The notes beneath the pieces are model-generated. The model did no database searches and had not been told where the DNA came from. It worked only from the letters and a program-made list of their open reading frames with translations. A DNA stretch of 64,000 nucleotides from Furfurilactobacillus milii. GTDB taxonomy: Bacteria; Bacillota; Bacilli; Lactobacillales; Lactobacillaceae. The DNA lies in contig NZ_WEZQ01000012.1 of the NCBI RefSeq assembly GCF_009864005.1, positions 62,001 to 126,000 on the forward strand. Reading direction: 5' to 3'. Positions 1 to 64,000 of the stretch are shown one piece after another. The position numbers and the translations under genes are program-made. The stretch's first letter is position 1. The number at the start of each line of letters is the position of its first letter.

Positions 1-27
1 CATTATACGAGCATGGATAACGGCTGA

Positions 28-1062
28 CTAGCGTTGTGTAAAGTAGTTGATGCCCATCGCGTCACGAACTTCTTGAAGTGTTTTGTTAGCAACTTCATTG
101 GCATGAGCCGAACCATCTTCAAGAACTTTGTAAACGTAGTCCAGATTAGCAGCGTATTCTGCGCGCCGTTTGCGAATTGGTGCTAACGTTGCTTCTAACA
201 CTTCGTTTAAGTAACGTTTGATTTTGACGTCACCGAGACCACCGGCTTGGTACTGCGCCTTTAAATCAGCAATATGGGCTTTGTCTGGGTCAAAAATATC
301 GAGGTAGGTAAAGACAGTATTTCCTTCTACGTGGCCAGGATCGCTCACTTTAATATGTTCGGGGTCTGTATACATCGACATGACTTTCTTGGTGACCGTG
401 TCGGCGTCATCCGACAGATAGATCGCATTACCGAGTGATTTACTCATCTTCGCGTTACCATCTAAGCCAGGAATCCGGCCTTCTCCCTTTGGTGGGAATA
501 CCCCTTCTGGTTCAACCAAAATATCTTTGTGGTAAGCACCGTTAAATGAACGAACAAGCTCCCGTGCCTGTTCCAGCATTGGTTCTTGATCATCACCGAC
601 TGGCACTGTTGTTGCCTTGAACGCTGTGATATCGGCCGTTTGACTCACCGGATACGTCAAGAAACCAGCTGGGATACTTTGGCCGAAACCTTTTTGACTG
701 ATTTCTGACTTGACGGTTGGATTTCGTTCCAAACGAGCTAAGGTGACTAAGTTTAAGTAGATCATGGTCAACTCGTTGAGGGCAGGAATCTGCGATTGAA
801 CTAAAATTGTCGACTTCTTCGGATCGATGCCAACAGCCAAGTAATCTAGCGTCACTTCTGTCAAACTTTTACGGATTTTTTCTGGATCACGCGCGTTATC
901 TGTCAACGCTTGCATGTCAGCAATCATGATAAACGTTTCGTAGTCACCAGAATTTTGTAAGGCAACTCGATTTCTCAAAGATCCTACATAGTGACCAATG
1001 TGCAACTTGCCCGTTGGCCGGTCACCCGTTAAAATTATTTTTTTCTCATTTTCATTTGCCAT
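28..1062 (-). CDS. trpS: Tryptophanyl-tRNA synthetase
   Basis: Cytoplasmic class I aminoacyl-tRNA synthetase that charges tRNA-Trp. The 344-residue product has the HIGH signature at residues 21-24 (KLHIGHYVG) and KMSKS near residue 205 (AKMSKSLGN), a normal arrangement and length for bacterial TrpS. The start is the ATG at 1062, because AAAGGAG sits a few bases upstream; a longer reading frame would run back into the T-box terminator. Expression is very probably controlled by the Trp T-box leader directly upstream. The stop is only 27 bases from the window edge, so the downstream neighbour is not visible. Confidence 0.97.
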
Positions 1063-1095
1063 ATTGGTCTCCTTTTTTCGTGCTGACGTTGGAAA

Positions 1096-1322
1096 CAAAA
1101 ACCGTCCCATGACGCCAACACAAATACTGTATTGTCATCATAGGACGGTTACCCGCGGTGCCACCTATTTTGGATGCGTGGCGTGCAAACGCACACGACA
1201 TCCCGCTTTATTAATGTCATTTAGTTGATTGACCCTGATAGCTAACTGCCCACTTCGGTCGTGATGACTGACTCTCAACATCTCAGTCTCGCTGTAGTTA
1301 GACCTACTCTACGGTTAGCGTG
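1096..1322 (-). promoter_or_regulatory. Trp T-box riboswitch leader of trpS
   Basis: The conserved T-box sequence GGTGGCACCGCGGGT reads on the minus strand at about 1153-1170. It is followed by a strong hairpin (ACCGTCC...GGACGGT, 1100-1150) and a T-run, the terminator alternative. The stem I base pairs GCTAAC with GTTAGC, and the specifier position reads GAAG-UGG-GCA, placing a Trp codon at 1250-1252. Uncharged tRNA-Trp is expected to favour antitermination of trpS. Confidence 0.93.
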
Positions 1323-1344
1323 GTAAAACATGATCAATAAATTA

Positions 1345-1373
1345 ATTATAACGGCTTTCGTGAAGCCTGTCAA
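1345..1373 (-). promoter_or_regulatory. Sigma-A promoter of the trpS T-box transcript
   Basis: On the minus strand, TTGACA (1368-1373) and TATAAT (1345-1350) are separated by 17 bp. Both boxes match consensus exactly and lie just upstream of the T-box stem I. Confidence 0.9.
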
Positions 1374-1507
1374 AGCCCAGTCTCACAGTCACACAAACTG
1401 TAATTCAACATGATTGACACAAACCTTTTTCGCGCATAAAATGGTTTGCGTTTAGTTACCAACAATTTGAATGCACTTAGATATTCGAATCAAAATCTAT
1501 ATAAAGT

Positions 1508-1690
1508 ACCTGCGTTCCGTCTGTCAGGGACGCCGTTTCATGGGACCGGGCTTAGCCCCCAGAACGGTCTAAGCCCTCGACTTGAAGCCTCACAAACCCG
1601 AGTCTTCAAGCTCTTCCCGCAATCCTAAGTGGCCCACCCCGCCACCAAGGATTGCCTTCACGAAACTCTGTCCCTGACCGACTCCACTAC
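1508..1690 (-). repeat. Structured element, B arm (composite 1)
   Basis: In the minus-strand sense the outer helix pairs GTCAGGGAC with GTCCCTGAC (1523-1531 with 1670-1678). Inside lie a GTTTC/GAAAC helix, a long hairpin (GCAATCCT/AGGATTGC), a second (CTTGAAG/CTTCAAG) and a third (GGGCTTAG/CTAAGCCC), followed by GGTCCCA. It faces the A arm at 1795 head-to-head. Confidence 0.8.
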
Positions 1691-1794
1691 TGTTACAGTT
1701 GCCCACTTTCAACACATTGTTATAAATGCTCACTACTATTTTAAAAGATAGTGCTGAAATTTCAGCTGTATGTGGATAGAGGCTACACATTAGT

Positions 1795-1982
1795 AGCTGG
1801 AGGGCGGTGGTGGTGAAAACCTGCTGTGAAGGTGTTGTTAGTGCAGCGGTTTGGGCCGGATTTACAACACGGACGCGCTTGAAGACGCGGTTTCCGGCTT
1901 CAAGGCGAGGTGAAAGACTCCGATTTTAAGGAGGCTTGATCCGGTCCCACAGCGGTTTTCACCACCGCCAACCGGAAGCGGA
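1795..1982 (+). repeat. Structured element, A arm (composite 1)
   Basis: It opens AGCTGGAGGGC. The outer helix pairs GGTGGTGAAAACC with GGTTTTCACCACC. The second helix (CTGTG/CACAG) encloses three hairpins: GTGTTGTTA/TTTACAACAC, CTTGAAG/CTTCAAG and a GGTGAAAGACTCC/GGAGGCTT stem. It ends CAACCGGAAGCGG. The element finishes 84 bp before the helD-like start and may be cotranscribed with it. Confidence 0.82.
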
Positions 1983-2066
1983 CTTTTAGATTGAACTATT
2001 TATATTCACATGAGGCCCCAAGGCGTCATGAACAGACTTGTCACTGATCACACGGAGGCTAATTAT

Positions 2067-4373
2067 TTGGATAACGAAGAACGACAGCATGAGCAGCAGC
2101 GTGTAGATCAAGTTATGGACGAGATCAACCGCCAGCTGGTCGACAATCAGCAACAATTTGAACGGGCACACCACGAAACTAGCGCCATTCAGAAAAACTA
2201 TGCTGAAAACGCATCAGTCAACACGTTTGAAGTCGATGATGCGATGGAGACCAACGCGCAGCTGCAACAGCAACGACAATTAGTTTATTTGGCCGTGACC
2301 AACGAAGCGACCATTCGTCAACAACTCGACAATTTAAAACAACTCAAAGAATCACCTTATTTCGGACGCATCGACATTCAGGATGCCGGCGAGTCCAAAC
2401 CAGAATCTTTATACATTGGGACATTCTCACTCACCAACGAAGCTCAGGACTTTGTTGTCTACGACTGGCGGGCACCCATTTCCAGTATCTATTACAACGG
2501 CACACTCGGTATAGTCGCCTACACGACACCCGCTGGCAAACAAACGACGGATTTGAAGAAGAAACGACAATTCACCATTAAAGATGGCCAGATCAAAAAC
2601 ATGTTTGATACCAACGAAACGGTTGGTGACGAAATGTTGCAGGCTGTTTTAGGGCAACAAAACGACGAAGTGATGCAAAACATCGTTGCTACCATTCAGA
2701 AAGAGCAAAACGATATTATTCGTGACACCCGTTCTGATCTATTGGTCGTTCAAGGAGTAGCTGGATCTGGTAAGACCTCGGCCATTCTGCAGCGGATCGC
2801 CTTTTTGCTCTATCACAGCCGTAACGGTGGTGAAAGTGAATTGCAAGCCGATCAAATGATCCTGTTCTCCCCTAACCGTTTGTTCAGTCACTACATTTCA
2901 GAAGTGCTCCCTAGTTTAGGGGAACGAAACATGCGGCAGGTCACGCTGGACGACTTTCTCACCCAACGTTTGCAAGGCCTCAACGTTCAAACGTTATTTG
3001 AGCGCTACGAATCAGACGCTGATGATACCAATCCAATGTTCCGAGATGTCCGTGACTATCTTGAAAGCACCGCGTTTGTTAAAGCTGTCACGGCTTATTG
3101 TAAACATGTTCCGACCCAGGACATTCGTTTTAACGACATCCTCCTTGATGGTTCACTCTTCTTCACCAAGGAAGCGATTGCTGCCATTTATGCAGAACAA
3201 CCCGAGACAATGAGCACGACTGGCAAGATTCTCGCCACTAAAAACAGACTCATTAAAAAGCTCAAACGGCGAATTCGCACAGATGCAAAAGACGACTGGG
3301 TCGCCGAAGAACTCGATAATCTGGACACTGAGCACTATCACGATTTGCTAGGTGAACGGGTTGGCCGATTTAAGGAGCTCGATGATGAAGTCGAGTTTGC
3401 TTCGCGAGAAATCGTTCGTAAGCGTTACGAGCCAGTGTATGACGCATTATTCAATAATTACTTTCTCGATGTTTATCGCCAGTACGATCATTTTCTACAA
3501 ACGGTAACACCCGCAAATGTTGACGCTGATCACTGGGACATGCATGAACAAGATTTCGACACAAACATTGAATATCACCGCATCAGTTTAGATGACGCAG
3601 TGCCACTGCTGTATCTGCGAGATCTTATTACCGGCGGCGGTCAAAATCGTAGTATCGCCTATTTATTCATTGATGAAATGCAAGACTATTCGATGACACA
3701 GATGTGTTACTTCCGTCACGCATTTCCGAAAGCTAAGTTCACCCTTCTCGGGGATAGCGAGCAGGCTTTGTTCAATCGTATGCAGCGACCACAGGAACTA
3801 TTGGACAATCTCGCCCAGGCGTTTAATGCCAAACGGCCAAACTTAATCACATTAAGCAGAAGCTACCGTTCCACGCTACCAATCACTAACTTTGCAAAGG
3901 GATTATTGCCAGATGGTGACCAAATTCAAGCGTTCAATCGTCCCGGCGACTTGCCACGGATTTTATTGCGGTATAATGAACAAGACGCCATCAGTGCCAC
4001 CAAGGAACTGGTGCAAGCGGAACTTGATACGTATGGCACCGTCGCAATTTTAACGAAGGACGTCACCACCGCCCAGCGCGTCTACCGTGAGCTTCACCAT
4101 GACTTTCCCATCACCCTGCTGAATGACATGGACCGCACATTGCCCAAAGGGGTCATTGTACTGCCCGTTTATTTAGCAAAGGGACTCGAGTTCGACTCCG
4201 TCATCGCCTATGATGTGTCGGTCAGCAATTACCCAACTGATGATGCTATTGGAATTCTTTATACGATTGCGTCACGCGCGATGCACCACTTGTCATTAGT
4301 CACCATTGGTGAAGCAAGCCCTGTCATTAGTCACGTTTCTTCTGAACTGATGTCCATTGAACATGAGTTATAA
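2067..4373 (+). CDS. helD: HelD-type UvrD/PcrA-like helicase (RNA polymerase-associated)
   Basis: Superfamily 1 helicase-like ATPase of the HelD family, which in Firmicutes removes stalled RNA polymerase from DNA. Visible motifs are Walker A GVAGSGKT near residue 229, a Walker B-type IDEMQDYS near 534, GDSEQALF near 561, SYRST near 598 and KGLEFDSV near 704. The N-terminal ~70 residues are Q/E-rich and probably coiled coil, as in HelD. The start is chosen as TTG at 2067, because GGAGG at 2054-2058 lies 8 bp upstream; an in-frame ATG at 2010 lacks a good site. The resulting 768 residues fit the family. It stands alone, in plus orientation, directly after a structured repeat. Confidence 0.9.
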   Translation: MDNEERQHEQQRVDQVMDEINRQLVDNQQQFERAHHETSAIQKNYAENASVNTFEVDDAMETNAQLQQQRQLVYLAVTNEATIRQQLDNLKQLKESPYFGRIDIQDAGESKPESLYIGTFSLTNEAQDFVVYDWRAPISSIYYNGTLGIVAYTTPAGKQTTDLKKKRQFTIKDGQIKNMFDTNETVGDEMLQAVLGQQNDEVMQNIVATIQKEQNDIIRDTRSDLLVVQGVAGSGKTSAILQRIAFLLYHSRNGGESELQADQMILFSPNRLFSHYISEVLPSLGERNMRQVTLDDFLTQRLQGLNVQTLFERYESDADDTNPMFRDVRDYLESTAFVKAVTAYCKHVPTQDIRFNDILLDGSLFFTKEAIAAIYAEQPETMSTTGKILATKNRLIKKLKRRIRTDAKDDWVAEELDNLDTEHYHDLLGERVGRFKELDDEVEFASREIVRKRYEPVYDALFNNYFLDVYRQYDHFLQTVTPANVDADHWDMHEQDFDTNIEYHRISLDDAVPLLYLRDLITGGGQNRSIAYLFIDEMQDYSMTQMCYFRHAFPKAKFTLLGDSEQALFNRMQRPQELLDNLAQAFNAKRPNLITLSRSYRSTLPITNFAKGLLPDGDQIQAFNRPGDLPRILLRYNEQDAISATKELVQAELDTYGTVAILTKDVTTAQRVYRELHHDFPITLLNDMDRTLPKGVIVLPVYLAKGLEFDSVIAYDVSVSNYPTDDAIGILYTIASRAMHHLSLVTIGEASPVISHVSSELMSIEHEL

Positions 4374-4422
4374 AATCTTTTTTAACTATTGATGAAATTG
4401 TCGTTCCAGAAAGAGGTCTCCC

Positions 4423-4896
4423 ATGAAATTAGACTTTTCCGTTGCCGTCCATAGCCTGCTTTACTTGGACGAAAGCCGGCCACGTAAAATCACGAGTGCT
4501 GAACTCGCCAAGTCGCTTCAACTGAATCCGGTGATGATCCGTAACATCCTGTCCGTCTTGCATAAGCAAGGGTACATTGAAGGATCCGTGGGAAAAAACG
4601 GTGGTTACCTTCTTCAACGGCCACTTTCTGACATGAATGTTGGTGAATTATACGATCTCACCATTCCGCCGACCATCAGTTATGCCCGTTTTATTACCGG
4701 TGATTCCAAGGGCCTAACCAAAAGCGACACGGATGCGACGGATATTTCAGCAAACATTGGCGAGACCCTCACGGATTTGTTTACCTTGGCGGATACCGAT
4801 TATCGGAAGTTCTACCATCGATTTACCATGACCGATCTAAAGAACGATATGCATGACCATGGTTATTTCATCAATCTAGTTAACAAACAGAATTAA
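4423..4896 (+). CDS. Rrf2-family transcriptional regulator without iron-sulfur cysteines
   Basis: The 157-residue protein has an N-terminal winged helix typical of Rrf2 regulators (SVAVHSLLYL, SAELAKSLQLNPVMIRNILS, KNGGYLLQRP). It contains no cysteine at all, so it cannot bind an Fe-S cluster the way IscR or NsrR does; it resembles the cluster-free YwnA-like branch. The ribosome-binding site is AGAAAGAGG upstream of the ATG. It starts 49 bp after the helicase gene on the same strand and is closed by a clear terminator, so the two may share a transcript. The target genes are unknown. Confidence 0.88.
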   Translation: MKLDFSVAVHSLLYLDESRPRKITSAELAKSLQLNPVMIRNILSVLHKQGYIEGSVGKNGGYLLQRPLSDMNVGELYDLTIPPTISYARFITGDSKGLTKSDTDATDISANIGETLTDLFTLADTDYRKFYHRFTMTDLKNDMHDHGYFINLVNKQN

Positions 4897-4900
4897 ACAA

Positions 4901-4948
4901 AAGCAGCGCCACTAAACTTTCAATCTTAGTTTAGCGTCGCTGCTTTTA
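4901..4948 (+). terminator. Rho-independent terminator after the Rrf2 gene
   Basis: A long hairpin (AAGCAGCG...ACTAAACT with AGTTTAG...CGCTGCTT) is followed by TTTT. It marks the end of the helD-rrf2 transcript. Confidence 0.88.
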
Positions 4949-5029
4949 TATTCATATCAATTTTAGTCCGTTGCGCTGACCTGAAACGCCCGTCCTTGGA
5001 GCCTCAAACGCCGGCAGTACCGCATCGTA

Positions 5030-5208
5030 CTCCGTTACACTGCCTTGAAACGCCGTTCCATGAGGACCGGTCTCAACCCGCTAAAAACGCGGTTTTCTAC
5101 CTCGATTCTGAGCCACAAACCGTCTCAGAAGTCGTCCACCACCACTAAATGGCCAAAACCATACCATTAAGTGGTGTCGACACGGAACTCTATTTCAAGT
5201 CAGCTCCA
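5030..5208 (-). repeat. Structured element, B arm (composite 2)
   Basis: In the minus-strand sense the outer helix is TTGAAA/TTTCAA (5193-5198 with 5045-5050) plus GTTCC/GGAAC. The first hairpin is ACCACTTAATGG with CCATTTAGTGGT. Compared with the B arm at 9205, one C-G pair replaces an A-T pair on both sides of this hairpin, a compensatory change. Confidence 0.8.
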
Positions 5209-5282
5209 CTCACATAACAATCAAAAGTCTTTGCCGGATCGTCACAGATTATTTAGCGCACCTAATCTACAGCTTCTAAGTC

Positions 5283-5392
5283 AGCTGAAGGGCGTCAACA
5301 GTGATACCGAGCCGTGAAAGACTGCGGTCTACAGGCTTGAACCGGTCCCACGGCGAGCGTGTCACTGTTGACAACCGCAAGCAAAATTTTCA
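5283..5392 (+). repeat. Minimal A arm lacking two internal hairpins (composite 2)
   Basis: Only about 110 bp long. The outer helix GTCAACAGTGA (5294-5304) pairs perfectly with TCACTGTTGAC (5362-5372). The GCCGTG/CACGG helix, the third hairpin and the GGTCCCACGG segment remain, but hairpins one and two are absent. The clean loss of two complete helices suggests a modular fold. It ends 13 bp before the antiporter stop codon. Confidence 0.8.
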
Positions 5393-5404
5393 GCGTATAC
5401 ACGG

Positions 5405-6583
5405 TTATTTATCTGATGTGGAAACTGCTGTTGAATCGTCCTTGCTCAACGCCCACCGCAACAACAGTGGGGCGGCCAATGTCGAAAAGACGATTACAAA
5501 AATCATGTCAACGTAAAGTCCGTTTGCTAACAAGTGGGCATCAAAGCCAATCTGTGCTGTGATTAACGCCATTTCACCACGGGCAACCATCCCTGTACCA
5601 ACAACCCGGCTGCCACTTTTTGAGAAGCCCGTTAGCCGCGCACCAATCTCGCCACCCCACCATTTAGTGACAACAGCGAGAATTGTCATCAAGACAATAA
5701 ACGGTAACGACGTAATGAAGTGTGCAAACGTCACGTTCAAACCAATACTAACGAAAAATACTGGTACAAAGAACGCGTTGCTGATTGGTTCAATATGGTC
5801 GTCGATAACCTGTTTAACATGCGTTTGGGCAACGGCAATGCCAGCAAAAAATGCACCAATCGCCCCAGATAAACCAACAACCTCGGCTAAGTAAGCCATT
5901 CCCAAACAGATAACCACAGCCGTTACCGTGCGGGCAGTTGGAATCAGTAGCCGTTCACTAATGCGCATCAGCATCGGCGCAATCCACTTGACGAGCAAGT
6001 ACGCGGCAACAAAGAAACCAACCTGGAACAAGAATTGAAGCCCCATATTAGTGTTGCCGTGTTCACCTGCGCCGCCCCCAATCAGAGCAACCATCAAACT
6101 TAGCAACAGCACACCGATAATATCGTCAGCGACGGCTGCGCCAAGAATAGTCGCCCCGGCACGTGTGTCCAATGCGTGAAATTCACGTAACACCACCACG
6201 GAAATGCTGACCGATGTGGCAGAGAAAACCACACCTATAAACAGCGCCTCCGTAAAGTGATAGCCAAACGCAAGGCTAACGCCACCCATTAAGACAACTG
6301 GCAGGATGACCCCACACACTGCCACCGCCAGCGCTGGACGCAGTACCTTTTTTAACTGGGCAAGATTACTCTCAAGCCCCGCCATAAACATCAGTAAAAT
6401 GACCCCAATATTAGCAAATACAGATAATGCGCTGCTATTATGCACCCAATTCAAAACACCGGGACCAATAATGATCCCGATGAGGAGTTCGCCAATCACG
6501 GCTGGGATCCCAACCCGTGCGGAAAAGTGGCCAGCAATTGTCGTGGCAACAAGTATTAAAATCAGCGTCCCAATAAACGCCAT
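5405..6583 (-). CDS. NapA/KefB-type cation:proton antiporter (CPA2)
   Basis: Integral membrane antiporter of 392 residues with about eleven to twelve hydrophobic segments along its whole length. The family features seen are GIPAVIGELLIGIIIGPGVLNW in the first third, an acidic pair in GAAVADDIIGV and the GTGMVARGEMALI motif near the C-terminus. The ion (Na+ or K+) cannot be read from sequence. The ATG at 6583 has AAAGGAG upstream. It begins 18 bp after the flavoprotein gene and is probably cotranscribed with it. The stop lies 12 bp from a structured repeat. Confidence 0.92.
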   Translation of the reverse strand: MAFIGTLILILVATTIAGHFSARVGIPAVIGELLIGIIIGPGVLNWVHNSSALSVFANIGVILLMFMAGLESNLAQLKKVLRPALAVAVCGVILPVVLMGGVSLAFGYHFTEALFIGVVFSATSVSISVVVLREFHALDTRAGATILGAAVADDIIGVLLLSLMVALIGGGAGEHGNTNMGLQFLFQVGFFVAAYLLVKWIAPMLMRISERLLIPTARTVTAVVICLGMAYLAEVVGLSGAIGAFFAGIAVAQTHVKQVIDDHIEPISNAFFVPVFFVSIGLNVTFAHFITSLPFIVLMTILAVVTKWWGGEIGARLTGFSKSGSRVVGTGMVARGEMALITAQIGFDAHLLANGLYVDMIFVIVFSTLAAPLLLRWALSKDDSTAVSTSDK

Positions 6584-6601
6584 GGGCCTCGCTCCTTTAC
6601 T

Positions 6602-7936
6602 TTACAAGAGGTAATCAATATCTGAGGCAGGTGATGGGTAAGCCATAATCTGGTTTTCAAAGTCACCAGCTGTAGCATGCTGGTTGATTAAAAATGTCAG
6701 ATAATTAATCATTTCATCAGCAATACTGCTTAAGACCGCTGCACCGACAAGTTGCTGTTTGTCATTCAATACAACGGTCACTTTAGCTACTGCATCGTGA
6801 ATGCGGTTATAGGTGTACCAGTGCGTCATGTCAACTTTCTTCACCGTTAGTGATGACTCTTTGGCGGCAGCCGTCACATCCACACCGACCTTGGCCAACT
6901 TCGGCATGCCAAAAACCAGCGTCGGAATGGCTGGATAACTAATTGGTGCATCTGCCTGCTGACCAGTCAACTGTCCCGCTAAATAACGTGCATCGTAGCC
7001 AGCAACTGGCGTCAGCTTAGGTACTGTTCGTTTGGCAATAACATCGCCGAGCGCATAAATATTTGGATTAGTGGTCTGCAAATGATCGTTCACCTGAACG
7101 CCATGAGCATCCGCCTCTACGCCGACAGCCGCCAGATTCAGCGTATCAACGTTAGCGATTCGGCCTGTTGCACCAATCACGGCATCTGTCGTCAACTGAA
7201 AATCGTGACCGTCCGTCAACACCAATCCGTCATCGGTTTTATCAACCTGGGCAACATCAACGTTTTCATAAATATGAACGCCAGCAGTCTTTAACTGAGC
7301 AACTAAGTTCGCAACCAGATCTGCCGGAAAGGCGCGCAACGGTTTGTCATTGTGTAAAACAAGTGAAACGTCAGCACCCGCCGCATTGGCAATGTCAGCC
7401 AATTCAAACGCAATGTAGCCGCCACCGATAAATGTCAGCCGACGTGGTAACTCACGCATGTTCAAAAAGTCAGTACTCGTCCCAACATATTGCGCACCGG
7501 GAATATCCAGCCGTCGTGGCCGTTCCCCCGTTGCTAAGACCACTTTGTCAGCCGCAACTTCTTCACTGCCAACCATGACGTGACCATCATCAGCAAACTC
7601 TGCATGGCCCGTAAACGTCGTAATGGCAGCCTGCTTTAGGCCACTCAATGTGCCATCCGGAATACTGTCAGTATAGGCAAACTTATTGCGCATAAGGTCT
7701 GCCCAATTAATCGTCGGGTCGCCGTTCAGTCCTTGACCATTCATATGTTCAGCTGACCGTTTAGCTTCAACAGCAGCCAATAAGATTTTTTTAGGATCAC
7801 ATCCGCGGTTTGGACACGTGCCGCCCCACAGATTTTCTTCTGCAATAGCAACTGTTTGACCTGCCCCTTTAAGGGCGTATGCCAAGGCTAAGCCGCCAGG
7901 GCCACCACCAATAATCAATGTTTCAACGTGTGTCAT
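6602..7936 (-). CDS. Glutathione-reductase-like FAD/NAD(P) disulfide oxidoreductase
   Basis: A flavoprotein of 444 residues: the FAD-binding GGGPGG motif begins near residue 10, the redox-active disulfide is CPNRGC (Cys41 and Cys46) with GGTC before and DPKK after, and the second dinucleotide motif is FIGGGYIAFE near 165. It belongs to the class I pyridine nucleotide-disulfide oxidoreductases. The usual C-terminal HPT.SE catalytic histidine motif is replaced by AYPSPASD, so tyrosine sits where histidine is expected. It is therefore not a canonical glutathione reductase and its substrate is uncertain. It probably forms an operon with the antiporter; a TetR gene lies upstream. Confidence 0.9.
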   Translation of the reverse strand: MTHVETLIIGGGPGGLALAYALKGAGQTVAIAEENLWGGTCPNRGCDPKKILLAAVEAKRSAEHMNGQGLNGDPTINWADLMRNKFAYTDSIPDGTLSGLKQAAITTFTGHAEFADDGHVMVGSEEVAADKVVLATGERPRRLDIPGAQYVGTSTDFLNMRELPRRLTFIGGGYIAFELADIANAAGADVSLVLHNDKPLRAFPADLVANLVAQLKTAGVHIYENVDVAQVDKTDDGLVLTDGHDFQLTTDAVIGATGRIANVDTLNLAAVGVEADAHGVQVNDHLQTTNPNIYALGDVIAKRTVPKLTPVAGYDARYLAGQLTGQQADAPISYPAIPTLVFGMPKLAKVGVDVTAAAKESSLTVKKVDMTHWYTYNRIHDAVAKVTVVLNDKQQLVGAAVLSSIADEMINYLTFLINQHATAGDFENQIMAYPSPASDIDYLL

Positions 7937-8047
7937 AATCTACCTCCAGTCTTTCAAACATTCGCAACCAAAGTGTACCGATTTTTACATCGAGACTAAA
8001 GTATTATGCTCTCTCGTAATGCTAACTGTTGGTCAACAAATAAACTC

Positions 8048-8062
8048 ATACAAGCGTTGTAT
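8048..8062. promoter_or_regulatory. Palindromic operator candidate for the neighbouring TetR regulator
   Basis: ATACAA-GCG-TTGTAT is a perfect 6-3-6 inverted repeat between the TetR stop and the flavoprotein start. The size fits a TetR-family operator half-site spacing, but binding is inferred only from position and symmetry. Confidence 0.5.
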
Positions 8063-8070
8063 CAATTAAC

Positions 8071-8733
8071 TTAGTCGTCCGGATGAACGGCCAAGGTTTT
8101 GTCCAGTTCGCTGACCATGTACTTTTCTTCGGTCGCATCATCCCAGTCTCGCTCCGGAAATAAAATATAGCGATCAAAGAAGTAGCTTCCTAAAATAGAC
8201 AGCAAATAACGGAAAATAATTCGGAACGGCCAGTCGACGAGTTGTCCCCGATCTTGGGCCGCTTTGATAATCGTTTTAAACGAGTTCAAAAAACGTTCTG
8301 GCGCGATCGATAAGTACTGTTTGCGTAGATCTGCGTTGTATAGAATTTCACTGAGGAATACTTTCAATGCATCTTCGTTATCTGAGGCAAACTTCATTCG
8401 ATTGCGAACAAAGAAAACGAAGAAGTCATGGATGTTATCCGTTTGTTCACGAATGGCCTCACTAGCTAATTCGTTTAACAAATCGGGCACGACCTCACGC
8501 ACAATTGGATCCAAGGCCTCGCGTAAAATGTTGGCTTTAGACTTAAAGTGTTTGAACATTGTGCCTTCAGACTGATGCGCTGCCTCAGCAATTTGACGCG
8601 TACTCGTGTTGGCGTAGCCCTGTTTTGCGAATAATTGGATGCTGACGATCAGAACATCCTTTTGTTTCTGCGTTAAATTTTTATTTGCGTTTACTAAATC
8701 AGGAAATTCATCAAGGATTTTTTTATCTGCCAT
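8071..8733 (-). CDS. TetR/AcrR-family transcriptional regulator
   Basis: The 220-residue protein has a TetR HTH near residues 25-72, with QLFAKQGYANTSTRQIAEAA followed by SEGTMFKHFKSKANIL. The variable C-terminal half is the ligand-binding region. The start is ATG at 8733 with GGAAG upstream; an alternative ATG at 8745 is possible, and the longer frame runs into a structured repeat and can be discounted. It lies upstream of the flavoprotein and antiporter on the same strand and plausibly regulates them. Confidence 0.88.
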   Translation of the reverse strand: MADKKILDEFPDLVNANKNLTQKQKDVLIVSIQLFAKQGYANTSTRQIAEAAHQSEGTMFKHFKSKANILREALDPIVREVVPDLLNELASEAIREQTDNIHDFFVFFVRNRMKFASDNEDALKVFLSEILYNADLRKQYLSIAPERFLNSFKTIIKAAQDRGQLVDWPFRIIFRYLLSILGSYFFDRYILFPERDWDDATEEKYMVSELDKTLAVHPDD

Positions 8734-8851
8734 TATTTCTTCCATCACTTTCCCAAATTCACTACTGCTATCATAGCAGACCTCATGAGCTCCGAAAATG
8801 TCATTTTGGCTAGTCAAAGTATTTGCATTCATTGTAAACGGAAATCTGCCA

Positions 8852-9035
8852 CTCCCAGTTGCCCGTTTTTGAAATCGTCTGTGGGACCGGTTCAAGCCCG
8901 CAGTTCACGGTCTTTCGCCTCGTCTGGAAGCCACCTAAACCGTGTCTTCCAGACCGTCCCATGTTGTAAATTCGCAAAACCCACCGAATTAACAACACTA
9001 TCACCGTCGATTTCAACACGGGCGTCCTCCCGCTC
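8852..9035 (-). repeat. Structured element, A arm (composite 3, inverted)
   Basis: In the minus-strand sense the outer helix pairs TTGAAATCG with CGATTTCAA (9008-9016 with 8869-8877). Hairpin one is GTTGTTAATTCG/CGAATTTACAAC. Hairpin two is CTGGAAG/CTTCCAG, a fully compensated variant of CGCAAAG/CTTTGCG seen in other copies. This A arm is on the left and its B partner on the right, opposite to the other composites. Confidence 0.8.
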
Positions 9036-9204
9036 ATATCTCAAAAACGTCGGACAACCGTTGCATTACGTGGCTGAACCATACAAAATTTAAAACCATG
9101 ACATTCGAGGCTTAATTGCTAAGAAAAAAGTTCACAAATGATGTGAGTAATTTGCAACATTGTTCCGTTATTTTCTGAACATACCCAAGCACAAAAAACA
9201 TATC

Positions 9205-9388
9205 TAGTGGAGGCGGTAAGAGACAGAGTTCCGTGTCGACAACACTTAATGGCATGGAGTTGGCCATTTAGTGTTGTGGGACGACTTCTGAGACGATTTG
9301 TGGCTCAGAATCGAGGTCGAAAACCGCGTTCTTTGCGGGTTGAGACCAGTCCCCACGGAACGTCGTCTCTTACCGGCGCAACGGTCTT
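9205..9388 (+). repeat. Structured element, B arm (composite 3, inverted)
   Basis: The outer helix GGTAAGAGAC (9215-9224) pairs with GTCTCTTACC (9365-9374). GTTCCGTG pairs with CACGGAAC. The first hairpin is AACACTTAATGG/CCATTTAGTGTT. Sequence similarity to the B arms at 5030 and 54745 is extensive across the hairpins, while the outer helix differs in sequence but stays paired. Confidence 0.8.
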
Positions 9389-9417
9389 TCATCACTTAAG
9401 CAACTTTGCAAATTGTT

Positions 9418-9450
9418 ACAAAAAATGACACGCCGCAAACGTGTCATCTG
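9418..9450 (-). terminator. Terminator after the small membrane protein gene
   Basis: ATGACACG pairs with CGTGTCAT and is followed by a T-run on the minus strand. A T-run on the plus side could make it bidirectional. Confidence 0.82.
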
Positions 9451-9497
9451 TTTTTTATTCAGTTAGATAAAACCATTAAAAATCAATCGTGAAACAC

Positions 9498-9767
9498 CTA
9501 TGCTTGCTTAGCTGAATGAGCGGAGCGGTAGCCAAAGTAGAATTGAACAACGGCCAAGATAACCGCCAACCAGTTAACTGCTGCAAACCAACCGGACAAG
9601 CTTGCCACACTTGCTGCACCATAGTATGCCCAGAACCCCCAGACAACTGCGACGACATTGATCCAGGCAAATGTCTTCATCAATGACTGATTGCTTGTTG
9701 CAAAGAATGTCCAAATGCAGTTAATAACGAACCAAACAGCTAAAATCCAAAATGATGTTGCAAACAT
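9498..9767 (-). CDS. Small three-helix membrane protein, unknown function
   Basis: The 89-residue protein consists almost entirely of three hydrophobic segments (around residues 3-24, 30-50 and 58-80) rich in Trp and aromatic residues, ending in a short basic tail (RSAHSAKQA). I recognise no family. The ATG has AAGGGA upstream, and a promoter and terminator flank it, so it appears to be a real single-gene unit. Confidence 0.78.
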   Translation of the reverse strand: MFATSFWILAVWFVINCIWTFFATSNQSLMKTFAWINVVAVVWGFWAYYGAASVASLSGWFAAVNWLAVILAVVQFYFGYRSAHSAKQA

Positions 9768-9829
9768 GATAATCCCTTCTTTGATTTTAATTGTCGAGCG
9801 AGTGATTACTCGCCTTTCTCAACAACATC

Positions 9830-9857
9830 ATTGTAGCACCTTTCAATCCGGATACAA
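9830..9857 (-). promoter_or_regulatory. Promoter of the small membrane protein gene
   Basis: On the minus strand TTGTAT (9852-9857) and an extended -10, TGCTACAAT (TACAAT 9830-9835), are separated by 16 bp. The leader contains a short hairpin, GCGAGT/ACTCGC. Confidence 0.6.
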
Positions 9858-9895
9858 CCGTTTTGAAAAATATTTTTCCACTTATTTTTACATTC

Positions 9896-9952
9896 AAAAA
9901 AGCGACTCCATATGCGTTTGCCACCGGCAATTGACACACATGAAGTCGCTTC
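9896..9952 (-). terminator. Terminator of the two-gene ABC importer operon
   Basis: AAGCGACT pairs with AGTCGCTT across a loop of about 36 bases; a TTTTTT run follows on the minus strand. Confidence 0.8.
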
Positions 9953-9968
9953 ATTTCAATCTAGTTAT

Positions 9969-10994
9969 TTAATTATTTTCATCCTCATCACGTTTACGCT
10001 GACTCAGATAATTAACGATGTTTTGAGCATCAATAAATCCCAATTGACGATCACCATCCATCACGCGTAAATACTCACAATTGGTCAAATCGTCGAATGC
10101 CTCGCCTAACGTTTTATCGGATGAAATATCAATTGGCGCAGTGTGCCTTTCTGGCAAAACCGATTCAGAAAAGCCCATCATCACCATCTTCCCTACATAA
10201 ACATCGTACACATTGTGCGCCACACTCTGGGAGAAAAATGCTTCAACAAACTGATTGGCTGGGTGTTGAGCAATATTCGTAGGTGTATCCACTTGAAGAA
10301 TCTTTCCCTCACTCATTACCGCAATGCGGTCACCTAGTTTAAGGGCTTCATCCATATCGTGGGTCACAAAGATAATCGTGTCATGCCGCTTTGCATGGAG
10401 ATTTAATACTAAGTCCTGCAATTGTGTGCGTGAAATGGGATCCAAAGCTGAGAACGGTTCATCCATCAAGACAACTGGTGGTTCAGAAGCAATCGCCCGA
10501 CAAATGCCAATCCGTTGTTGCTCACCACCAGATAATTCACTGGGCATCCGATTCCGGTATTTTTCTGGGTCCAAACCGACTTGATTCAATAATCGATCAA
10601 TCGTGGCGTCAATCTCTTCACGTTTAACACCCTTCATTTCAGGAATGACCGCAATGTTTTGAGCGACGGTCATGGTTGGAAACAACGCAATTTGTTGAAG
10701 CACGTAACCAATGTTCCACCGTAACTCCTGCAATCCGATATCCGTAATGTTTTCATCCTTGATAAAAATCTTGCCACCACTCTGCGGCTGCAGCTGATTG
10801 ACCATCTTCAGGGTCGTCGTTTTCCCACTACCAGAAGTGCCAACCAGGACAAATAGTTCGCCGGCGTTGATGGTTAAGTTCAAATCTGGAATCACAACAT
10901 TGTCGTTAAAGGACTGCTGAACATGTTCAAACCGAATGATGGGTTCGCCGTCTTTCAGCTCATTGATGCTGTTTTCATCAACCGTAGTTGCCAT
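9969..10994 (-). CDS. Osmoprotectant/ergothioneine-type ABC transporter ATPase
   Basis: ATP-binding subunit of an importer. The 341-residue product has Walker A GTSGSGKT at residues 52-59, signature LSGGEQQR near 158 and Walker B VVLMDEPFSALD near 180. The C-terminal third resembles a partial CBS region (CEYLRVMDGDRQLGFIDAQN), as in OpuCA-like subunits. Its start overlaps the stop of the upstream permease gene as TAATG, indicating translational coupling. Family homologues include OpuCA (compatible solutes) and EgtV (ergothioneine); the fused partner gene is what keeps both options open. Confidence 0.9.
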   Translation of the reverse strand: MATTVDENSINELKDGEPIIRFEHVQQSFNDNVVIPDLNLTINAGELFVLVGTSGSGKTTTLKMVNQLQPQSGGKIFIKDENITDIGLQELRWNIGYVLQQIALFPTMTVAQNIAVIPEMKGVKREEIDATIDRLLNQVGLDPEKYRNRMPSELSGGEQQRIGICRAIASEPPVVLMDEPFSALDPISRTQLQDLVLNLHAKRHDTIIFVTHDMDEALKLGDRIAVMSEGKILQVDTPTNIAQHPANQFVEAFFSQSVAHNVYDVYVGKMVMMGFSESVLPERHTAPIDISSDKTLGEAFDDLTNCEYLRVMDGDRQLGFIDAQNIVNYLSQRKRDEDENN

Positions 10995-12526
10995 TATTTA
11001 GCATCTCCCTTCAGCAAGTGGTGGCTAACCAAGTATTGACGCGCCACCGTTTTAGCCGACTTCTTTTCGACATTAACTTCATAGTTCATTTCCTGCATAT
11101 CCTTTTCAGAAATATGGCCGGCGAGCTTGTTCAAACTCTTTACAACGCCTGGATACTTCTTGGCTAAGGATGTTTTCATCAACGGCGCACCTTGATAGGA
11201 CGGGAAGAAATGTTTGTTGTCCTTCAACGTTGTCAAATGATACTGTCGTAATTCGCTATCCGTTGAGTAGGCGTCAACGACATTGATATTGCCGTTATGA
11301 ATGGCCTCGTAGCGTAATTTTGGCTCCATTGACTGAGCTTTTAAATTCAGTCCATATGTCTTATTCACACCTGGCAAACCATCTGGTCGGTCAATGAATT
11401 CAAGCGTCATCCCTGGTTTCAGCTTATTTTCTACCGTCTGCAAATCACTAATTGTGTGAACATTCCAAGCCTTTGCGTCCTGCTCACGAATAGCTAGTGC
11501 AAACGTATTGTTGTAGGACATTGGCTTCAAGTAGCTGAGTTTAAATTGTTGCTGCATATCTTTTTGTGCTAATTGGTACGTTTGATTGGCCGTTAATCCC
11601 TTATCAGATTGTGGCTTTTTGACCAAGCTTTCCAAAATAGTACCCGAAAATTCCGGATAAATATCGATTTGATTGTGGTTCAAGGCGTTAAACAGAAAGC
11701 TCGTTTTCCCGAAATTAGGCTTTAACGTGACGTGAACATGTTTGTTATCCTGTTCAATCAGGTCTTTATACATATTAATTAAGATATCTGGTTCGGAACC
11801 CAGCTTACCGGCAATCGTAATGTTATCGGCCGGTTGACGGACGGCATTAGCAACACCGACACCACCGATGCCGAGCAGCAAAACAACCAGGCCACCGATT
11901 AGATAGCGTGGACGCATGTGTTGCAAACGATTGATGAGCCAACTCAAAATAATTGCTAACAGCGCTGAACTAATGGCCCCAATTAACGTCAATGCGGTGT
12001 CATTACGGTCAATCCCTAACAGGATAAAGGTCCCTAGTCCACCAGCACCAATCAATGCTGCCAACGTTGCAGTCCCGATAATCATGACTAACGCTTGACG
12101 AACCCCGGAGATAATCACTGGGGCGGCAATAGGTAACTCAACCTTGAATAGTTTGCGCGTTTGCCCCATGCCAAACGCATCAGCAGCCTCTTCAATAGAC
12201 GGATCAATGTCATCAATCCCGATATATGTATTCTGAAAAATCGGGAGCAACGCATAAATGACCAACGCAATGACCGCTGGAACAGTACCAATCCCGACAA
12301 TGGGAATCAGTAATCCCAATAAAGCTAGTGATGGAATGGTCTGCAACACACCGGCAATTTGCAACATGAATGCCGCAAAACGTTTGTGATGCGTTGCCCA
12401 GATGGCCAATGGAATGGCAATGGCCATCGCAATCAGCAATGACACCAGTGAAATCTCAATGTGCTGCCACAATGCAGTTAACAGTGCCGAACGCCGATCA
12501 ACCAGCGTTTGAAAAAATGCATCCAT
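10994..12526 (-). CDS. Fused permease and substrate-binding protein, OpuC/EgtU type
   Basis: The 510-residue product is a fusion: a membrane permease domain in the first ~215 residues, with several transmembrane helices and the EEAADAFGMGQTRKLFKVELP coupling-loop region, then an OpuC/ProX-type solute-binding domain from about residue 240 (KPNFGKTSFLFNAL, IDIYPEFSGT, YNNTFALAI, DRPDG). Such fusions are known in BilEB and in the ergothioneine transporter EgtU. ATG at 12526 is chosen because GAGGAC precedes it. A consensus-like promoter lies upstream. The substrate is a quaternary-amine-like molecule by family, but betaine, choline and ergothioneine cannot be separated by eye. Confidence 0.87.
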   Translation of the reverse strand: MDAFFQTLVDRRSALLTALWQHIEISLVSLLIAMAIAIPLAIWATHHKRFAAFMLQIAGVLQTIPSLALLGLLIPIVGIGTVPAVIALVIYALLPIFQNTYIGIDDIDPSIEEAADAFGMGQTRKLFKVELPIAAPVIISGVRQALVMIIGTATLAALIGAGGLGTFILLGIDRNDTALTLIGAISSALLAIILSWLINRLQHMRPRYLIGGLVVLLLGIGGVGVANAVRQPADNITIAGKLGSEPDILINMYKDLIEQDNKHVHVTLKPNFGKTSFLFNALNHNQIDIYPEFSGTILESLVKKPQSDKGLTANQTYQLAQKDMQQQFKLSYLKPMSYNNTFALAIREQDAKAWNVHTISDLQTVENKLKPGMTLEFIDRPDGLPGVNKTYGLNLKAQSMEPKLRYEAIHNGNINVVDAYSTDSELRQYHLTTLKDNKHFFPSYQGAPLMKTSLAKKYPGVVKSLNKLAGHISEKDMQEMNYEVNVEKKSAKTVARQYLVSHHLLKGDAK

Positions 12527-12603
12527 AAGTATAAGTCCTCGTTTTCCGATGTGAAATTCTGTGCTTTCAAACTTCACAGCTCGTTCTGATAAACGCAACA
12601 TTT

Positions 12604-12632
12604 ACTCTACAAGTCGAACATACGTTTGTCAA
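12604..12632 (-). promoter_or_regulatory. Promoter of the ABC importer operon
   Basis: TTGACA (12627-12632) and TAGAGT (12604-12609) are spaced by 17 bp on the minus strand. Confidence 0.65.
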
Positions 12633-12639
12633 ACAATAA

Positions 12640-12669
12640 GAAAAAAGCACACTATTTATAGCGTGCTTA
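12640..12669 (-). terminator. Terminator after tyrS
   Basis: AAGCAC pairs with GTGCTT around an A/T-rich loop, with a TTTTTT run on the minus strand. It separates tyrS from the importer operon. Confidence 0.78.
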
Positions 12670-12730
12670 ATTATAAACTTACTTATTTTCAAGACCCAAA
12701 CAAAAGGCTTGTGAGATTGACGATTTGCTT

Positions 12731-13984
12731 TTAATCACTTACGCGAGCAAGGAAGTAGCGCTTCTTACCACGCCGTACGATAACGAATTTACCATCGAAC
12801 ATGGACTTGGGATCAACGTCTGCATCAACAGATGTTTGTTTGTCACCATTAATAGTAATGGCGCCGTTTGTCACGTCTTCACGAGCTTGCCGCCGCGATT
12901 TTTCAATGCCACTGTCTGCTAAAAAGTCGACAATATTTTGGGTTGCGCCAGTCGTTTCAACACTAGGGAATGCCTTGAAGCCCTGTTCGATTTCATCAGC
13001 ACTTAATTCCTTCACGTCACCAGAGAACAGTGCTTGCGTGATCTTTTCGGCCTGCTTCAAAGCTGCGTCACCATGAACAAACTTAGTCACTTCTTCTGCC
13101 AAACGACGTTGTGCCGCCCGCTTCCAAGGTTCCTTCTTCACTTGTTCGGCCAGATCATTAATTTCGTCTTCATCCAAGAACGTGAAGTACTTCAAGAATT
13201 TCACAACATCATTATCGTCTTGGTTTAACCAGAATTGGTAAAATTCGTAAGGGGTTGTCTTTTCAGGATCAAGCCAAACGTTGCCACCTTCGGACTTACC
13301 AAACTTGGTCCCGTCAGCCTTCAACAACAGTGGAATCGTTAATGCAAAGACCGGTGTTTCTGGTCCTTCCACACGACGAATCAAGTCCAAACCAGCCGTG
13401 ATGTTGCCCCATTGGTCACCACCACCGATTTGCAATTGCACATCTTGTTCACGGTACAAAGTTAAGTAATCGATAGATTGCAAGATCTGGTAAGTGAATT
13501 CAGTAAAGGAAATCCCCACTTCCAAACGGGAAGCCACGACTTCCTTATTCAGCATCGTCTTGACGTTGAATAACTTACCGTAATCACGCAGGAAATCCAG
13601 CAATGATAGTTTGGACAGCCAATCGTAGTTATTAACCAACCGGAATTGGTCTTCCCCAAACAATTTGACCATTTGACCACGCAAGGCCTCTTGGTTGTGA
13701 TGTACTTGATCCATCGTTTGTAGGACCCGTTCGGACTTCTTCCCAGATGGGTCACCGATAGAACCCGTTGCCCCACCGATAACGATCACAGGTTTGTGAC
13801 CAGCTAACTGGAATCGTTTCAAAATCATAAACGGAATCAGGTGACCAATGTGCATCGAATCACCAGTTGGATCAATCCCACAGTACAAGCCAATTGACTT
13901 CTTGTCAGTTAATTCGCGTAGGCCCTCTTCATCACTGGTTTGGTTAATTGCGCCACGCCATTTTAGTTCATCAATAATATTCAT
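12731..13984 (-). CDS. tyrS: Tyrosyl-tRNA synthetase
   Basis: Class I synthetase that charges tRNA-Tyr. The 417-residue product has the HIGH motif in GIDPTGDSMHIGHL near residue 45, the KMSKS-equivalent KFGKSEGG near 230 and a C-terminal S4 RNA-binding domain (around 350-415: SRRQAREDVTNGAITINGDK). This is the normal bacterial layout. AAGGAG precedes the ATG. A Tyr T-box leader lies upstream. Confidence 0.97.
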   Translation of the reverse strand: MNIIDELKWRGAINQTSDEEGLRELTDKKSIGLYCGIDPTGDSMHIGHLIPFMILKRFQLAGHKPVIVIGGATGSIGDPSGKKSERVLQTMDQVHHNQEALRGQMVKLFGEDQFRLVNNYDWLSKLSLLDFLRDYGKLFNVKTMLNKEVVASRLEVGISFTEFTYQILQSIDYLTLYREQDVQLQIGGGDQWGNITAGLDLIRRVEGPETPVFALTIPLLLKADGTKFGKSEGGNVWLDPEKTTPYEFYQFWLNQDDNDVVKFLKYFTFLDEDEINDLAEQVKKEPWKRAAQRRLAEEVTKFVHGDAALKQAEKITQALFSGDVKELSADEIEQGFKAFPSVETTGATQNIVDFLADSGIEKSRRQAREDVTNGAITINGDKQTSVDADVDPKSMFDGKFVIVRRGKKRYFLARVSD

Positions 13985-14024
13985 TCCTTATTCTCCTTCT
14001 CATTTTTTCAGTTTATTAGGGCAC

Positions 14025-14278
14025 AAAAAAGTCCCCCGTCACTGGCTAACATTAGCCAAGTTGACAAGGGACGAATTTATTCCGCGGTACCACCCAAGTT
14101 ATTGCATCACTGCAACCACTCTTCACCGGTATCGGGGTGCGCCGAGATAACGATCACAAACGCTGTACTTCGCGTATTCAATATCACCGGTTCACACGAC
14201 CACCGGCTCTCTGGGGAGGGATTGAAGACGCTACTTGGTTGTCAGTTTCGACACTAGCGACCACGTTTTCGTTATCAA
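14025..14278 (-). promoter_or_regulatory. Tyr T-box riboswitch leader of tyrS
   Basis: GGGTGGTACCGCGG reads on the minus strand at 14081-14095. The stem I base pairs GATAACGA with TCGTTATC. The apical AGAGAG motif is present. The specifier context GCGAAG-UAC-AGC places a Tyr codon at 14165-14167. The terminator hairpin GTCCC...GGGAC spans 14031-14072 and is followed by a T-run. Confidence 0.95.
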
Positions 14279-14289
14279 ATATTGTTGTC

Positions 14290-14319
14290 ATTGTACTGAC
14301 TGATTGGCGTTGATGTCAA
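14290..14319 (-). promoter_or_regulatory. Promoter of the tyrS T-box transcript
   Basis: TTGACA (14314-14319) and TACAAT (14290-14295) are separated by 18 bp on the minus strand. Confidence 0.85.
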
Positions 14320-14347
14320 CCATGGATTTCAAAAGTTTTGACCTGGA

Positions 14348-14548
14348 TTGCTGATGCTTCCGCTTCTGGTTGCTGATATTGAAACTCCGTTGTGGGGACC
14401 GGTCTTAGCCCGCGTTGCGGTCTTCGACCTCGACTTGAAGCCTCACAACCCGAGTCTCCAAGCTCGTCCGTGGCCTAAACCCAGCAAACCCACTGGGTTA
14501 ATGCCACTTTCACAACTCCGCTTCAATATCAGCGCCCGCCAGCTACAC
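14348..14548 (-). repeat. Structured element, B arm (composite 4)
   Basis: The outer helix pairs CTGATATTGAA (14373-14383) with TTCAATATCAG (14522-14532), 11 perfect pairs unlike any other copy. Inside are GTGGC...CCCAG with CTGGG...GCCAC, then CTTGGAGAC/GCCTCAAG-like and GGTCTTAGCC stems. The 3' end in the minus sense carries AACCAGAAGCGG, like the A-arm ends. Confidence 0.78.
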
Positions 14549-14686
14549 CTCTCCGAAAACTAACATAATCTGACAAATCAAGTAGCGTTCCACATCACTT
14601 GATCCACAAACGTCACCGTAAATAATTCGAAATTTAAATAGAGACTGACGCCCGCTTACGCTGCACTTTAGCAATGAACTAAACAG

Positions 14687-14880
14687 AGCTGCAGGGCGTC
14701 AGCATTGGAACCAAGCCATGAAAATGTTGTTGATTCGGTGGTTTGCCGAATTTACAACATGGACGGTCACAAAGACTCGCGGTCCTCACGAGGCTTTGCG
14801 ACGAGGTTAAAGTCTCCGAACCTAGGAGGCTTGAACCGGTCCCACGGCGGCGTTCCAATGCTGACAACCGTAAGCGGCAG
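14687..14880 (+). repeat. Structured element, A arm (composite 4)
   Basis: The outer helix GTCAGCATTGGAA (14698-14710) pairs with TTCCAATGCTGAC (14853-14865). Hairpin one is ATGTTGTTGATTCGG/CCGAATTTACAACAT. It opens GAGCTGCAGGGC and ends AACCGTAAGCGGC, 6 bp from the next gene's stop. A reversed terminal motif (CTGACGCCCGCTTACG) occurs at 14645-14660. Confidence 0.83.
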
Positions 14881-14886
14881 TTAAAA

Positions 14887-15381
14887 CTATTTTACATAGA
14901 AAATATAGTCCAGCGTCGTCGGATTCTCTTCAGGTTGGAAGCGTTGTGGATCATAGCGTTCGTAGACATACTTCAGGTTAGTCCAGTCGTCCTCCGTCAT
15001 CATATGGCGGGTAACCAATTCTTGGTGCGCCGTTTCTATCGCTCGTTGACCAAACAGGTCGCCAGTGTCAGGATTGCCGTTAACCCACGCAACCGCGGCA
15101 GAACTTTCTGGCACCGCAATGGCTTGAAAGCCTTCTGGCACCTTCTGACCCTTACGGAACCATTTGCCGATCCAGTAAGTTGTTTCATCACCATCAATGA
15201 CTAATAGGCCAATTTTGGCAGGATCTAGTGGTTTATTGATGGTTTCCAATTGTTTGAACTTATCAGTTGTTTCCCAGTCCAGCCACGCATAGTTATATGA
15301 GCCATGTTCCTGCTTTTTGTATGGGAGTCCAAATAATTGGCGAGCTGGTTCTGTAACTAAATTACGATGTGTAACTTTCAT
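14887..15381 (-). CDS. Hypothetical protein, possibly GyrI-like effector-binding fold
   Basis: The 164-residue soluble protein has the ribosome-binding site GGAGG upstream of its ATG. The C-terminal part (AVAWVNGNPDTGDLF ... RYDPQRFQPEENP) weakly recalls small-molecule-binding GyrI/AraC effector domains, but this is only an impression. No signal peptide or transmembrane segment is visible. It lies 39 bp downstream of the HhH-GPD-like gene on the same strand, so it may be the last gene of that small operon. Confidence 0.7.
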   Translation of the reverse strand: MKVTHRNLVTEPARQLFGLPYKKQEHGSYNYAWLDWETTDKFKQLETINKPLDPAKIGLLVIDGDETTYWIGKWFRKGQKVPEGFQAIAVPESSAAVAWVNGNPDTGDLFGQRAIETAHQELVTRHMMTEDDWTNLKYVYERYDPQRFQPEENPTTLDYIFYVK

Positions 15382-15420
15382 TTTAGTGCCTCCAGTAATA
15401 AATTTCGTTTGTCGTTCTTT

Positions 15421-16134
15421 TTAACTAACGGGCTGCGTAATGATTGAAGCCAACGTTCTGTGTTGACGATCCAACCGCCACAGATAAGTGGCTGCACGGG
15501 CCGGCATGGTCGGATCAATTTGTTGGCAAACGACATTGGCAATTGCAGCCGTTGCTGGCCGTTGCAAATAATCACTCAAAATACGCGCTAAATGGACGTC
15601 AAAAAGTGCCTTGCTTTTGTCCATCCCCGTTAGCGACTGCCTTAAGTCTAGCACGATAATCAGTGCTAATGCATTCACCTTTTTTGGACCCATGCCATGA
15701 ATGGGCGACAAACGGGCTTCCAACTCCTTGAAAGTAGTGGTTGAAATAAACCGCTCAGCGTCATCGTCCGCTTCCGTTACCAACGTTTGACCCAGACTAG
15801 CTAAATTTTGCGCCATCGTTTTGGGAAAACGGTGTAATGCGGGTTTGGTTTGAATCGCCGTTAATAAATCGGATTGATGTGTGGCAAACCACGCAGCTGA
15901 CCAGTTTTGCCGCCCAATTCGGTCGCGCAAACGTTTCGGTAGTTGCCAAGCTCGGTTTGCAGGAATGGATTGGTCGGCAATCACGCCGCATAACAAGGCA
16001 AATTTATCTGTTAGCAACCAGTCCAAATCCGCTGGTAATAAATCGAAATCACCCATGAAGGTATTCGGCAAATGTCGTTGATAATCCCGACACAAAATTG
16101 TCACCGCGTGATCATCCAAGATAGGCGTTAGCAT
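15421..16134 (-). CDS. HhH-GPD-like protein related to DNA glycosylases
   Basis: The 237-residue protein shows an endonuclease III-like layout: FALLCGVIADQSIPANRAW near residue 45 resembles the N-terminal helix, and IHGMGPKKVNALALI near 145 resembles the helix-hairpin-helix (LPGVGRKTAN in Nth), followed by DVHLARIL. The four C-terminal Fe-S cysteines of Nth are absent. Catalytic activity is unproven; it may be a divergent glycosylase or a non-catalytic DNA binder. The start overlaps the upstream gene by 23 bp, suggesting coupling. Confidence 0.62.
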   Translation of the reverse strand: MLTPILDDHAVTILCRDYQRHLPNTFMGDFDLLPADLDWLLTDKFALLCGVIADQSIPANRAWQLPKRLRDRIGRQNWSAAWFATHQSDLLTAIQTKPALHRFPKTMAQNLASLGQTLVTEADDDAERFISTTTFKELEARLSPIHGMGPKKVNALALIIVLDLRQSLTGMDKSKALFDVHLARILSDYLQRPATAAIANVVCQQIDPTMPARAATYLWRLDRQHRTLASIITQPVS

Positions 16135-16894
16135 GGGTTATGACCTCCCGACCAATTTCAGCGATTCGGTCCGACTGAAACACTTGTGGAACCAAGTAAC
16201 CTACGCTTAGTGGTGAGGCATTAAAACGTGGGACTACTTTGCAAACGATCGCACCATCCTGAACATTGTAGAAAAACAAATTATAACTATCACAACGCCC
16301 ATGGAAATAATCCGTCAAAATATAGTGCGTCAACACGCGTACAGCTTGAGCCAAATCGGATGCGGCTTTTATCCCGGGAATTCGTACGTTGAATTCGAGG
16401 AAACCCAGCAACGGTTCATTTGCAACGGCTAGCTGCGCCGCTCCCAAGTTCAAAAATGGTTCACCGCCAAGATTGGCAGGCGTTACGTGCGCATAGCCGT
16501 CCACTTTATTGAGCCCAATAATCTGCATATGCGGGTGGGCCAACGACCCGCCAGAGCGTGGTCCATAATTTTTATACATAATTACAGACTTGTATTGAGG
16601 ATCTCGTTGCATTTCTGCCCACTTGCGCAACGAGAAATCCATAATTGCGGCGGCCGTCTGCTGATCATAGTTTGACCAGTCACCCGTGTGATTACTGGAC
16701 TCAATAATGATTGTCTGCAATGTATCAGCTAACACTCGAAACTTGTTCACGAGCCATATCCTATCCGCTTCCTGTGCCAAAATGTTTGTCAGGTGCGTGA
16801 CGTCACAAAATGGACACGCCGCATTCTGATGAACAATGTTTTCCGGCTTTCCCTGTGCAACATGTGTGATAAACGAAAGTTGTTCCTGTGTCAT
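16112..16894 (-). CDS. GalT/HIT-superfamily protein (DUF4931-like)
   Basis: The 260-residue protein resembles galactose-1-phosphate uridylyltransferase-fold proteins. It has an early CPFC pair, a metal-binding candidate (AACPFCDVTH), and the histidine triad-like segment GGSLAHPHMQII near residue 120. A full-length GalT is larger, so this is a shorter family member of unknown substrate. ATG at 16894 has GGAGG upstream. It is the first gene of a three-gene run continuing to 14887. Confidence 0.72.
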   Translation of the reverse strand: MTQEQLSFITHVAQGKPENIVHQNAACPFCDVTHLTNILAQEADRIWLVNKFRVLADTLQTIIIESSNHTGDWSNYDQQTAAAIMDFSLRKWAEMQRDPQYKSVIMYKNYGPRSGGSLAHPHMQIIGLNKVDGYAHVTPANLGGEPFLNLGAAQLAVANEPLLGFLEFNVRIPGIKAASDLAQAVRVLTHYILTDYFHGRCDSYNLFFYNVQDGAIVCKVVPRFNASPLSVGYLVPQVFQSDRIAEIGREVITHANAYLG

Positions 16895-17003
16895 GTGTTT
16901 CCTCCACATAAACCTAACAAGTATTTTATTGAATAATTATACCCCGTATCGCAGAATCCAGTATTCATCTGGTTTGGCATTCCTGCACAATCATTCAAAC
17001 GCG

Positions 17004-17012
17004 TGCTACACT
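17004..17012 (+). promoter_or_regulatory. Extended -10 promoter immediately before the next gene
   Basis: TGCTACACT (extended -10) lies 3 bp before the ATGATG. A weak -35, TGCACA (16984-16989), sits 17 bp upstream. Transcription would begin at or next to the start codon, so the mRNA may be leaderless. Confidence 0.5.
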
Positions 17013-17015
17013 GAG

Positions 17016-17594
17016 ATGATGAAAGATGAAAGCGAACAATCACAACAAGTTTTAAATATTATTCGACACAGTCCAGAATTGATGACCATTTTACACGCCA
17101 TTGCCAATCAACATCTCATCCAGGGTGCACTAGCCGCTGGAAGTATTCGTAACACAGTGTGGCAAGTGCTAAGCCATCAACGAATTCAACTATCATCTGA
17201 TATCGACGTCGTCTTTTTCGATCCCAAACGTCCTTATGAAGACAACCTCACGATTCAAGCTAAGCTAAAGGACCGTTTGCCACAATACGAATGGCAGGTA
17301 AAAAACGAAGTGTACATGAATACACATAATTTTAATAATGTGCCGCCATTTACTTCGGTTGCCGATGCGATTGGTCATTTTGTTGAAACACCTACCTGTG
17401 TCGGCGCATATCTGGACGAATCCGGTCAGCTGCGTTTGATTGCACCACACGGCGTGGCGGATCTGCTGAACTTCGTCTGTCGACCTGTACAAGCATACCA
17501 ACAAGACGCCGCACACATGGCGATTTTTAATCAACGAATGGCCCAAAAACAGTGGCAACAAAAATGGCCACGGCTCGTCATTTCAACCCACTAA
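17016..17594 (+). CDS. Nucleotidyltransferase-like family protein
   Basis: The 192-residue protein contains GALAAGSIRNTVWQ near residue 45 and LSSDIDVVFFDP near 70, matching the G.G..RN..W and D.D pattern of small stand-alone nucleotidyltransferase-fold proteins. The substrate is unknown. The start is one of two adjacent ATGs (17016 or 17019); the longer frame would begin inside the divergent upstream gene. No good Shine-Dalgarno site is visible. It is divergent from the GalT-like gene. Confidence 0.8.
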   Translation: MMKDESEQSQQVLNIIRHSPELMTILHAIANQHLIQGALAAGSIRNTVWQVLSHQRIQLSSDIDVVFFDPKRPYEDNLTIQAKLKDRLPQYEWQVKNEVYMNTHNFNNVPPFTSVADAIGHFVETPTCVGAYLDESGQLRLIAPHGVADLLNFVCRPVQAYQQDAAHMAIFNQRMAQKQWQQKWPRLVISTH

Positions 17595-17640
17595 AGCCAC
17601 CACACTAACAAGCACACTATTTTATCTCCGTTTGCAACCA

Positions 17641-17649
17641 TGCTACACT
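17641..17649 (+). promoter_or_regulatory. Extended -10 promoter candidate for the small gene at 17786
   Basis: TGCTACACT repeats the element before 17016. TTTATC (17621-17626) lies 17 bp upstream as a weak -35. Confidence 0.4.
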
Positions 17650-17785
17650 GACGATAATCGAGCTCGTTTAACAGATTTACCAACCAAACGTCTAAAAACG
17701 GGCAAAGTTTGCATTTCGAAACAGGCTTTGATGCCGTTTCATAGAGTGTCGTTCTATGCTTACAGTGAACGTGAGGTGATTTCAC

Positions 17786-18004
17786 ATGCAACTTGTACTT
17801 GTTAATCGTCAAACAAAAGTTAAAAAGATTATCAATGACTGTGAATCTATTGCCCTAATCGATGCTGATCAACAAACGCATCTCCCCCAATACTACGTGC
17901 CAAATGCACGGCAGCAACTTGGTGCCGTTGCTTTTGTGCTCACCCGAACACGGCAGGAACCGTGCACCTTTAAAACCAGTCAGTGGGAAATTCGGCTCGA
18001 TTAG
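17786..18004 (+). CDS. Small hypothetical protein
   Basis: The 72-residue protein has a good ribosome-binding site (GAGGTGAT, 8 bp from the ATG) and a terminator immediately downstream. It is soluble, with no motif I recognise. A candidate promoter lies about 130 bp upstream, leaving a long leader. Confidence 0.65.
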   Translation: MQLVLVNRQTKVKKIINDCESIALIDADQQTHLPQYYVPNARQQLGAVAFVLTRTRQEPCTFKTSQWEIRLD

Positions 18005-18023
18005 CACGACCATTACACACTTA

Positions 18024-18081
18024 AAAGACCCATCATCGTAGCTGTAACAATTCGTTACCGGCCAACGATGATGGGTCTTTT
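18024..18081. terminator. Bidirectional terminator between convergent genes
   Basis: AGACCCATCATCGT pairs perfectly with ACGATGATGGGTCT. AAAA flanks the left and TTTT the right, so it can serve both the small gene on the left and the giant surface gene on the right. Confidence 0.9.
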
Positions 18082-18100
18082 GATGTTCAATAATACTGTT

Positions 18101-21100
18101 CTAGTGTTTTAATGAATCGTGCTTACGACGAAGACCAAACCAGCCGATCAACGTTGTTAAGCCAAGAAGGCCTAACAGCGCTTCAAGTTCACTTGCTTCG
18201 TTGGTGTCCGGTAAGTGCCGGCCAACATACTGTGGATCAACAGGTGATGAGGCCTGGTTACCATTAGTCAGCTGACCATTGTAACCACGTGCACCGTTGA
18301 CTCCGGTTGTAGCCACACGAGTACCAGTCGTTGATGACTGACCATTACTCATTTCACCGTTAGCCGACAATGGGTCGTTGCCCAAACCACCGTTGACAGA
18401 CGAGGAACTGCCCGCTGCAGCTGGGTCTGAACTACTATTATTCCCGGTTGGGTCACCAGCCGTCTTCGGGGGCAGTAACGCCTTTAGCTGAGCTTCAATG
18501 TCAGCGGCCTGAGCAGCCAAGCTGTCCGCAAACTCGCGTAACTTATTTGCCTGATCCAACGCCTGACTAGCAGCATCAGAATACTTCTTAGCGAGAGTTG
18601 GGTCATTTGCTGCCAATGCTTGTTTGGCAAGTTCTTCATCCTCAGCAGCTTGTTTGGCCAATGAATCAGCTGCACTAGCAGCACTATTAGCCTGGTTAAC
18701 TAAGGATTGGGCTTTGTTTTCAAGTGATGACTGCCCCTGACTGTGTGCCTGGTTGGCCAAACTTGCTAACCGTTCAGCATCGCTTTGAGCAGCAGAAGCT
18801 TCACTAGCGGCCTTTGACGCGGCGGAAGCGGCCTCACTGGCTGCAACACTTGCATCATGGTGGTACTTATTAACCGCTTTGTTAATATCTTCAAACGTTG
18901 CATCAATCCGACTTCTGAACTGAGCCGCAGCAGCACTCAAGCCAGCAAGTACTGATTGTGCACTTTGAGCTTCTGAAGCAAACTGACTGGCCGTCTTCGG
19001 ATCATTCAGTTTGGCAGCGCTCAACGCACTGGACTCAGCAGCACTAGCCAACAAGTTTTCAGAAGCAGCGGCCGATTCGGTACTGTTCAACTGGCTCATC
19101 AATGAGTTAGCTTCACTAGCAAGTGATTGAACGGTGCTATTTTGTTGATCCGTTGCAGCTTGACTAGCGGCCACTGTAGCACTTTGCTGAGTCGACTGCG
19201 TTGCGCTGGTAACCGCACTCTTAGCCTGATCAGCGGACGTAGCAGCACTGGTAGCAGTACTACCGTATGAACTAGCAGCTGCGGAATCGATGCTAACGGC
19301 CTTATTGATGGCGGAATTCAATTGGTTAACTTGCCCCAACAAAGTGTTTGCAGAAGCTGTCGCATTAGCAGCCACTTTTTCAGCACTTTCGGCCGAAGCC
19401 TTGTCAGATGCTGCAGTAACACTGTCGTTTGTTGTTGCTGCTGTTGAAGCAGCATCTGCATAGCTCTTAGCAACTGAGGCAGCAGATAATGCAGTGGAGT
19501 TCTGAGCACTTAATGCCGCCAATGAACCTTGGTTCTGCTTATCCATTGACTGAACTGCACTGTTCGTCAAATCTGTTTTAGCAGCGCTTGTTGCACTAGT
19601 AGCAGCGTTACTTGCACTCGTCGTTGACGAATTCGTAGCACTCGCATTGGAGTTAGCTGTGGAAGCAGCAGCGCTGGCGCTGGCGGCGGCTTCAGAGGCA
19701 GCAAGTGAATCAGCCTTCACTTGCTTATCAATTGCGGTATTTTGATAAGCAATACTCTTGGCAAATTCAGTTGCTGAAGTAGCTGCATTGGTGGCCGCTT
19801 TCTGGGCCGATATTGCGGAATCTCGATCAGCAATTGCAGTTGCACTATCATTTGTTTTCGCCGCTTTATCCGCCGCACTAGCATAGCTTTGAGCAATGGA
19901 ATTCTCCTTCTGTGCTGTCGAATTAGCAGCACTCAGACCCTTTGCCCAATCACTATTCTGCGATGCCATGGACTGTACCGCAGCATTACTCAAATCAGTC
20001 TTGGCAGAACTGGTTGGAGCTGTGCTGGAAGCAGTTGCGGCACCTGTTGCAGCAGTCGCGGCACTTGTTGCAGCGTCGTTTGCACTCTTTGCGGCATTCG
20101 AAGCGGCCTTTGAATCCGCTTCAACCTTGTTAGTAATCGAAGTGTTCAGGTCTGTTAATGAACTCAGTGCATTTTGAGCCGACGTTGCTGCTTCATTTGC
20201 TAGCTTATTAGCTGAAGTAGCATAACTGGCAGCAGTACTGGCTGCTTTAACATCGTTCAATTTAGCTGCATCGGAGGCTGCACTTGCATAACTGTTGGCC
20301 GCGTCTAACGCACTCGACGCATCCGAAGCGGCCTTTGCTGCAGTTGCCGCTTGTGTTGAGGCTGACTTCGCCCAATTTTGAACCGCTGTATCCGATTTAT
20401 CACTATCAGCTGCATTTTGTGCCGACGTATTTTGTCCTTGTGCAGACGTGTTGTCCTTTGCGGCAGAGGTGTTTGCTGTGTCGGCACTCGTCGCCTGACT
20501 TGCCGCTTCTTTCGAGGATTTTGCGGCTGCCTCACTATCAGCTTGAACCGAAGCCGTAAGCTTCTTGAGACCATCGGCAATACTCGAGGCTAAATTTGTT
20601 ACGCTAGTTCCAGCATTGGCCGCTGAAGCTTCCATTTTTGCGGCATCCGAGGCATTCTGGCTTGCCAAACTGACATCGTTATTTGAATCTGCCGCACTCG
20701 CCGCTGTTGAGGCGTAGACAGAAGCTGCAGTCTTCAAGCTCTGCATTGTGGAATTCGCACTGATCAGGGATCCTTGGAGAGACTGCAAACTCTTCATAGC
20801 TTGTTGCACGCTGTCATTTTTTGTATCTGCCGCACCTAAACTGGCCACGCTTGACTTTGCAGCAGAGTCGGCATTCGTGCTGGCCGCAGGGTCGACATTA
20901 TTCGCAACCCCACTCACAACTTTTGACGAACTATCTGCTGATGTTGCAAAGTTAGAAGAAGCGATAGAATCCGTGTGAACAGCGTTTGACAGAAGAGTAT
21001 ACGTATTGGCCGCTTGATCACGATTATTATCTATTTTATTTTGCAATTCGGCCATATTGCTAGCAAGCAGCAGAGCCTGAGTAGCATAACTTTTCGCAGT

Positions 21101-23980
21101 TACAACATCATTACTAAGGGCTGCATTAGATGCAGCAGACAGCAGAGAGTTTGCGGTAGCTTGACCGCTAGTTAAACCACTCTGCATTACTAATGTTGAT
21201 TCCGAATTGGCTTTCAATTTTTTACTGTAGTTCTGAACGTCACTGTTGTTAGTATCAGAAGCAGCCAATGCGATTCCAGAACTAGCATACTTATTTACGC
21301 TATTCACATCAGATGTCGCAGAACTAACCCGCTTACTAATATCGTCAGCAGCAATTTGAGTGGAGGTAACTTGTTGCGACGCCATTGTACTATCAACAAT
21401 CAGGATACTTTGTGCGAGTTCAGCAGCAGAGTTAGCAACCGATTCAGCTTTGTTTGTCTTCGTAAGGAACTCAGCAAACATAGAATTAAGGAGCGTACCA
21501 CCGTCATACCCAAAATAACTAGCTGAAGCAGCATCATTCTCTGCCGCCGCCGAAAGCGCATGATTAATCATATACGGATACGTAGTGTCATACTGATTTT
21601 GAGCAGCAATTTGTTGTGACACTGCACTTGTTTGTGCCGACTTTAATGCCGCCTGTGCGGACATAAAAGCACTATTAGAAGCAAGTGCTGGATCCGCAAC
21701 TTCTGCAGAATTAACTTCTGAAGTATAGGCCTCTATCGCTTTAATCTGGTCACTAACGGTTTTCATTACACCAGATGCATAGTTGTGCGTGTTAACAACC
21801 GAATCAGCCGCCTGACTGGCCGCGGTGCTATCAGAAGTCACAACACTCTTGATGTTTGCATAAGCTGACGTCGTTGCACTAGCTAGGGAATTAGCACTGG
21901 TAGTGTAGCCAGAAGCCAGCGTATTTTCTTTGGCCGCCAAATTTGCATAACTCTTAGCTGCAACTTGATCATACAAATCCGCAGCACTAGCTGCCTGATT
22001 GGCATAGCTTTTTGCAGCTGTGTCTGCATCTTGAGCTTTAGTAACCAAATCATTAGCATCAGTACCATTAGCCTGGGTTGAAGTATTTTTAGCTTGAAGA
22101 TCCTTATTCTTTAAATCGGTTCCGGCAATTGACCCCGCAATCGAAACATTACTCTGCGTTTGTGTGTTTGCATTAGTAACCTTGGGTAATTCAGCAGCTG
22201 CGCTTTGAGCTTCACCAGCTGCACTCTGTGCTGCACTCTGCGCTGCAATGCTGTCCGCTGACAACCATCCCTGAATCTTGTTGAGGCCATTTTTCGCATT
22301 GGCAAGCGCCTGAGCCGTCTTGTCAGCTAAAGAAGTCGCCGTTGAAGCTTCATTAGACGCATCTTCTGCAAATGCCAGTGCTGCATCAGAGCTTAAACCC
22401 AATACTTCTGCCGCAGTTGACGCAATTTTTGCTTTAGCCAATGCAGTCACCGCAGCAGCTGAATCAGTGGTCGCTTCATTTAAATCAGCTTGAATAGAAT
22501 TATTGGCTGATTGTACCGAACCATTTTGCGTATCCTTGCCCGCAGCAGCTGCTGCTTGACCAGCGGTGTCGCTTAATGCAACTTTAGAGGTATTTTGATT
22601 AGCCGTAGCCGTCGATGCTTCCTGTACAAACGATCCGATACTAGCAACCTTTTTATCGTTAGCAACCTGAGTGTTTACTTGAGTATTCAAGTCATTTATT
22701 GTGGAAACTTGGCCCGCAGTTGTGTTTTGCGCCGTTTCGGCAGCAGTCTGTTGCGTTTTAGCATCATCGGCAAAGCCGCTGGCAGCTGCGTTATCACCTG
22801 CCGTCTCAGCTGATGCGGCAGAATTTGCAAAATCCTGTGCAGATTTCAGTGCAATCCCTGCTGTTGCTACAGCATCACTAGCCTTCTTCTGGGCCGTAGC
22901 AGCTGAAGCCAGTAAGTCGGCCACATTAGTTTGCGTTGGATCCGTCGCCGCAGTTGCTTCTAATGTTGCCAATGTATGATTAACGGTCGTCAGATTAGCA
23001 TTGGCACTGGTAGCAGCGTTGTTAGCAGCAGTGACAGCTGCCTGAGCCGCTGCTGTGTATTCACTAGACGGTGCCGCAGTGGTTGCATTAGTCGTCCCTG
23101 TAGCATCGGTAGTCGTCCCAGTAGTGCCATTGGTCGTACCCGTTGTCGCGTCCATACGAACGATTTCAGCAGGTTGGCTAGTAGCGGCCAAAGAAGACTT
23201 GAGTGTATTCAATTCATCATTAGTGATTGCTGCGGCTACACTGACCACCGTCAAACTTTGTGAAGCCGTACTAGTCTGGTCACTGGTTGTAGAAGCCGCC
23301 GGTGTCTGCTTTGTTTCTGTTGAGGCAGCAACAGTTTTGTCAGTCGTGGCAGTGGTTGTTGGGGCTACCGCATTGGTCTTAACGGAAGTTGTCTCCGTTT
23401 GGCTGGCTGAATTGGCCGGTTTAGCGCTAACAGTAGAGCTGGCAGAGGTTGCCGCACTTGTAGCATCACTTAGCGTTGCCCGCGAGCCCAATGTAGCTGG
23501 ATTAATCAGTGTATTCGTCACCGAACCCGGTGTCTGTGCTGGTGCAGAAGCTGGCACAGTCTCACTGCTTGCATCGCTGAGGGTGGCACGAGAAGTCAAT
23601 TCTGAGTCGGTCGTTTTACTCGATTGACTAGCCGTTGTGTCGCTTTTAACTGTCTCAGAAGAAGCAGAGGTAGCAACCGATGTTTGACTACCACTGTGTT
23701 CACTTTGGGCACTTGCTTGACTAGTTGTTTGCGTCTGACTGGTTGCAGTCGAAAGAACCGCGGAGCCAGCAGATGTCGTATTAGTGGCTGACGCAGAACC
23801 GGCTTGTGTTTGAACCGTCGTCGGTGTCTGATCGGCATGCACGTCATCCTGAGTCATTGCCTCGACTAGCCCAAAGGTCAGCAAAGTTAAGCCCGCAAAA
23901 AGCCACTGCTTACCAGCCTTATACATTTTATAATGTTGCTTTTGTGTGTCGGGAATACGACCTAGGCGATTTTCAGTCAT
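18101..23980 (-). CDS. Giant Ala/Ser-rich repetitive cell-wall surface protein
   Basis: A protein of about 1959 residues. The N-terminus has the KxYKxGKxW signal (KMYKAGKQWL) followed by a hydrophobic segment, the type exported by accessory or canonical Sec in streptococci and lactobacilli. Residues ~40-320 are Ser/Thr-rich. From roughly 330 to 1750 the sequence is Ala/Ser/Asn-rich with an approximately 141-residue period. A linker leads to LPDTNE, a hydrophobic segment and RRKH, an LPxTG-like sortase anchor. ATG at 23980 is chosen, 12 bp from GGGAGG; TTG at 23989 is too close. A function in adhesion or aggregation is inferred. No SecA2 or glycosyltransferase genes are in the window. Confidence 0.9.
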   Translation of the reverse strand: MTENRLGRIPDTQKQHYKMYKAGKQWLFAGLTLLTFGLVEAMTQDDVHADQTPTTVQTQAGSASATNTTSAGSAVLSTATSQTQTTSQASAQSEHSGSQTSVATSASSETVKSDTTASQSSKTTDSELTSRATLSDASSETVPASAPAQTPGSVTNTLINPATLGSRATLSDATSAATSASSTVSAKPANSASQTETTSVKTNAVAPTTTATTDKTVAASTETKQTPAASTTSDQTSTASQSLTVVSVAAAITNDELNTLKSSLAATSQPAEIVRMDATTGTTNGTTGTTTDATGTTNATTAAPSSEYTAAAQAAVTAANNAATSANANLTTVNHTLATLEATAATDPTQTNVADLLASAATAQKKASDAVATAGIALKSAQDFANSAASAETAGDNAAASGFADDAKTQQTAAETAQNTTAGQVSTINDLNTQVNTQVANDKKVASIGSFVQEASTATANQNTSKVALSDTAGQAAAAAGKDTQNGSVQSANNSIQADLNEATTDSAAAVTALAKAKIASTAAEVLGLSSDAALAFAEDASNEASTATSLADKTAQALANAKNGLNKIQGWLSADSIAAQSAAQSAAGEAQSAAAELPKVTNANTQTQSNVSIAGSIAGTDLKNKDLQAKNTSTQANGTDANDLVTKAQDADTAAKSYANQAASAADLYDQVAAKSYANLAAKENTLASGYTTSANSLASATTSAYANIKSVVTSDSTAASQAADSVVNTHNYASGVMKTVSDQIKAIEAYTSEVNSAEVADPALASNSAFMSAQAALKSAQTSAVSQQIAAQNQYDTTYPYMINHALSAAAENDAASASYFGYDGGTLLNSMFAEFLTKTNKAESVANSAAELAQSILIVDSTMASQQVTSTQIAADDISKRVSSATSDVNSVNKYASSGIALAASDTNNSDVQNYSKKLKANSESTLVMQSGLTSGQATANSLLSAASNAALSNDVVTAKSYATQALLLASNMAELQNKIDNNRDQAANTYTLLSNAVHTDSIASSNFATSADSSSKVVSGVANNVDPAASTNADSAAKSSVASLGAADTKNDSVQQAMKSLQSLQGSLISANSTMQSLKTAASVYASTAASAADSNNDVSLASQNASDAAKMEASAANAGTSVTNLASSIADGLKKLTASVQADSEAAAKSSKEAASQATSADTANTSAAKDNTSAQGQNTSAQNAADSDKSDTAVQNWAKSASTQAATAAKAASDASSALDAANSYASAASDAAKLNDVKAASTAASYATSANKLANEAATSAQNALSSLTDLNTSITNKVEADSKAASNAAKSANDAATSAATAATGAATASSTAPTSSAKTDLSNAAVQSMASQNSDWAKGLSAANSTAQKENSIAQSYASAADKAAKTNDSATAIADRDSAISAQKAATNAATSATEFAKSIAYQNTAIDKQVKADSLAASEAAASASAAASTANSNASATNSSTTSASNAATSATSAAKTDLTNSAVQSMDKQNQGSLAALSAQNSTALSAASVAKSYADAASTAATTNDSVTAASDKASAESAEKVAANATASANTLLGQVNQLNSAINKAVSIDSAAASSYGSTATSAATSADQAKSAVTSATQSTQQSATVAASQAATDQQNSTVQSLASEANSLMSQLNSTESAAASENLLASAAESSALSAAKLNDPKTASQFASEAQSAQSVLAGLSAAAAQFRSRIDATFEDINKAVNKYHHDASVAASEAASAASKAASEASAAQSDAERLASLANQAHSQGQSSLENKAQSLVNQANSAASAADSLAKQAAEDEELAKQALAANDPTLAKKYSDAASQALDQANKLREFADSLAAQAADIEAQLKALLPPKTAGDPTGNNSSSDPAAAGSSSSVNGGLGNDPLSANGEMSNGQSSTTGTRVATTGVNGARGYNGQLTNGNQASSPVDPQYVGRHLPDTNEASELEALLGLLGLTTLIGWFGLRRKHDSLKH

Positions 23981-24018
23981 TTTTAGCAATAACCTCCCAC
24001 TATCTTTTGACTAAATTA

Positions 24019-24204
24019 ACAGCGCTGTAACAAAACATTTAAAATTTAAAAAAGTAATTTAGCTATATCTATCAAACGATTATAGTCATCGTCGATTATT
24101 AATGTAAAGCAATTGAGTTTCGCCTGTTATAACGCTGTTTTAAGAGAAAAACAATTGTACACAATTAAGTTAATTAACGTCCTTAATAAACGCTGTTATA
24201 TTGG
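24019..24204. promoter_or_regulatory. AT-rich upstream region with three related CGCTGTT boxes
   Basis: Near-copies of a GTTATAACGCTGTT motif occur at 24019-24032 (with the palindrome ACAGCGCTGT), 24126-24140 and 24187-24200. Together with the AT-rich flanks this may be a regulator-binding region for the giant surface gene. No protein is encoded in the 24000-24353 stretch. Confidence 0.4.
24079..24108 (-). promoter_or_regulatory. Promoter of the giant surface protein gene
   Basis: TTTACA (24103-24108) and TATAAT (24079-24084) are spaced by 18 bp on the minus strand, giving an untranslated leader of about 90 bases. Confidence 0.7.
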
Positions 24205-24353
24205 GGTTTGTTACGATTTTGAGATACTTTAGCCGGTAACATATTTTAAGCGGTAAAATATCTAGAAAATCGACAGTCATCTTCGCGAATTATATTCTTA
24301 ACATTTCCTTAATATTTACCGATTATCAATTATATCCGTCGCTCTTTACGTAC

Positions 24354-24399
24354 AAAAAAAGCGTGTCTCATTACGGAAATTTCCATTGAGCCACGCTTT
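24354..24399 (-). terminator. Terminator after the small gene at 24421
   Basis: AAAGCGTGGCTCA pairs with TGAGACACGCTTT, followed by a T-run on the minus strand. Confidence 0.85.
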
Positions 24400-24420
24400 G
24401 TGTCACATTTACATAGCGTT

Positions 24421-24642
24421 TTAATGCTTGTATAAATACGTAAATGTACCATCTTCATTTTTCTGAAACGTAAATTCATGATCTTGTGTGTCTTTTGCTC
24501 GCCAGCGCGTTACGCCGTAGTGAACCGTATCAGAATCCTGCAAGCGGGAAACGACGCCACCAACTAGCTCACGGTCATCACTAAATGATCCCCTGAGCAC
24601 CCCTTTTAATACTGGTAAAAAATCTTCTACATTAGTTATCAT
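24421..24642 (-). CDS. Small hypothetical protein
   Basis: The 73-residue soluble protein (VEDFLPVLKG, HYGVTRWRAKD, TYLYKH) has GAGGAAG 8 bp upstream of its ATG and a terminator just downstream, which supports a real gene. No known domain is evident. It sits between the giant surface gene and the WxL operon. Confidence 0.7.
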   Translation of the reverse strand: MITNVEDFLPVLKGVLRGSFSDDRELVGGVVSRLQDSDTVHYGVTRWRAKDTQDHEFTFQKNEDGTFTYLYKH

Positions 24643-24779
24643 GACGGGTCACTTCCTCATCTCTTACTGTATCAATAGTGTAACAAATAAGGGCGAGTGT
24701 GTGAACGCTTTCACTAAAATAAAATTATTAATTCTCCATTATCAGTACGTCAATTCGTAAAGTTATTGGCGCCAACTAA

Positions 24780-25814
24780 TTAGTGACGCCGCCGAATAAG
24801 CGCCCACGCCAGCATACCGGCTAAAACAGTTGCCCCGCTTCCGGCTCCAATAGCAACATTACGCCACGTATTATCCGGCTTCACTTCAACGGACGACCGG
24901 TTTAAATGCTGGGCTTTCTGTGCTGTGACCTTGAAATTCTTACTAAATTGCCACCGTCGCTTCTGCGAGACTGCGGTAATTGTTAGTGTATAACGACCAG
25001 CGCTTAATGGTCGATTCTTCAACCATACTGGAAACTGCATCACCGCATTGGGTGCCAACTGGTAACCAACTTGCTTAGTGGTATACAACGCCGCCTGACT
25101 GTCAGCCCTTTTGACTTCACCCGTTACTTTCAGCTGATTAACAAAAGTAGCAGTTTCATTGTGAATGGCGCCGCTGACAACATTACGAGCATTTATCTGC
25201 TTAGGTTTCACCGTTCCTAATGACAGTTTGGGCGATACCTTGTTCACACTGTTGCGCAAAACAATTGCGACCACAAACTGATACCGATTTTGAATCGCCA
25301 CCGCCTGTTGCTTATTTGGTGACGATACCGCATCATCCGCGTCTGCATCGCTCAACGTCAGTCCGCCGGCTAATTGTCCATCAAAATGATGTTTCGGCAT
25401 GATTACCTGCATCCGCACTTGACCATCCCCATTTGGATCAATCGTGATCGGCTTGACAGGCAGTTTCACTACTTTAGCAAAATCGGCTGGAACGCTGTCG
25501 TCCAGTCGTTCCTTATTTTTTCCATACTCCACCACCCCATTTAGGTTCGTTGTGGCCTGCGCTAGGCCAGTTCTCAAATGTAGTGGTGTTTTCTTATTGT
25601 TATGAATGTTGACGACCAGTGTCGTTTGTTCACTAGGCCCCATTTGAAGATCAAAATACGTTACTTTTTGATTCACCTGTTGAGTCGGCAAAACGGGCTG
25701 TACCGAAAAGGCCAGCCCGTCTGCCGAGACGTGAATGCCAAACAACAGGGTCGTCAACGCAACGAATAGACCTAATAACCACCGCCAACGTTTGCCGATT
25801 CTCTTCTGCGTCAT
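24780..25814 (-). CDS. DUF916/DUF3324 WxL-interacting membrane-anchored protein
   Basis: The 344-residue product has a signal peptide, a DUF916 domain (FSVQPVLPTQQVNQKVTYFDL onward) and a DUF3324-like domain, then a C-terminal transmembrane helix with a basic tail (ALIRRRH). Proteins of this type accompany WxL proteins and are thought to bind peptidoglycan and hold WxL partners at the surface. The start is ATG at 25814, 8 bp after GGGAG; the in-frame TTG upstream overlaps that site. It is the last gene of the WxL operon. Confidence 0.9.
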   Translation of the reverse strand: MTQKRIGKRWRWLLGLFVALTTLLFGIHVSADGLAFSVQPVLPTQQVNQKVTYFDLQMGPSEQTTLVVNIHNNKKTPLHLRTGLAQATTNLNGVVEYGKNKERLDDSVPADFAKVVKLPVKPITIDPNGDGQVRMQVIMPKHHFDGQLAGGLTLSDADADDAVSSPNKQQAVAIQNRYQFVVAIVLRNSVNKVSPKLSLGTVKPKQINARNVVSGAIHNETATFVNQLKVTGEVKRADSQAALYTTKQVGYQLAPNAVMQFPVWLKNRPLSAGRYTLTITAVSQKRRWQFSKNFKVTAQKAQHLNRSSVEVKPDNTWRNVAIGAGSGATVLAGMLAWALIRRRH

Positions 25815-25848
25815 TTCATTCACTCCCAAATATTAACTTTCATCTTCA

Positions 25849-26637
25849 CTAGCTACCTTGATCGGCATTAACTGCCCCCTGAGCCCCACCCGGAACCGTT
25901 GTCGGGGTTGGGGAATTTGGGTTACTACCATTTGTTGGAATATCCTCTAGTGACCAGTTCAAACTGGTTGTATAAACATCTTCTTCAGGGTACGCGCCGG
26001 TTGGCACCGTCAACTTAACGCCAGGGTTGTCCTTCGTGCCCCAAGCGTCCGTCCACAGACCATAACCACTGCCGGCTAAAGCATTCATTACAACAGCTTG
26101 ATTGCCTGGTGACAGCGCCTGGTCTGTAACACTAACCTCATTAACTGATAGGCCTAAACCACTACCAGCTCGTGAATTCGTCAAACTAATTTGAGCGCCG
26201 TTTAATTCTTTTTGAGATTTGGCACTCTGCAATTGACCTTGTTCAGTCACTTTGAGTGTCCAGCCCTTTGGATCGCCGGCTCGCTTGTCGGTTACCTGAG
26301 CAAAGTTGGCTGTTTTATTAGCATTATCCATCGAGGCAATATACGTTTGCCTGGCTGGTGAAATCTTGTGGGCGCCAAAGTCAAAGTTTGAAACGTAGTC
26401 CAGGGTTAAGGCACCCGTGTTACCAGTACCAGGGTTACTACCATCGCCAGGTTTAGACGGGTTATCTGGGTCAACCGGTGTTTCAGGCGTTTGGTCATCC
26501 TGTGTAAATGCAACGGTTGCTCGGGTAGTTGCTGTCGATGTTTGTGCGGCCATTGCAACGGTCGGCACTGACATGCCAAGACCAGCTACAGCAAGGCCAA
26601 GCGCGGAAAAAAGTTTAATTTTTGTTGATAATGACAT
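25849..26637 (-). CDS. WxL-domain cell-surface protein
   Basis: The 262-residue precursor has a signal peptide (LFSALGLAVAGLGMSVPTVAMAA), a Pro/Gly-rich linker (TPETPVDPDNPSKPG) and a C-terminal WxL domain. The two motifs visible are GWTLKVTEQ and LNWSLEDIP. Such domains bind the cell wall non-covalently. The start is ATG at 26637 behind AAGGAG. It sits between the larger WxL protein and the DUF916 protein in one operon. Confidence 0.92.
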   Translation of the reverse strand: MSLSTKIKLFSALGLAVAGLGMSVPTVAMAAQTSTATTRATVAFTQDDQTPETPVDPDNPSKPGDGSNPGTGNTGALTLDYVSNFDFGAHKISPARQTYIASMDNANKTANFAQVTDKRAGDPKGWTLKVTEQGQLQSAKSQKELNGAQISLTNSRAGSGLGLSVNEVSVTDQALSPGNQAVVMNALAGSGYGLWTDAWGTKDNPGVKLTVPTGAYPEEDVYTTSLNWSLEDIPTNGSNPNSPTPTTVPGGAQGAVNADQGS

Positions 26638-26681
26638 ATTAATGCTCCTTCTTCTCGTTATTTTTATTTGGTTCAAGTAAT

Positions 26682-28313
26682 TTAATTATTTGCGACACCA
26701 TCTGTCACATGCCACGTCACACTGCCCGAATAGGCCTCACCTCCCTCGGTGCCAGTCGGGACTTCTAGGAACAAGCCGGTCTTGGCATCCCAATGTTGTG
26801 AAATATTCGTTACTTCTGTATATAAGTGATAATCGACGTCATGAATAACCTCGCTAGGATAGTCTCCTTGGGTAGCGACCAAAACTTGATGATTGTTGAC
26901 TGGCAAATCTCTTCCTTGCCGCACATAATGCATGGCATCCTGTAAAACATCGCGTTCCGGATCGGATAATTGCTGTGACTGATCCGCTGATACGGTTAGT
27001 GTCCACGATCTTGTTCCCTCGCGATTGTCGACCACACTTAATGTATTGGCGCCAATTTCATCACTGTTGACCGGTAAGATTCGTGCTGGCAACTTTTGTC
27101 CCCAAACCGTTTCCGCATCTAGTGGCTCATCGGTCGGGTTAAACGTAACAGTGTGTGGTGCGGCGATGGACAGTGCATTAGCCGGTTTATCTGGCACATC
27201 CAGAGACAGTACATAATGCAATGGGTCACTAAAATTATTGTCCTCATCGCCAATACGAATGTTGAAACCTGACAGTTGATCACTATATTGCGGCATGTAT
27301 TGAGCTGGAATCGTTACGGTAATCTTTTGACGATTAGTGGCTGTGGCGACCGTAACTTCATCAACGCCCTGGTATGTGTCTGACCATAATTCTAAGTAGA
27401 CCAGGTAACGACCAGGTTTGGGCACTGTCAAAAATATCGGTAATGATAACGAGCCACCCGTGTAGTGAACGTAATTGCCAGCAAGTGGATCGCCATAATC
27501 AATCACTGGAGCAGAATTATCGTCAACCGCCCGCGTTTGCGGCGAAGCATTAGCATGCCGCTCGCTAGATTGCGGTGCTGATTCGGTTTGAGTGGGTGAC
27601 GAAGGCGTTACTGTTGATGTCTGATTAGTCGACGTTTGAACGCTACTCTTATCAAAATTTGCATGGTTCTTTGATTTTGCTTCATCATCTTGAACAGCTT
27701 TCAAACTTGCAATGCTCGAGCTGCCTGTTGACATACCAGTCGACAATGTCCCGGCGTCAGCGGTCTCAGTTGGCGTCAACTGAACGTGTGATTGATCTTT
27801 ATTACTGTTAACTTCACTGCCTTTCACACCAGTCTGCGACTCACTTTTTACCGTCGTACTGGTCTCATCACTATCACTCGACGTTGTGGCATTGGCACTT
27901 TGAGTCGGTGTTACTGATATCTCCTGTGCAGCCAATTGATGTTGCTGGCTATCAAGCACCTGAATCGCGCCAGAACCTGGCGTTAATGTTTGAACAGCAA
28001 TCGTCCAACGTTGCGTTTGGTGCGCAGAAAGTGTCAGCTTGGCTTGCGTTAACGGTTCATTCCAGCTCAAAGCCGCAGTCGTTTCGTCGCCAGTATCAGC
28101 CATGAGTGTTGAGGGCAATCTCAGCGTTATTGTGGCGCTTTGCTCCGTGTCATTTTGCGTAACAAACTGCACTTTTTGTGGATTAACTTGAGTGCCGGTC
28201 GCAAACGTCACCACCGGTCCACTTGCCGCATTTATCCGATGACTGGGCGTGATAAACAGCATCGTGATGATCAACAACATACTAATTACACCCAGTCGGC
28301 GCCAACGTATCAT
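26682..28313 (-). CDS. Large WxL-domain cell-surface protein
   Basis: The 543-residue precursor has a signal peptide (LLIITMLFITPSHRINA), an N-terminal DUF916-like or immunoglobulin-like domain, a Ser/Thr/Gln-rich spacer (~150-255) and a C-terminal WxL domain with RSWTLTVS and the variant WHV at the second motif (TWHVTDGV). ATG at 28313 has AAAGGAG upstream. It is the first gene of the WxL operon, with only short gaps to the next two genes. A surface-binding role is inferred. Confidence 0.88.
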   Translation of the reverse strand: MIRWRRLGVISMLLIITMLFITPSHRINAASGPVVTFATGTQVNPQKVQFVTQNDTEQSATITLRLPSTLMADTGDETTAALSWNEPLTQAKLTLSAHQTQRWTIAVQTLTPGSGAIQVLDSQQHQLAAQEISVTPTQSANATTSSDSDETSTTVKSESQTGVKGSEVNSNKDQSHVQLTPTETADAGTLSTGMSTGSSSIASLKAVQDDEAKSKNHANFDKSSVQTSTNQTSTVTPSSPTQTESAPQSSERHANASPQTRAVDDNSAPVIDYGDPLAGNYVHYTGGSLSLPIFLTVPKPGRYLVYLELWSDTYQGVDEVTVATATNRQKITVTIPAQYMPQYSDQLSGFNIRIGDEDNNFSDPLHYVLSLDVPDKPANALSIAAPHTVTFNPTDEPLDAETVWGQKLPARILPVNSDEIGANTLSVVDNREGTRSWTLTVSADQSQQLSDPERDVLQDAMHYVRQGRDLPVNNHQVLVATQGDYPSEVIHDVDYHLYTEVTNISQHWDAKTGLFLEVPTGTEGGEAYSGSVTWHVTDGVANN

Positions 28314-28513
28314 CTGTGCATTACTCCTTTCGCTTTACTGAATGACTAAATTGTACTGGTTAACAGTATTAAGAAACCGTCAATTTTGACTAATGTGATT
28401 TCATAAATGGGCAATTGGATTTTAGTCAGCTAACAAACTTACTGGCGATCGTCCTACCATCAAATGCTTCTCAGGAAAAAAATCGGCTCGCATTTGTTTT
28501 GAGTTCGTGTTTA

Positions 28514-28562
28514 ATGTAAAAGAGGCTTAATTCCCATATACGGGAATTAGGCCCCTTTTACG
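28514..28562. terminator. Terminator after the first Mga-like regulator
   Basis: GTAAAAGAGGC...TAATTCCC pairs with GGGAATTA...GCCCCTTTTAC. It faces both ways and separates the regulator from the WxL operon. Confidence 0.78.
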
Positions 28563-28589
28563 TTAGTCAGGTTCATCAATCATCGGTCT

Positions 28590-30023
28590 TCATACCGCGA
28601 CCATTTGCTGCAAAATAGCCTTTAAGTCATCCTCATTGCCCAACGCTGAAATTTCGTAACAGGTTTGGCCCGTTTTAATCGTTTGACGATTTTGTTCGTT
28701 AACGACAATTAAATCGTATTGATGTCGCTCATCGTAAAGTTCCCAAGAGACTTGCACAACTGGTTCAAGCACATTGACCAGTCGTTTGGCAAATAGTGCT
28801 GTCAACTCCCGACTAGTCCCAAGAGCCAAACCAATACGGCGCGTTGGTCGCGTAGTCGAAGTCAATAATGCGTAAAAGGGTAATAGATATTGCGATAGAT
28901 AGCGCCAGTGTTCGTCAATAATATGGTGAATCGTGCCAGTCGTCGTCTCCAATAACGTTGTTTTCAAACGTGCCATCGCAACCACCCCATTGCATGGCAT
29001 GTTCACGGCTAACGCATGGTCAAAGCTCAGATCATCAAAGTGATCAATACTGCCAATCCCGATCATGGGAACCACCAGCAAACTAAACAACTGTGCCACG
29101 CTAATGTGAACGATCTGTTGGATATCCTGAACATGAGCAAAATGTAATTGGATGCGGCGTAAATTATCATATAGCTCACGATTTTGTGGCCGGGTAATGC
29201 CAATCCAGTCATCTAATTGTGTATCCGCGATAACCGCCCCACAATGAAGCAGCAGAAACAACGTTAAATTTTCGCGTTCACTTTCCGTCAATTGTAATGC
29301 CGTTCGATCAACAACCGCCTTCAGCTTGGTGCCATTAGTCAACTGTTCATCTAGCGCAGAGACTTGGTCGCTAAACTGCGCGAAGTTGACCTGAACGTGG
29401 TCCATTACCGACAACCACTGAGTTAGTCGGTCGGTCATTGACTCATCGATTCTGAGACCACTTTCTGTCAATCGTTTGATCAACTCATCGTGACTGGCTA
29501 CCTGCGTTGGGTTGACATGCAGCTCACGAAACAGTTTGTAATAAAACCACGTTACCTGAAACAGAGTGCCCTTCAATTCGCCACGATAAATCGTCAAGCC
29601 AAATTCCTTAAGGAGCGCATTTGCCTTGATCATCTTGCGCGCCGTCGTTTTCTCACTCAGGTGCAGTTCATTAGCTAACTGCCACACTTGAAAATGAAAT
29701 TCATGCTGATAAAGATACAGATAAATCTGGTACATATCCGAACGCAACACCTGGCGGTCAAACATTAAGCCATCCAACGTCATTTTCCCCTGCATGGCAA
29801 ACGTCACATGTGTTTGGTCAAACGTCAACGTCAATGCGCCATCATCAATATCTTGCTGGAGATCTTCCATGATTTTTTGCAAATGACGACTTAACGTTGC
29901 TGGCGATAAACCGAGCGTTTTCATGAGCTTGGCTCGATTCGTTTGACCGTCTGCCAGATAAATACTCTCAAGAATTCGATAGGCTTGACGATCCCCCTGA
30001 TTCAATAATTCAGTTCGATCCAC
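28590..30023 (-). CDS. Mga/AtxA-type transcriptional regulator 1
   Basis: The 477-residue protein begins with an HTH (TNRAKLMKTLGLSPATLSRHL) and a second HTH-like segment (WQLANELHLSEKTTARKMI), followed by a PRD-like middle and a C-terminal EIIB-like portion (RIGLALGTS, YDLIVVNEQN). This is the layout of Mga/AtxA regulators, whose activity can be tuned by PTS phosphorylation. GTG at 30023 is chosen because AAGGAA lies 9-10 bp upstream; GTG at 30032 directly abuts that site. It is sandwiched between WxL genes and probably controls them. Confidence 0.85.
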   Translation of the reverse strand: MDRTELLNQGDRQAYRILESIYLADGQTNRAKLMKTLGLSPATLSRHLQKIMEDLQQDIDDGALTLTFDQTHVTFAMQGKMTLDGLMFDRQVLRSDMYQIYLYLYQHEFHFQVWQLANELHLSEKTTARKMIKANALLKEFGLTIYRGELKGTLFQVTWFYYKLFRELHVNPTQVASHDELIKRLTESGLRIDESMTDRLTQWLSVMDHVQVNFAQFSDQVSALDEQLTNGTKLKAVVDRTALQLTESERENLTLFLLLHCGAVIADTQLDDWIGITRPQNRELYDNLRRIQLHFAHVQDIQQIVHISVAQLFSLLVVPMIGIGSIDHFDDLSFDHALAVNMPCNGVVAMARLKTTLLETTTGTIHHIIDEHWRYLSQYLLPFYALLTSTTRPTRRIGLALGTSRELTALFAKRLVNVLEPVVQVSWELYDERHQYDLIVVNEQNRQTIKTGQTCYEISALGNEDDLKAILQQMVAV

Positions 30024-30082
30024 CTTGTTCACTTCCTTATCACAATCAACTCATAGCAGCTCAACGCCCCTCCATTCAACAT

Positions 30083-30117
30083 AAAAGACACACCCACACG
30101 AATGCGCGAGTGTGCCT
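30083..30117 (-). terminator. Terminator after the single WxL gene
   Basis: GGCACACTCGCG pairs with CGTGTGGGTGTGTC (with one mismatch), followed by TTTT on the minus strand. Confidence 0.7.
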
Positions 30118-30133
30118 AGGCTAAAAAAAGGGC

Positions 30134-31285
30134 TTATTGATTTGGCACGCCAGCTGTCAACGTCCATGTAATGGTGGTACTGTACGTTTCGCCGCCGCCA
30201 ATGCCATATGGCACCTCTAGAAAAAGACCATTATTACGATCCCAGTGTCCCGAAATATTGGTTTGGCGACCCCGCGCCACGTTACTAGCATCATTCACGG
30301 TTTCGGTAGCGTAATCATTGCTCGTTGCCACCAGCGCTGAGGTTTCTTCAATGGGTTGATGATTGCCATTTCGTGCATAGAATAATGCATTTGCCAGTGG
30401 CTCGCGATCCGGTCCAGTTAATGGTTGCTTCGCCATTGCAGTCAGTGTCCAGTTTTGCTTTTTGCCATACGTATCTAGCACCGCCAACCGATTGCCACCA
30501 ACGCCGCTTTGACCGATTCCTTGAGGTCCCTCAATTGTGGCTGGCAACTGATGGCCCCACGCGTCGTCAACCGTCAATTTATCCTTACCCTGATTAAAAT
30601 TGATATTTCCGGGTGCCACCACTTTAAGCGCACCATTCTGTTCACCAGAAACATTTGATAACAGAATTAAATTAATTAAACCCGTTTGGTGACCAGATTC
30701 ATCTGTCGCAAATAACGACACAGTATGAATCGAGTTATCACGCGGAATGACGTTTGCTGGAATAACAAAATTAACCGGCTGTTGCTCCCCTGCCTTGCTG
30801 AACGTTTGCCGACCCACCCACTGGTTGATTCCCCACCAGAACATCACGTAAAAGTTAACCGTCCCAGTTCTGGGAATATCCATAAGCATCGGCACCGTGA
30901 CATCATTGCCGTTAAACGTGATTGGATTGCGGGACACCGGTTTCATGGTGAACGAAATTGGCAGCCCAGCGATCACAGCAGCCCGACTTGTTGCCGCATT
31001 CTTGTCCGTGACGGTTGACCGGTCTTGATTAGCCATCGACAGGCTACTGCCATCAATGGTAGAACTGCTCGCCACCGAATCGTCGCTGGACATCTGGCTT
31101 ATCTCATTAACGGGTGAAAGCGGTTCAGCAGCAGATTGCACACCTTGCGTTTGCTGACTGCTAGTCTGTTGATCGCTTGTTTGAGAATCAGCAACCGGTG
31201 CCGCTAGACCTGGATCGGCCAACAAGGCTAAACCGGTGATAAAGCTTGCTAACGCTATCACCAGCTGCCGTTTGTTACTGGTCAT
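30134..31285 (-). CDS. WxL-domain cell-surface protein
   Basis: The 383-residue precursor has a signal peptide (ALASFITGLALLADPGLAAP), a Gln/Ser-rich linker (residues ~30-85) and a C-terminal WxL domain (NWTLTAMAKQP and TITWTLTAG). It is a single-gene unit between two Mga-type regulators. A 9-bp inverted repeat about 110 bp upstream is a candidate regulator site. Confidence 0.9.
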   Translation of the reverse strand: MTSNKRQLVIALASFITGLALLADPGLAAPVADSQTSDQQTSSQQTQGVQSAAEPLSPVNEISQMSSDDSVASSSTIDGSSLSMANQDRSTVTDKNAATSRAAVIAGLPISFTMKPVSRNPITFNGNDVTVPMLMDIPRTGTVNFYVMFWWGINQWVGRQTFSKAGEQQPVNFVIPANVIPRDNSIHTVSLFATDESGHQTGLINLILLSNVSGEQNGALKVVAPGNINFNQGKDKLTVDDAWGHQLPATIEGPQGIGQSGVGGNRLAVLDTYGKKQNWTLTAMAKQPLTGPDREPLANALFYARNGNHQPIEETSALVATSNDYATETVNDASNVARGRQTNISGHWDRNNGLFLEVPYGIGGGETYSTTITWTLTAGVPNQ

Positions 31286-31391
31286 GTCACTCTCTCCTCC
31301 TCATGCAAAACATCGGCTAACGTTATTCACGTTGCTTATTCTATCGGAAAGGGGCTCTTTTTCGCGCTCATTTTTGACCCTTGAGATGGCC

Positions 31392-31429
31392 ATTAATGAC
31401 CGAAAAACCGTATTTTTTCAGTCATTAAT
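31392..31429. promoter_or_regulatory. Inverted repeat upstream of the WxL gene
   Basis: ATTAATGAC (31392-31400) and GTCATTAAT (31421-31429) form a perfect 9-bp inverted repeat, separated by 20 bases. It lacks a T-run, so it looks more like an operator than a terminator. Binding by an Mga-like regulator is inferred from position only. Confidence 0.5.
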
Positions 31430-31455
31430 AGCCTCTTTTCGTCAGTATTTCAGTC

Positions 31456-31489
31456 AAAAAAATGCAGGCCACCGGGGTCTGCTTTTTTT
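31456..31489. terminator. Terminator candidate after the second Mga-like regulator
   Basis: GCAG pairs with CTGC around a GC-rich loop, with T-runs outside on both strands. The stem is short, so confidence is moderate. Confidence 0.5.
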
Positions 31490-31609
31490 CACAATTTAAT
31501 ATCAACAAACGCCGTCATTCTGCGGTAAATAACGTTTTAAACGGCCACCACCATACCCAGCATCGTTCACTAATTGAGCAAACATTTTGGCTACCGGTGT
31601 CGCTATCAG

Positions 31610-33058
31610 TCAGTCGCGTTTTTCTAATAAAAGCTTTAATCGTTGTGCGATTCGCTGATAATCCCGCTCTGTTCCCAGCTCCGTAATCTTCTCAACTGGC
31701 GTCTCAGTTAAGCTTGAAACCATCGTAGCGGTTCGTTCATTCACAACAACAAGATCAAATGACTGCCCAGTCTGATAATCACTGATGGTCACCGCTAACG
31801 TTTGCGTCAGAACATCCATTAACGCCCGCTTGGCAAACTGTGTCACCGTTGTTGAAAAGCCTAACGCCAGCCCAACATGAAGTGGTACCCGCCGTGATTG
31901 AACCACTAAGTAAGGCCACAAACGACGCTCAATATACGCCCAGTGACGGCGCACAAACTGATTGATCCAAGCGCTTTCCGTGTGTGTCAATTGATACCGA
32001 ACGCGGTCAAACGCTTGCCGGTCTGTGCTTCGGAAAAAGTCCTTCGTGAAATAATGAAAGCTAATATCATCAAAGATTTGCACGTCGCCGACCGTCATCA
32101 TCGGCACAATGAAAATACCAGCAAGTCGCTGCCCCGTGAGCATCTCTGGTAACGGCACGCCCGACCAGGCTTCACGTAGTGCCTGTTTACAGGTAGTTAC
32201 CAATCGCATTAACCTGATAATCGACGTTTCTTTGGACGATAACAGACACTGCCACATCTGGTCTGTAAACATAAACTCACTGTGCAACAAGATGAATAGC
32301 AACATCGCATGACGCTTTGCCGCCGGCCATTCGGACTCTCTTTGTAGTCGTTCAAAGATGGGTGTTTGCCGCATCAACCGCTGACTCTTTAATGGCGTTT
32401 CACGTCGATATGCCCACTGATTGTTCACGCTATATTGCACGATAGCTAACCAGTCTTGAAACCGGTCAACCATATGGTTATCTAAACGAAAACCTTCATT
32501 ATTAAGCCAGTTCTTCATCAAATCGAAATCATCGCTGGCAGGCAAGTGCTCACCAATGGTCCGCCAAAAATTAAAATAGAAGAATTGCAACTGACTTAAA
32601 TCGCCGACTAATTGTCCGTTTGCTACGCGCAAATCGAAAGGCGCTATCAACTCGTTAAGCGTTTTTATCTTACGATACAGCGATGCTTCACTTACGTGCA
32701 TAACGTTCATCAATTGAGGTGCTCTAAAACGCAGTCCGTGTTGGTATAAAAATTTGAGTAGTACCACGTTATCGGCCGTCTGCAGTTGCTGTGTGACAAG
32801 CAAGTCATCAATTGTGACCGTTCCCAATAATTGGAAAATCACTTTAGTCCCGTTGACCTCAAAATGAACCCTTTTGTTACTTGTCCACGGCGACAGATCA
32901 TGCACTAAGCCCGCCAAATAACGTTTGACGCTGGACAATGGTATCTGGAGCCGTTGACTGATGCCTGCTAGCGTAGTCTCTCCATTCTGCAGATACACAT
33001 CCAAAATAATGCGGTACGCCAACCGGTCACGTTTATTCAGCAAATCTTCTTTATACAT
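31610..33058 (-). CDS. Mga/AtxA-type transcriptional regulator 2
   Basis: The 482-residue protein parallels regulator 1: an N-terminal HTH (TLAGISQRLQIPLSSVKRYL), a second (APQLMNVMHVSEASLYRKI), a PRD-like middle and an EIIB-like C-terminus (VGLALGFST, SFDLVVVNERT). ATG at 33058 follows GGAGG; the longer reading frame has no such site. It probably acts on the neighbouring WxL gene, and the two regulators look like diverged paralogues. Confidence 0.85.
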   Translation of the reverse strand: MYKEDLLNKRDRLAYRIILDVYLQNGETTLAGISQRLQIPLSSVKRYLAGLVHDLSPWTSNKRVHFEVNGTKVIFQLLGTVTIDDLLVTQQLQTADNVVLLKFLYQHGLRFRAPQLMNVMHVSEASLYRKIKTLNELIAPFDLRVANGQLVGDLSQLQFFYFNFWRTIGEHLPASDDFDLMKNWLNNEGFRLDNHMVDRFQDWLAIVQYSVNNQWAYRRETPLKSQRLMRQTPIFERLQRESEWPAAKRHAMLLFILLHSEFMFTDQMWQCLLSSKETSIIRLMRLVTTCKQALREAWSGVPLPEMLTGQRLAGIFIVPMMTVGDVQIFDDISFHYFTKDFFRSTDRQAFDRVRYQLTHTESAWINQFVRRHWAYIERRLWPYLVVQSRRVPLHVGLALGFSTTVTQFAKRALMDVLTQTLAVTISDYQTGQSFDLVVVNERTATMVSSLTETPVEKITELGTERDYQRIAQRLKLLLEKRD

Positions 33059-33316
33059 CTTGCTTCCTCCAAGTGCGCCTAGCTTATCACAGCTCAGTGT
33101 TTTCAAACGGAAACAAGTGGCTAACGTCGCCAATAGTGGAACACTTTTTAAATCTTTACTGTTCGTCAACTCAACTAACCGGTTTTCTCCTTTTTAAAAT
33201 AATTTGTCTCTACAAGATGTTTGCAAAAACTTTTTCGAAAAAAACGATTAATACGCTTATCCAATCGATATTACTTTACTGAAAATGAACTGAACGGAAA
33301 TAAGCCAATTGGATGT

Positions 33317-33508
33317 GAGCTGAAGGGCGTCCGCGTTGAACCCGACTGTGAAAAGGTTGTTAATTCGGTGCTCTATCCGAATTTACAACCGAGGACGGTC
33401 ACTGAGACTCGGGGGTTCACGAGGCTCGGTGACGAGGTGAAAGACCGCGAACTTCGGGCTTGAACCGGTCCCACAGGAGGGTTCAAAAGCGGACAACCGT
33501 AGGCGGAA
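33317..33508 (+). repeat. Structured element, solitary A arm
   Basis: The outer helix pairs GTCCGCGTTGAAC (33329-33341) with GTTCAAAAGCGGAC (33481-33494, two unpaired A). Hairpin two is CACTGAG/CTCGGTG, a different sequence from the usual CGCAAAG/CTTTGCG yet still paired. No B arm is visible upstream. The element begins AGCTGAAGGGC and ends AACCGTAGGCGG. Confidence 0.82.
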
Positions 33509-33523
33509 ACGTTGCCCTTAAAT

Positions 33524-33564
33524 AAAAAAGTCACTCACCAACATCAATGTAGGTAAGTGACTAA
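33524..33564 (-). terminator. Terminator of the BCCT transporter gene
   Basis: AGTCACTTACC pairs with GGTGAGTGACT, followed by a TTTTTT run on the minus strand. Confidence 0.88.
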
Positions 33565-33577
33565 GAAAATATCAATA

Positions 33578-35158
33578 TTATTGTTCAGATAAACGTTGAC
33601 GCATCCATTCACGCCGCTCGTTGGCCGGTGCGACCAAGTTTGCACGTTGAACAGAAGGATCCGTCATGACGGACTGATAAATGGAATGCAGCAATAGTAA
33701 TGCCACAAAGATCAACGGGAATCCCGCAATCGTACAAATAGCTTGCACGGTTTCAAAGCCACCCACTAGAACAATTCCCAGTGAGAAGACGATGAAGATA
33801 ATCACCCAGGCCATCCGGTTCCAACGCGTTGGTTGTTCAGTACCCGAAAGTTTCAGGCTGGTGAACGAAGACACGATAAAGGCGGAAGATGAAATGGTCG
33901 TTGCCAAGAAGACGAAACATGACAGGCAAAACATCACTAACATAATCATCTTCATCGGTAACGTTTGAATCAATGCTGCCAATACTGACGCTTGACCCTG
34001 CGTGTTCAAGATGTGAACTAAGTTAACCGTGCCAGTTTGTTGCAACCATAATGCGTAGCCACCTAAGACTGCGTAGAAGCTTAAACAACCACCGACACCG
34101 TACGTCAACATGCCAACGATGACCTGACGAATGGTTTTACCACGAGAAATACGGGCGATAAACAAACCCATAACAGGCATGTAAGACAACCACCAGCCCC
34201 AGTAGAACATAGTTTGGTGTTGCGCAAAACTGTTTACACCAGGATTAGCTTTGTTAAATGACATTGCAGTAAAGTGTTGAACCATCAGGGCCAACGTTTG
34301 CCCCTCGCCGCCGATCAGTTTCGTGGTTGGACCGACCAGCAAAACGATAATTAAGAATCCAATCGCCAGGTAAATATGCCAAGCTGAGAGTTTCTTAATT
34401 CCTTTATTCAAACCGGCGTAAACCGTCAGTGCGAATAAAATAAACAACACAACGAATAAGGCCAATTTCAAATAAATGTTATCCGGCACACCAGTAATGG
34501 TGCTCAATACTTTGGCAATAACGGGGATTTCCATCCCAATGGATGAACCAATCCCACCCATAATTCCAAAGACAACCAGAAAGTCGATCAGTTGACGTAA
34601 CACATGACGTGTCCGGCCAGGTCCCTGTAACAACGGAATCGCAGCACTCAAACGTTGAACATGCTTGCCCTTAACGTGCATGGTGTACGCAATCGCAATG
34701 GTAGCAGTGGCGAAAATCATCCAGGCCATTGGACCCCAGTTAAATTCACCAACAACGTTTGCATAAACGTAAGCTGCAGATGAGAATGGCTTGGCACCAA
34801 AGGCTGGGTGTTGCAGGTATTGTAACGGGTCGGTGGCACTCAACATTAAAATGCTGGCGTCAATCCCCGTTGCAAACACCATGCTCCCCCACTGGAAGCC
34901 GTTGTAGTCAGCCTTAACACCAGGCTTACCCAACTTGATGCGCCCGTATTTAGACATCACTAACGCCATGAAAAAAATGAAGTTAATAACGTAAATCAAG
35001 ACGTACAACCATTCTGTTTTCGTCGTGAGAAATGACAAGACCGCGTTCATCGTTTGCTGAACGGCTGAGCCACCAATGATTAACACCAGGGACACGATTC
35101 CAAACAGAATCATGGTTGGTACAAAGACAGCTCGATCGACATTCTGACGCTTTAAAAT
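33578..35158 (-). CDS. BCCT-family betaine/carnitine/choline transporter, probable ATT start
   Basis: Secondary membrane transporter of quaternary amines. The product is about 526 residues with roughly twelve helices; the BCCT signature tryptophan region (MFYWGWWLSYMPVMGLFIARIS) is clear. The family N-terminus corresponds to VDRAVFVPTMILFG. No ATG, GTG or TTG lies at the right place: AGGAGG (35165-35170) is followed by three ATT codons. The third, at 35156-35158, is 6 bp downstream and is the best start, unless a mutation has damaged the normal one. The longer reading frame passes through the neighbour's terminator and is rejected. Confidence 0.85.
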   Translation of the reverse strand: MLKRQNVDRAVFVPTMILFGIVSLVLIIGGSAVQQTMNAVLSFLTTKTEWLYVLIYVINFIFFMALVMSKYGRIKLGKPGVKADYNGFQWGSMVFATGIDASILMLSATDPLQYLQHPAFGAKPFSSAAYVYANVVGEFNWGPMAWMIFATATIAIAYTMHVKGKHVQRLSAAIPLLQGPGRTRHVLRQLIDFLVVFGIMGGIGSSIGMEIPVIAKVLSTITGVPDNIYLKLALFVVLFILFALTVYAGLNKGIKKLSAWHIYLAIGFLIIVLLVGPTTKLIGGEGQTLALMVQHFTAMSFNKANPGVNSFAQHQTMFYWGWWLSYMPVMGLFIARISRGKTIRQVIVGMLTYGVGGCLSFYAVLGGYALWLQQTGTVNLVHILNTQGQASVLAALIQTLPMKMIMLVMFCLSCFVFLATTISSSAFIVSSFTSLKLSGTEQPTRWNRMAWVIIFIVFSLGIVLVGGFETVQAICTIAGFPLIFVALLLLHSIYQSVMTDPSVQRANLVAPANERREWMRQRLSEQ

Positions 35159-35289
35159 AATAATCCTCCTAAGTTTTGGGTGAGCGTGAGCAGATGCTTT
35201 AAGCACCTGCGAGCGCGATATGGCTGTGTGATAGTGTGACCCACCACAACACTCGCCTATTTTTATAAATCTAAAATTATTTTCCACAC

Positions 35290-35340
35290 AAAAACGCTGT
35301 GCACCGACACCGAAGTGAACCACCTGCACAGCGTTAAAAA
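35290..35340 (-). terminator. Terminator after the sugar acetyltransferase gene
   Basis: AACGCTGTGC pairs with GCACAGCGTT, with a T-run on the minus strand. It lies between the acetyltransferase and the BCCT gene, excluding readthrough as the source of an N-terminal extension. Confidence 0.85.
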
Positions 35341-35404
35341 TTGGCTAACGCCGAATATACAAATGAACGTCAATCCTCGCAGTTACCTGCCAGGATTGAT
35401 CACT

Positions 35405-36004
35405 CTAAACTTCTTGTGTGTTTAATTCTGCCGCTTCAACTGAAGATTTAGCCTCAGGCACACGTTTGATAATTCTTGCTGGGTTCCCAGCAATGACAAC
35501 ATTGTCACCGAAACTCTTCGTGACAACTGATCCGGCACCAACGACCACATTGTTTCCCAGCGTAACACCCGGCAACACGGTCACGTGACCGCCAAACCAA
35601 GCACTATCGCCAATAGTAATCGGAGCACCAAGTTCGACATCCGCATTCCGCTCTTCAGGCGTTAACGGATGGATTGGCGTGTAAAGCCCAACATCCGGGC
35701 CAAAATAACAATGACTCCCAATGGTAATGGGACACGTATCCAAAAAGGTATTGTCATAATTGGCGTAGAAATGATCCCCAATGTGAATGTTCCAGCCGTA
35801 ATCAAAACGGAAGTTACTCTCCACAAAGAAGTGCGGGCCACTGTCTGCCAACAAATCCTGAAAACCGTGGTTACGTTTGACATTGTCCGGTTCTGCATTT
35901 AACGTCTGCAATTGCTGACGGATTTCCACTCGGCGCGCAATCAGTTCGGGATCAAACTGATTGTAATTTTCGCCGGCGGTCATGATTTCGCGTTGTGTTT
36001 TCAT
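35405..36004 (-). CDS. Sugar O-acetyltransferase (maltose/galactoside type)
   Basis: The 199-residue left-handed beta-helix enzyme transfers acetyl from acetyl-CoA to sugars. The N-terminus MKTQREIMTAGENYN fits Maa-type proteins, which supports ATG at 36004 over ATGs further upstream. Hexapeptide repeats fill the middle and YTPIHPLTPEERN contains the catalytic histidine. The C-terminal end is typical (VVGAGSVVTKSFGDNVVIAG). The gene appears monocistronic. Confidence 0.9.
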   Translation of the reverse strand: MKTQREIMTAGENYNQFDPELIARRVEIRQQLQTLNAEPDNVKRNHGFQDLLADSGPHFFVESNFRFDYGWNIHIGDHFYANYDNTFLDTCPITIGSHCYFGPDVGLYTPIHPLTPEERNADVELGAPITIGDSAWFGGHVTVLPGVTLGNNVVVGAGSVVTKSFGDNVVIAGNPARIIKRVPEAKSSVEAAELNTQEV

Positions 36005-36062
36005 TGCTTTCATGTGTATAACGCTAGCACTAATTCCATTTTCATGCAAAAGCCGACAATCT

Positions 36063-36104
36063 AAAAATGCCCGTCTAACCGCATTAGTAAGCGGCTAGCA
36101 GGCA
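36063..36104 (-). terminator. Terminator after the GNAT gene at 36180
   Basis: GCCTGCTAGCCGC pairs, with two mismatches, with GCGGTTAGACGGGC, followed by TTTTT on the minus strand. Confidence 0.75.
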
Positions 36105-36179
36105 ATTAAATTTGTTTTTAAAGCCTAACTTTTTCATTCGAATTAACACATTTTGATTATTGAATAAGCAGACTTTTAT

Positions 36180-36677
36180 TTATAAATTAGTGCCATTTTT
36201 AACCAACGTAACCTCATTGATCGGACCGTACTTGGTCACCGAAGTTTCAGGTTCACCACTTTGTTTGAACCCCATGCGATTATAAAAATGGCGAGCTGAA
36301 CGATTTTCAGTAAGCACGACGACAAAGCAGTCCCTATCGTCTGGCAGCATGCCAAGCGCTTGGCTTAGTAAATCATGACCGATCCCCTTGCCACGACAGC
36401 CGTCATCAACATATAACGAATAGATTTCCGACGTATTCAGATAGTCATCGTTACGATTCGGGCCAAACGTGCATACGCCGGAGATTGTATTCTGTTCATC
36501 AACAGCAAGTAACGTGTTAGCCCATCGTTTTTCAGGATGCCAACTGTTTACAGAAAGCGCGTTTAGAAACCTTGCTGGCAAAATATCACGATAAGCCGTT
36601 TGCCAAACTCGGTAATATAACGAAGCAACATGAGCTGGCTGATCAGTACTAATTGGCCGTCGAATGGTAATTTTCAT
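36180..36677 (-). CDS. GNAT-family N-acetyltransferase
   Basis: The 165-residue acetyltransferase has the acetyl-CoA-binding segment VDDGCRGKGIGHDLL near residue 90 and ENRSARHFYNRMGF near 130. The substrate is unknown. AAGGTGAG precedes the ATG. It is 27 bp downstream of the SPFH gene and may belong to that transcript. Confidence 0.88.
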   Translation of the reverse strand: MKITIRRPISTDQPAHVASLYYRVWQTAYRDILPARFLNALSVNSWHPEKRWANTLLAVDEQNTISGVCTFGPNRNDDYLNTSEIYSLYVDDGCRGKGIGHDLLSQALGMLPDDRDCFVVVLTENRSARHFYNRMGFKQSGEPETSVTKYGPINEVTLVKNGTNL

Positions 36678-36704
36678 TCGCTCACCTTCTTTGTACAGCT
36701 CAAA

Positions 36705-37523
36705 CTAATTGTTTGCACCTTTTTCTAACAGTTTGCCCACAATCGGCAATTTGCCGAACTGATCAGCCCCGTCGTTTGGCACCACAATCGTGTTCGCATT
36801 GGAATTAGCTAGCTGTGAAAAGGCATTGATTGACTGGTTCTGGAAGTACTTGTCATCTGCGTTGGCTAACCCAGCTTGGACAGTGTCAATCCGGTAACGT
36901 TCAGCATCGGCGCGGGTCCTCGTGGCAGTAGCCTCCGCAGACGCAGTGGCCATTAATGCGTCATTTTTAGCCTTATTCGTCAATTGAATTGAGCGGGCTT
37001 CCCCTTCAGCCTGAGCAATGGCAGCCACTTTTTCACGGTCAGCAGTCAGCTGTTTGTCCATCGCAGCCTGAATGGCCTTAGACGGTGTCAGCTCGTCAAT
37101 GTTGATTCGATCGACGTTGATGCCGTAAGTGTTCGTTAAATCACCAATAGCTAACGTCAATTCCTGGTTGATTTTAGCGGTAGAGCCCAGTGCCTCATTC
37201 AAATCCATGCGGCCAATAATGTCACGCAAATGACCACGCACGAGTTGTGCCATTGATTCTACAGAATCCGTGTTTTCATATTGGTATTTAACTGCATCAG
37301 TGACATGAAAGTTAAGCGTCAGACTGGCTGACACGTCCGCATTATCCTTAGTGATAATGGAGTAGTTGGGCAGTGCTAACGGTTCCATCGCCAAACTGAC
37401 GTTGCGAATCTTTTGGAAAAATGGCAGATAAAAATGTAGTCCTGACTCTACGCTATGGCGGTAACGGCCCAACGTTTCAATTAATCCCTGATTATTTTGA
37501 GGTACAATTTTAAATCCAAGCAT
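36705..37523 (-). CDS. SPFH/band-7 domain protein
   Basis: The 272-residue protein has a band-7 domain (~5-190): the SGLHFYLPFFQKIRNVSL start, REKVAAIAQAEGEARS and a helical C-terminus. SPFH proteins form ring or cage assemblies on membranes. There is no N-terminal hydrophobic anchor (MLGFKIVPQNNQ), so membrane contact may need a partner. ATG at 37523 follows AAGGGGAAAA; TTG at 37541 overlaps that site. The upstream RHH-like gene, 105 bp away, is on the same strand. Confidence 0.88.
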   Translation of the reverse strand: MLGFKIVPQNNQGLIETLGRYRHSVESGLHFYLPFFQKIRNVSLAMEPLALPNYSIITKDNADVSASLTLNFHVTDAVKYQYENTDSVESMAQLVRGHLRDIIGRMDLNEALGSTAKINQELTLAIGDLTNTYGINVDRINIDELTPSKAIQAAMDKQLTADREKVAAIAQAEGEARSIQLTNKAKNDALMATASAEATATRTRADAERYRIDTVQAGLANADDKYFQNQSINAFSQLANSNANTIVVPNDGADQFGKLPIVGKLLEKGANN

Positions 37524-37627
37524 AATAATTTTCCCCTTCAATGTGCCGAGTTTAGTCAGTGTTGTCCTAGTTTCGACATCTCATTGTTTTCAAAATCCGA
37601 AGCTGTAATCCCGAAAAAACTGGCAAC

Positions 37628-37963
37628 CTACGTGATTTTTTTCAACGTTAAAATATTGCCATTACTTTCCAATACGGTGTAGCTTGCCTTGGCATCCACT
37701 GGATCGTTGTTTTCAATCAAAAAGCGATAGTAAATCCCCGACAACTCTACTAACCCATTCTTTTGATTCAACTGTTTACCCGCAATTGCTTGGCCAATAA
37801 TTTGGCGATGCTCAAACGTGGTCTGTTTTGCACTGGCTGCAAGGATGGTCACAATGTGGGCATTTACACTCCGATTTTCACGGTCAGCCGCCGCAGCCAA
37901 ACGGTCATACAAATCTTCATCGAGTCGTAGCAAGAACCGTTTTTCCTTCGGTTTATCCGCCAT
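37628..37963 (-). CDS. Ribbon-helix-helix protein with a possible NfeD-like C-terminus
   Basis: The 111-residue protein has an N-terminal Arc/CopG-like ribbon-helix-helix: KRFLLRLDEDLYDRLAAAA then DRENRSVNAHIVTIL (~8-45). The remaining ~60 residues are beta-rich with glycine turns (GKQLNQKNGLVELSG, YTVLESNGNILTLKKI) and weakly resemble the OB fold of NfeD, the usual SPFH partner. That resemblance is visual and needs structure prediction. It probably regulates itself and the SPFH gene, since a four-box operator array lies directly upstream. AAAGGGGC precedes the ATG. Confidence 0.72.
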   Translation of the reverse strand: MADKPKEKRFLLRLDEDLYDRLAAAADRENRSVNAHIVTILAASAKQTTFEHRQIIGQAIAGKQLNQKNGLVELSGIYYRFLIENNDPVDAKASYTVLESNGNILTLKKIT

Positions 37964-37977
37964 CGTTTTGCCCCTTT

Positions 37978-38018
37978 CGATATCGATTCAATATTGATTT
38001 GATATCACGGTGATATTG
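37978..38018. promoter_or_regulatory. Four-box operator array with 11-bp periodicity
   Basis: CGATATCG (37978-37985), CAATATTG (37989-37996), TGATATCA (38000-38007) and TGATATTG (38011-38018) have centres exactly 11 bp apart. A larger palindrome, ATATCA-CGG-TGATAT, joins boxes three and four. This is the layout of RHH dimers binding consecutive helical turns. The array overlaps a candidate promoter and ends 15 bp before the RHH-like start. Confidence 0.75.
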
Positions 38019-38039
38019 TAATACCGTTCAAATAAAAGT

Positions 38040-38304
38040 TCAAGCTAATACGCCTATAAATAGTTACAAAATGTTAAAGCTTGTCATACACTTTATTTTG
38101 TTCTACCGATGAATCAACTTGTGCTCATCGTAGCGATGCTAGTGATACCTGCAAAATCATTTCTTTAAGGCATTAAATTAATGCCTTTAGTACGTTGCTC
38201 GTTACGTTTGTTAATTATCATAAATGGATGGAGCAATTTGTTGGCAGTTTCAGTTGATTACGATTAGTTTATTCATAACTAAAGGCTCAAGTATTGCTAC
38301 TGAA
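38040..38304. other. Intergenic stretch without a recognised gene
   Basis: I see no supported gene here. The only structure noted is TAAGGCATT/AATGCCTTA, an inverted repeat at 38167-38190 without a T-run. The next ~50 bp (38305-38350) may be a decayed repeat arm, reported as a finding. Confidence 0.45.
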
Positions 38305-38414
38305 GTGACACCTGCCGTTACGCCGAACTCTGTCTCTGTTCGGCTGCAATCTGTAACATTTAGCTGTTTACTGGTAGCTTACAGAACCAGCTGATGAAGC
38401 TAAAAACTACTATG

Positions 38415-38612
38415 TGAGCTGGAGGGCGTCAACATTGATACCGAGCCGTGAGAGTGGTGTTAATTCGAGAGAACCATTCGAATTTACACCACGGACGGGC
38501 GCAAAGACTCGGCTCCTCACGAGGCTTTGCGGCGAGGTGAGAAACTCCGGCCTTCAGGAGGTTCGAACCGGTCCCACGGCGAGCGTGTCAATGTTGACAA
38601 CCGCAAGCGACA
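38415..38612 (+). repeat. Structured element, solitary A arm upstream of the ABC exporter
   Basis: The outer helix is GTCAACATTGATA with TGTCAATGTTGAC. The second helix is CCGTG/CACGG. Hairpin one is GTGTTAATTCGA/CGAATTTACAC; hairpin two is GCGCAAAG/CTTTGCGGC. It opens TGAGCTGGAGGGC and ends CAACCGCAAGCG. It is plus-strand, 80 bp before the exporter start, and may be in its leader. Confidence 0.83.
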
Positions 38613-38691
38613 TATATAAGGCAATATCTATCACAGACAATGTTTGGCACACCGACAGCCTTTAGTTGATGATCAAACTGGAGGTGTCCAC

Positions 38692-40464
38692 ATGGCACAG
38701 TCAACGGAAAAAGTCACACTCAGCAACATGTTCAGGTTCGTTTTCGGCCAAGTCCTCAACCGAAAATGGCTGTTGATCCTAAACATCGTCGCGCTGACAG
38801 TTATTTCATTATTGGAATTCGTCATCCCCCAATACACGCAATACATCATTGACCACGTCATCCCCAAACACGACATTGGCCTCCTAACCGAAGTGGTTCT
38901 CGGCTTATTGGCAACAGCAATCGTCCTCGGGGTCTTATCTTATGTATCAACGTATTACATGGGTGTCATGAGCCAAGGCGCAATCACAAATTTGCGCACC
39001 GAACTTTATCAATCCACCCTCCAGCTAGACACCCAATTTTTTGAATCTAGTAAAACCGGCGATTTAATGGTGCGTTTGACTAGTGACATTAACAATCTAC
39101 AAAGCCTAATTTCAGCAAACATGCTGTCGATGATTGGCAGCATTATCACCTTTATTTTCGTCTGGATTTACATTTTTATCCTCAATTGGCAAATGGCAAT
39201 TGCCATCACGATAACCTTTCCCTTTATGTTTTTGATCTACCGTATTTTTCGCAATCGCATCCACAACGCGTTTCGGGCTGCTCGCGCTTCGCAAGCACAG
39301 ATGTCGAATCAAATGCAGAATACGTTAACACAAATCGACCTCATCAAAAGCTACACCAATGAAGAATTTGAGGAACAACGGTTTGGCACGTTTGCTAACA
39401 AAAACAAACAAGACATGATTCGAGCGACGCAAAACCAAGCCCTCTTTTCACCACTCATTGATTTTGTAAATTATCTTGGTACGGCCATCATCCTCGCATT
39501 TGGTGCTTACTTTGTTATTCACCATCAGCTAACTGTGGGGCAACTTGTCGCTTACTTGGCTTACATTGGCATGCTTCAAGGACCGATTCGCGCCTTCACT
39601 CAAATTCTGAATCAACTACAGCAATCGTTAGTTTCTTATGGGCGTGTGATGGACATCATGGCGTTGCGACCAATTATTGTCGATCAGCCAAACGCGGTGC
39701 CATTCCCAACAATGACTACGGGCGTGCAACTGAAAGATGTTTCATTTACCTATCCGGAATCGGACCAACCGAGCACTGGTGAGATTCCGGCAGCCGTCAG
39801 TCATGTCAGCTTCAACATTCTGTTTGGCAAAACAACAGCGCTGGTTGGCCACTCTGGTTCAGGTAAAACGACCCTGACAAAACTGATTGACCATCTATAC
39901 AATCTTGACGCCGGTGATATTTTGTTCGATGGCCGTCCCATTAGCCAAATCCAGTTACAGTCATTGCGCGAAAATATTGCCATCGTTTCCCAAGACATCT
40001 ACATGCTGGATGGCAGCATTCGCGATAACGTCCGCTACGGCCGTAGCAACGCCACCGATGATGAAATTTGGCAAGTAATTGAAATGGCCGACATTGCAGA
40101 CTTCGTTCACGGTCTCCCACAGGGACTGGATACGCAAATTGGCGAACGCGGCGTCAAACTGTCTGGTGGTCAAAAGCAGCGCTTGTCGATTGCCCGCGCT
40201 TTGTTGAAAAATGCCCAACTCGTCATTTTAGACGAAGCCACAGCCAGCTTGGATAACGAATCCGAAAAGACGATTCAGCATGCGCTTGAAAACTTGATGC
40301 AGTCGCGAACTTCTCTCGTCATCGCCCACCGACTTTCAACCATCCATAATGCGGACCAGATTATCGTGATGGATCATGGTCAGGTGGTGGAACGAGGCAC
40401 ACATACTGAGCTACTTGCGGCAAACGGTCCTTACGCCAAACTCTACAATGCACAGTTCAATTGA
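38692..40464 (+). CDS. ABC exporter, fused membrane and ATPase domains (multidrug type)
   Basis: The 590-residue half-transporter is expected to act as a homodimer or heterodimer exporting drugs or lipids. Six transmembrane helices occupy residues ~20-320. The nucleotide-binding domain has Walker A GHSGSGKTT near 390, signature LSGGQKQR near 490 and Walker B LVILDEATASLD near 515. ATG at 38692 follows GGAGG. No partner gene is adjacent. A structured A arm lies just upstream. Confidence 0.92.
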   Translation: MAQSTEKVTLSNMFRFVFGQVLNRKWLLILNIVALTVISLLEFVIPQYTQYIIDHVIPKHDIGLLTEVVLGLLATAIVLGVLSYVSTYYMGVMSQGAITNLRTELYQSTLQLDTQFFESSKTGDLMVRLTSDINNLQSLISANMLSMIGSIITFIFVWIYIFILNWQMAIAITITFPFMFLIYRIFRNRIHNAFRAARASQAQMSNQMQNTLTQIDLIKSYTNEEFEEQRFGTFANKNKQDMIRATQNQALFSPLIDFVNYLGTAIILAFGAYFVIHHQLTVGQLVAYLAYIGMLQGPIRAFTQILNQLQQSLVSYGRVMDIMALRPIIVDQPNAVPFPTMTTGVQLKDVSFTYPESDQPSTGEIPAAVSHVSFNILFGKTTALVGHSGSGKTTLTKLIDHLYNLDAGDILFDGRPISQIQLQSLRENIAIVSQDIYMLDGSIRDNVRYGRSNATDDEIWQVIEMADIADFVHGLPQGLDTQIGERGVKLSGGQKQRLSIARALLKNAQLVILDEATASLDNESEKTIQHALENLMQSRTSLVIAHRLSTIHNADQIIVMDHGQVVERGTHTELLAANGPYAKLYNAQFN

Positions 40465-40490
40465 TTCTGTCTGCTACGTCAAACGACAGC

Positions 40491-40548
40491 AAAAAAGACT
40501 CCGATAAGAATTCCTCAACCTAATGAAGAATTCTATCTGAGTCTTTTC
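40491..40548. terminator. Terminator between the ABC exporter and gldA
   Basis: AAAAGACTC...GAATTC pairs with GAATTC...GAGTCTTTT, with A and T runs outside on both strands; likely bidirectional for the convergent genes. Confidence 0.85.
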
Positions 40549-40562
40549 GTTTGGATAAAACT

Positions 40563-41675
40563 TTATTTGTTAACGTGATGTGCTTGATAATAGCGGCTGT
40601 ACGCATCGACACCCTTCATTGCTTCGACAACATCGGATGCCTCAACAGTAAATGGCATCTGCACCATCGTGTCGTTTGGTGCCGTTGATAACTGACCAAC
40701 CTGCATCAGCTCCTCATCACTGACATCGGGAATCTGCAAATCAGCAAACGTGGTTGGCAGACCCAATTCGAGATCGAACTTCAGGAATTTATCAAACCGT
40801 TCCTGGTCTGCACCTTCGAGATAGAGTTGCGTTAATGTTCCAAACGCAACCTTTTCACCATGAGTTAAATCATGAATTGGACCATTTAAGGCAGTTAAAC
40901 CATTATGGATGGCATGTGCAGCGGCTAGACCACCACTTTCAAAACCAACACCACTCATCAGTGTATTGGCTTCGACAATTTTTTCCAGCGCTTTTGATGC
41001 CGCGTGATTATCGACTGAAGCCACAGCCTGCGTGCCATAAGCAAACAACGTTTCCTCACACTTGGACGCAATCGCGTTACCGACCATCGTTTGTTTAGCA
41101 CCCAACATTGTGCTGCCAGCGCCACGCGCTACTGCCTGTGCTTCTACATTAGTTGCCAATGCATCAGCAATACCGGATGTCAGCATCCGTACCGGTGCAT
41201 TGGCGATAATCTTGGTATCAACGAGCACTAAATCAGGATTCTGCGCGTAAAAACGGTAAGCTGAAAAGGTACCCTCGTCCGTATACAGCACGGAGAGTCG
41301 TGAACATGGCGCATCTGTCGAGGCCAACGTCGGTAAGATGGCAACTTTAACGCGGAGATTGTCAGCAATCGCTTTAGCACTGTCTAATGCCTTCCCGCCG
41401 CCAAGACCGATAACTAAGTCAGCACCGAACTCCTTGCCAATTTCAGTCACTCGGTCAATTTCGCTAACTGACGATTCACCGTTAAACGGTACGTATTCCA
41501 CGTCGACGTCATTGTCTTTCAGGTAGTCAACGTATTTCTGACCAGCAATTTTGTACGCCGTTGAGCCGGCCAATAACAAAACTTTACGACCCAAACGGGT
41601 AATATATGAAGCACTATCAAATAACACATTTTTGCCCTGAACATACGTTGCAGGACTGCCAAAAACACTCATCAT
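40563..41675 (-). CDS. gldA: Glycerol dehydrogenase (iron/zinc alcohol dehydrogenase)
   Basis: The 370-residue NAD-dependent enzyme oxidises glycerol to dihydroxyacetone. It shows the GGGKALDSAKAIAD cofactor region near residue 93, TDAPCS near 120, and the metal histidines in GGLAAAHAIHNGL and PIHDLTHGEKVAFG near 250-275. The length fits the family. AAAGGAG precedes the ATG; two ATGs are adjacent and the upstream one is used. It appears monocistronic. Confidence 0.93.
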   Translation of the reverse strand: MMSVFGSPATYVQGKNVLFDSASYITRLGRKVLLLAGSTAYKIAGQKYVDYLKDNDVDVEYVPFNGESSVSEIDRVTEIGKEFGADLVIGLGGGKALDSAKAIADNLRVKVAILPTLASTDAPCSRLSVLYTDEGTFSAYRFYAQNPDLVLVDTKIIANAPVRMLTSGIADALATNVEAQAVARGAGSTMLGAKQTMVGNAIASKCEETLFAYGTQAVASVDNHAASKALEKIVEANTLMSGVGFESGGLAAAHAIHNGLTALNGPIHDLTHGEKVAFGTLTQLYLEGADQERFDKFLKFDLELGLPTTFADLQIPDVSDEELMQVGQLSTAPNDTMVQMPFTVEASDVVEAMKGVDAYSRYYQAHHVNK

Positions 41676-41770
41676 AATGTGTAAACTCCTTTGCGATTTT
41701 ACTTACAAAGTCAGAATACACTTAATCCGTTGAGCCCTGCAACTTTGTCTGAAACGAAACACAAAATGAT

Positions 41771-42130
41771 TTAGGCAACTGAATTATCAACCTGCCGAAC
41801 TTTCTCTAGCACCTCATCAAGCTGATTAACCGCGACTTCATAATCCGGCATTTGGTTTTCACACTGCTCGTCGAATTGTTCCAAACCACCGACAGCAAAC
41901 GGATACTCGAATCGGTAAACGGCCTGATAAGCGCTAACAAAATCCTTCCTCAGTTTGTCACTGTCTGTCCCATCAAATTGCAGTGCTAGGTCAATTGTTC
42001 TGTAGTCGGTGTAAGCCAGCTCGAATTGAATGGCCCACGCCCGAATAAAATCGTGACCTGCTTGAATATAAGTAAAATGATCATTTGCCGTCGCCATTAA
42101 ACGATTGACTGAATCCTGAACATCTACCAT
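41771..42130 (-). CDS. Hypothetical protein
   Basis: The 119-residue soluble, acidic protein has helical-looking composition and a good ribosome-binding site (AAGGAGAG). I recognise no family. It is 54 bp downstream of the isochorismatase-like gene on the same strand and may be cotranscribed with it. Confidence 0.72.
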   Translation of the reverse strand: MVDVQDSVNRLMATANDHFTYIQAGHDFIRAWAIQFELAYTDYRTIDLALQFDGTDSDKLRKDFVSAYQAVYRFEYPFAVGGLEQFDEQCENQMPDYEVAVNQLDEVLEKVRQVDNSVA

Positions 42131-42184
42131 GCTTGTCGCTCTCCTTACTATGAGTGACCTTCCGCCACCCTAACTGAATCATTG

Positions 42185-42805
42185 CTAACTCAACTTTAAA
42201 AATGCACCGATATCAAACAGACTTTGGGTGAAACCGGGTACGGTGTCAGTCCGATTCCAGTCACGTTGGAGTTCACAAGCCAACTGTGCAATAGTAACTG
42301 GCTGAGCTCCCTTTGCCGTCATCCGTGCAATCGCTGTTTCATGCGCCACCGTTGAGGTTCCACCCACTGCATCAACGACAGGAAATACGTCATAACCTTC
42401 CTTAAGTGCGTCCAGTACTGGAAATGTTAAACACGCCTCCGTCCACAATGCTGCAATGATAATCTGGTGCTTTCCCGTGGCCTTAATGGCTCGGTTAAAG
42501 TCAGCATCTTCCCAAGCGTTAATCGATGTCCGATCGTAACTTGTCACGTTTGGCAATAACGCCTTTAACTGTGGAATTGTGTCTTGGTTACGCCCGGTTT
42601 GAACATTCACGGTAGACAAAATCGTCGGAATTTTAAAATTATTAATCAACGATTGAGTCGCGACAATATTACGAATTAAGGTTGCCCGATCCATCGAATT
42701 AACTGAATTAATCTGTGTTGCTTGAAAATCAACCAACGCGAAAACACTGTTCTCCGGATTGATTAATTCATCATCTGCTGCAGAACGTTTTGCCATACTT
42801 GTCAT
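42185..42805 (-). CDS. Isochorismatase-like cysteine hydrolase (YcaC type)
   Basis: The 206-residue hydrolase has FALVDFQ with the catalytic Asp near residue 26 and AALWTEACLTFPVL with the nucleophilic Cys near 125. It belongs to the YcaC-like group whose natural substrate is mostly unknown. AGGAAG lies upstream of the ATG. It is probably first of a two-gene operon with the small hypothetical gene. Confidence 0.88.
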   Translation of the reverse strand: MTSMAKRSAADDELINPENSVFALVDFQATQINSVNSMDRATLIRNIVATQSLINNFKIPTILSTVNVQTGRNQDTIPQLKALLPNVTSYDRTSINAWEDADFNRAIKATGKHQIIIAALWTEACLTFPVLDALKEGYDVFPVVDAVGGTSTVAHETAIARMTAKGAQPVTIAQLACELQRDWNRTDTVPGFTQSLFDIGAFLKLS

Positions 42806-43127
42806 ATCGTTATACTTCCTTTCATATCATAACCATGTTTGAAATCGATCAGTAGCCTAAAATTATAACTACTAATTGACTTAAAAAATAAGCCATTGAA
42901 GGCAGATCAGCGAGCATAACCGCTCGGTTGCTTTGGCAAGTTGGCTAACTTAATTAAATAGGTCTGGAAATGGTTAAAATGCGGCGTTGAGCGATGGAAA
43001 TGAGCGGGCAAACTGAATTTTTTATAGCGAAAACGCGATACTGTCGCCCAGAAGTCTGTGCATAACTCTCTTGCCCTTTTACATTGTTGCAAACGCGCTC
43101 ACACCACCTAAAGTCCGCGCACAACAA
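42806..43127. other. Intergenic stretch without a recognised gene
   Basis: Holds the upstream region of the hydrolase gene (a TATAAT on the minus strand near 42865) and otherwise nothing I can support. Short open frames here lack ribosome-binding sites. Confidence 0.4.
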
Positions 43128-43174
43128 AAAATGAATATCGCACAAGCACAAATCGCTTGCACGATATTCATTTT
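43128..43174 (-). terminator. Terminator of the CMD-cupin-SDR operon
   Basis: AAAATGAATATCG pairs with CGATATTCATTTT, with an inner AGC/GCT pair; A and T runs on both sides allow bidirectional use. Confidence 0.85.
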
Positions 43175-43211
43175 ACGTTGTTACTCAACTTTACCCAGCG
43201 GTGTTCACGCT

Positions 43212-43955
43212 CTAAGCCTGCTTCGTTGGATATATCGTAAATTCGTTGACGTTAACGTCTTCTGGCTGGCCAATGGCGAAGTTCACAACCCGCGCGATGG
43301 CATCAGGATTAATACCCACGGCATCGTATAAAGCATCCATTCCCTTGCGTGCCGCTTTATCGGAAATTGTATTCAACAATTCCGTATTAATCGCCGCTGG
43401 GTACAAAGTCGTCGTGCGAATATTGGTGCCTTCACTAGCACTTTCCGTCCGAATCACTTCCATCAAGTTTCGAACAGCAAACTTAGTGGCACCATACACA
43501 CCAGATCCAGGGAAGCTCTTCAATCCAGCAACAGATGAGGTCGTAATGATATGACCTCCCTTATTTGCCACAAAGTCTGGCATGACAGCGGCAACACCAT
43601 TGAGCACGCCTTTGATGTTAATGTCGATCATGTCATTCCATTCTTGCGTGTGCAAGGCACTGATGGGCGACGTCGGCATAATTCCGGCATTATTGAAAAT
43701 GACATCCAAGCCACCAAACGTGGTTTTAGCATATGCGACTAATGCGGCTACTTGTTCGGCATCCCGCACATCAACCGTTTGATACGCTGCTTGGCCGCCA
43801 TCGGCTTTGATATCAGCGACAAGTTTTTCCAAACGGTCTTCGCGACGAGCTCCAAGGACAACCTTTGCACCATTTTTGGCCAACAATTTTGCGGTTACTT
43901 CACCAATCCCAGATGAAGCACCAGTAATTACAACAACTTTATTTTGAACTGTCAT
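43212..43955 (-). CDS. Short-chain dehydrogenase/reductase
   Basis: The 247-residue Rossmann oxidoreductase has cofactor motif TGASSGIG near residue 11, NNAG near 88, and the catalytic S-Y-K triad (SSVAG, YGATK) near 140-160. The presence of R38 in GARREDR suggests NADP preference, but substrate is unknown. AAAGGAG precedes the ATG. It is the third gene of the operon beginning at 44735. Confidence 0.93.
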   Translation of the reverse strand: MTVQNKVVVITGASSGIGEVTAKLLAKNGAKVVLGARREDRLEKLVADIKADGGQAAYQTVDVRDAEQVAALVAYAKTTFGGLDVIFNNAGIMPTSPISALHTQEWNDMIDINIKGVLNGVAAVMPDFVANKGGHIITTSSVAGLKSFPGSGVYGATKFAVRNLMEVIRTESASEGTNIRTTTLYPAAINTELLNTISDKAARKGMDALYDAVGINPDAIARVVNFAIGQPEDVNVNEFTIYPTKQA

Positions 43956-43980
43956 TCAAATTCTCCTTTAAACTGACTAA

Positions 43981-44397
43981 TCAATCTTTTGATAATGCAT
44001 CGTATGCAGCGTCACTGACTGGTTCCAGCCACTCAGACATCCCCGTGGTGATTGCGACGTGACTAAACCAACTGTCTTTTGTTGCACCGTGCCAGTGTTT
44101 AACACCCTCGTGGATGGCAACCACATCACCGGGGTGAAGTAGCTGTGCTGGCTTGCCATCTTCCTGATACCAGCCTTCACCACCGGTAACAAGCAATATT
44201 TGATAACCATTGTGATGAATATGCCAATCATTGCGGCATCCTGGTTCAAATGTCACATTGCCAACATTCACATTGACATTATCGCCTGCACTAACCAAAT
44301 TTTTTAAGTAGCTTTGACCGATAAAATACTGCGCGTAAGCGTCATTTTTATCACCTTGGCCAAAAATATTTTGTGTATCAAATTTTTCGTTTGCCAT
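43981..44397 (-). CDS. Cupin-domain protein
   Basis: The 138-residue single-domain cupin has the metal-binding first motif GCRNDWHIHHNGYQILLVTGG and second motif GDVVAIHEGVKHWHGA. It probably binds a metal and acts as a small oxidoreductase or isomerase with the CMD protein, as in related operons. The start overlaps the upstream stop as TAATG, indicating coupling. Confidence 0.9.
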   Translation of the reverse strand: MANEKFDTQNIFGQGDKNDAYAQYFIGQSYLKNLVSAGDNVNVNVGNVTFEPGCRNDWHIHHNGYQILLVTGGEGWYQEDGKPAQLLHPGDVVAIHEGVKHWHGATKDSWFSHVAITTGMSEWLEPVSDAAYDALSKD

Positions 44398-44735
44398 TAC
44401 TTATGTGTCTCCTCTTCATCTGACCAAATTTCCTTAGCTCGGTTGAACGCCGACCATGCCTTTGGCCACCCCGCGTAAAATGCGAGGTGAGTAATTTCAG
44501 CAACAATCTCGCCTTTTGTAATGCCGTTTTGTTTGCCAATTCGTAAATGAGCTTCCAATTGTTCTGTATTGCCGGCCGAAATAATGCTAGCAATCGTAAT
44601 TAAGGAACGGTCATGCGCAGACAAAGCGTCTTCTTTGGACCAGACCTCGCCAAATAAAACATCATCATTTAAAGCAGCAAACTGTGGGGCAAAATCACCC
44701 AACTGTTTGCGACCTGCTGTTGGTTTTTTAGCCAT
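44397..44735 (-). CDS. Carboxymuconolactone decarboxylase (AhpD-like) family protein
   Basis: The 112-residue helical protein has the AhpD-like segment AGNTEQLEAHLRIGKQNGITKGE, but the usual C-x2-C pair is not present here. It may act as a carrier or decarboxylase-like partner of the cupin. ATG at 44735 has GAGGAGG upstream; the longer frame lacks support. First gene of the operon, preceded by a MerR-type operator. Confidence 0.9.
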   Translation of the reverse strand: MAKKPTAGRKQLGDFAPQFAALNDDVLFGEVWSKEDALSAHDRSLITIASIISAGNTEQLEAHLRIGKQNGITKGEIVAEITHLAFYAGWPKAWSAFNRAKEIWSDEEETHK

Positions 44736-44794
44736 GTTAAGTTCCTCCTCGATTAATAAAACGTCGTGATTCACGCGATTGAATTTATTAAAAC

Positions 44795-44814
44795 ACTTAA
44801 AGTACACTTTAAGT
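44795..44814. promoter_or_regulatory. MerR operator within the CMD-operon promoter
   Basis: ACTTAAAG-TACA-CTTTAAGT is a perfect 8-4-8 palindrome. On the minus strand TTTACT and TTTAAT flank it with a 19-bp spacer, the long spacing typical of MerR-activated promoters. The arms match the palindrome at 45674. Confidence 0.75.
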
Positions 44815-44836
44815 AAAGCCCTAAATTTCATAAAAC

Positions 44837-44881
44837 TAAAAAGAGCGACTTAACAGATACATAACCTGCTATGTCGCTCTA
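44837..44881 (-). terminator. Terminator downstream of the MerR gene and its repeat
   Basis: AGAGCGAC pairs with GTCGCTCT, followed by TTTTT on the minus strand. It lies beyond the structured A arm, so the MerR mRNA probably carries the antisense of that arm. Confidence 0.75.
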
Positions 44882-44985
44882 AATCAAAATTATAGAAATT
44901 CAAAATGCCTGCATTGTCTGAAACACTCGTTGCGGTATCGCCCGAATTAATCGTTATTCCGTTGAATATGAAGTCCCGACTATAT

Positions 44986-45183
44986 TAGCTGGAGGGCGTC
45001 CCCATTGATACCGAACCGTGAAGGTATTGTTAATCCGGAATGCATTTTGCCGGATTTACAATACGGACGGTCGAAAAAACTCGGTTTTCCACGAGGCCTT
45101 GCGACGAGGTGAAAGACTCCGAACTTAGGAGGCTTGAACCGGTCCCACGGCAAGCGAGTCAATGGGGACAACCGCAAGCGGCA
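44986..45183 (+). repeat. Structured element, solitary A arm in the MerR 3' region
   Basis: The outer helix pairs GTCCCCATTGA with TCAATGGGGAC. Hairpin one is GTATTGTTAATCCGG with CCGGATTTACAATAC, compensated relative to other copies at two positions. Hairpin two is partly disrupted (GTCGAAAAAACTCG against CGAGGCCTTGCGAC). It begins TTAGCTGGAGGGC and ends AACCGCAAGCGGC. Confidence 0.82.
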
Positions 45184-45197
45184 TTCACCGCTATCAT

Positions 45198-45641
45198 TTA
45201 TTCTTCGTGATTCAAACTGGCAAGGTAGTTGGCAAAATCTTCGTTGTCACTAATATGCCCATCAACTTTTCCCTGATACCAATCAATCTTGTCAGTTAAA
45301 ATCGTCATACTGTGCTGTAATTCCTCAAACTCCTGAAGGAAACCACGCCGTACATTCTTCAATAACTGCAAACGTTTGGTAATCGTTGCATCCCCTTCAG
45401 CACGCCAAGTCACATACTGTTTTAGCTGTTCGATGGTCATCCCAGTACCCTTCAAATGCAACAGAAACTTAATCCAGTCCGCATCTGCATCCGTATAGTA
45501 ACGTAACCCGTTGTCTGAACGATGTGGTTTGACCAAACCTTCTTTTTCATAATAACGAAGTGTCGGACCTGACAACCCGGTTTTAGCTGCAAATTCACCG
45601 ATTCGATAATGCTTTTCTATTATAGCTGCTTTTATTGTCAT
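45198..45641 (-). CDS. MerR-family transcriptional regulator
   Basis: The 147-residue protein has an N-terminal MerR winged helix (YRIGEFAAKTGLSGPTLRYYEKEGL) and a C-terminal coiled-coil helix. There are no cysteines for metal binding, so it resembles the AdhR/NmlR-like aldehyde or redox group only in shape. ATG at 45641 follows GGAGG. It sits upstream of the CMD-cupin-SDR operon, and the same palindrome occurs at its own promoter. Confidence 0.9.
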   Translation of the reverse strand: MTIKAAIIEKHYRIGEFAAKTGLSGPTLRYYEKEGLVKPHRSDNGLRYYTDADADWIKFLLHLKGTGMTIEQLKQYVTWRAEGDATITKRLQLLKNVRRGFLQEFEELQHSMTILTDKIDWYQGKVDGHISDNEDFANYLASLNHEE

Positions 45642-45673
45642 CAATGTTCCTCCTAGCGGTTGATACGCACATT

Positions 45674-45693
45674 AGTTAAAGCCGACTTTAACT
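45674..45693. promoter_or_regulatory. MerR operator at its own promoter
   Basis: AGTTAAAG-CCGA-CTTTAACT has the same 8-4-8 form as the site at 44795. It lies about 5 bp downstream of the -10, so binding would repress rather than activate. Confidence 0.7.
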
Positions 45694-45698
45694 CATAG

Positions 45699-45726
45699 TT
45701 CATAGTCTTGTCCACTATTGTGTCAA
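45699..45726 (-). promoter_or_regulatory. Promoter of the MerR gene
   Basis: TTGACA (45721-45726) and TATGAA (45699-45704) are separated by 16 bp on the minus strand. Confidence 0.6.
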
Positions 45727-45732
45727 AGGCAA

Positions 45733-46056
45733 TTAGCCATTGGCACCAAACAAGTTCAAAATCACGACGCCAACCAGAATGAAGCCAATCCCAATCACAT
45801 TGGCCAAATTGACTGGTTCCTTCCAAAACAAGACGGCCACTAACGTTGACAACACCACACCGATGCCAGCCCACAATGCGTAAGCAATATTGAGATCCAC
45901 CGTTTTCATGCACACCGCAAGAAAGTAAAAGCACGTCCCATAGGCAATTAAAGCCCCTAAACTGGGCCATACTAACGTAAAACCAGATGATGCCTTCAAT
46001 AAGTTTGTACCAATCAATTCACCAACAATGGCTAAAGCCAGATATACATACCCCAT
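45733..46056 (-). CDS. Small multidrug resistance (SMR/EmrE-like) efflux protein
   Basis: The 107-residue protein has four transmembrane helices and the essential membrane glutamate in LALAIVGELIGTNLLKAS near residue 11. WAGIGVVLSTLVAVLFWKEP is typical of the family. SMR proteins work as dimers exchanging drugs or quaternary ammonium compounds for protons. ATG at 46056 follows GGGGTGG; GTG upstream overlaps that site. Confidence 0.9.
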   Translation of the reverse strand: MGYVYLALAIVGELIGTNLLKASSGFTLVWPSLGALIAYGTCFYFLAVCMKTVDLNIAYALWAGIGVVLSTLVAVLFWKEPVNLANVIGIGFILVGVVILNLFGANG

Positions 46057-46120
46057 TGTGACCACCCCATAAAATTTCTCTCGGTCCTCATCATGTCGCT
46101 AAAAAAAGCCGATGTAAAGC

Positions 46121-46148
46121 AAAAAGCCACCCGCAACGAGGGTGGCCT
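46121..46148 (-). terminator. Terminator of the DUF1003 gene
   Basis: GGCCACCC pairs with GGGTGGC, followed by a TTTTT run on the minus strand. Confidence 0.82.
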
Positions 46149-46213
46149 TCTGATAAATTTTTGGTCCGATTTAAGCATTAATCAATTGTGGTTTTGTCTT
46201 CCCAATCATCACG

Positions 46214-47095
46214 CTATTTATTCACATGAAGTGAACCGTGATCTGATTGTTTGTGACTCTGCTCATTATGTGAAACCGATTGTGGCGAATCCGTTTGCCG
46301 ACGTGCCGGCTGAGACGATTTCTGTTGTTTCGGTTGCTTACCTTCTTGATCATTCATGTGATCATCGAAGTACGTTTGCAACCGCCGTAGTTCATTAACC
46401 TGCGATTCAATCGAACCCAACATCTCTGTTTGAATCTTTTGAATCTGCAACATGTTCGGCTGATCCTGTTGAATCATGTGGTCAACCTTGGAGTGCAATA
46501 CCCGAATTTCCTCTTCCGATTTTTGGTTAACGTGATAATCATTAGCCGATTCCATCCGGTCATACTCTGCTGACCGGTTTTGACTCATCATAATGAGTGG
46601 CGCCTGGATTGCGGCAACCATGCTCAAGAACAAATTCAAAAGAATAAACGGATAAGGATCGAAATGCACACCAAATAGGTGTAATGAATTAACAGTAATC
46701 CACAATAACATAATGAGAACAAAGGAAATAATAAAAGGCCAGCTACCCCCGAAGTGGGCAACAGCATCCGCAACCCGCTGACCAACTGTTAGTGAGTGTT
46801 CCAATTGCTGACGGACATCAACCACCTGATAGGTATCTTTTTGAAGTACCCGCGTAAGCTTTTGGTTCAGCTTATGATTCTGGCGATAGTCCTTCGCAAT
46901 CATCTGATCCATCTTTAATAAACGGTAGTGGACCAAATGCTCACTACAGATAAAATCTTGGTTTGTCGCCTTTGGAAAGTCGAGACGAATCAACGCCCTC
47001 AACGGACCATCCAAATCTCCTAGGAAAACACCGTCTACGAGATCATATTCTTTATGATCAACGAGACAGTAAACCGTGCCGTTAAATTCTTGCAT
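46214..47095 (-). CDS. DUF1003 membrane protein
   Basis: The 293-residue protein has two transmembrane helices (~120-175), an intervening FGVHFDPYPFILLNLFLSMVA segment typical of DUF1003, and APLIMMSQNRSAEYDR just after. The C-terminal ~60 residues are polar and Gln/Ser/His-rich. Function is unknown. GAGGTG lies upstream of the ATG. A possible 37-residue ORF precedes it within the same transcript. Confidence 0.9.
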   Translation of the reverse strand: MQEFNGTVYCLVDHKEYDLVDGVFLGDLDGPLRALIRLDFPKATNQDFICSEHLVHYRLLKMDQMIAKDYRQNHKLNQKLTRVLQKDTYQVVDVRQQLEHSLTVGQRVADAVAHFGGSWPFIISFVLIMLLWITVNSLHLFGVHFDPYPFILLNLFLSMVAAIQAPLIMMSQNRSAEYDRMESANDYHVNQKSEEEIRVLHSKVDHMIQQDQPNMLQIQKIQTEMLGSIESQVNELRRLQTYFDDHMNDQEGKQPKQQKSSQPARRQTDSPQSVSHNEQSHKQSDHGSLHVNK

Positions 47096-47119
47096 TAGAC
47101 TAAAACACCTCAGTAAATG

Positions 47120-47233
47120 CTAAATTTCACGTGCGGCAAAGTTCACAGCATGGGTTAAATATCCAGTTATGAATTGCGAACACGCGGGACCGTCATCACT
47201 CGTTGAACATATATGATAATCTGCGTCTGACAT
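47120..47233 (-). CDS. Possible 37-residue protein upstream of the DUF1003 gene
   Basis: An ORF of 37 codons begins ATG at 47233, with AGGTGG about 6-7 bp before it, and ends 24 bp before the DUF1003 start. The peptide begins MSDADYHICST and ends NFAAREI. It has no recognised family and could be a leader peptide or chance ORF; the spaced ribosome-binding site is the main support. Confidence 0.42.
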   Translation of the reverse strand: MSDADYHICSTSDDGPACSQFITGYLTHAVNFAAREI

Positions 47234-47282
47234 AAAACCCACCTGCCTTTCCTAGGTTGACCTGAGTTATTGCTACAAACCC

Positions 47283-47312
47283 ATTATAGGGGACACGCCC
47301 AAAAAAGTTCAA
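47283..47312 (-). promoter_or_regulatory. Promoter of the small ORF and DUF1003 gene
   Basis: TTGAAC (47307-47312) and TATAAT (47283-47288) are separated by 18 bp on the minus strand. Confidence 0.75.
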
Positions 47313-47381
47313 GCGAACCTACCCATTTCTGAGCGTTTTTTAATTAAGTGAGATAATTATGTTATAGTTCCCTAACTTTTA

Positions 47382-48671
47382 CTATTTGATGGTCATTGCA
47401 TAGCCTGGCTTTAAGGTGTCATGAACAGCTTGATAACCCGCTTGTTGGTAGTAAACAGTCGTCATTTTTCGCAAGTCATACGAACGATGATCTAATGGAT
47501 CTTGACTTGGTGTTGCGTATCCGTTGCTCATCGTCAAACCCATGATATTAGCCAGCTTACTCGTTTGCGCAGTCTCGTCATGTAATGAATAAAAACTGAC
47601 ATCGTTGCCTGCAATATTGGCAATAAACATATCATCCATGGCTTTGGCCACTGGACTGTAGCTGTTAAACATAATGATTGGATGACCGTTGTTAGCAATC
47701 CAATGATAATAAAACGTCGCGCCACCAGTGCTATTCTTGGTAGCAAATAAAGTTGCCGGATCCTGCCCTTCCATGGCCCAATATGCCATGAATGTTAGGC
47801 TGGCTTGATCAGCTTCCGATAACTGTTTCATCGTCGCGTTATCGGCAGGTTTCGCCTTTACGACATCTGCAATCGGCGTGGAGGGCATTGGCAGGTCATC
47901 ATCCGTAGTATCGTTGCTACTTGAACTGCCCGCAGTGTTACTAGTTGCTGAATTTGACGCGGTTGATGAAGAATTATCGGATGAGTCGTCATATCTTATC
48001 TCATCACTGCTTGACCCACTAGTCGCTGAATTTGTTTCAATCGGTTGGGTGATTGAATGACTCGTTTCAAACGGACTAGTTGCCCGTGGAATTGCCTTAG
48101 TGATGGCGCCTAGACCCAGCCAGAATGAAATGGTTAGCAATCCAATAAGTAACAAATGCCGCAGGCCAAACAACCGGCGCCGCATGATTGCTGGAATCGC
48201 ATAGATATCATGTGCCGATTCATTTGCCTCTTCAACTTGCACTTCGTCCACTCGTTTCAGCAGCAACAAGCGCAGTAATGATGCACCTAAAACATTTAAA
48301 AACAGCAAGACTAAGGCCACGTTTCGTGTCGACGTGTGGTCACTGAGAAACCAGTTCATTGCCGCCCGGCCGTTTGGAAACGTCGTATACAGGTTGAACT
48401 GCTCACATAAAGCCCACAATGCCATGAAACCGGCCAGCACAAATAGTCCAATCATGATCCGCCGAAGGTACATTATGTGTTGCCGGCGATAAATCGTCCG
48501 GACATAAAAGCGTTGTGCACCGGCAATTTGAGTCGGTGTCGCCATTTTATCCGCCGTTTGGTGCCAGCGAACTAAACGCCGTTTGACTAGCCAAATGGCG
48601 GTAACCACTGTGGCTAGGCCCAGCACAACAATCACTAAAATAATTAACCATATTACCTGCCACACTTCCAC
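47382..48671 (-). CDS. Membrane protein with Ser/Asp-rich linker, unknown function
   Basis: The 429-residue protein has an N-terminal helix and three further transmembrane helices (around 70, 115 and 175), then a low-complexity Ser/Asn/Asp linker (~205-255) and an extracellular-looking C-terminal domain (YYHWIANNGHPIIMFNSYSP). No known family is evident. The start codon is GTG at 48671 with GGAAG upstream. It appears monocistronic. Confidence 0.78.
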   Translation of the reverse strand: MEVWQVIWLIILVIVVLGLATVVTAIWLVKRRLVRWHQTADKMATPTQIAGAQRFYVRTIYRRQHIMYLRRIMIGLFVLAGFMALWALCEQFNLYTTFPNGRAAMNWFLSDHTSTRNVALVLLFLNVLGASLLRLLLLKRVDEVQVEEANESAHDIYAIPAIMRRRLFGLRHLLLIGLLTISFWLGLGAITKAIPRATSPFETSHSITQPIETNSATSGSSSDEIRYDDSSDNSSSTASNSATSNTAGSSSSNDTTDDDLPMPSTPIADVVKAKPADNATMKQLSEADQASLTFMAYWAMEGQDPATLFATKNSTGGATFYYHWIANNGHPIIMFNSYSPVAKAMDDMFIANIAGNDVSFYSLHDETAQTSKLANIMGLTMSNGYATPSQDPLDHRSYDLRKMTTVYYQQAGYQAVHDTLKPGYAMTIK

Positions 48672-48705
48672 ACGGACACTTCCTTTTCAAATTCATTTTT
48701 GGGCA

Positions 48706-48741
48706 AAGAAAAGCGTTCATCCCAATTTGAAATGAACGCTC
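48706..48741 (-). terminator. Terminator of the small membrane peptide gene
   Basis: AGCGTTCAT pairs with ATGAACGCT, followed by TTTTCTTT on the minus strand. Confidence 0.75.
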
Positions 48742-48760
48742 TAAAACTTATCATAATTGG

Positions 48761-48886
48761 TTATAGTTCGGTTGTTTCTTTAACAGTTGTGTCAGTGTCC
48801 GACATGCGGCGCGCAAGCTTTACATCACAAACGACTAATCCAACTGTTGTAACAGCTAATAATCCAATTGCTAACAAGGTTTCCAT
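48761..48886 (-). CDS. Small 41-residue membrane peptide
   Basis: The ORF METLLAIGLLAVTTVGLVV... encodes a single hydrophobic helix followed by a polar tail (ARRMSDTDTTVKETTEL). GAGGGTGAT lies 5 bp before the ATG and a terminator follows within 20-50 bp, so a real small gene is likely. It could be a membrane-active peptide or a subunit; no homologue is recognised. Confidence 0.65.
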   Translation of the reverse strand: METLLAIGLLAVTTVGLVVCDVKLARRMSDTDTTVKETTEL

Positions 48887-48979
48887 AAATAATCACCCTC
48901 GCTTTGTCAGTAATTTTGTATGAGTATATCATGCTTTACACCAAACACCTAATGTTTTGCATAAACATTTTGAATCCGT

Positions 48980-49306
48980 TTACATGACCGCTCTTAATAT
49001 TGCTAACGACACTACCCCGACGATTACGATCCACAGCAAGCTTTTAGTAATAGCAGCCGTAATCACAGTGGGAACCGACGCAAACAAATTTTCATAGTTC
49101 ACACTCGGTAAATGCCCCAGATGTTGCGTGAACAAATTTGTTACCCACAACGCAGTCATAATCGTGATGGGCACAAAACTCAGTAATTCGACCACTAACG
49201 GCGGCAAACTATGATTTTTTAACAGCACAAAGGGCAACGTTCGCGATAACAAAGTCACAATGCCACAGCCGACAATGGTTAAAAGTACATAACTAGTAGA
49301 AAGCAT
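48980..49306 (-). CDS. azlD: AzlD-family branched-chain amino acid exporter subunit
   Basis: The 108-residue protein has about four hydrophobic helices and belongs to the AzlD family, the small partner of AzlC. The start overlaps the end of azlC, which suggests coupled translation. Confidence 0.88.
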   Translation of the reverse strand: MLSTSYVLLTIVGCGIVTLLSRTLPFVLLKNHSLPPLVVELLSFVPITIMTALWVTNLFTQHLGHLPSVNYENLFASVPTVITAAITKSLLWIVIVGVVSLAILRAVM

Positions 49307-50000
49307 GTTTGATAACCACCCCCGTCGCACAGCCCAACAGCGTGCCCACAACAAGCAACAGATTTCCCGGAATAAAAATAAGCCCTAGGTAAATAATGAC
49401 TGCTTCAGCCAGAATCACGATCAGTTGCAGTGACTTCGCCAGTGAACGATCCGCGATAACTTGCAAATACAGTAACCCGATAAACATGGCGACTAATGCG
49501 AAATCCAGACCGAGTCGCTCTGGATGGGCAACCAATTGTCCCAGCAGCGCGCCAACACCCGACGCGATCATCCATGTAAAGTAAGCAATTAAATTGGCAG
49601 TATTAAACCACTCAAATGACATTTTGTGGTCCGTATAATTCACCTTATTCATGCTCAACGCGAAACTTTCATCGGTCAATAACGCGCCAATGAAAATATT
49701 CTTCAACATGCTATCTTTTTTGAAATAAGGTGCAACTACCGTACTCATTAAGATCATCCGCGCGTTTACCAAAAAGACAGCGACCATGATCGACACCACT
49801 GGGTTATGAGATACCAGCATGCTAACCATGATAAATTGGGCGGATCCAGCATATGTAATGGCGGACATCAACACTACCATGAGCACACTAAGGCCCACGG
49901 ACTGACTCACCACACCAAATGCTAAGCCAATGCCAATATAACCAAACACAGTTGGCAACGTATCCTTAATTGCTGTTTTTATATCGAGCTCATCTGTCAT
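49293..50000 (-). CDS. azlC: AzlC-family branched-chain amino acid exporter subunit
   Basis: The 235-residue integral membrane protein has the AzlC segments PTVFGYIGIGLAFGVV and TYAGSAQFIMVSML. Together with AzlD it is expected to export branched-chain amino acids. ATG at 50000 is used; an in-frame GTG 12 bp upstream is also near the AAAGGA site, so the start is uncertain by 4 codons. Confidence 0.9.
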   Translation of the reverse strand: MTDELDIKTAIKDTLPTVFGYIGIGLAFGVVSQSVGLSVLMVVLMSAITYAGSAQFIMVSMLVSHNPVVSIMVAVFLVNARMILMSTVVAPYFKKDSMLKNIFIGALLTDESFALSMNKVNYTDHKMSFEWFNTANLIAYFTWMIASGVGALLGQLVAHPERLGLDFALVAMFIGLLYLQVIADRSLAKSLQLIVILAEAVIIYLGLIFIPGNLLLVVGTLLGCATGVVIKHAFY

Positions 50001-50036
50001 GAAGCTAATCACATTCCTTTACGTTCATTTATAAGC

Positions 50037-50594
50037 TTAAAACTCCGGCCAATCTTGGTGAGCAGCCATCCATGCCGACCCCATAATGCCATATTCATAT
50101 TGGTCAAACCACTTGCCATCTTGATAAAGGCCCTCGCGGTTCACAACTTCACGTTTGAATCCGACACGTTCATAAGTGTGCACAGCCGCCGCGTTATTAC
50201 TGTTCACGCCCAAACGAACTTTATACAGCCCCATTTCAAAGAAGGCATAGGCCAGCATGCAATTGATCGCGTCAGTCCCGTAACCGTGGCCACGTTCGGC
50301 TGGGTCAACGATACCGATTCCTAGTTCACACACCTGATTTTTCAACTGAATCTCGTCTAACTCGACCCAACCAACTGGGCTGTCATCAGTCTGTTTGCGA
50401 ACAATCAGCATCATGCCGTCTGGCTCGTTGTTGGCCAACATTTTAACGAAGCTTTCGTGTGTTCTAACTGTGGCTAAATCCCACTCGCTATTCCGCGCAA
50501 ATGCACCGGCCCATTGATGCTCTTGCAGATAAGTTGCGTCCCCTTCACGTGCCTCCGTGAGGTTCACTAATCGTCCTTTTAACACATCTTTCAT
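50037..50594 (-). CDS. GNAT acetyltransferase (RimJ/RimL type), first of tandem pair
   Basis: The 185-residue acetyltransferase has ELGIGIVDPAERGHGYGTDAINC and VHTYERVGFKREVVNR. ATG at 50594 follows GGAGG. It overlaps the preceding GNAT gene by 4 bp; the two are similar paralogues. Confidence 0.9.
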   Translation of the reverse strand: MKDVLKGRLVNLTEAREGDATYLQEHQWAGAFARNSEWDLATVRTHESFVKMLANNEPDGMMLIVRKQTDDSPVGWVELDEIQLKNQVCELGIGIVDPAERGHGYGTDAINCMLAYAFFEMGLYKVRLGVNSNNAAAVHTYERVGFKREVVNREGLYQDGKWFDQYEYGIMGSAWMAAHQDWPEF

Positions 50595-51148
50595 TTTGTT
50601 GCCTCCGTTAATGCACGCCACTCCGTTTGCAAGATTCCGTAACTGTACCGGTCAATTCGCTGACCATCTTGATACAGTGCGCCAACATTAACCCCTTCAC
50701 GTTTAAAGCCAACCCGTTCATAAATGTGGATGGCCCCAGCGTTATTGCCATTGACTTCTAAATGAACTCGGTGCATGTTCAACTCGTCAAACGCAAACTT
50801 CAAAATAATCCGCAACGCATCCGTGCCATAACCGTGACCCTGCTGGCTTTCCACGATGGCGATGCCCACTTCTGCACCACGATTCTTCAGTTGAATATCC
50901 CCAAGTGAGATCCAGCCAACCGTCGCTTCCGTATCGTTGGCCCGCACCACGTACACGAACTCATCGGTGCCCCAGTGTTCACCCTTAAGATCTTCTTTAT
51001 AGTCCTCTGGCAACCATACTCGTGACATGTCCATGCTCAGTTGTCTGAACCAGCCATCAGTCCATTGTTCTTGCGCAAATAATTCTGTATCGCCCTGGCG
51101 TAGTTCAGTTAAATGAACCAACTCTCCACTCATAAAATTACTCATCAT
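50591..51148 (-). CDS. GNAT acetyltransferase (RimJ/RimL type), second of tandem pair
   Basis: The 185-residue protein shares AEVGIAIVESQQGHGYGTDALR and IHIYERVGFKREGVN with its neighbour, suggesting tandem duplication. ATG at 51148 follows GGAGG. It overlaps the ASCH gene by 4 bp (ATGA-type), so the three genes form a tightly coupled operon. Confidence 0.9.
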   Translation of the reverse strand: MMSNFMSGELVHLTELRQGDTELFAQEQWTDGWFRQLSMDMSRVWLPEDYKEDLKGEHWGTDEFVYVVRANDTEATVGWISLGDIQLKNRGAEVGIAIVESQQGHGYGTDALRIILKFAFDELNMHRVHLEVNGNNAGAIHIYERVGFKREGVNVGALYQDGQRIDRYSYGILQTEWRALTEATK

Positions 51149-51630
51149 TCGTTTGCCTCCAGATTGTCTGCCAAACTTACCTGTGTTGCCCTTAGTTCAA
51201 ACACTTCACAGCTCATTAATAACCGATTACTAAACTGATAGTTGTCCTGGGCACCTTCTTCACGAAAGAACGCCTCGTGAACCCGGCGCCAATATGCTAA
51301 TGTACGATCACCCTCGCCTTCGTGATAGGCATGTTCCGCGGATACCTGCTGATAAGGCATTATCTCCGAAACGACATTCTGAATAATCGCGACTGGCTGA
51401 TCGTCACCGTTTAAAATAATGTCATAGTCACCAACTTGCGTGACCGCTTCACCCTCAATAAAAGCGGATGTCGTCGCCGTCTTTTTACCTTTAACCACTA
51501 AGTCGGCTAATTCGTTTGCCATTGACGTTGTCATCCCAAACGACCATGCGTCCGGTTGTGGTAATTGCCGACCGATCGACTGGCAGTATGCTTGCCAGAA
51601 TTTTTTCACTGTTGTACTAGTTTGCTTCAT
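51145..51630 (-). CDS. ASCH-domain protein
   Basis: The 161-residue protein has SFGMTTSMANELADLVVKGKKTATTS, the ASCH start region (PUA-like beta fold). The family is thought to bind RNA or modified nucleosides; exact role unknown. First gene of the ASCH-GNAT-GNAT operon. Confidence 0.88.
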   Translation of the reverse strand: MKQTSTTVKKFWQAYCQSIGRQLPQPDAWSFGMTTSMANELADLVVKGKKTATTSAFIEGEAVTQVGDYDIILNGDDQPVAIIQNVVSEIMPYQQVSAEHAYHEGEGDRTLAYWRRVHEAFFREEGAQDNYQFSNRLLMSCEVFELRATQVSLADNLEANE

Positions 51631-51819
51631 GTGGAGTCCTCCATTGTTGGAATGTCGATATGGTGAATGCTTTTAGGGAATGCGAAGCCCTTACTCAACT
51701 TCTCCCAGGGCTTCGGCATCACTCTTCTAAAACGTGCACCTGTCGCTCAAGGTCCTGTGCATAACCCAAAGCCGTCATCCTACAAGCAAAGTGCGCTTGC
51801 ACGCTGCCACCCTTACGTT

Positions 51820-51851
51820 ATTGCTCGAACCTTCCCGAGCTTTGGCATCAC
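51820..51851 (-). repeat. 32-bp direct repeat, copy 1
   Basis: The repeat contains the inverted pair GCTCG/CGAGC and ends GGCATCAC on the plus strand. It matches 52048-52079 with one mismatch; the two flank a small peptide gene. Confidence 0.75.
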
Positions 51852-51855
51852 GCTA

Positions 51856-51887
51856 TAAAAAAAGCACCCGGCTGTTTGCCGGGTGCA
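51856..51887 (-). terminator. Terminator of the small peptide gene
   Basis: GCACCCGGC pairs with GCCGGGTGC, followed by TTTTTTT on the minus strand. It lies inside the repeat-flanked cassette. Confidence 0.85.
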
Positions 51888-51916
51888 TGACCACCATGAC
51901 GACATTCAGTCCTACG

Positions 51917-52015
51917 TTAACGTTTAAAAAAGTGCACACTGGTCCCCTTAAACGCAGATACATACGAAATTGTAAATGCATTGGCAAACCAGTTAGCAAA
52001 CGTTAATGCAGACAT
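51917..52015 (-). CDS. Small 32-residue hydrophobic peptide
   Basis: The peptide begins MSALTFANWFANAF and ends SVHFFKR, with a hydrophobic, aromatic-rich core and basic C-terminus. GGGAGG is 8 bp upstream of the ATG and a terminator follows. The gene lies between 32-bp direct repeats. A toxin, pheromone-like or bacteriocin-like peptide is possible, but function is unknown. Confidence 0.58.
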   Translation of the reverse strand: MSALTFANWFANAFTISYVSAFKGTSVHFFKR

Positions 52016-52047
52016 TGCAATGTCCTCCCTCACATAATTTACCGAAA

Positions 52048-52079
52048 ATTGCTCGAACCTTCCCGAGCTTCGGCATCAC
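52048..52079 (-). repeat. 32-bp direct repeat, copy 2
   Basis: It differs from 51820-51851 at one base. A weaker third copy at about 51691-51722 shares the GCTTCGGCATCACTCTT part. Confidence 0.75.
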
Positions 52080-52151
52080 TCTTAAATTATAAACAGTTTA
52101 GCATTCTCATTAGTTTCTAAGCAAGTTGTTTTTTACTTTTCTAAAAGCAGC

Positions 52152-52184
52152 AAAAAAAGCCATTTCATTGACGAAATGGCTTAA
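52152..52184 (-). terminator. Terminator of the CsoR-like gene
   Basis: AAGCCATTTC pairs with GAAATGGCTT, followed by TTTTTTT on the minus strand. Confidence 0.85.
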
Positions 52185-52207
52185 GACACAATATATTCAA
52201 CTTTGTT

Positions 52208-52501
52208 TTAACGCGTTTTCATCATCAGATCCAACGACTTCTGTAGCGAAGCAGCTTCCTCACTGTCAGCAGCAACGCCCATTTTTTCAACTGTTTGGCG
52301 GATGTTTTCAGCAACCACTAATTTCATCGCCTTATCCACACTGGAACGAACAGCAGCGAGCTGAACCAAAATATCCTGACATTCACGGCCTTCATCCATC
52401 ATGCGCAACACGCCATCCATTTGACCACGCGAACGCTTTAAACGATTGGTAATTTGCTTGCTGGCCACCGTCTTTTGGGCCACGTCTGGCACATTCATCA
52501 T
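52208..52501 (-). CDS. CsoR/FrmR-family regulator with altered metal ligands
   Basis: The 97-residue helical protein matches the CsoR family (NRLKRSRGQMDGVLRMMDEGRECQDILVQLAAVRSSVDKAM). The first cysteine, in REC, is present, but the H-x3-C pair that completes the copper site reads AENIRQT, so histidine and cysteine are missing. It may sense something other than Cu(I). ATG at 52501 follows GGAGG by 9 bp. Confidence 0.85.
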   Translation of the reverse strand: MMNVPDVAQKTVASKQITNRLKRSRGQMDGVLRMMDEGRECQDILVQLAAVRSSVDKAMKLVVAENIRQTVEKMGVAADSEEAASLQKSLDLMMKTR

Positions 52502-52589
52502 GAGCAAAAACCTCCAAATTAATTTCGTTCATTATACCCCACCCGGGATAATGTTTACTAATCAAAAGGTTCCCGTTCATTGAAACCGG

Positions 52590-52811
52590 CTACTTTGCAA
52601 TGTGAACAAAATCAGCTAATGCTAACCGTCCTGGCGCAACCGTATTAATTTTATCATCTACTTTGGCGTGTCCTAAAGCCACACCCATGACGATTTCTTG
52701 ATCACTTGGAATATTTAATGCCGACCGTAACACATCGGGATATGCAATCAACGCGTATGCTGGCATACTGTCAACACCACGATCCGTGGCACTGAGCATC
52801 AACGTTTGCGC
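52590..52811 (-). pseudogene. Nitroreductase remnant (C-terminal fragment)
   Basis: About 70 residues match the C-terminal part of NfsB/YdjA-type nitroreductases (LSATDRGVDSMPAYALIAYPD, IVMGVALGHA). The N-terminal ~130 residues, including the flavin-binding start, are missing. A terminator sits at the truncation and the NUDIX gene occupies the upstream position. Confidence 0.82.
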
Positions 52812-52854
52812 AAAAACGACGGTAACATGCCCGCTGGGGTAATTACCGTCGTTT
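52812..52854 (-). terminator. Terminator at the 3' end of the NUDIX gene
   Basis: AAACGACGGTAA pairs with TTACCGTCGTTT around a GC-rich loop, followed by TTT on the minus strand. The NUDIX stop codon is inside the hairpin. Confidence 0.8.
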
Positions 52855-53367
52855 CTGAAATGCTAACCAATTAAGCGCTTTTTGTAACTGTTTGCTTGTA
52901 TTCAGAATGCCTTGTTGATATAGCCTGTCCACCGCCCGTTCTGGAGAAAACAAAGCAATCTGAGCAACTTCGGCGATCTGTGGTTTCACAGCTGACAATT
53001 TGAACGCTCCGCGAAAGGCAAACCAGTCCTCCACCCAATCCAATCCTCGAAAACTATCGTGCCATTTTAAATCGACCAACGATGTCAGTCCCAATTCTTC
53101 AGCTATTTCTCGCTGAATTGCTTTCAACGCTGATTCTCCACGCAAGGCAGAACCGCCGGCAGAACAATCCCACGCTCCGGGATGATTCAGTTTGCTCAAA
53201 CTTCGTTGTTGCAGCAACACCGCCCCGTCTTGGTCAAAGATAAACGCATTAACGACAAGGTGGTAACGTCCAGCAGGAACGCGGTCACGACGCTGCTGTT
53301 TGCCAACGATATTTCCATGCTCGTCGTACTGATCCCACCATTCATCAACCGTATCCGTTGTTTTCAT
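52843..53367 (-). CDS. NUDIX hydrolase
   Basis: The 174-residue protein has the NUDIX box G-x5-E-x7-REUxEE (GGSALRGES...REIAEEL) and a DEHGNIVGKQQRRDRVPAGRYH start resembling isopentenyl-diphosphate isomerase-type and related NUDIX enzymes. It hydrolyses a nucleoside diphosphate-like substrate not identified here. ATG at 53367 follows AAGGAA. Confidence 0.9.
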   Translation of the reverse strand: MKTTDTVDEWWDQYDEHGNIVGKQQRRDRVPAGRYHLVVNAFIFDQDGAVLLQQRSLSKLNHPGAWDCSAGGSALRGESALKAIQREIAEELGLTSLVDLKWHDSFRGLDWVEDWFAFRGAFKLSAVKPQIAEVAQIALFSPERAVDRLYQQGILNTSKQLQKALNWLAFQKRR

Positions 53368-53503
53368 GCAAACATTCCTTTCCAAAACGATTTATAGCCT
53401 GTGATTTTTGCTAAAGTTCTGTAAAATGGGACATAGTCACAATTATTTTACGTCGACAATACCTACATAACCATCACGAATTATCTTTCTAGAGGGAAGT
53501 TTT

Positions 53504-54682
53504 ATGAAATCAGAAACAACTCACCGCATCACCATTCCCACGCAAGTTGCGGAACATTTGAATGTCAAACCAGGTGACAAACTGCAACTGACGCTGCCGG
53601 ATGACGACAACGAACAGGTTACCATTCGTCCGGACAAGCCGGCACGTGAACATCAGATATTACCGATCCGCTGGTTCCTGTTGCCATCCATCTTAGCCAG
53701 TGTCTTATTCTTCGCCTATTTGTCGAATCAGAGGATTAATCAAATCGCCTTGGCAGGCACTAATTCTATTGCGAGCGCCGTTATTATCTTGGGGATCGTT
53801 AGCGGTTCATTATCATTCTTATTTTTCTACTTTAAACAAAAACATGACATCCAGCGATGGTTGACTGGATCACTTTATTGGCGCAGTTTCCCGACCATTT
53901 GGCTATCGTTCATGATTATCCTAACCACCTGTCTGTTAGGTTTCTTCTGGTTTGCCGGCATTTTGTTCAAGGGCGCGACGTTTGATCAATTCACATCGAC
54001 GTTCATGTTCTTCCTATTCATCAGTCTAATTAACTACCTAATGATCCTGTCAGTCTCAGCGCTATCAATAACCATGATTTTCTCCTTATTGGTGTCGGTC
54101 ATTGTCGCTGGTGTGTTGTCGTCAATGATCACCAATAGTAACAAACGGTGGTGGGAGCATAATATCAGCTTTCTGGGCACGGAAAAAGCCGCTTACAGTT
54201 GGCAATTCAACCTGACCTTAATTGTTTCTGCATTGCTGACGGTCGCGTTGGTCGATTTCATTTTTTCCAGTCTGCGCAAGCAATTCGGTAGTAGCAAACG
54301 CATGTTGACACTGCGCATCTTATTAACGTTAACTGCTATTTGTCTGGGCGGTGTCGGTGCGTTTGCTAACAACGGTCGTGGTCTAATGCACGAACTTCAT
54401 GACCAAACGGCTAGTTTCCTAGTCTATTTCATGATCATCACGATCGTCGCTATCCGTTACTTACTACCCAAAGTGACACCAGAGTTTCTGACCCTATCGT
54501 ACATTATCGGCGGCTTGCTAGTGGTGACGACAATTCTCTTTCAACCAGTAGGATATTTGTCCCTCACCGCTTACGAGTTGGTTGCCTTCATCATGTCGTT
54601 TAGCTGGATGTTACTACTACTACAAACATTGCAACGCATGCTGGTTCACGATCAGCGCACATTCACTGTCACAATCGAATAG
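53504..54682 (+). CDS. AbrB-domain membrane protein (DUF998-like)
   Basis: The 392-residue protein begins with a SpoVT/AbrB DNA-binding hairpin (residues ~5-45: HRITIPTQVAEHLNVKPGDKL) and continues with about ten transmembrane helices. The membrane part is DUF998-like. A DNA-binding domain fused to a polytopic membrane protein suggests membrane-linked regulation. AGGGAAG precedes the ATG. Confidence 0.8.
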   Translation: MKSETTHRITIPTQVAEHLNVKPGDKLQLTLPDDDNEQVTIRPDKPAREHQILPIRWFLLPSILASVLFFAYLSNQRINQIALAGTNSIASAVIILGIVSGSLSFLFFYFKQKHDIQRWLTGSLYWRSFPTIWLSFMIILTTCLLGFFWFAGILFKGATFDQFTSTFMFFLFISLINYLMILSVSALSITMIFSLLVSVIVAGVLSSMITNSNKRWWEHNISFLGTEKAAYSWQFNLTLIVSALLTVALVDFIFSSLRKQFGSSKRMLTLRILLTLTAICLGGVGAFANNGRGLMHELHDQTASFLVYFMIITIVAIRYLLPKVTPEFLTLSYIIGGLLVVTTILFQPVGYLSLTAYELVAFIMSFSWMLLLLQTLQRMLVHDQRTFTVTIE

Positions 54683-54684
54683 CT

Positions 54685-54730
54685 AAAGCGCCCGCACAAT
54701 CTTTCTTCAATGATGTGCGGGCGCTTTTTC
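54685..54730 (+). terminator. Terminator after the AbrB-domain gene
   Basis: AAAGCGCCCGCACA pairs with TGTGCGGGCGCTTT, followed by a T-run on the plus strand. Confidence 0.9.
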
Positions 54731-54744
54731 TGTGTAATTCAATT

Positions 54745-54932
54745 AACCGTTTCGTCGGTCAGAGGCGCCGTTCCGTGGGGACCGGTCTCAACCCGCAAAA
54801 ACAGCGGTCTTCAACCTCGATTCAGAGCTGAAAACCACATCTCTGAACTCGTCCCATGCTACTAAATGGCCAACCCCATGCCATTAAGTAGCATCGACAC
54901 TGAACTCCGCCCCTGACCGACTTCACTCATAT
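54745..54932 (-). repeat. Structured element, B arm (composite 5)
   Basis: In the minus-strand sense GGTCAGGGGC pairs with GCCTCTGACC (one G-U). The first hairpin is GCTACTTAATGG/CCATTTAGTAGC, compensated against the other B arms. It faces the A arm 60 bp away. Confidence 0.8.
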
Positions 54933-54993
54933 GACAGAACTTGCGCTGCCGTTACTGTAAGCCGAACAGCATCATTGTGCTTAACTGCAACGG

Positions 54994-55186
54994 TAGCTGA
55001 AGGGCGTCAACATAGGAACCAAGCCGTGAAGGTACTGTTAATTCGTGGTTTTCGAATTTACAGTACGGACGGTCGCAAAGACGCGGGGGCTTTACGCGGC
55101 TTGGCGGCGAGGTGAAAGACGATGGGCTTCCGGCTTGAACCGGTCCCACGGTGGTGTTCCTATGTTGACAACCGTAAGCGACAGTA
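54994..55186 (+). repeat. Structured element, A arm (composite 5)
   Basis: The outer helix GTCAACATAGGAA pairs with TTCCTATGTTGAC. Hairpin one is GTACTGTTAATTCG/CGAATTTACAGTAC, and the ends are AGCTGAAGGGC and AACCGTAAGCG. Its stop-proximal end is 20 bp from the LacI-type gene. Confidence 0.83.
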
Positions 55187-55205
55187 CTCACATACAACTG
55201 CACGA

Positions 55206-56159
55206 TTATTCATCAATATCGATGAACGTGGAAGCAACAGGCCGTTGAGCGACGTGGTCACTGACAGCTAGTTCAAAGGCCCTGCGACCAACTTCGTTAA
55301 AGTGATGGTCAATCGTCGGAATGTGTAGCAAAGTGCTAGATAACTGATGTTCCTGTCCCATCAAGCCTGGAACAGCAAGTCCATGATCCAAGTAGCACTG
55401 TCGCGCATTAGCCACGATATCGTCACCATTGCCAAAAATAAAATCTGGTCGTAAATCATTATCGATATAATACTGAGCCGAATCATAACCGTCCTGATTA
55501 TTAACTACACTTGTCCGCACTAATTCAGGACGTGGCAACTCATGAAATACGTCTTTGTAAGCTTCGATCATTGCCTGACTGGTCGCACTCAACGCACATT
55601 CACGGCTGAGCAACATCCCAATTCGTTTGTACCCATGCCCCTTAATCCATTCAAACGCGGTTTCATAAGTAGAATTGCGTTCGGTAAAAGCAGCTGATAG
55701 CGGCAAATCGCCCGGATCCTCGCAACAAACGATGCGTCCAATTTTTGTATGCGCATCATCACGCGCGAGTTCGCTTAACGGAACACCACGAGATGTAAAA
55801 ATGACCGCGTCAAAAGCACGTTGTCGCAACTGCTCCAAATAGTGGCGCTCCACGCGCTCATCATATTTTGAAGGCAACAACACCACACGATACCCCGCTG
55901 CAAATGCCGCCTCCATCACACCATTCGTAATTTGAGTAAAGTATGGATGTTGACTGTGTGGCAGTACAACGCCAATATTATGAGTCTTGCCAGTACTCAA
56001 ATCGCGGGCGACCGCGTTGGGAACGTAATCTAAATCCCGCATCACCTGTTCAACACGTTGCCGAACCTCGTCCGTGACATATTTACGATGGTTGATTACC
56101 CGTGACACTGTTGATACTGAGTAACCACTTGCCTTAGCAATATCATGAATATTCGCCAC
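55206..56159 (-). CDS. LacI-family transcriptional regulator
   Basis: The 317-residue regulator has the LacI HTH (IHDIAKASGYSVSTVSRVINHRKYV) at the N-terminus and a periplasmic-binding-like sugar-sensing domain. GTG at 56159 follows GGGAGG. It lies downstream of the PTS EIIA and HAD genes and may regulate them, though no operator was identified. Confidence 0.92.
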   Translation of the reverse strand: MANIHDIAKASGYSVSTVSRVINHRKYVTDEVRQRVEQVMRDLDYVPNAVARDLSTGKTHNIGVVLPHSQHPYFTQITNGVMEAAFAAGYRVVLLPSKYDERVERHYLEQLRQRAFDAVIFTSRGVPLSELARDDAHTKIGRIVCCEDPGDLPLSAAFTERNSTYETAFEWIKGHGYKRIGMLLSRECALSATSQAMIEAYKDVFHELPRPELVRTSVVNNQDGYDSAQYYIDNDLRPDFIFGNGDDIVANARQCYLDHGLAVPGLMGQEHQLSSTLLHIPTIDHHFNEVGRRAFELAVSDHVAQRPVASTFIDIDE

Positions 56160-56231
56160 CGTCTGTCACCTCCCGCTTATTAATGGTTTTAGCATAGCAA
56201 ACTTTCTGCCAGCATGTTAGCGGCAATTAGA

Positions 56232-57047
56232 TCATGATTCAACCAACAGTTGACGAATGCCGTATGCGACGCCATTTTCGTTATTGCTTAATGTCACTCG
56301 CTCACCGACAGCCTTGATTTCCGGTAACGCATTGCCCATTACAATCGCGTGCCCGACACTTTCAAACATGGGTAGATCGTTATGACCGTCACCGAAAGCA
56401 GCCAGTTCGTTGGCCTGCAAACGTTCCTGTTGACGGATAAACGCAATACCTGTGGATTTACGTGCCCGTTTACTCGTCACTTCGACAAACGTTCGGCCAG
56501 ATTGCTGAATCGCTACAGTTGGTAACTGCATGGCACGCAGATACGCTTGTAAACGGGTTAATTCGTTGGGATCACGGGTAATCATCATAATTTTAAATAA
56601 ACGAAGATCATGCTGCCCAATCAGTTTGCTAAATGGCACCAGCGTTGGCGTTTGGTGCGTAATGTGACGTTCCAATTCAATACCAGCATCAATTCGTTCT
56701 GCATACCAAGCGTTCATGCTATAACAACTGACGCTGACGTTTGGAAATCGTCGTGTGACTTGGTGCAAAATTTGTTGGGCATCCATTGCGGGAATGCTAC
56801 TGGCCTGAATTGGGATCAAACGATGCCCCTGCATTTTGAAAATCAGGCCACCGTTAAACGCAATTTGTGGTGCCGTCAATTTCAATGCGTTGATAACCGT
56901 CATCATTTCCATCGGCGCTCGCGCAGAGACTAATGTGAATGGAATATGACTATGTTCGATGGCCATCTTATTGGCCGGACTCATATTGCCATCACGATCC
57001 AACAACGTACCGTCCATATCGGAAAAAATGTGTTTAATGTGTCCCAT
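56232..57047 (-). CDS. Cof-type HAD-IIB phosphatase
   Basis: The 271-residue hydrolase has the catalytic start FSDMDGTLLDRDG and the late FGDGHNDLPM motif, typical of Cof-type HAD phosphatases acting on sugar or nucleotide phosphates. AAGGAG precedes the ATG. It follows the EIIA gene by 26 bp. Confidence 0.93.
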   Translation of the reverse strand: MGHIKHIFSDMDGTLLDRDGNMSPANKMAIEHSHIPFTLVSARAPMEMMTVINALKLTAPQIAFNGGLIFKMQGHRLIPIQASSIPAMDAQQILHQVTRRFPNVSVSCYSMNAWYAERIDAGIELERHITHQTPTLVPFSKLIGQHDLRLFKIMMITRDPNELTRLQAYLRAMQLPTVAIQQSGRTFVEVTSKRARKSTGIAFIRQQERLQANELAAFGDGHNDLPMFESVGHAIVMGNALPEIKAVGERVTLSNNENGVAYGIRQLLVES

Positions 57048-57073
57048 TCATGCCCTCTCCTTATCATTTATGA

Positions 57074-57541
57074 TTAAGCAAAAACCGTTACCGGTAACCA
57101 ATTGTTGACAATATTTACAAGCCCGTTCGCATCCTGTTTGCTTGCCGTTATTGCTGCCACATCGGCTGGCTGCATCATATGTTTGGCGAAACTATCCAGC
57201 ACATCGTGGTAATCCTCTTGGTGTTCATTACGCGGCATGATCAAGGCAATCACTGTATCAACTGAATGAGTCGGCGCTTCACCCCAAATGATTGGTTCTG
57301 CAAACGTAAACGCCAGCACTGTGGGGTTCTCGATACCGGAAGCATTCGCGTGCGGCATTGCAATATCCCCCATGGCACTGGTGGACAAGGCCTCACGAAC
57401 GATTAAACCGCTCTTCAGCTCCTGTTCGTCTACACTTAATTTGTCTGCGGCTGTCTGTGCAATCAGCTTCAACGCTGCAATTTCATTGTTATCTGCTAAT
57501 TCAACGTCAGTATAAACATTTTCTTGGAATAGTTTCATCAT
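57074..57541 (-). CDS. PTS EIIA component (fructose/mannitol type)
   Basis: The 155-residue protein has MGDIAMPHANAS, with the phospho-accepting histidine near residue 63. EIIA passes phosphate from HPr to EIIB; no EIIB or EIIC gene is nearby, so it may be regulatory. GGAGG precedes the ATG. It probably heads an operon with the HAD gene. Confidence 0.9.
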   Translation of the reverse strand: MMKLFQENVYTDVELADNNEIAALKLIAQTAADKLSVDEQELKSGLIVREALSTSAMGDIAMPHANASGIENPTVLAFTFAEPIIWGEAPTHSVDTVIALIMPRNEHQEDYHDVLDSFAKHMMQPADVAAITASKQDANGLVNIVNNWLPVTVFA

Positions 57542-57629
57542 TGTCGCCCTCCACTACGTTTATTGATTAGATTTCATTTACAAACGCAGTGTATTCTCTG
57601 AAACGGGTTTTAGGTCAAGCAGAAAATGC

Positions 57630-57676
57630 AAAAAAAATACGCAATTTCGGTTTCAGACCAAAATTGCGTATTTTTC
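57630..57676 (-). terminator. Terminator of the ECF transporter operon
   Basis: AAATACGCAATTTC pairs with AAATTGCGTATTT around a GGT/ACC inner pair, followed by a T-run on the minus strand. Confidence 0.88.
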
Positions 57677-57681
57677 AAAAC

Positions 57682-58518
57682 TTATTTAAATGGATTCCAG
57701 AATCGGCCGCCATTGACTTTAAATAACGCAATGCCGATGAGCACAATCAACACAATTATAATCAAAGCCAAGTAGTCGTTTCTTTTGAAAGGTTGTGCCA
57801 TGTACCACGTTCGTTTTTTATTATGCCCAAACCGGCGCAACTCCATCGCCTGGCTGATGATTTCGATCCGGTCTAAGCTGGAAAGAATCAACGGCATAAT
57901 AATCTGGACCGCACCCTTAGCCCGTGTCATGAGCTTAGCCTTTCGTGAAATTTCATAACCACGAGCTTGTTGAGCCAAGCTAATGGTTCGGTAATCATTT
58001 TGAACGTCCGGAATGTATCGCAGCGCAATTGCTACTGAATAACTGATCCGGTAGGAAACACCAATTTTGTTCAAACTGGCCGCAAATTCACTCGGATTCG
58101 TCGTCATCAGAAAAATCAACGCCAGCGGCACAGCAAAAATGTATTTCAATAATAAATTAAATTCATAAAAAAGTTGTTCCCAAGATAAGTTGAAATAATG
58201 ATCTGGGCTACCTAATATCATGTGATGCGTACCATAAATGGTGATTCCATAACTTGGCGCGAAAACATAGACCATAACCAGATTCAAAATGGCAAACGCC
58301 ACGATCACCTGCAAAACAAAGGCGACTTCATGGTACTTAATCTTAGAAAAATGAAACAGTATTAATGATATTAACAAAACGCCAAGTAGGAACCGCGTAT
58401 CGTACGTCACCATGCCAATAATCGACAAGGCAACGAAACCAATCAATTTTGTACTGCCACTCAACCGGTTCAGAAACGTATCGCGGGCCGTGTAACCAAT
58501 TAACAGTTGACTATTCAT
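57682..58518 (-). CDS. ECF transporter transmembrane T component
   Basis: The 278-residue membrane protein has several helices and the EcfT-type motif region (AQQARGYEISRKAKLMTRAKG, ELRRFGHNKKR) that couples to the ATPases. ATG at 58518 follows GGGAGG and overlaps the ATPase gene. Part of the T-box-controlled operon. Confidence 0.92.
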   Translation of the reverse strand: MNSQLLIGYTARDTFLNRLSGSTKLIGFVALSIIGMVTYDTRFLLGVLLISLILFHFSKIKYHEVAFVLQVIVAFAILNLVMVYVFAPSYGITIYGTHHMILGSPDHYFNLSWEQLFYEFNLLLKYIFAVPLALIFLMTTNPSEFAASLNKIGVSYRISYSVAIALRYIPDVQNDYRTISLAQQARGYEISRKAKLMTRAKGAVQIIMPLILSSLDRIEIISQAMELRRFGHNKKRTWYMAQPFKRNDYLALIIIVLIVLIGIALFKVNGGRFWNPFK

Positions 58519-60223
58519 GGCGGCGCACCTCCCGTTCCGTTTGAACAAACTTAGCGACAAAATCTAGTGCTGATGGTAAGTGGTATCGTTCAGCCAAAGT
58601 GAACAAGCTTGTTTTAGCTAACGCGGCTTTTTCAATCACTGCCTCATTTGTCAACACATCGGCCGGTCGTGCATCCATCAACACACCGCCATCAGCTAAC
58701 ACAACTGCGCGTTGCGTATATTCCAACATCAGGTGCATGTCATGAGTAATTAACATAATCGTCACTTGATGCTCACGGTTCAGTGTCTCGAGGAAATTCA
58801 TCATCTCAGTATAATGCCGCAAATCCTGACCAGCCGTTGGTTCATCAAGAATAATCATCTCCGGATTCAGTACCAGAATGGCAGCAATGGTCACCCGTTT
58901 CTTCTGACCAAAGCTGAGCGCTGATATTGGCCAATGGCGAAATTCATATAAACCACAAACTTTGAGTGTATCGTTGACCCGACGCTCAACCTCGTCGTCA
59001 GTTAGGCCACGCAAACGCAAGCCCGCAGCAACTTCATCAAAAATCATCGCTTTGGAAATCATCTGGTTTGGATCCTGCAGGATATAACCAATATGATCTG
59101 CACGTTCCTTGACAGACAGTTGCGTTAAATCCTGACCGTTAAGTTTCATCTCACCACCATCTAGCTTAAGAAAACCAGTAATGAGGTTACTCAACGTTGA
59201 TTTACCCGTGCCGTTACGGCCGACTAGGCTCAACATGTCACCACGATTAATGGTTAAGTTCAGACCATGGATAATCGGCTGATTGCGATTGTAACTAAAG
59301 TTCAGATTATTCAATGTTAGTAATGGCTCTGTCGGCAAAAGAGGTTCTTGCAACGAAACCCCTGCAGTCCATCTCTGGAGAGCTGATTCGATATTGTCTC
59401 CGGCAACGGTTTCAACAGAATCAATGTTGTCACAGTCGGCTAGTTTAACACCTGCAAGTTGGAGTGCACTCAAATAAAGCGGTTCACGTAAGCCTAACTG
59501 TTGCATCAACGAATCTTTTAGGATGGCAGATGGTTTGTCATTTCCGACAATTTCGCCATCTTTAAGGACAACTAGCCGGTCAATTGGCCGTTGGAGCACG
59601 TCTTCCAGCCGGTGCTCAATAATCACGACAGTCAAATTCTGCTGCCGTGCTAAATGATCAATTAGCTCAATTGAAGCCTTTCCAGACGCTGGGTCCAGGC
59701 TGGCCAGTGGTTCATCAAACAACAGGATGTTGCTTTCATCAATCAACACGCCGGCCATCGCCACCCGCTGTTTTTGACCGCCAGAAATCCCTTGCGGAGA
59801 ATGATCTAATAGTGGTTTAAGATCCAGTCGTTCGGCCCATTTCTTCGTGGCAGCCCTCATTTCCGTTTGACTCCGTTCGTCATTTTCGAGGGAAAAAGCG
59901 ATATCCTCCTTCACTGACAAACCGACAAACTGACTGTCGGGGTCCTGTAGCACCGTGCCCACACTAAAGGACAGTTCAAAAATTGAGCTGTCCTTAATAT
60001 CGTGACCGGCCACTGTAGCCGAACCGGTTATTTCACCAGGATATGATTGCGGAATCAAGCCGTTAATGCAACGACCTAATGTCGACTTTCCTGACCCAGA
60101 TGGACCAGCTAGTAACACCTTCTCACCTGGAAAAATGTCTAAATTAATATGCTTCAATGTTGGTTCCGATTGACTGTCGTACTGAAAGCCAAAATCTTTA
60201 AACGAAATGATTGGTTCAACCAT
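58511..60223 (-). CDS. ECF transporter fused dual ATPase component
   Basis: The 570-residue protein fuses two ABC ATPase domains: Walker A GPSGSGKST near residue 40 with ISGGQKQR, and a second, GRNGTGKST near 340 with ALSFGQKKR. Both have Walker B Asp residues (LLFDEPLASLD, IILDEPTAGQD). The two domains replace separate EcfA1 and EcfA2. It starts 4 bp after the S component. Confidence 0.93.
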   Translation of the reverse strand: MVEPIISFKDFGFQYDSQSEPTLKHINLDIFPGEKVLLAGPSGSGKSTLGRCINGLIPQSYPGEITGSATVAGHDIKDSSIFELSFSVGTVLQDPDSQFVGLSVKEDIAFSLENDERSQTEMRAATKKWAERLDLKPLLDHSPQGISGGQKQRVAMAGVLIDESNILLFDEPLASLDPASGKASIELIDHLARQQNLTVVIIEHRLEDVLQRPIDRLVVLKDGEIVGNDKPSAILKDSLMQQLGLREPLYLSALQLAGVKLADCDNIDSVETVAGDNIESALQRWTAGVSLQEPLLPTEPLLTLNNLNFSYNRNQPIIHGLNLTINRGDMLSLVGRNGTGKSTLSNLITGFLKLDGGEMKLNGQDLTQLSVKERADHIGYILQDPNQMISKAMIFDEVAAGLRLRGLTDDEVERRVNDTLKVCGLYEFRHWPISALSFGQKKRVTIAAILVLNPEMIILDEPTAGQDLRHYTEMMNFLETLNREHQVTIMLITHDMHLMLEYTQRAVVLADGGVLMDARPADVLTNEAVIEKAALAKTSLFTLAERYHLPSALDFVAKFVQTEREVRRHE

Positions 60224-60226
60224 GAA

Positions 60227-60793
60227 TTACTTTTCCTTTTTCAAACTGCCATGCTGGGCACGAGTCCGTGAGTACAACACAATCAAGATGGTTCCGATGA
60301 TGGCAACAGACACACTGTTAACAATCCATGAAGTAACCCCTTGAAGATATACTTTTGCCGCTGGTTCATGATAAACCAATACGTCGCCAGTTGGCGCAAT
60401 CAACACCCATGCGACAAAATTAACCACAATTTGGTACAGGTTAAACCAGACTAATTTCATCGTTTTAACCGTCCCACCAGTAACGTTCAGTCGGTTTTTG
60501 ATCAGGCCAAGGGCAACGCCGACTAGGCCATCCGTAATTACCCAGGTCCACCATGGTGACCCATAGGTAACAAAATCGTTCAAACTGTGACCAATAAATA
60601 CGGCAAGACCACCAGCAACCGGTCCGTATAACGCTGCCAACAAGGCTAGAAAACCTTCAGCAACATTAAACTGAGTGTTGGGAATTCCCGTTGGAATGGC
60701 AACAAACTTCATTAATACAAAGATGACCGCTGCTCCAATCCCAGTAGCGACGACAGTTCGAATTGAATTTGACGACTGATTCTTATTATTCAT
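60227..60793 (-). CDS. ECF transporter S component (UPF0397-type)
   Basis: The 188-residue membrane protein matches the UPF0397/MtsT-like group (VVATGIGAAVIFVLM, GPVAGGLAVFIGHSLNDFVTYGSPWWTWV, PTGDVLVYHEPAAKVYLQGV). Comparative genomics has linked T-box-regulated members to methionine or a precursor. ATG at 60793 follows GGGAG. First gene of a three-gene ECF operon. Confidence 0.88.
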   Translation of the reverse strand: MNNKNQSSNSIRTVVATGIGAAVIFVLMKFVAIPTGIPNTQFNVAEGFLALLAALYGPVAGGLAVFIGHSLNDFVTYGSPWWTWVITDGLVGVALGLIKNRLNVTGGTVKTMKLVWFNLYQIVVNFVAWVLIAPTGDVLVYHEPAAKVYLQGVTSWIVNSVSVAIIGTILIVLYSRTRAQHGSLKKEK

Positions 60794-60909
60794 AAAACAG
60801 CTCCCTTTCCCCTTTACGTATGCCATACGTAATCACCCAGTGTGCGCAATAATTGTAAATTTAATGATTGCCCGCTTAAAAATAAATAGCAATGAATGAA
60901 AATAGTTAT

Positions 60910-61170
60910 GAAAAAAACAGCGTTCCTACATATCAATGTAAGGACGCTGTCGCGTGGTGCCACCCAACTTTAAGCCGGCTCACCAACAAATGGTTAACCA
61001 AACTTCTTCATCACGTTAACGGTGTGCACCGAAACCGGCTTCAAATGTCACCAGTTTGACTTCTTCAAGACCATCTTTGCTTTGAACAATCATCGTTTAC
61101 ACCAAACACGACTCTCTTAGCATTAATTCAAAGTTACTCATCCCGTCACAGTCTACTCATCAATATTTAA
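60910..61170 (-). promoter_or_regulatory. Met T-box riboswitch leader of the ECF operon
   Basis: GGGTGGCACCACGCG reads on the minus strand near 60951-60966, followed by the terminator ACAGCGTCC...GGAACGCTGT and a T-run. The apical AGAGAG and TTGGTG motifs are present. Aligned with the Trp and Tyr leaders, the specifier context GCAAAG-AUG-GUC places a Met codon at 61072-61074. It predicts induction when methionyl-tRNA is low. Confidence 0.88.
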
Positions 61171-61178
61171 CTTTCCAA

Positions 61179-61208
61179 AGTATAGCGCACTTTGCAAACA
61201 GCGCGCAA
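61179..61208 (-). promoter_or_regulatory. Promoter of the Met T-box transcript
   Basis: TTGCGC (61203-61208) and TATACT (61179-61184) are separated by 18 bp on the minus strand. Confidence 0.7.
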
Positions 61209-61231
61209 CTACGATAATGACTAACGATGGG

Positions 61232-61330
61232 AGCCCAGCCGTTTAATGTCATGAAATGTTCACTGGAATGTGAGTCATTGACCCTCACAGCACAATATTT
61301 CTACTCACAAAACGGTTAGTCAGCTGGGCT
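61232..61330 (-). ncRNA. Structured element downstream of the CoA-disulfide-reductase-like gene
   Basis: AGCCCAGC (61232-61239) pairs with GCTGGGCT (61323-61330); inside, CGTTT pairs with AAACG, and TGTGAG pairs with CTCACA. This gives a long hairpin with an inner hairpin, not a simple terminator. It could be a 3' UTR structure, a folded RNA or a DNA element; no T-run follows on the minus strand. Confidence 0.45.
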
Positions 61331-61335
61331 TTGGC

Positions 61336-62949
61336 TTAATCAATTTCTTCAATAATTTTGGCCTCGATATCATTGCCAGCTAAAATCCTGGCGGCCGTGT
61401 AGTTGCTCAACCCAGGACGATACGTGAGAAAAACTGGTTTGCCAGCCGGTATTTCACGAATGTGATCTCGAAGCTGACTGAGTGGGATGGTCAATGTTGC
61501 AGAAACCGACCCAGCTGCCGGACGACCCGGCTCACGAACGTCTAGAAAAACGCCCTTTTCTTTCATCTCATCCGTCAGTTGATCCAGCTTGATTGTTTGA
61601 CCAACCTGTTGCATCTGGTTCAGAGCAACATAGCCAGCAATGTTAATGACATCACGTGTTGAAGAAAACGGCGGCGAATATGGCACCTCGATGTCTGGCA
61701 AGTCCGCAACCGTTAAGCCACCAGTGATAGCCGCAGATAATTGCCCGATCCGTTTGTCCACACCATGTTGACCCACTGCTTGGCCACCAAGAATGCGGCC
61801 TGTGTTGGGTGCATAAATTAATTTGAAATTAATCCGTGAAGCGTTTGGGAAGAAGTAGGCAATGTCATACGGTGTGATAAAAGCACTGTCGTAACTGTCA
61901 ATTCCCAAATGATTGAGCGTATTGGCCGTAAAGCCGACAGAACTAACGGTTAAATCAAATACTTTGGCCACACTCGTGCCAACAAAACCGGCGTAGGTCA
62001 GCGGCTCACCATTGATAATGTCCGCTAAAATATGACCTTGTCGATTAGCCGCCGTCGACAACATACTCGGCGTTGGCAAACCTGTAATTAAGCTCGTCGT
62101 TTCAATGACATCGCCAATCGCATAAACATGAGGCAGGTTGGTCGCCAGTCGATTGTTCACGATGATGTGACCGTCCGTTGCTAGTTTGATTCCAGCGGCA
62201 GCGGCCACTTCATTATTTGGCGTCACACCTGTCGTCACCAGTAGCATGTCCGTGGTTAATTGTGTACCGTCACTCATAATCAGTTGATGGCCATGGTTGC
62301 GCACGTCCGTCACGGTTTTGTTCAAACGTAGCGCAACATGATGATCAGTCAATTCTTTCTCAATCACCGTCGCAATTTCGGGGTCATACGGAAACGCCAC
62401 GTGAGCGGACTGTTCGATGAGCGTCACTTTCAGGCCACGCAACGTGAGGTTGTCAGCGAGCTCCAGTCCAGCGACACCCGCACCAATAATGGCCACACGT
62501 TGCGGATGTTTCTGATCCATATACGCCTTAATTTTGTCCGCATCAGTTACAGCCCGCAGTGTAAAACAATCGTCAGCTTCGGCTAATCCTGGAATAGCGG
62601 GTAATGTTGGCCGGGCCCCAGTAGCAATGACCAGCTCATCATAACTTTCTTGATACGTTTCTGTATCCGTTTGCACCGTAACTAGGTGAGCATCCGGATC
62701 AATTGCCGTGACTTCGCTCTGCACACGAACGTCAATATTATTCTTGGTTCTCAAAGCTTGTGGCGTACGTTCAATCAGCGCATCACGATCATTGATCACA
62801 CCTCCCAAATAATATGGTAAAGCGCAACCAGCGTACGAAATTTCTGGGCCACGTTCGAGCATAACGATTTCAGCCTGTTCATTAATTCGCCGCAAACGCG
62901 TCGCAAACGAAGGACCGCCCGCCACTGCACCAATCACAACAACTTTCAT
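61336..62949 (-). CDS. CoA-disulfide-reductase-like flavoprotein with degenerate rhodanese domain
   Basis: The 537-residue protein has an FAD/NAD oxidoreductase part with the active cysteine in SYAGCALPYY (Cys43), followed by a C-terminal rhodanese-like domain (VFLDVREPGRPAAGS near 460). The expected active-site loop CRxGxRS reads TYRPGLSNY, with Tyr in place of Cys, so sulfurtransferase activity is unlikely there. The N-terminal part may still reduce CoA disulfides. GGAGG precedes the ATG. Confidence 0.9.
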   Translation of the reverse strand: MKVVVIGAVAGGPSFATRLRRINEQAEIVMLERGPEISYAGCALPYYLGGVINDRDALIERTPQALRTKNNIDVRVQSEVTAIDPDAHLVTVQTDTETYQESYDELVIATGARPTLPAIPGLAEADDCFTLRAVTDADKIKAYMDQKHPQRVAIIGAGVAGLELADNLTLRGLKVTLIEQSAHVAFPYDPEIATVIEKELTDHHVALRLNKTVTDVRNHGHQLIMSDGTQLTTDMLLVTTGVTPNNEVAAAAGIKLATDGHIIVNNRLATNLPHVYAIGDVIETTSLITGLPTPSMLSTAANRQGHILADIINGEPLTYAGFVGTSVAKVFDLTVSSVGFTANTLNHLGIDSYDSAFITPYDIAYFFPNASRINFKLIYAPNTGRILGGQAVGQHGVDKRIGQLSAAITGGLTVADLPDIEVPYSPPFSSTRDVINIAGYVALNQMQQVGQTIKLDQLTDEMKEKGVFLDVREPGRPAAGSVSATLTIPLSQLRDHIREIPAGKPVFLTYRPGLSNYTAARILAGNDIEAKIIEEID

Positions 62950-63052
62950 TCTGTGTTGCCTCCAATCAGCTTAAGTTACCTGCTAAGCGTCAAACCTACC
63001 AAGTCAAGCTTACCGGAAGCTGATAACACTTTCAAAAAATCCTCCTCAAACA

Positions 63053-63964
63053 TTACTTTTCTTGATTCTGAATCTTAGCAAGCGCCTTATACTGTTTCAT
63101 CATCCAACTCTGATACGTTTGTCCCTTCGGCAACGTCTCAGTGACATTCAAAACTGGTACATGATTCTTTTTGGCTAGGCTAACCATTGCACTAACCGTT
63201 TTGTCGCTGGCCTGACTGTTGTTAACGAAGAACGCAATGCGATGATGCGTAATGTCCGTCTGCATTTGTTTAATTGATTTCGGCGACGGATCTGTGCCAT
63301 TTTCAACAGCCAATTCAAACTTGGAGTTGTTTCGCTTATAGCCCAAAGCATCTAACGTGTAATCGAATACTGGTTCACTCACATCCACGTGTTGGCCCTT
63401 GCTGTTAGCTTTCAATTTAGTCACTTGATGCTGCAATGGTTTCAGGCTGGCAATGTACCGTTTAGCGTTTGCTTGATACTGATGCTTGTATTGAGGCGCT
63501 TGCTTACTAAATTTCTTGGCCAAATAATTCGCTAATTTCGGCATCGTCTCTGGTTGATACCAAACGTGCTCGTTGTCACCGGTCTTCTTCTGAAGCACAT
63601 CTTCACCAACACGGACCACCGTCTGTTTGTGAGCGCCGCTACTTTTATTCAGTTTGTGCATCCAAGTGTCATAGCCGATACCGTTGTACAAAACAAAATT
63701 GGCCTTGGAAACTGTAATACCATCCTTAGTCGTTGGTTCAAAATCATGCGGATCAACGCTAGGACTGTTGATAATTGAGGTTACCGTGCCATGATCGCCC
63801 AGCACTGCTTTAGCCACATCCCCGTAAAAATCAACACTTGCGACAACATGAATCGGTTTCTTATCACTGCTGGCTTGCGTCGGTCGTGGCGCCAACCAGG
63901 CCAATGTCACTACCGTTGCCAGCAAGGCAACCAAACTTAATGAAACCTGCCGAAAATACTTCAT
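63053..63964 (-). CDS. Metal ABC transporter substrate-binding protein (ZnuA/AdcA-like)
   Basis: The 303-residue SBP_bac_9 protein has a signal peptide (residues ~1-30) and metal-ligand segments DPHDFEP and EHVWYQPETMP. It probably binds Zn2+ or Mn2+. There is no lipobox, so anchoring may differ from AdcA. AGAGGGA precedes the ATG. Partner permease and ATPase genes would lie outside the window. Confidence 0.87.
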   Translation of the reverse strand: MKYFRQVSLSLVALLATVVTLAWLAPRPTQASSDKKPIHVVASVDFYGDVAKAVLGDHGTVTSIINSPSVDPHDFEPTTKDGITVSKANFVLYNGIGYDTWMHKLNKSSGAHKQTVVRVGEDVLQKKTGDNEHVWYQPETMPKLANYLAKKFSKQAPQYKHQYQANAKRYIASLKPLQHQVTKLKANSKGQHVDVSEPVFDYTLDALGYKRNNSKFELAVENGTDPSPKSIKQMQTDITHHRIAFFVNNSQASDKTVSAMVSLAKKNHVPVLNVTETLPKGQTYQSWMMKQYKALAKIQNQEK

Positions 63965-64000
63965 CGAAATCCCTCTTTCTAAAAAGTATGTAAATAGTAA

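Follow-up and report, generated by a model that had tools for sequence, protein, structure and literature searches.

Structured intergenic repeats in Furfurilactobacillus milii as paired arms of a probable MITE-like element

In this study, which was based on a 64-kb stretch of DNA from Furfurilactobacillus milii (the window) and on comparisons with related genomes, we asked what a family of structured repeats in this region represents. The original prediction had described 13 copies of one family, and all 13 were present in the window; the fold was shared by all of them, but they fell into two arm types (nine of type A and four of type B) that were mostly joined as divergent pairs and were not 13 independent elements. 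The architecture of the unit is rc(B)-spacer-A with both arms pointing outwards. In unit 1, arm B1 (1507-1694, minus strand; 80 bits with model R1 and 170 bits with R2), the core of which is deleted in genome G002, is separated by a spacer (1695-1794) from arm A1 (1795-1981, plus strand; R1 169 bits), and the entire unit is missing from G001. Unit 2 consists of B2 (5026-5215, minus strand; R1 69 bits, R2 193 bits), a spacer (5216-5282) and A2 (5283-5384, plus strand; R1 73 bits), in which hairpins 1 and 2 are deleted and whose three orthologues are full length. Unit 3 is reversed, with A3 (8849-9034, minus strand; R1 160 bits) overlapping the 5' end of a TTG-started TetR-like ORF at 8071-8895 and followed by a spacer (9035-9205) and B3 (9206-9384, plus strand; R1 74 bits, R2 202 bits). 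Unit 4 is an A-A pair, in which an A-like partner arm (14360-14544, minus strand; R1 171 bits) and A4 (14687-14877, plus strand; R1 200 bits) flank a spacer at 14545-14686. Arms A5 (33318-33506, plus strand; R1 187 bits) and A7 (44987-45181, plus strand; R1 191 bits) are single, and A6 (38417-38610, plus strand; R1 198 bits) is accompanied by a remnant of its B partner (38318-38347, minus strand) that retains the outer-stem ends only, a full B being present at this site in G005 (L055:19394-19574). Unit 8 comprises B8 (54747-54927, minus strand; R1 81 bits, R2 195 bits), a spacer (54928-54994) and A8 (54995-55181, plus strand; R1 191 bits).

The predicted shared opening, AGCTGNAGGGC, was exact in seven of the 13 copies and occurred with one and two mismatches in two further A copies, while the closing AACCGNAAGCGG was exact in three, with one mismatch in four and two mismatches in one; the ends of the B copies are related to these but differ from them. 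By itself, AGCTGNAGGGC at up to two mismatches did not exceed its chance frequency: 38 occurrences were counted against 33.7 expected, and 24 shuffles reached 38. For AACCGNAAGCGG, 32 occurrences were counted against 14.5 expected, and no shuffle reached 32. An nhmmer profile was seeded with seven A copies, which match it by construction; of the six copies outside the seed, it detected the two A copies (E values of 3.4e-35 and 3.9e-24) and all four B copies (5e-6 to 8e-4). A covariance model of the nine A copies recovered the four B copies at E values of 1.3e-19 to 2e-16; models R1-R3 likewise fit, by construction, the sequences used to train them.

The proposal of a selected fold with compensatory changes was supported by covariation both in the A arms and across five genera, and the three outer-helix pairs quoted as examples were located in A2, A7 and B8. 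In a wider set of 86 distinct A copies, 94.4% of the pair cells were standard, and double changes occurred at 49 of 62 pairs (662 cells compared with 184 in shuffles), a covariation that exceeded that of all 500 shuffles. In 56 arms from five genera, double changes were found at 58 of 62 pairs. Read outwards from the spacer as a single strand, each arm would form a long outer stem whose sequence varies, a stem that is conserved, and two three-way junctions, nested and carrying three hairpins (two in some genera). Types A and B would have a common fold and little common sequence, which may avoid a long unstable palindrome within the unit.

Whether this fold is one of RNA or a DNA cruciform had been left as alternatives. 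The outward strand folded better in 50 of 52 A arms, 30 of 30 B arms and 49 of 52 arms of the near-complete genome G256 (129 of 134), as well as in 24 of 31 arms from other genera, these being the arms left after k-mer thinning; a further comparison, thinned to under 90% identity, used 46 of the 90 A arms and 31 of the 50 B arms. Such a preference for the outward strand disfavours a symmetric cruciform. The advantage of this strand persisted with DNA folding parameters, and what favours RNA is therefore confined to the gene context and the match to SSRC8 described below; RNA is favoured, short of proof, and is not separated from single-stranded DNA. At orthologous sites, changes to G-U and to A-C numbered 90 and 77 in A arms and 43 and 19 in B arms. 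The G256 arms gave 76 and 57; this count came from the DNA-parameter analysis, which retained 46 of 90 A, 31 of 50 B and 55 of 63 G256 arms and left out pairs above 15% G-U. The two kinds of change are nearly equal in A arms, and present-day selection for RNA pairing therefore looks weak in A. Since the tail of the 59-row B-model alignment includes A arms, which this model also matches, the B set was restricted to the first 46-52 rows in the strand, DNA-parameter, flank, gene-orientation, divergence, substitution and spacer-length analyses.

The origin of the family became apparent in the relative G256. A 14-bp terminal inverted repeat (TIR), CTAAAGGTTGCAAG, which may resemble IS6-type ends, was found at 39 places in this genome at up to one mismatch, and its reversed control at none. 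For ten facing TIR combinations, the 8-bp flanks agreed at all eight positions in four and at seven in two (best of three offsets); in the other four, one of which has two perfect TIRs, only three to six of the eight bases matched. The six copies with target duplications span 390-749 bp, and the distance from the TIR inwards to the start of an arm is 62-84 nt at 12 of 26 TIR loci (26 of 30 were used, the other four being second ends of the same copies). G256 has 150 scored arms, and 17 of the 20 neighbouring pairs less than 700 bp apart were divergent, 13 of these combining a strong and a weak scorer; the rc(B)-spacer-A arrangement of Furfurilactobacillus is the same as this pairing. Moreover, two units at different sites were homologous over 657 nt, and unit 1 is absent from its site in G001, a gap that could be a deletion. 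In G256, the copies thus have the features of a miniature element (MITE), namely a TIR, target site duplication and a short, non-coding, multicopy sequence. The exact TIR occurs in two of 16 genomes of the genus to which G256 belongs, and the copies that carry it form one subfamily. In Furfurilactobacillus, no TIR or target duplication was seen, and homology extends no further than about ten bases beyond the arms. Neither a transposase nor an autonomous copy of the element was found, and the 39 TIR places of G256 included no facing pair 0.9-3 kb apart that would mark a parent transposon with the same TIR. The original prediction had counted a match to a known transposable element against itself, and this was partly borne out, by the MITE-like TIRs and duplications of G256, but no named element was matched. 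Because of these TIRs and 8-bp duplications, the family looks mobile in origin.

The copies in Furfurilactobacillus also bear signs of retention. In three genome comparisons, the arms at shared sites diverged by 5.0, 6.3 and 5.5%, the spacers by 27, 30 and 14% and fourfold sites by 18.5, 28.8 and 23.7%; since the arms diverge less than both, they have been kept after insertion. At orthologous arms, divergence was 3.7/2.7% in stems compared with 7.5/7.3% in loops (based on ortholog pairs, 70 for A and 32 for B, that are not independent of one another). The copies would be old and common to several species, with the arms under purifying selection and the spacers drifting. Regarding their genomic place, arms occupied 13 of 69 convergent, 11 of 251 tandem and three of 68 divergent gene gaps, and the corresponding numbers in G256 were 11 of 40, 25 of 204 and two of 38; none of 63 G256 arms overlapped a called gene by more than 100 nt. 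The 3' ends of A face a stop codon in 18 of 23 cases, at 8-125 nt.

We consider it probable that the repeats form the arms of a non-autonomous, MITE-like transposon and that the arms have been selected in place. The element would have the form [terminal repeat]-rc(B)-spacer-A-[terminal repeat], and a transposase supplied in trans would have moved it; the 8-bp target duplication shown for G256 would have accompanied transposition in Furfurilactobacillus as well. Located at gene 3' ends, the folded strand may work in RNA form and provide a transcript end, a stabiliser or a barrier against antisense read-through, a role that we propose tentatively.

Part of this evidence would also fit cis-acting 3' UTR RNA elements that were never mobile, each built and kept at its own gene for transcript ends or stability. 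The conservation at shared sites, the stop codons faced by A and the better folding of the outward strand are what such elements would show, but the TIRs and 8-bp duplications of G256 and the homology of whole units at unrelated sites are not, and ordinary terminator-like hairpins were seen by eye, uncounted, in several arm flanks; we find this explanation unlikely. Slightly less likely is a family of DNA hairpins recognised by a protein that would serve chromosome organisation or single-strand transposition of the REPIN or IS200/IS605 kind. The long inverted repeats and the strand preference under DNA folding agree with it, as does the A strand, which in four stretches of G000 lies opposite the strand carrying most genes in 20 of 23 cases. 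The 8-bp duplications, however, point to a double-strand process, and the strand asymmetry argues against a symmetric cruciform. A role tied to the replication strand, suggested by Furfurilactobacillus, was rejected as G256 was without bias (A, 40 leading and 42 lagging; B, 41 and 27). Inverted pairs of folded intergenic arms are also a feature of REP/REPIN sequences, which go with RAYT transposases, but the arms of the present element are approximately 190 nt long with branched folds and there are 8-bp duplications. The Y1 transposase (PF01797) was not found in the carriers G000, G002, G005 and G019 and was present in the carriers G001, G004, G016 and G020; its absence from the former counts against the DNA-hairpin reading, and identity with RAYT/REPIN was rejected.

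It is very improbable that promoters in the spacer drive the arms in divergent pairs as independently transcribed, trans-acting small RNAs. The outward direction of the arms would suit this reading, as would a weak TACTAT-like motif directly upstream of A and the report in PMC3675131 that SSRC8, whose core matches distant copies, is a Northern-positive sRNA. Spacer promoters were nevertheless rejected: the flank analysis, in which 38 of 88 A arms and 25 of 46 B arms were retained, gave no -35 signal upstream of either arm type, spacer length varies from 52 to 361, and there is no conserved spacer in Furfurilactobacillus, where in two of the three genomes compared spacer divergence is similar to that of fourfold sites.

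The original prediction had not recognised the family, and Rfam gave no match in the window at the gathering score; at E<=1 it gave three sub-threshold T-box leaders and two weak matches, none of which overlapped an arm. The element was not described for Lactobacillaceae in the literature searched, which reached few subscription journals. In distant relatives only, and nowhere in the window, 58-66 nt with two hairpins of the G422 and G441 elements match positions 145-210 of the SSRC8 model (RF02616 SSRC8_2) on the sense strand, with best E values of 1.3e-11 and 2.1e-11; this core-only match reaches 36-49 bits compared with a gathering score of 72 bits. SSRC8 is a Streptococcus sRNA, described as one sRNA and not as a dispersed repeat; among the homologues listed in PMC3675131, those in other streptococci cover only stretches within 149-247, which include the segment matched by the element. 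By description, the small interspersed BOX, RUP and SPRITE repeats, present in 125, 110 and 30 copies in one Streptococcus pneumoniae genome, are also MITE-like with predicted RNA folds, and some BOX copies are expressed (PMC3049150). BOX has the modular structure boxA-boxB(n)-boxC, which sets it apart, and according to the same account all three are almost absent from other streptococci, whereas the present family occurs in many genera. Model R3 matched 95 of 301 Lactobacillaceae genomes and 14 of 40 genera, and it matched other Lactobacillales weakly. Arms are also present in records of Furfurilactobacillus rossiae DSM 15814. EFAR is about 170 bp long and folds into stem-loops. The R3 matches of about 165-176 nt in the Lactobacillales family f2 may be EFAR, a likeness by description only; EFAR of enterococci is named among the bacterial MITEs in PMC3733652.

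In G256, 63 arms of approximately 185 nt were found in 400 kb, or about 3% of the DNA sampled. A copy 95.6% identical to A7 is carried on Loigolactobacillus and Pediococcus plasmids; A7 and unit 8 match the same five plasmid records and a G026 copy matches two. No plasmid matches were obtained for copies of G020, G016, G372 and G422, nor phage matches for A7 and a G016 copy, and all 150 scored G256 arms lie on its main contig. Plasmid or phage carriage was rejected as the main vehicle; with few plasmid and no phage matches, the element is mainly chromosomal as far as tested.

The family combines features that are rarely found together, namely the TIRs and target duplications of G256, a branched fold that covaries at nearly every pair, and selection that acts on this fold long after insertion. 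It offers models and many orthologous sites for studying how selfish repeats turn into regulatory RNA, and it may explain why the middle of SSRC8 alone recurs in other streptococci. A more doubtful possibility is that it is a domesticated structured RNA of mobile origin, in which each arm would be a transcribed, folded 3'-end RNA selected at its own site; many Lactobacillaceae would each hold dozens to hundreds of copies, and the family would extend into other Lactobacillales. If this were true, a transposon would have supplied a genome-wide set of RNA devices at the ends of genes.

All 13 copies of the original prediction were borne out in the window by motif counts and by profile and covariance-model searches, and they represent two types of arm: nine are of type A, with a length of about 190 nt, and four of type B, with a length of about 182 nt. 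Both types have a common architecture and related ends, whereas their other sequence is scarcely alike; with the A model, full-length B copies mostly scored 58-98 bits and full A copies 144-201 bits. The usual arrangement, B+A, consists of the reverse complement of B, a spacer and then A, and the sense strand of each arm begins at the spacer and heads outwards. The spacer had a median length of 88.5 nt in Furfurilactobacillus (52-164 nt; 48 pairs, with orthologues counted in) and of 102 nt (74-361 nt; 21 pairs) in G256, a genome of another genus. Spacers of different Furfurilactobacillus units had 13-14 nt as their longest common stretch, and several of those in G256 were related to one another. 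The main-subfamily spacers of G256 (G256:C1; L113:6625-6726 and L123:6329-6430 in extracted stretches) are about 100 nt long and look self-complementary by eye; two of them have 78 nt in common at 98.7%, the remainder differing, which suggests a mosaic exchange between copies. Loss of B from a unit accounts for some of the single A arms. The B partner of A6, for example, is intact in the relative G005, and its outer stem is all that is left of it in the window and in the relative G004. A search of named contigs with an arm-derived pattern, in which the window's own record was possibly excluded, matched 31 stretches, all from F. milii or F. rossiae, which places the window in Furfurilactobacillus.

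Each arm runs from an outer stem to a conserved stem, one hairpin and a second junction with two hairpins, and the outer helix, as had been predicted, varies in sequence from copy to copy and retains its pairing. Standard pairs filled 94.4% of the cells in 86 distinct A arms (82.3% in shuffles, 35-42% in slid alignments) and 94.0% in a wider set of 56 arms from Furfurilactobacillus and four other genera; double-change cells numbered 662 versus 184 in shuffles in the former and 922 versus 256 in the latter, where they were seen at 58 of the 62 pairs, although these counts are inflated by related sequences and come from alignments that had been fitted to the model. In the other genera, the outer stems are of wholly different sequence, which together with the covariation margin leaves little doubt that the fold is real and selected, and the compensatory changes that were originally proposed are thereby upheld. 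The family had seemed unfamiliar at that stage, and the window's arms likewise matched no Rfam family at the gathering threshold or at E<=1. Copies in two distant carriers, G422 and G441, matched the middle of the SSRC8_2 model (E about 1e-11, below gathering). In PMC3675131, SSRC8 is an S. pyogenes RNA that was Northern-positive and whose sequence was fixed by circular RACE. A 2.2-kb stretch of G422 (L169) holds a second SSRC8-like core at 202-263 (+) beside one at 1078-1139, and copies may cluster in that genome too. By behaviour, the nearest kinds of element are BOX and EFAR.

Orthologous sites for each of the eight window units were found in at least two of the relatives G002, G004 and G005. 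Arm divergence was 4.95%, 6.3% and 5.5% in G005, G004 and G002, respectively, compared with 27%, 30% and 14% for the spacers, 16%, 11% and 17% for other non-coding flanks and 18.5%, 28.8% and 23.7% for the fourfold-degenerate sites of the window, so the arms are under constraint after insertion. Across 102 ortholog pairs, divergence was 3.7% (A) and 2.7% (B) in stems, 7.5% and 7.3% in loops, 14.1% and 13.5% in the 60 nt upstream and 9.8% and 8.0% in the 60 nt downstream, which are partly coding. Hairpins were occasionally lost.

An RNA fold or a DNA cruciform had been proposed, and a symmetric cruciform is now disfavoured. Of the two strands, the outward one gave the better fold in 50 of 52 A arms, 30 of 30 B arms, 49 of 52 G256 arms and 24 of 31 other arms; it was likewise preferred with DNA folding parameters, which argues against a symmetric cruciform without separating RNA from single-stranded DNA. 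There were 115 G-U pairs versus 37 A-C mismatches in A arms and 60 versus 13 in B arms. Shuffling alone also gave a G-U surplus, of 236 to 160 and 181 to 132, and once composition is allowed for, an excess of about two- to threefold is left. With G-U-rich columns removed, the counts were 55 to 28 (A) and 39 to 13 (B). Changes between orthologues gave 90 G-U versus 77 A-C in A arms and 43 versus 19 in B arms, and G256 arms 76 to 57; the A orthologue changes and the G256 counts speak against a strong present-day RNA constraint. The gene context bears on the same question. With gene calls from a simple procedure that uses ORFs and hexamers, elements occupied 13/69 convergent, 11/251 tandem and 3/68 divergent gaps in the window's own genome (Fisher p 1.6e-4 for convergent enrichment) and 11/40, 25/204 and 2/38 in G256 (p 0.010). 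The arm 3' end faced a stop codon in 18/23 A and 10/17 B arms of the former and in 38/62 arms of G256. We infer that the folded strand may work as a 3'-end RNA, but an inserting element that avoids promoters would give the same picture.

The window also contains three T-box leader candidates (RF00230, all below gathering and on the minus strand), at 14064-14257 (E 2.5e-17) upstream of a TyrRS-like gene, at 60937-61158 (E 2e-12) and at 1138-1325 (E 8e-7) upstream of ORF 28-1110, which we take to be TrpRS. A 1962-aa protein at 18101-23989 (-), with a KxYKxGKxW signal peptide and internal 21-bp repeats, is possibly a surface adhesin, and an ORF at 53504-54682 (+) has a MazE-like domain and a DUF998 domain.

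Signs of mobility were found in G256, a near-complete chromosome in which two units at separate sites are homologous across 657 nt, beyond both arms. The 14-bp terminal repeat CTAAAGGTTGCAAG occurred 39 times at <=1 mismatch, and its reversed control 0 times. Taking the best of three offsets, the 8-bp flanks of the 10 facing combinations listed were identical in four and had one difference in two; 3-6 flank bases matched in the remaining four, two of which involve a three-mismatch end and one of which has two perfect ends. An arm was present within 3 kb at 19 of the 26 terminal-repeat loci searched, against a chance expectation, at G256 arm density, of about one-third to one-half of the loci, and its start lay 62-84 nt inside the repeat at 12 of them. 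No facing pair of transposase size, 0.9-3 kb apart, was found in G256, and the exact repeat was present in 2/16 genomes of its genus. Within Furfurilactobacillus, G001 has no unit upstream of ORF 2010-4373, presumably a helicase gene, and one unit is without B in two of four genomes; no target duplication was readable there.

A covariance model built from nine window A copies matched 9 of 60 genomes, among them the window's own; the 23 genomes that belong to other families of the order gave no match. A later, wider arm model matched 95/301 Lactobacillaceae genomes in 14/40 genera and 22/295 genomes of an order-wide draw; nine of these 22 were outside Lactobacillaceae, with best E-values, which are rough, of 1e-13 to 1e-6, and their weak matches have a similar fold, the core hairpin being retained in several. 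Arm density was 40 in 464 kb in the window's genome and 63 in 400 kb in G256. Mobilizable plasmids from Loigolactobacillus backii and Pediococcus damnosus (L052 and L053, around 6001-6206) carry a 95.6% identical copy of A7, an arm within window 44900-45260, adjoined by cupin, MerR and SMR genes; our guess is a chromosomal segment transferred from a Furfurilactobacillus-like donor. The element that carries the fold is non-coding and mobile in origin, and the family spans many genera; mobility and constraint, each seen in different genomes, would belong to one story. Within the genus Furfurilactobacillus, G003 had no copies, either by whole-genome search or in a 70-kb syntenic stretch, which could allow a date to be put on a loss of the family or on its late spread in this genus.
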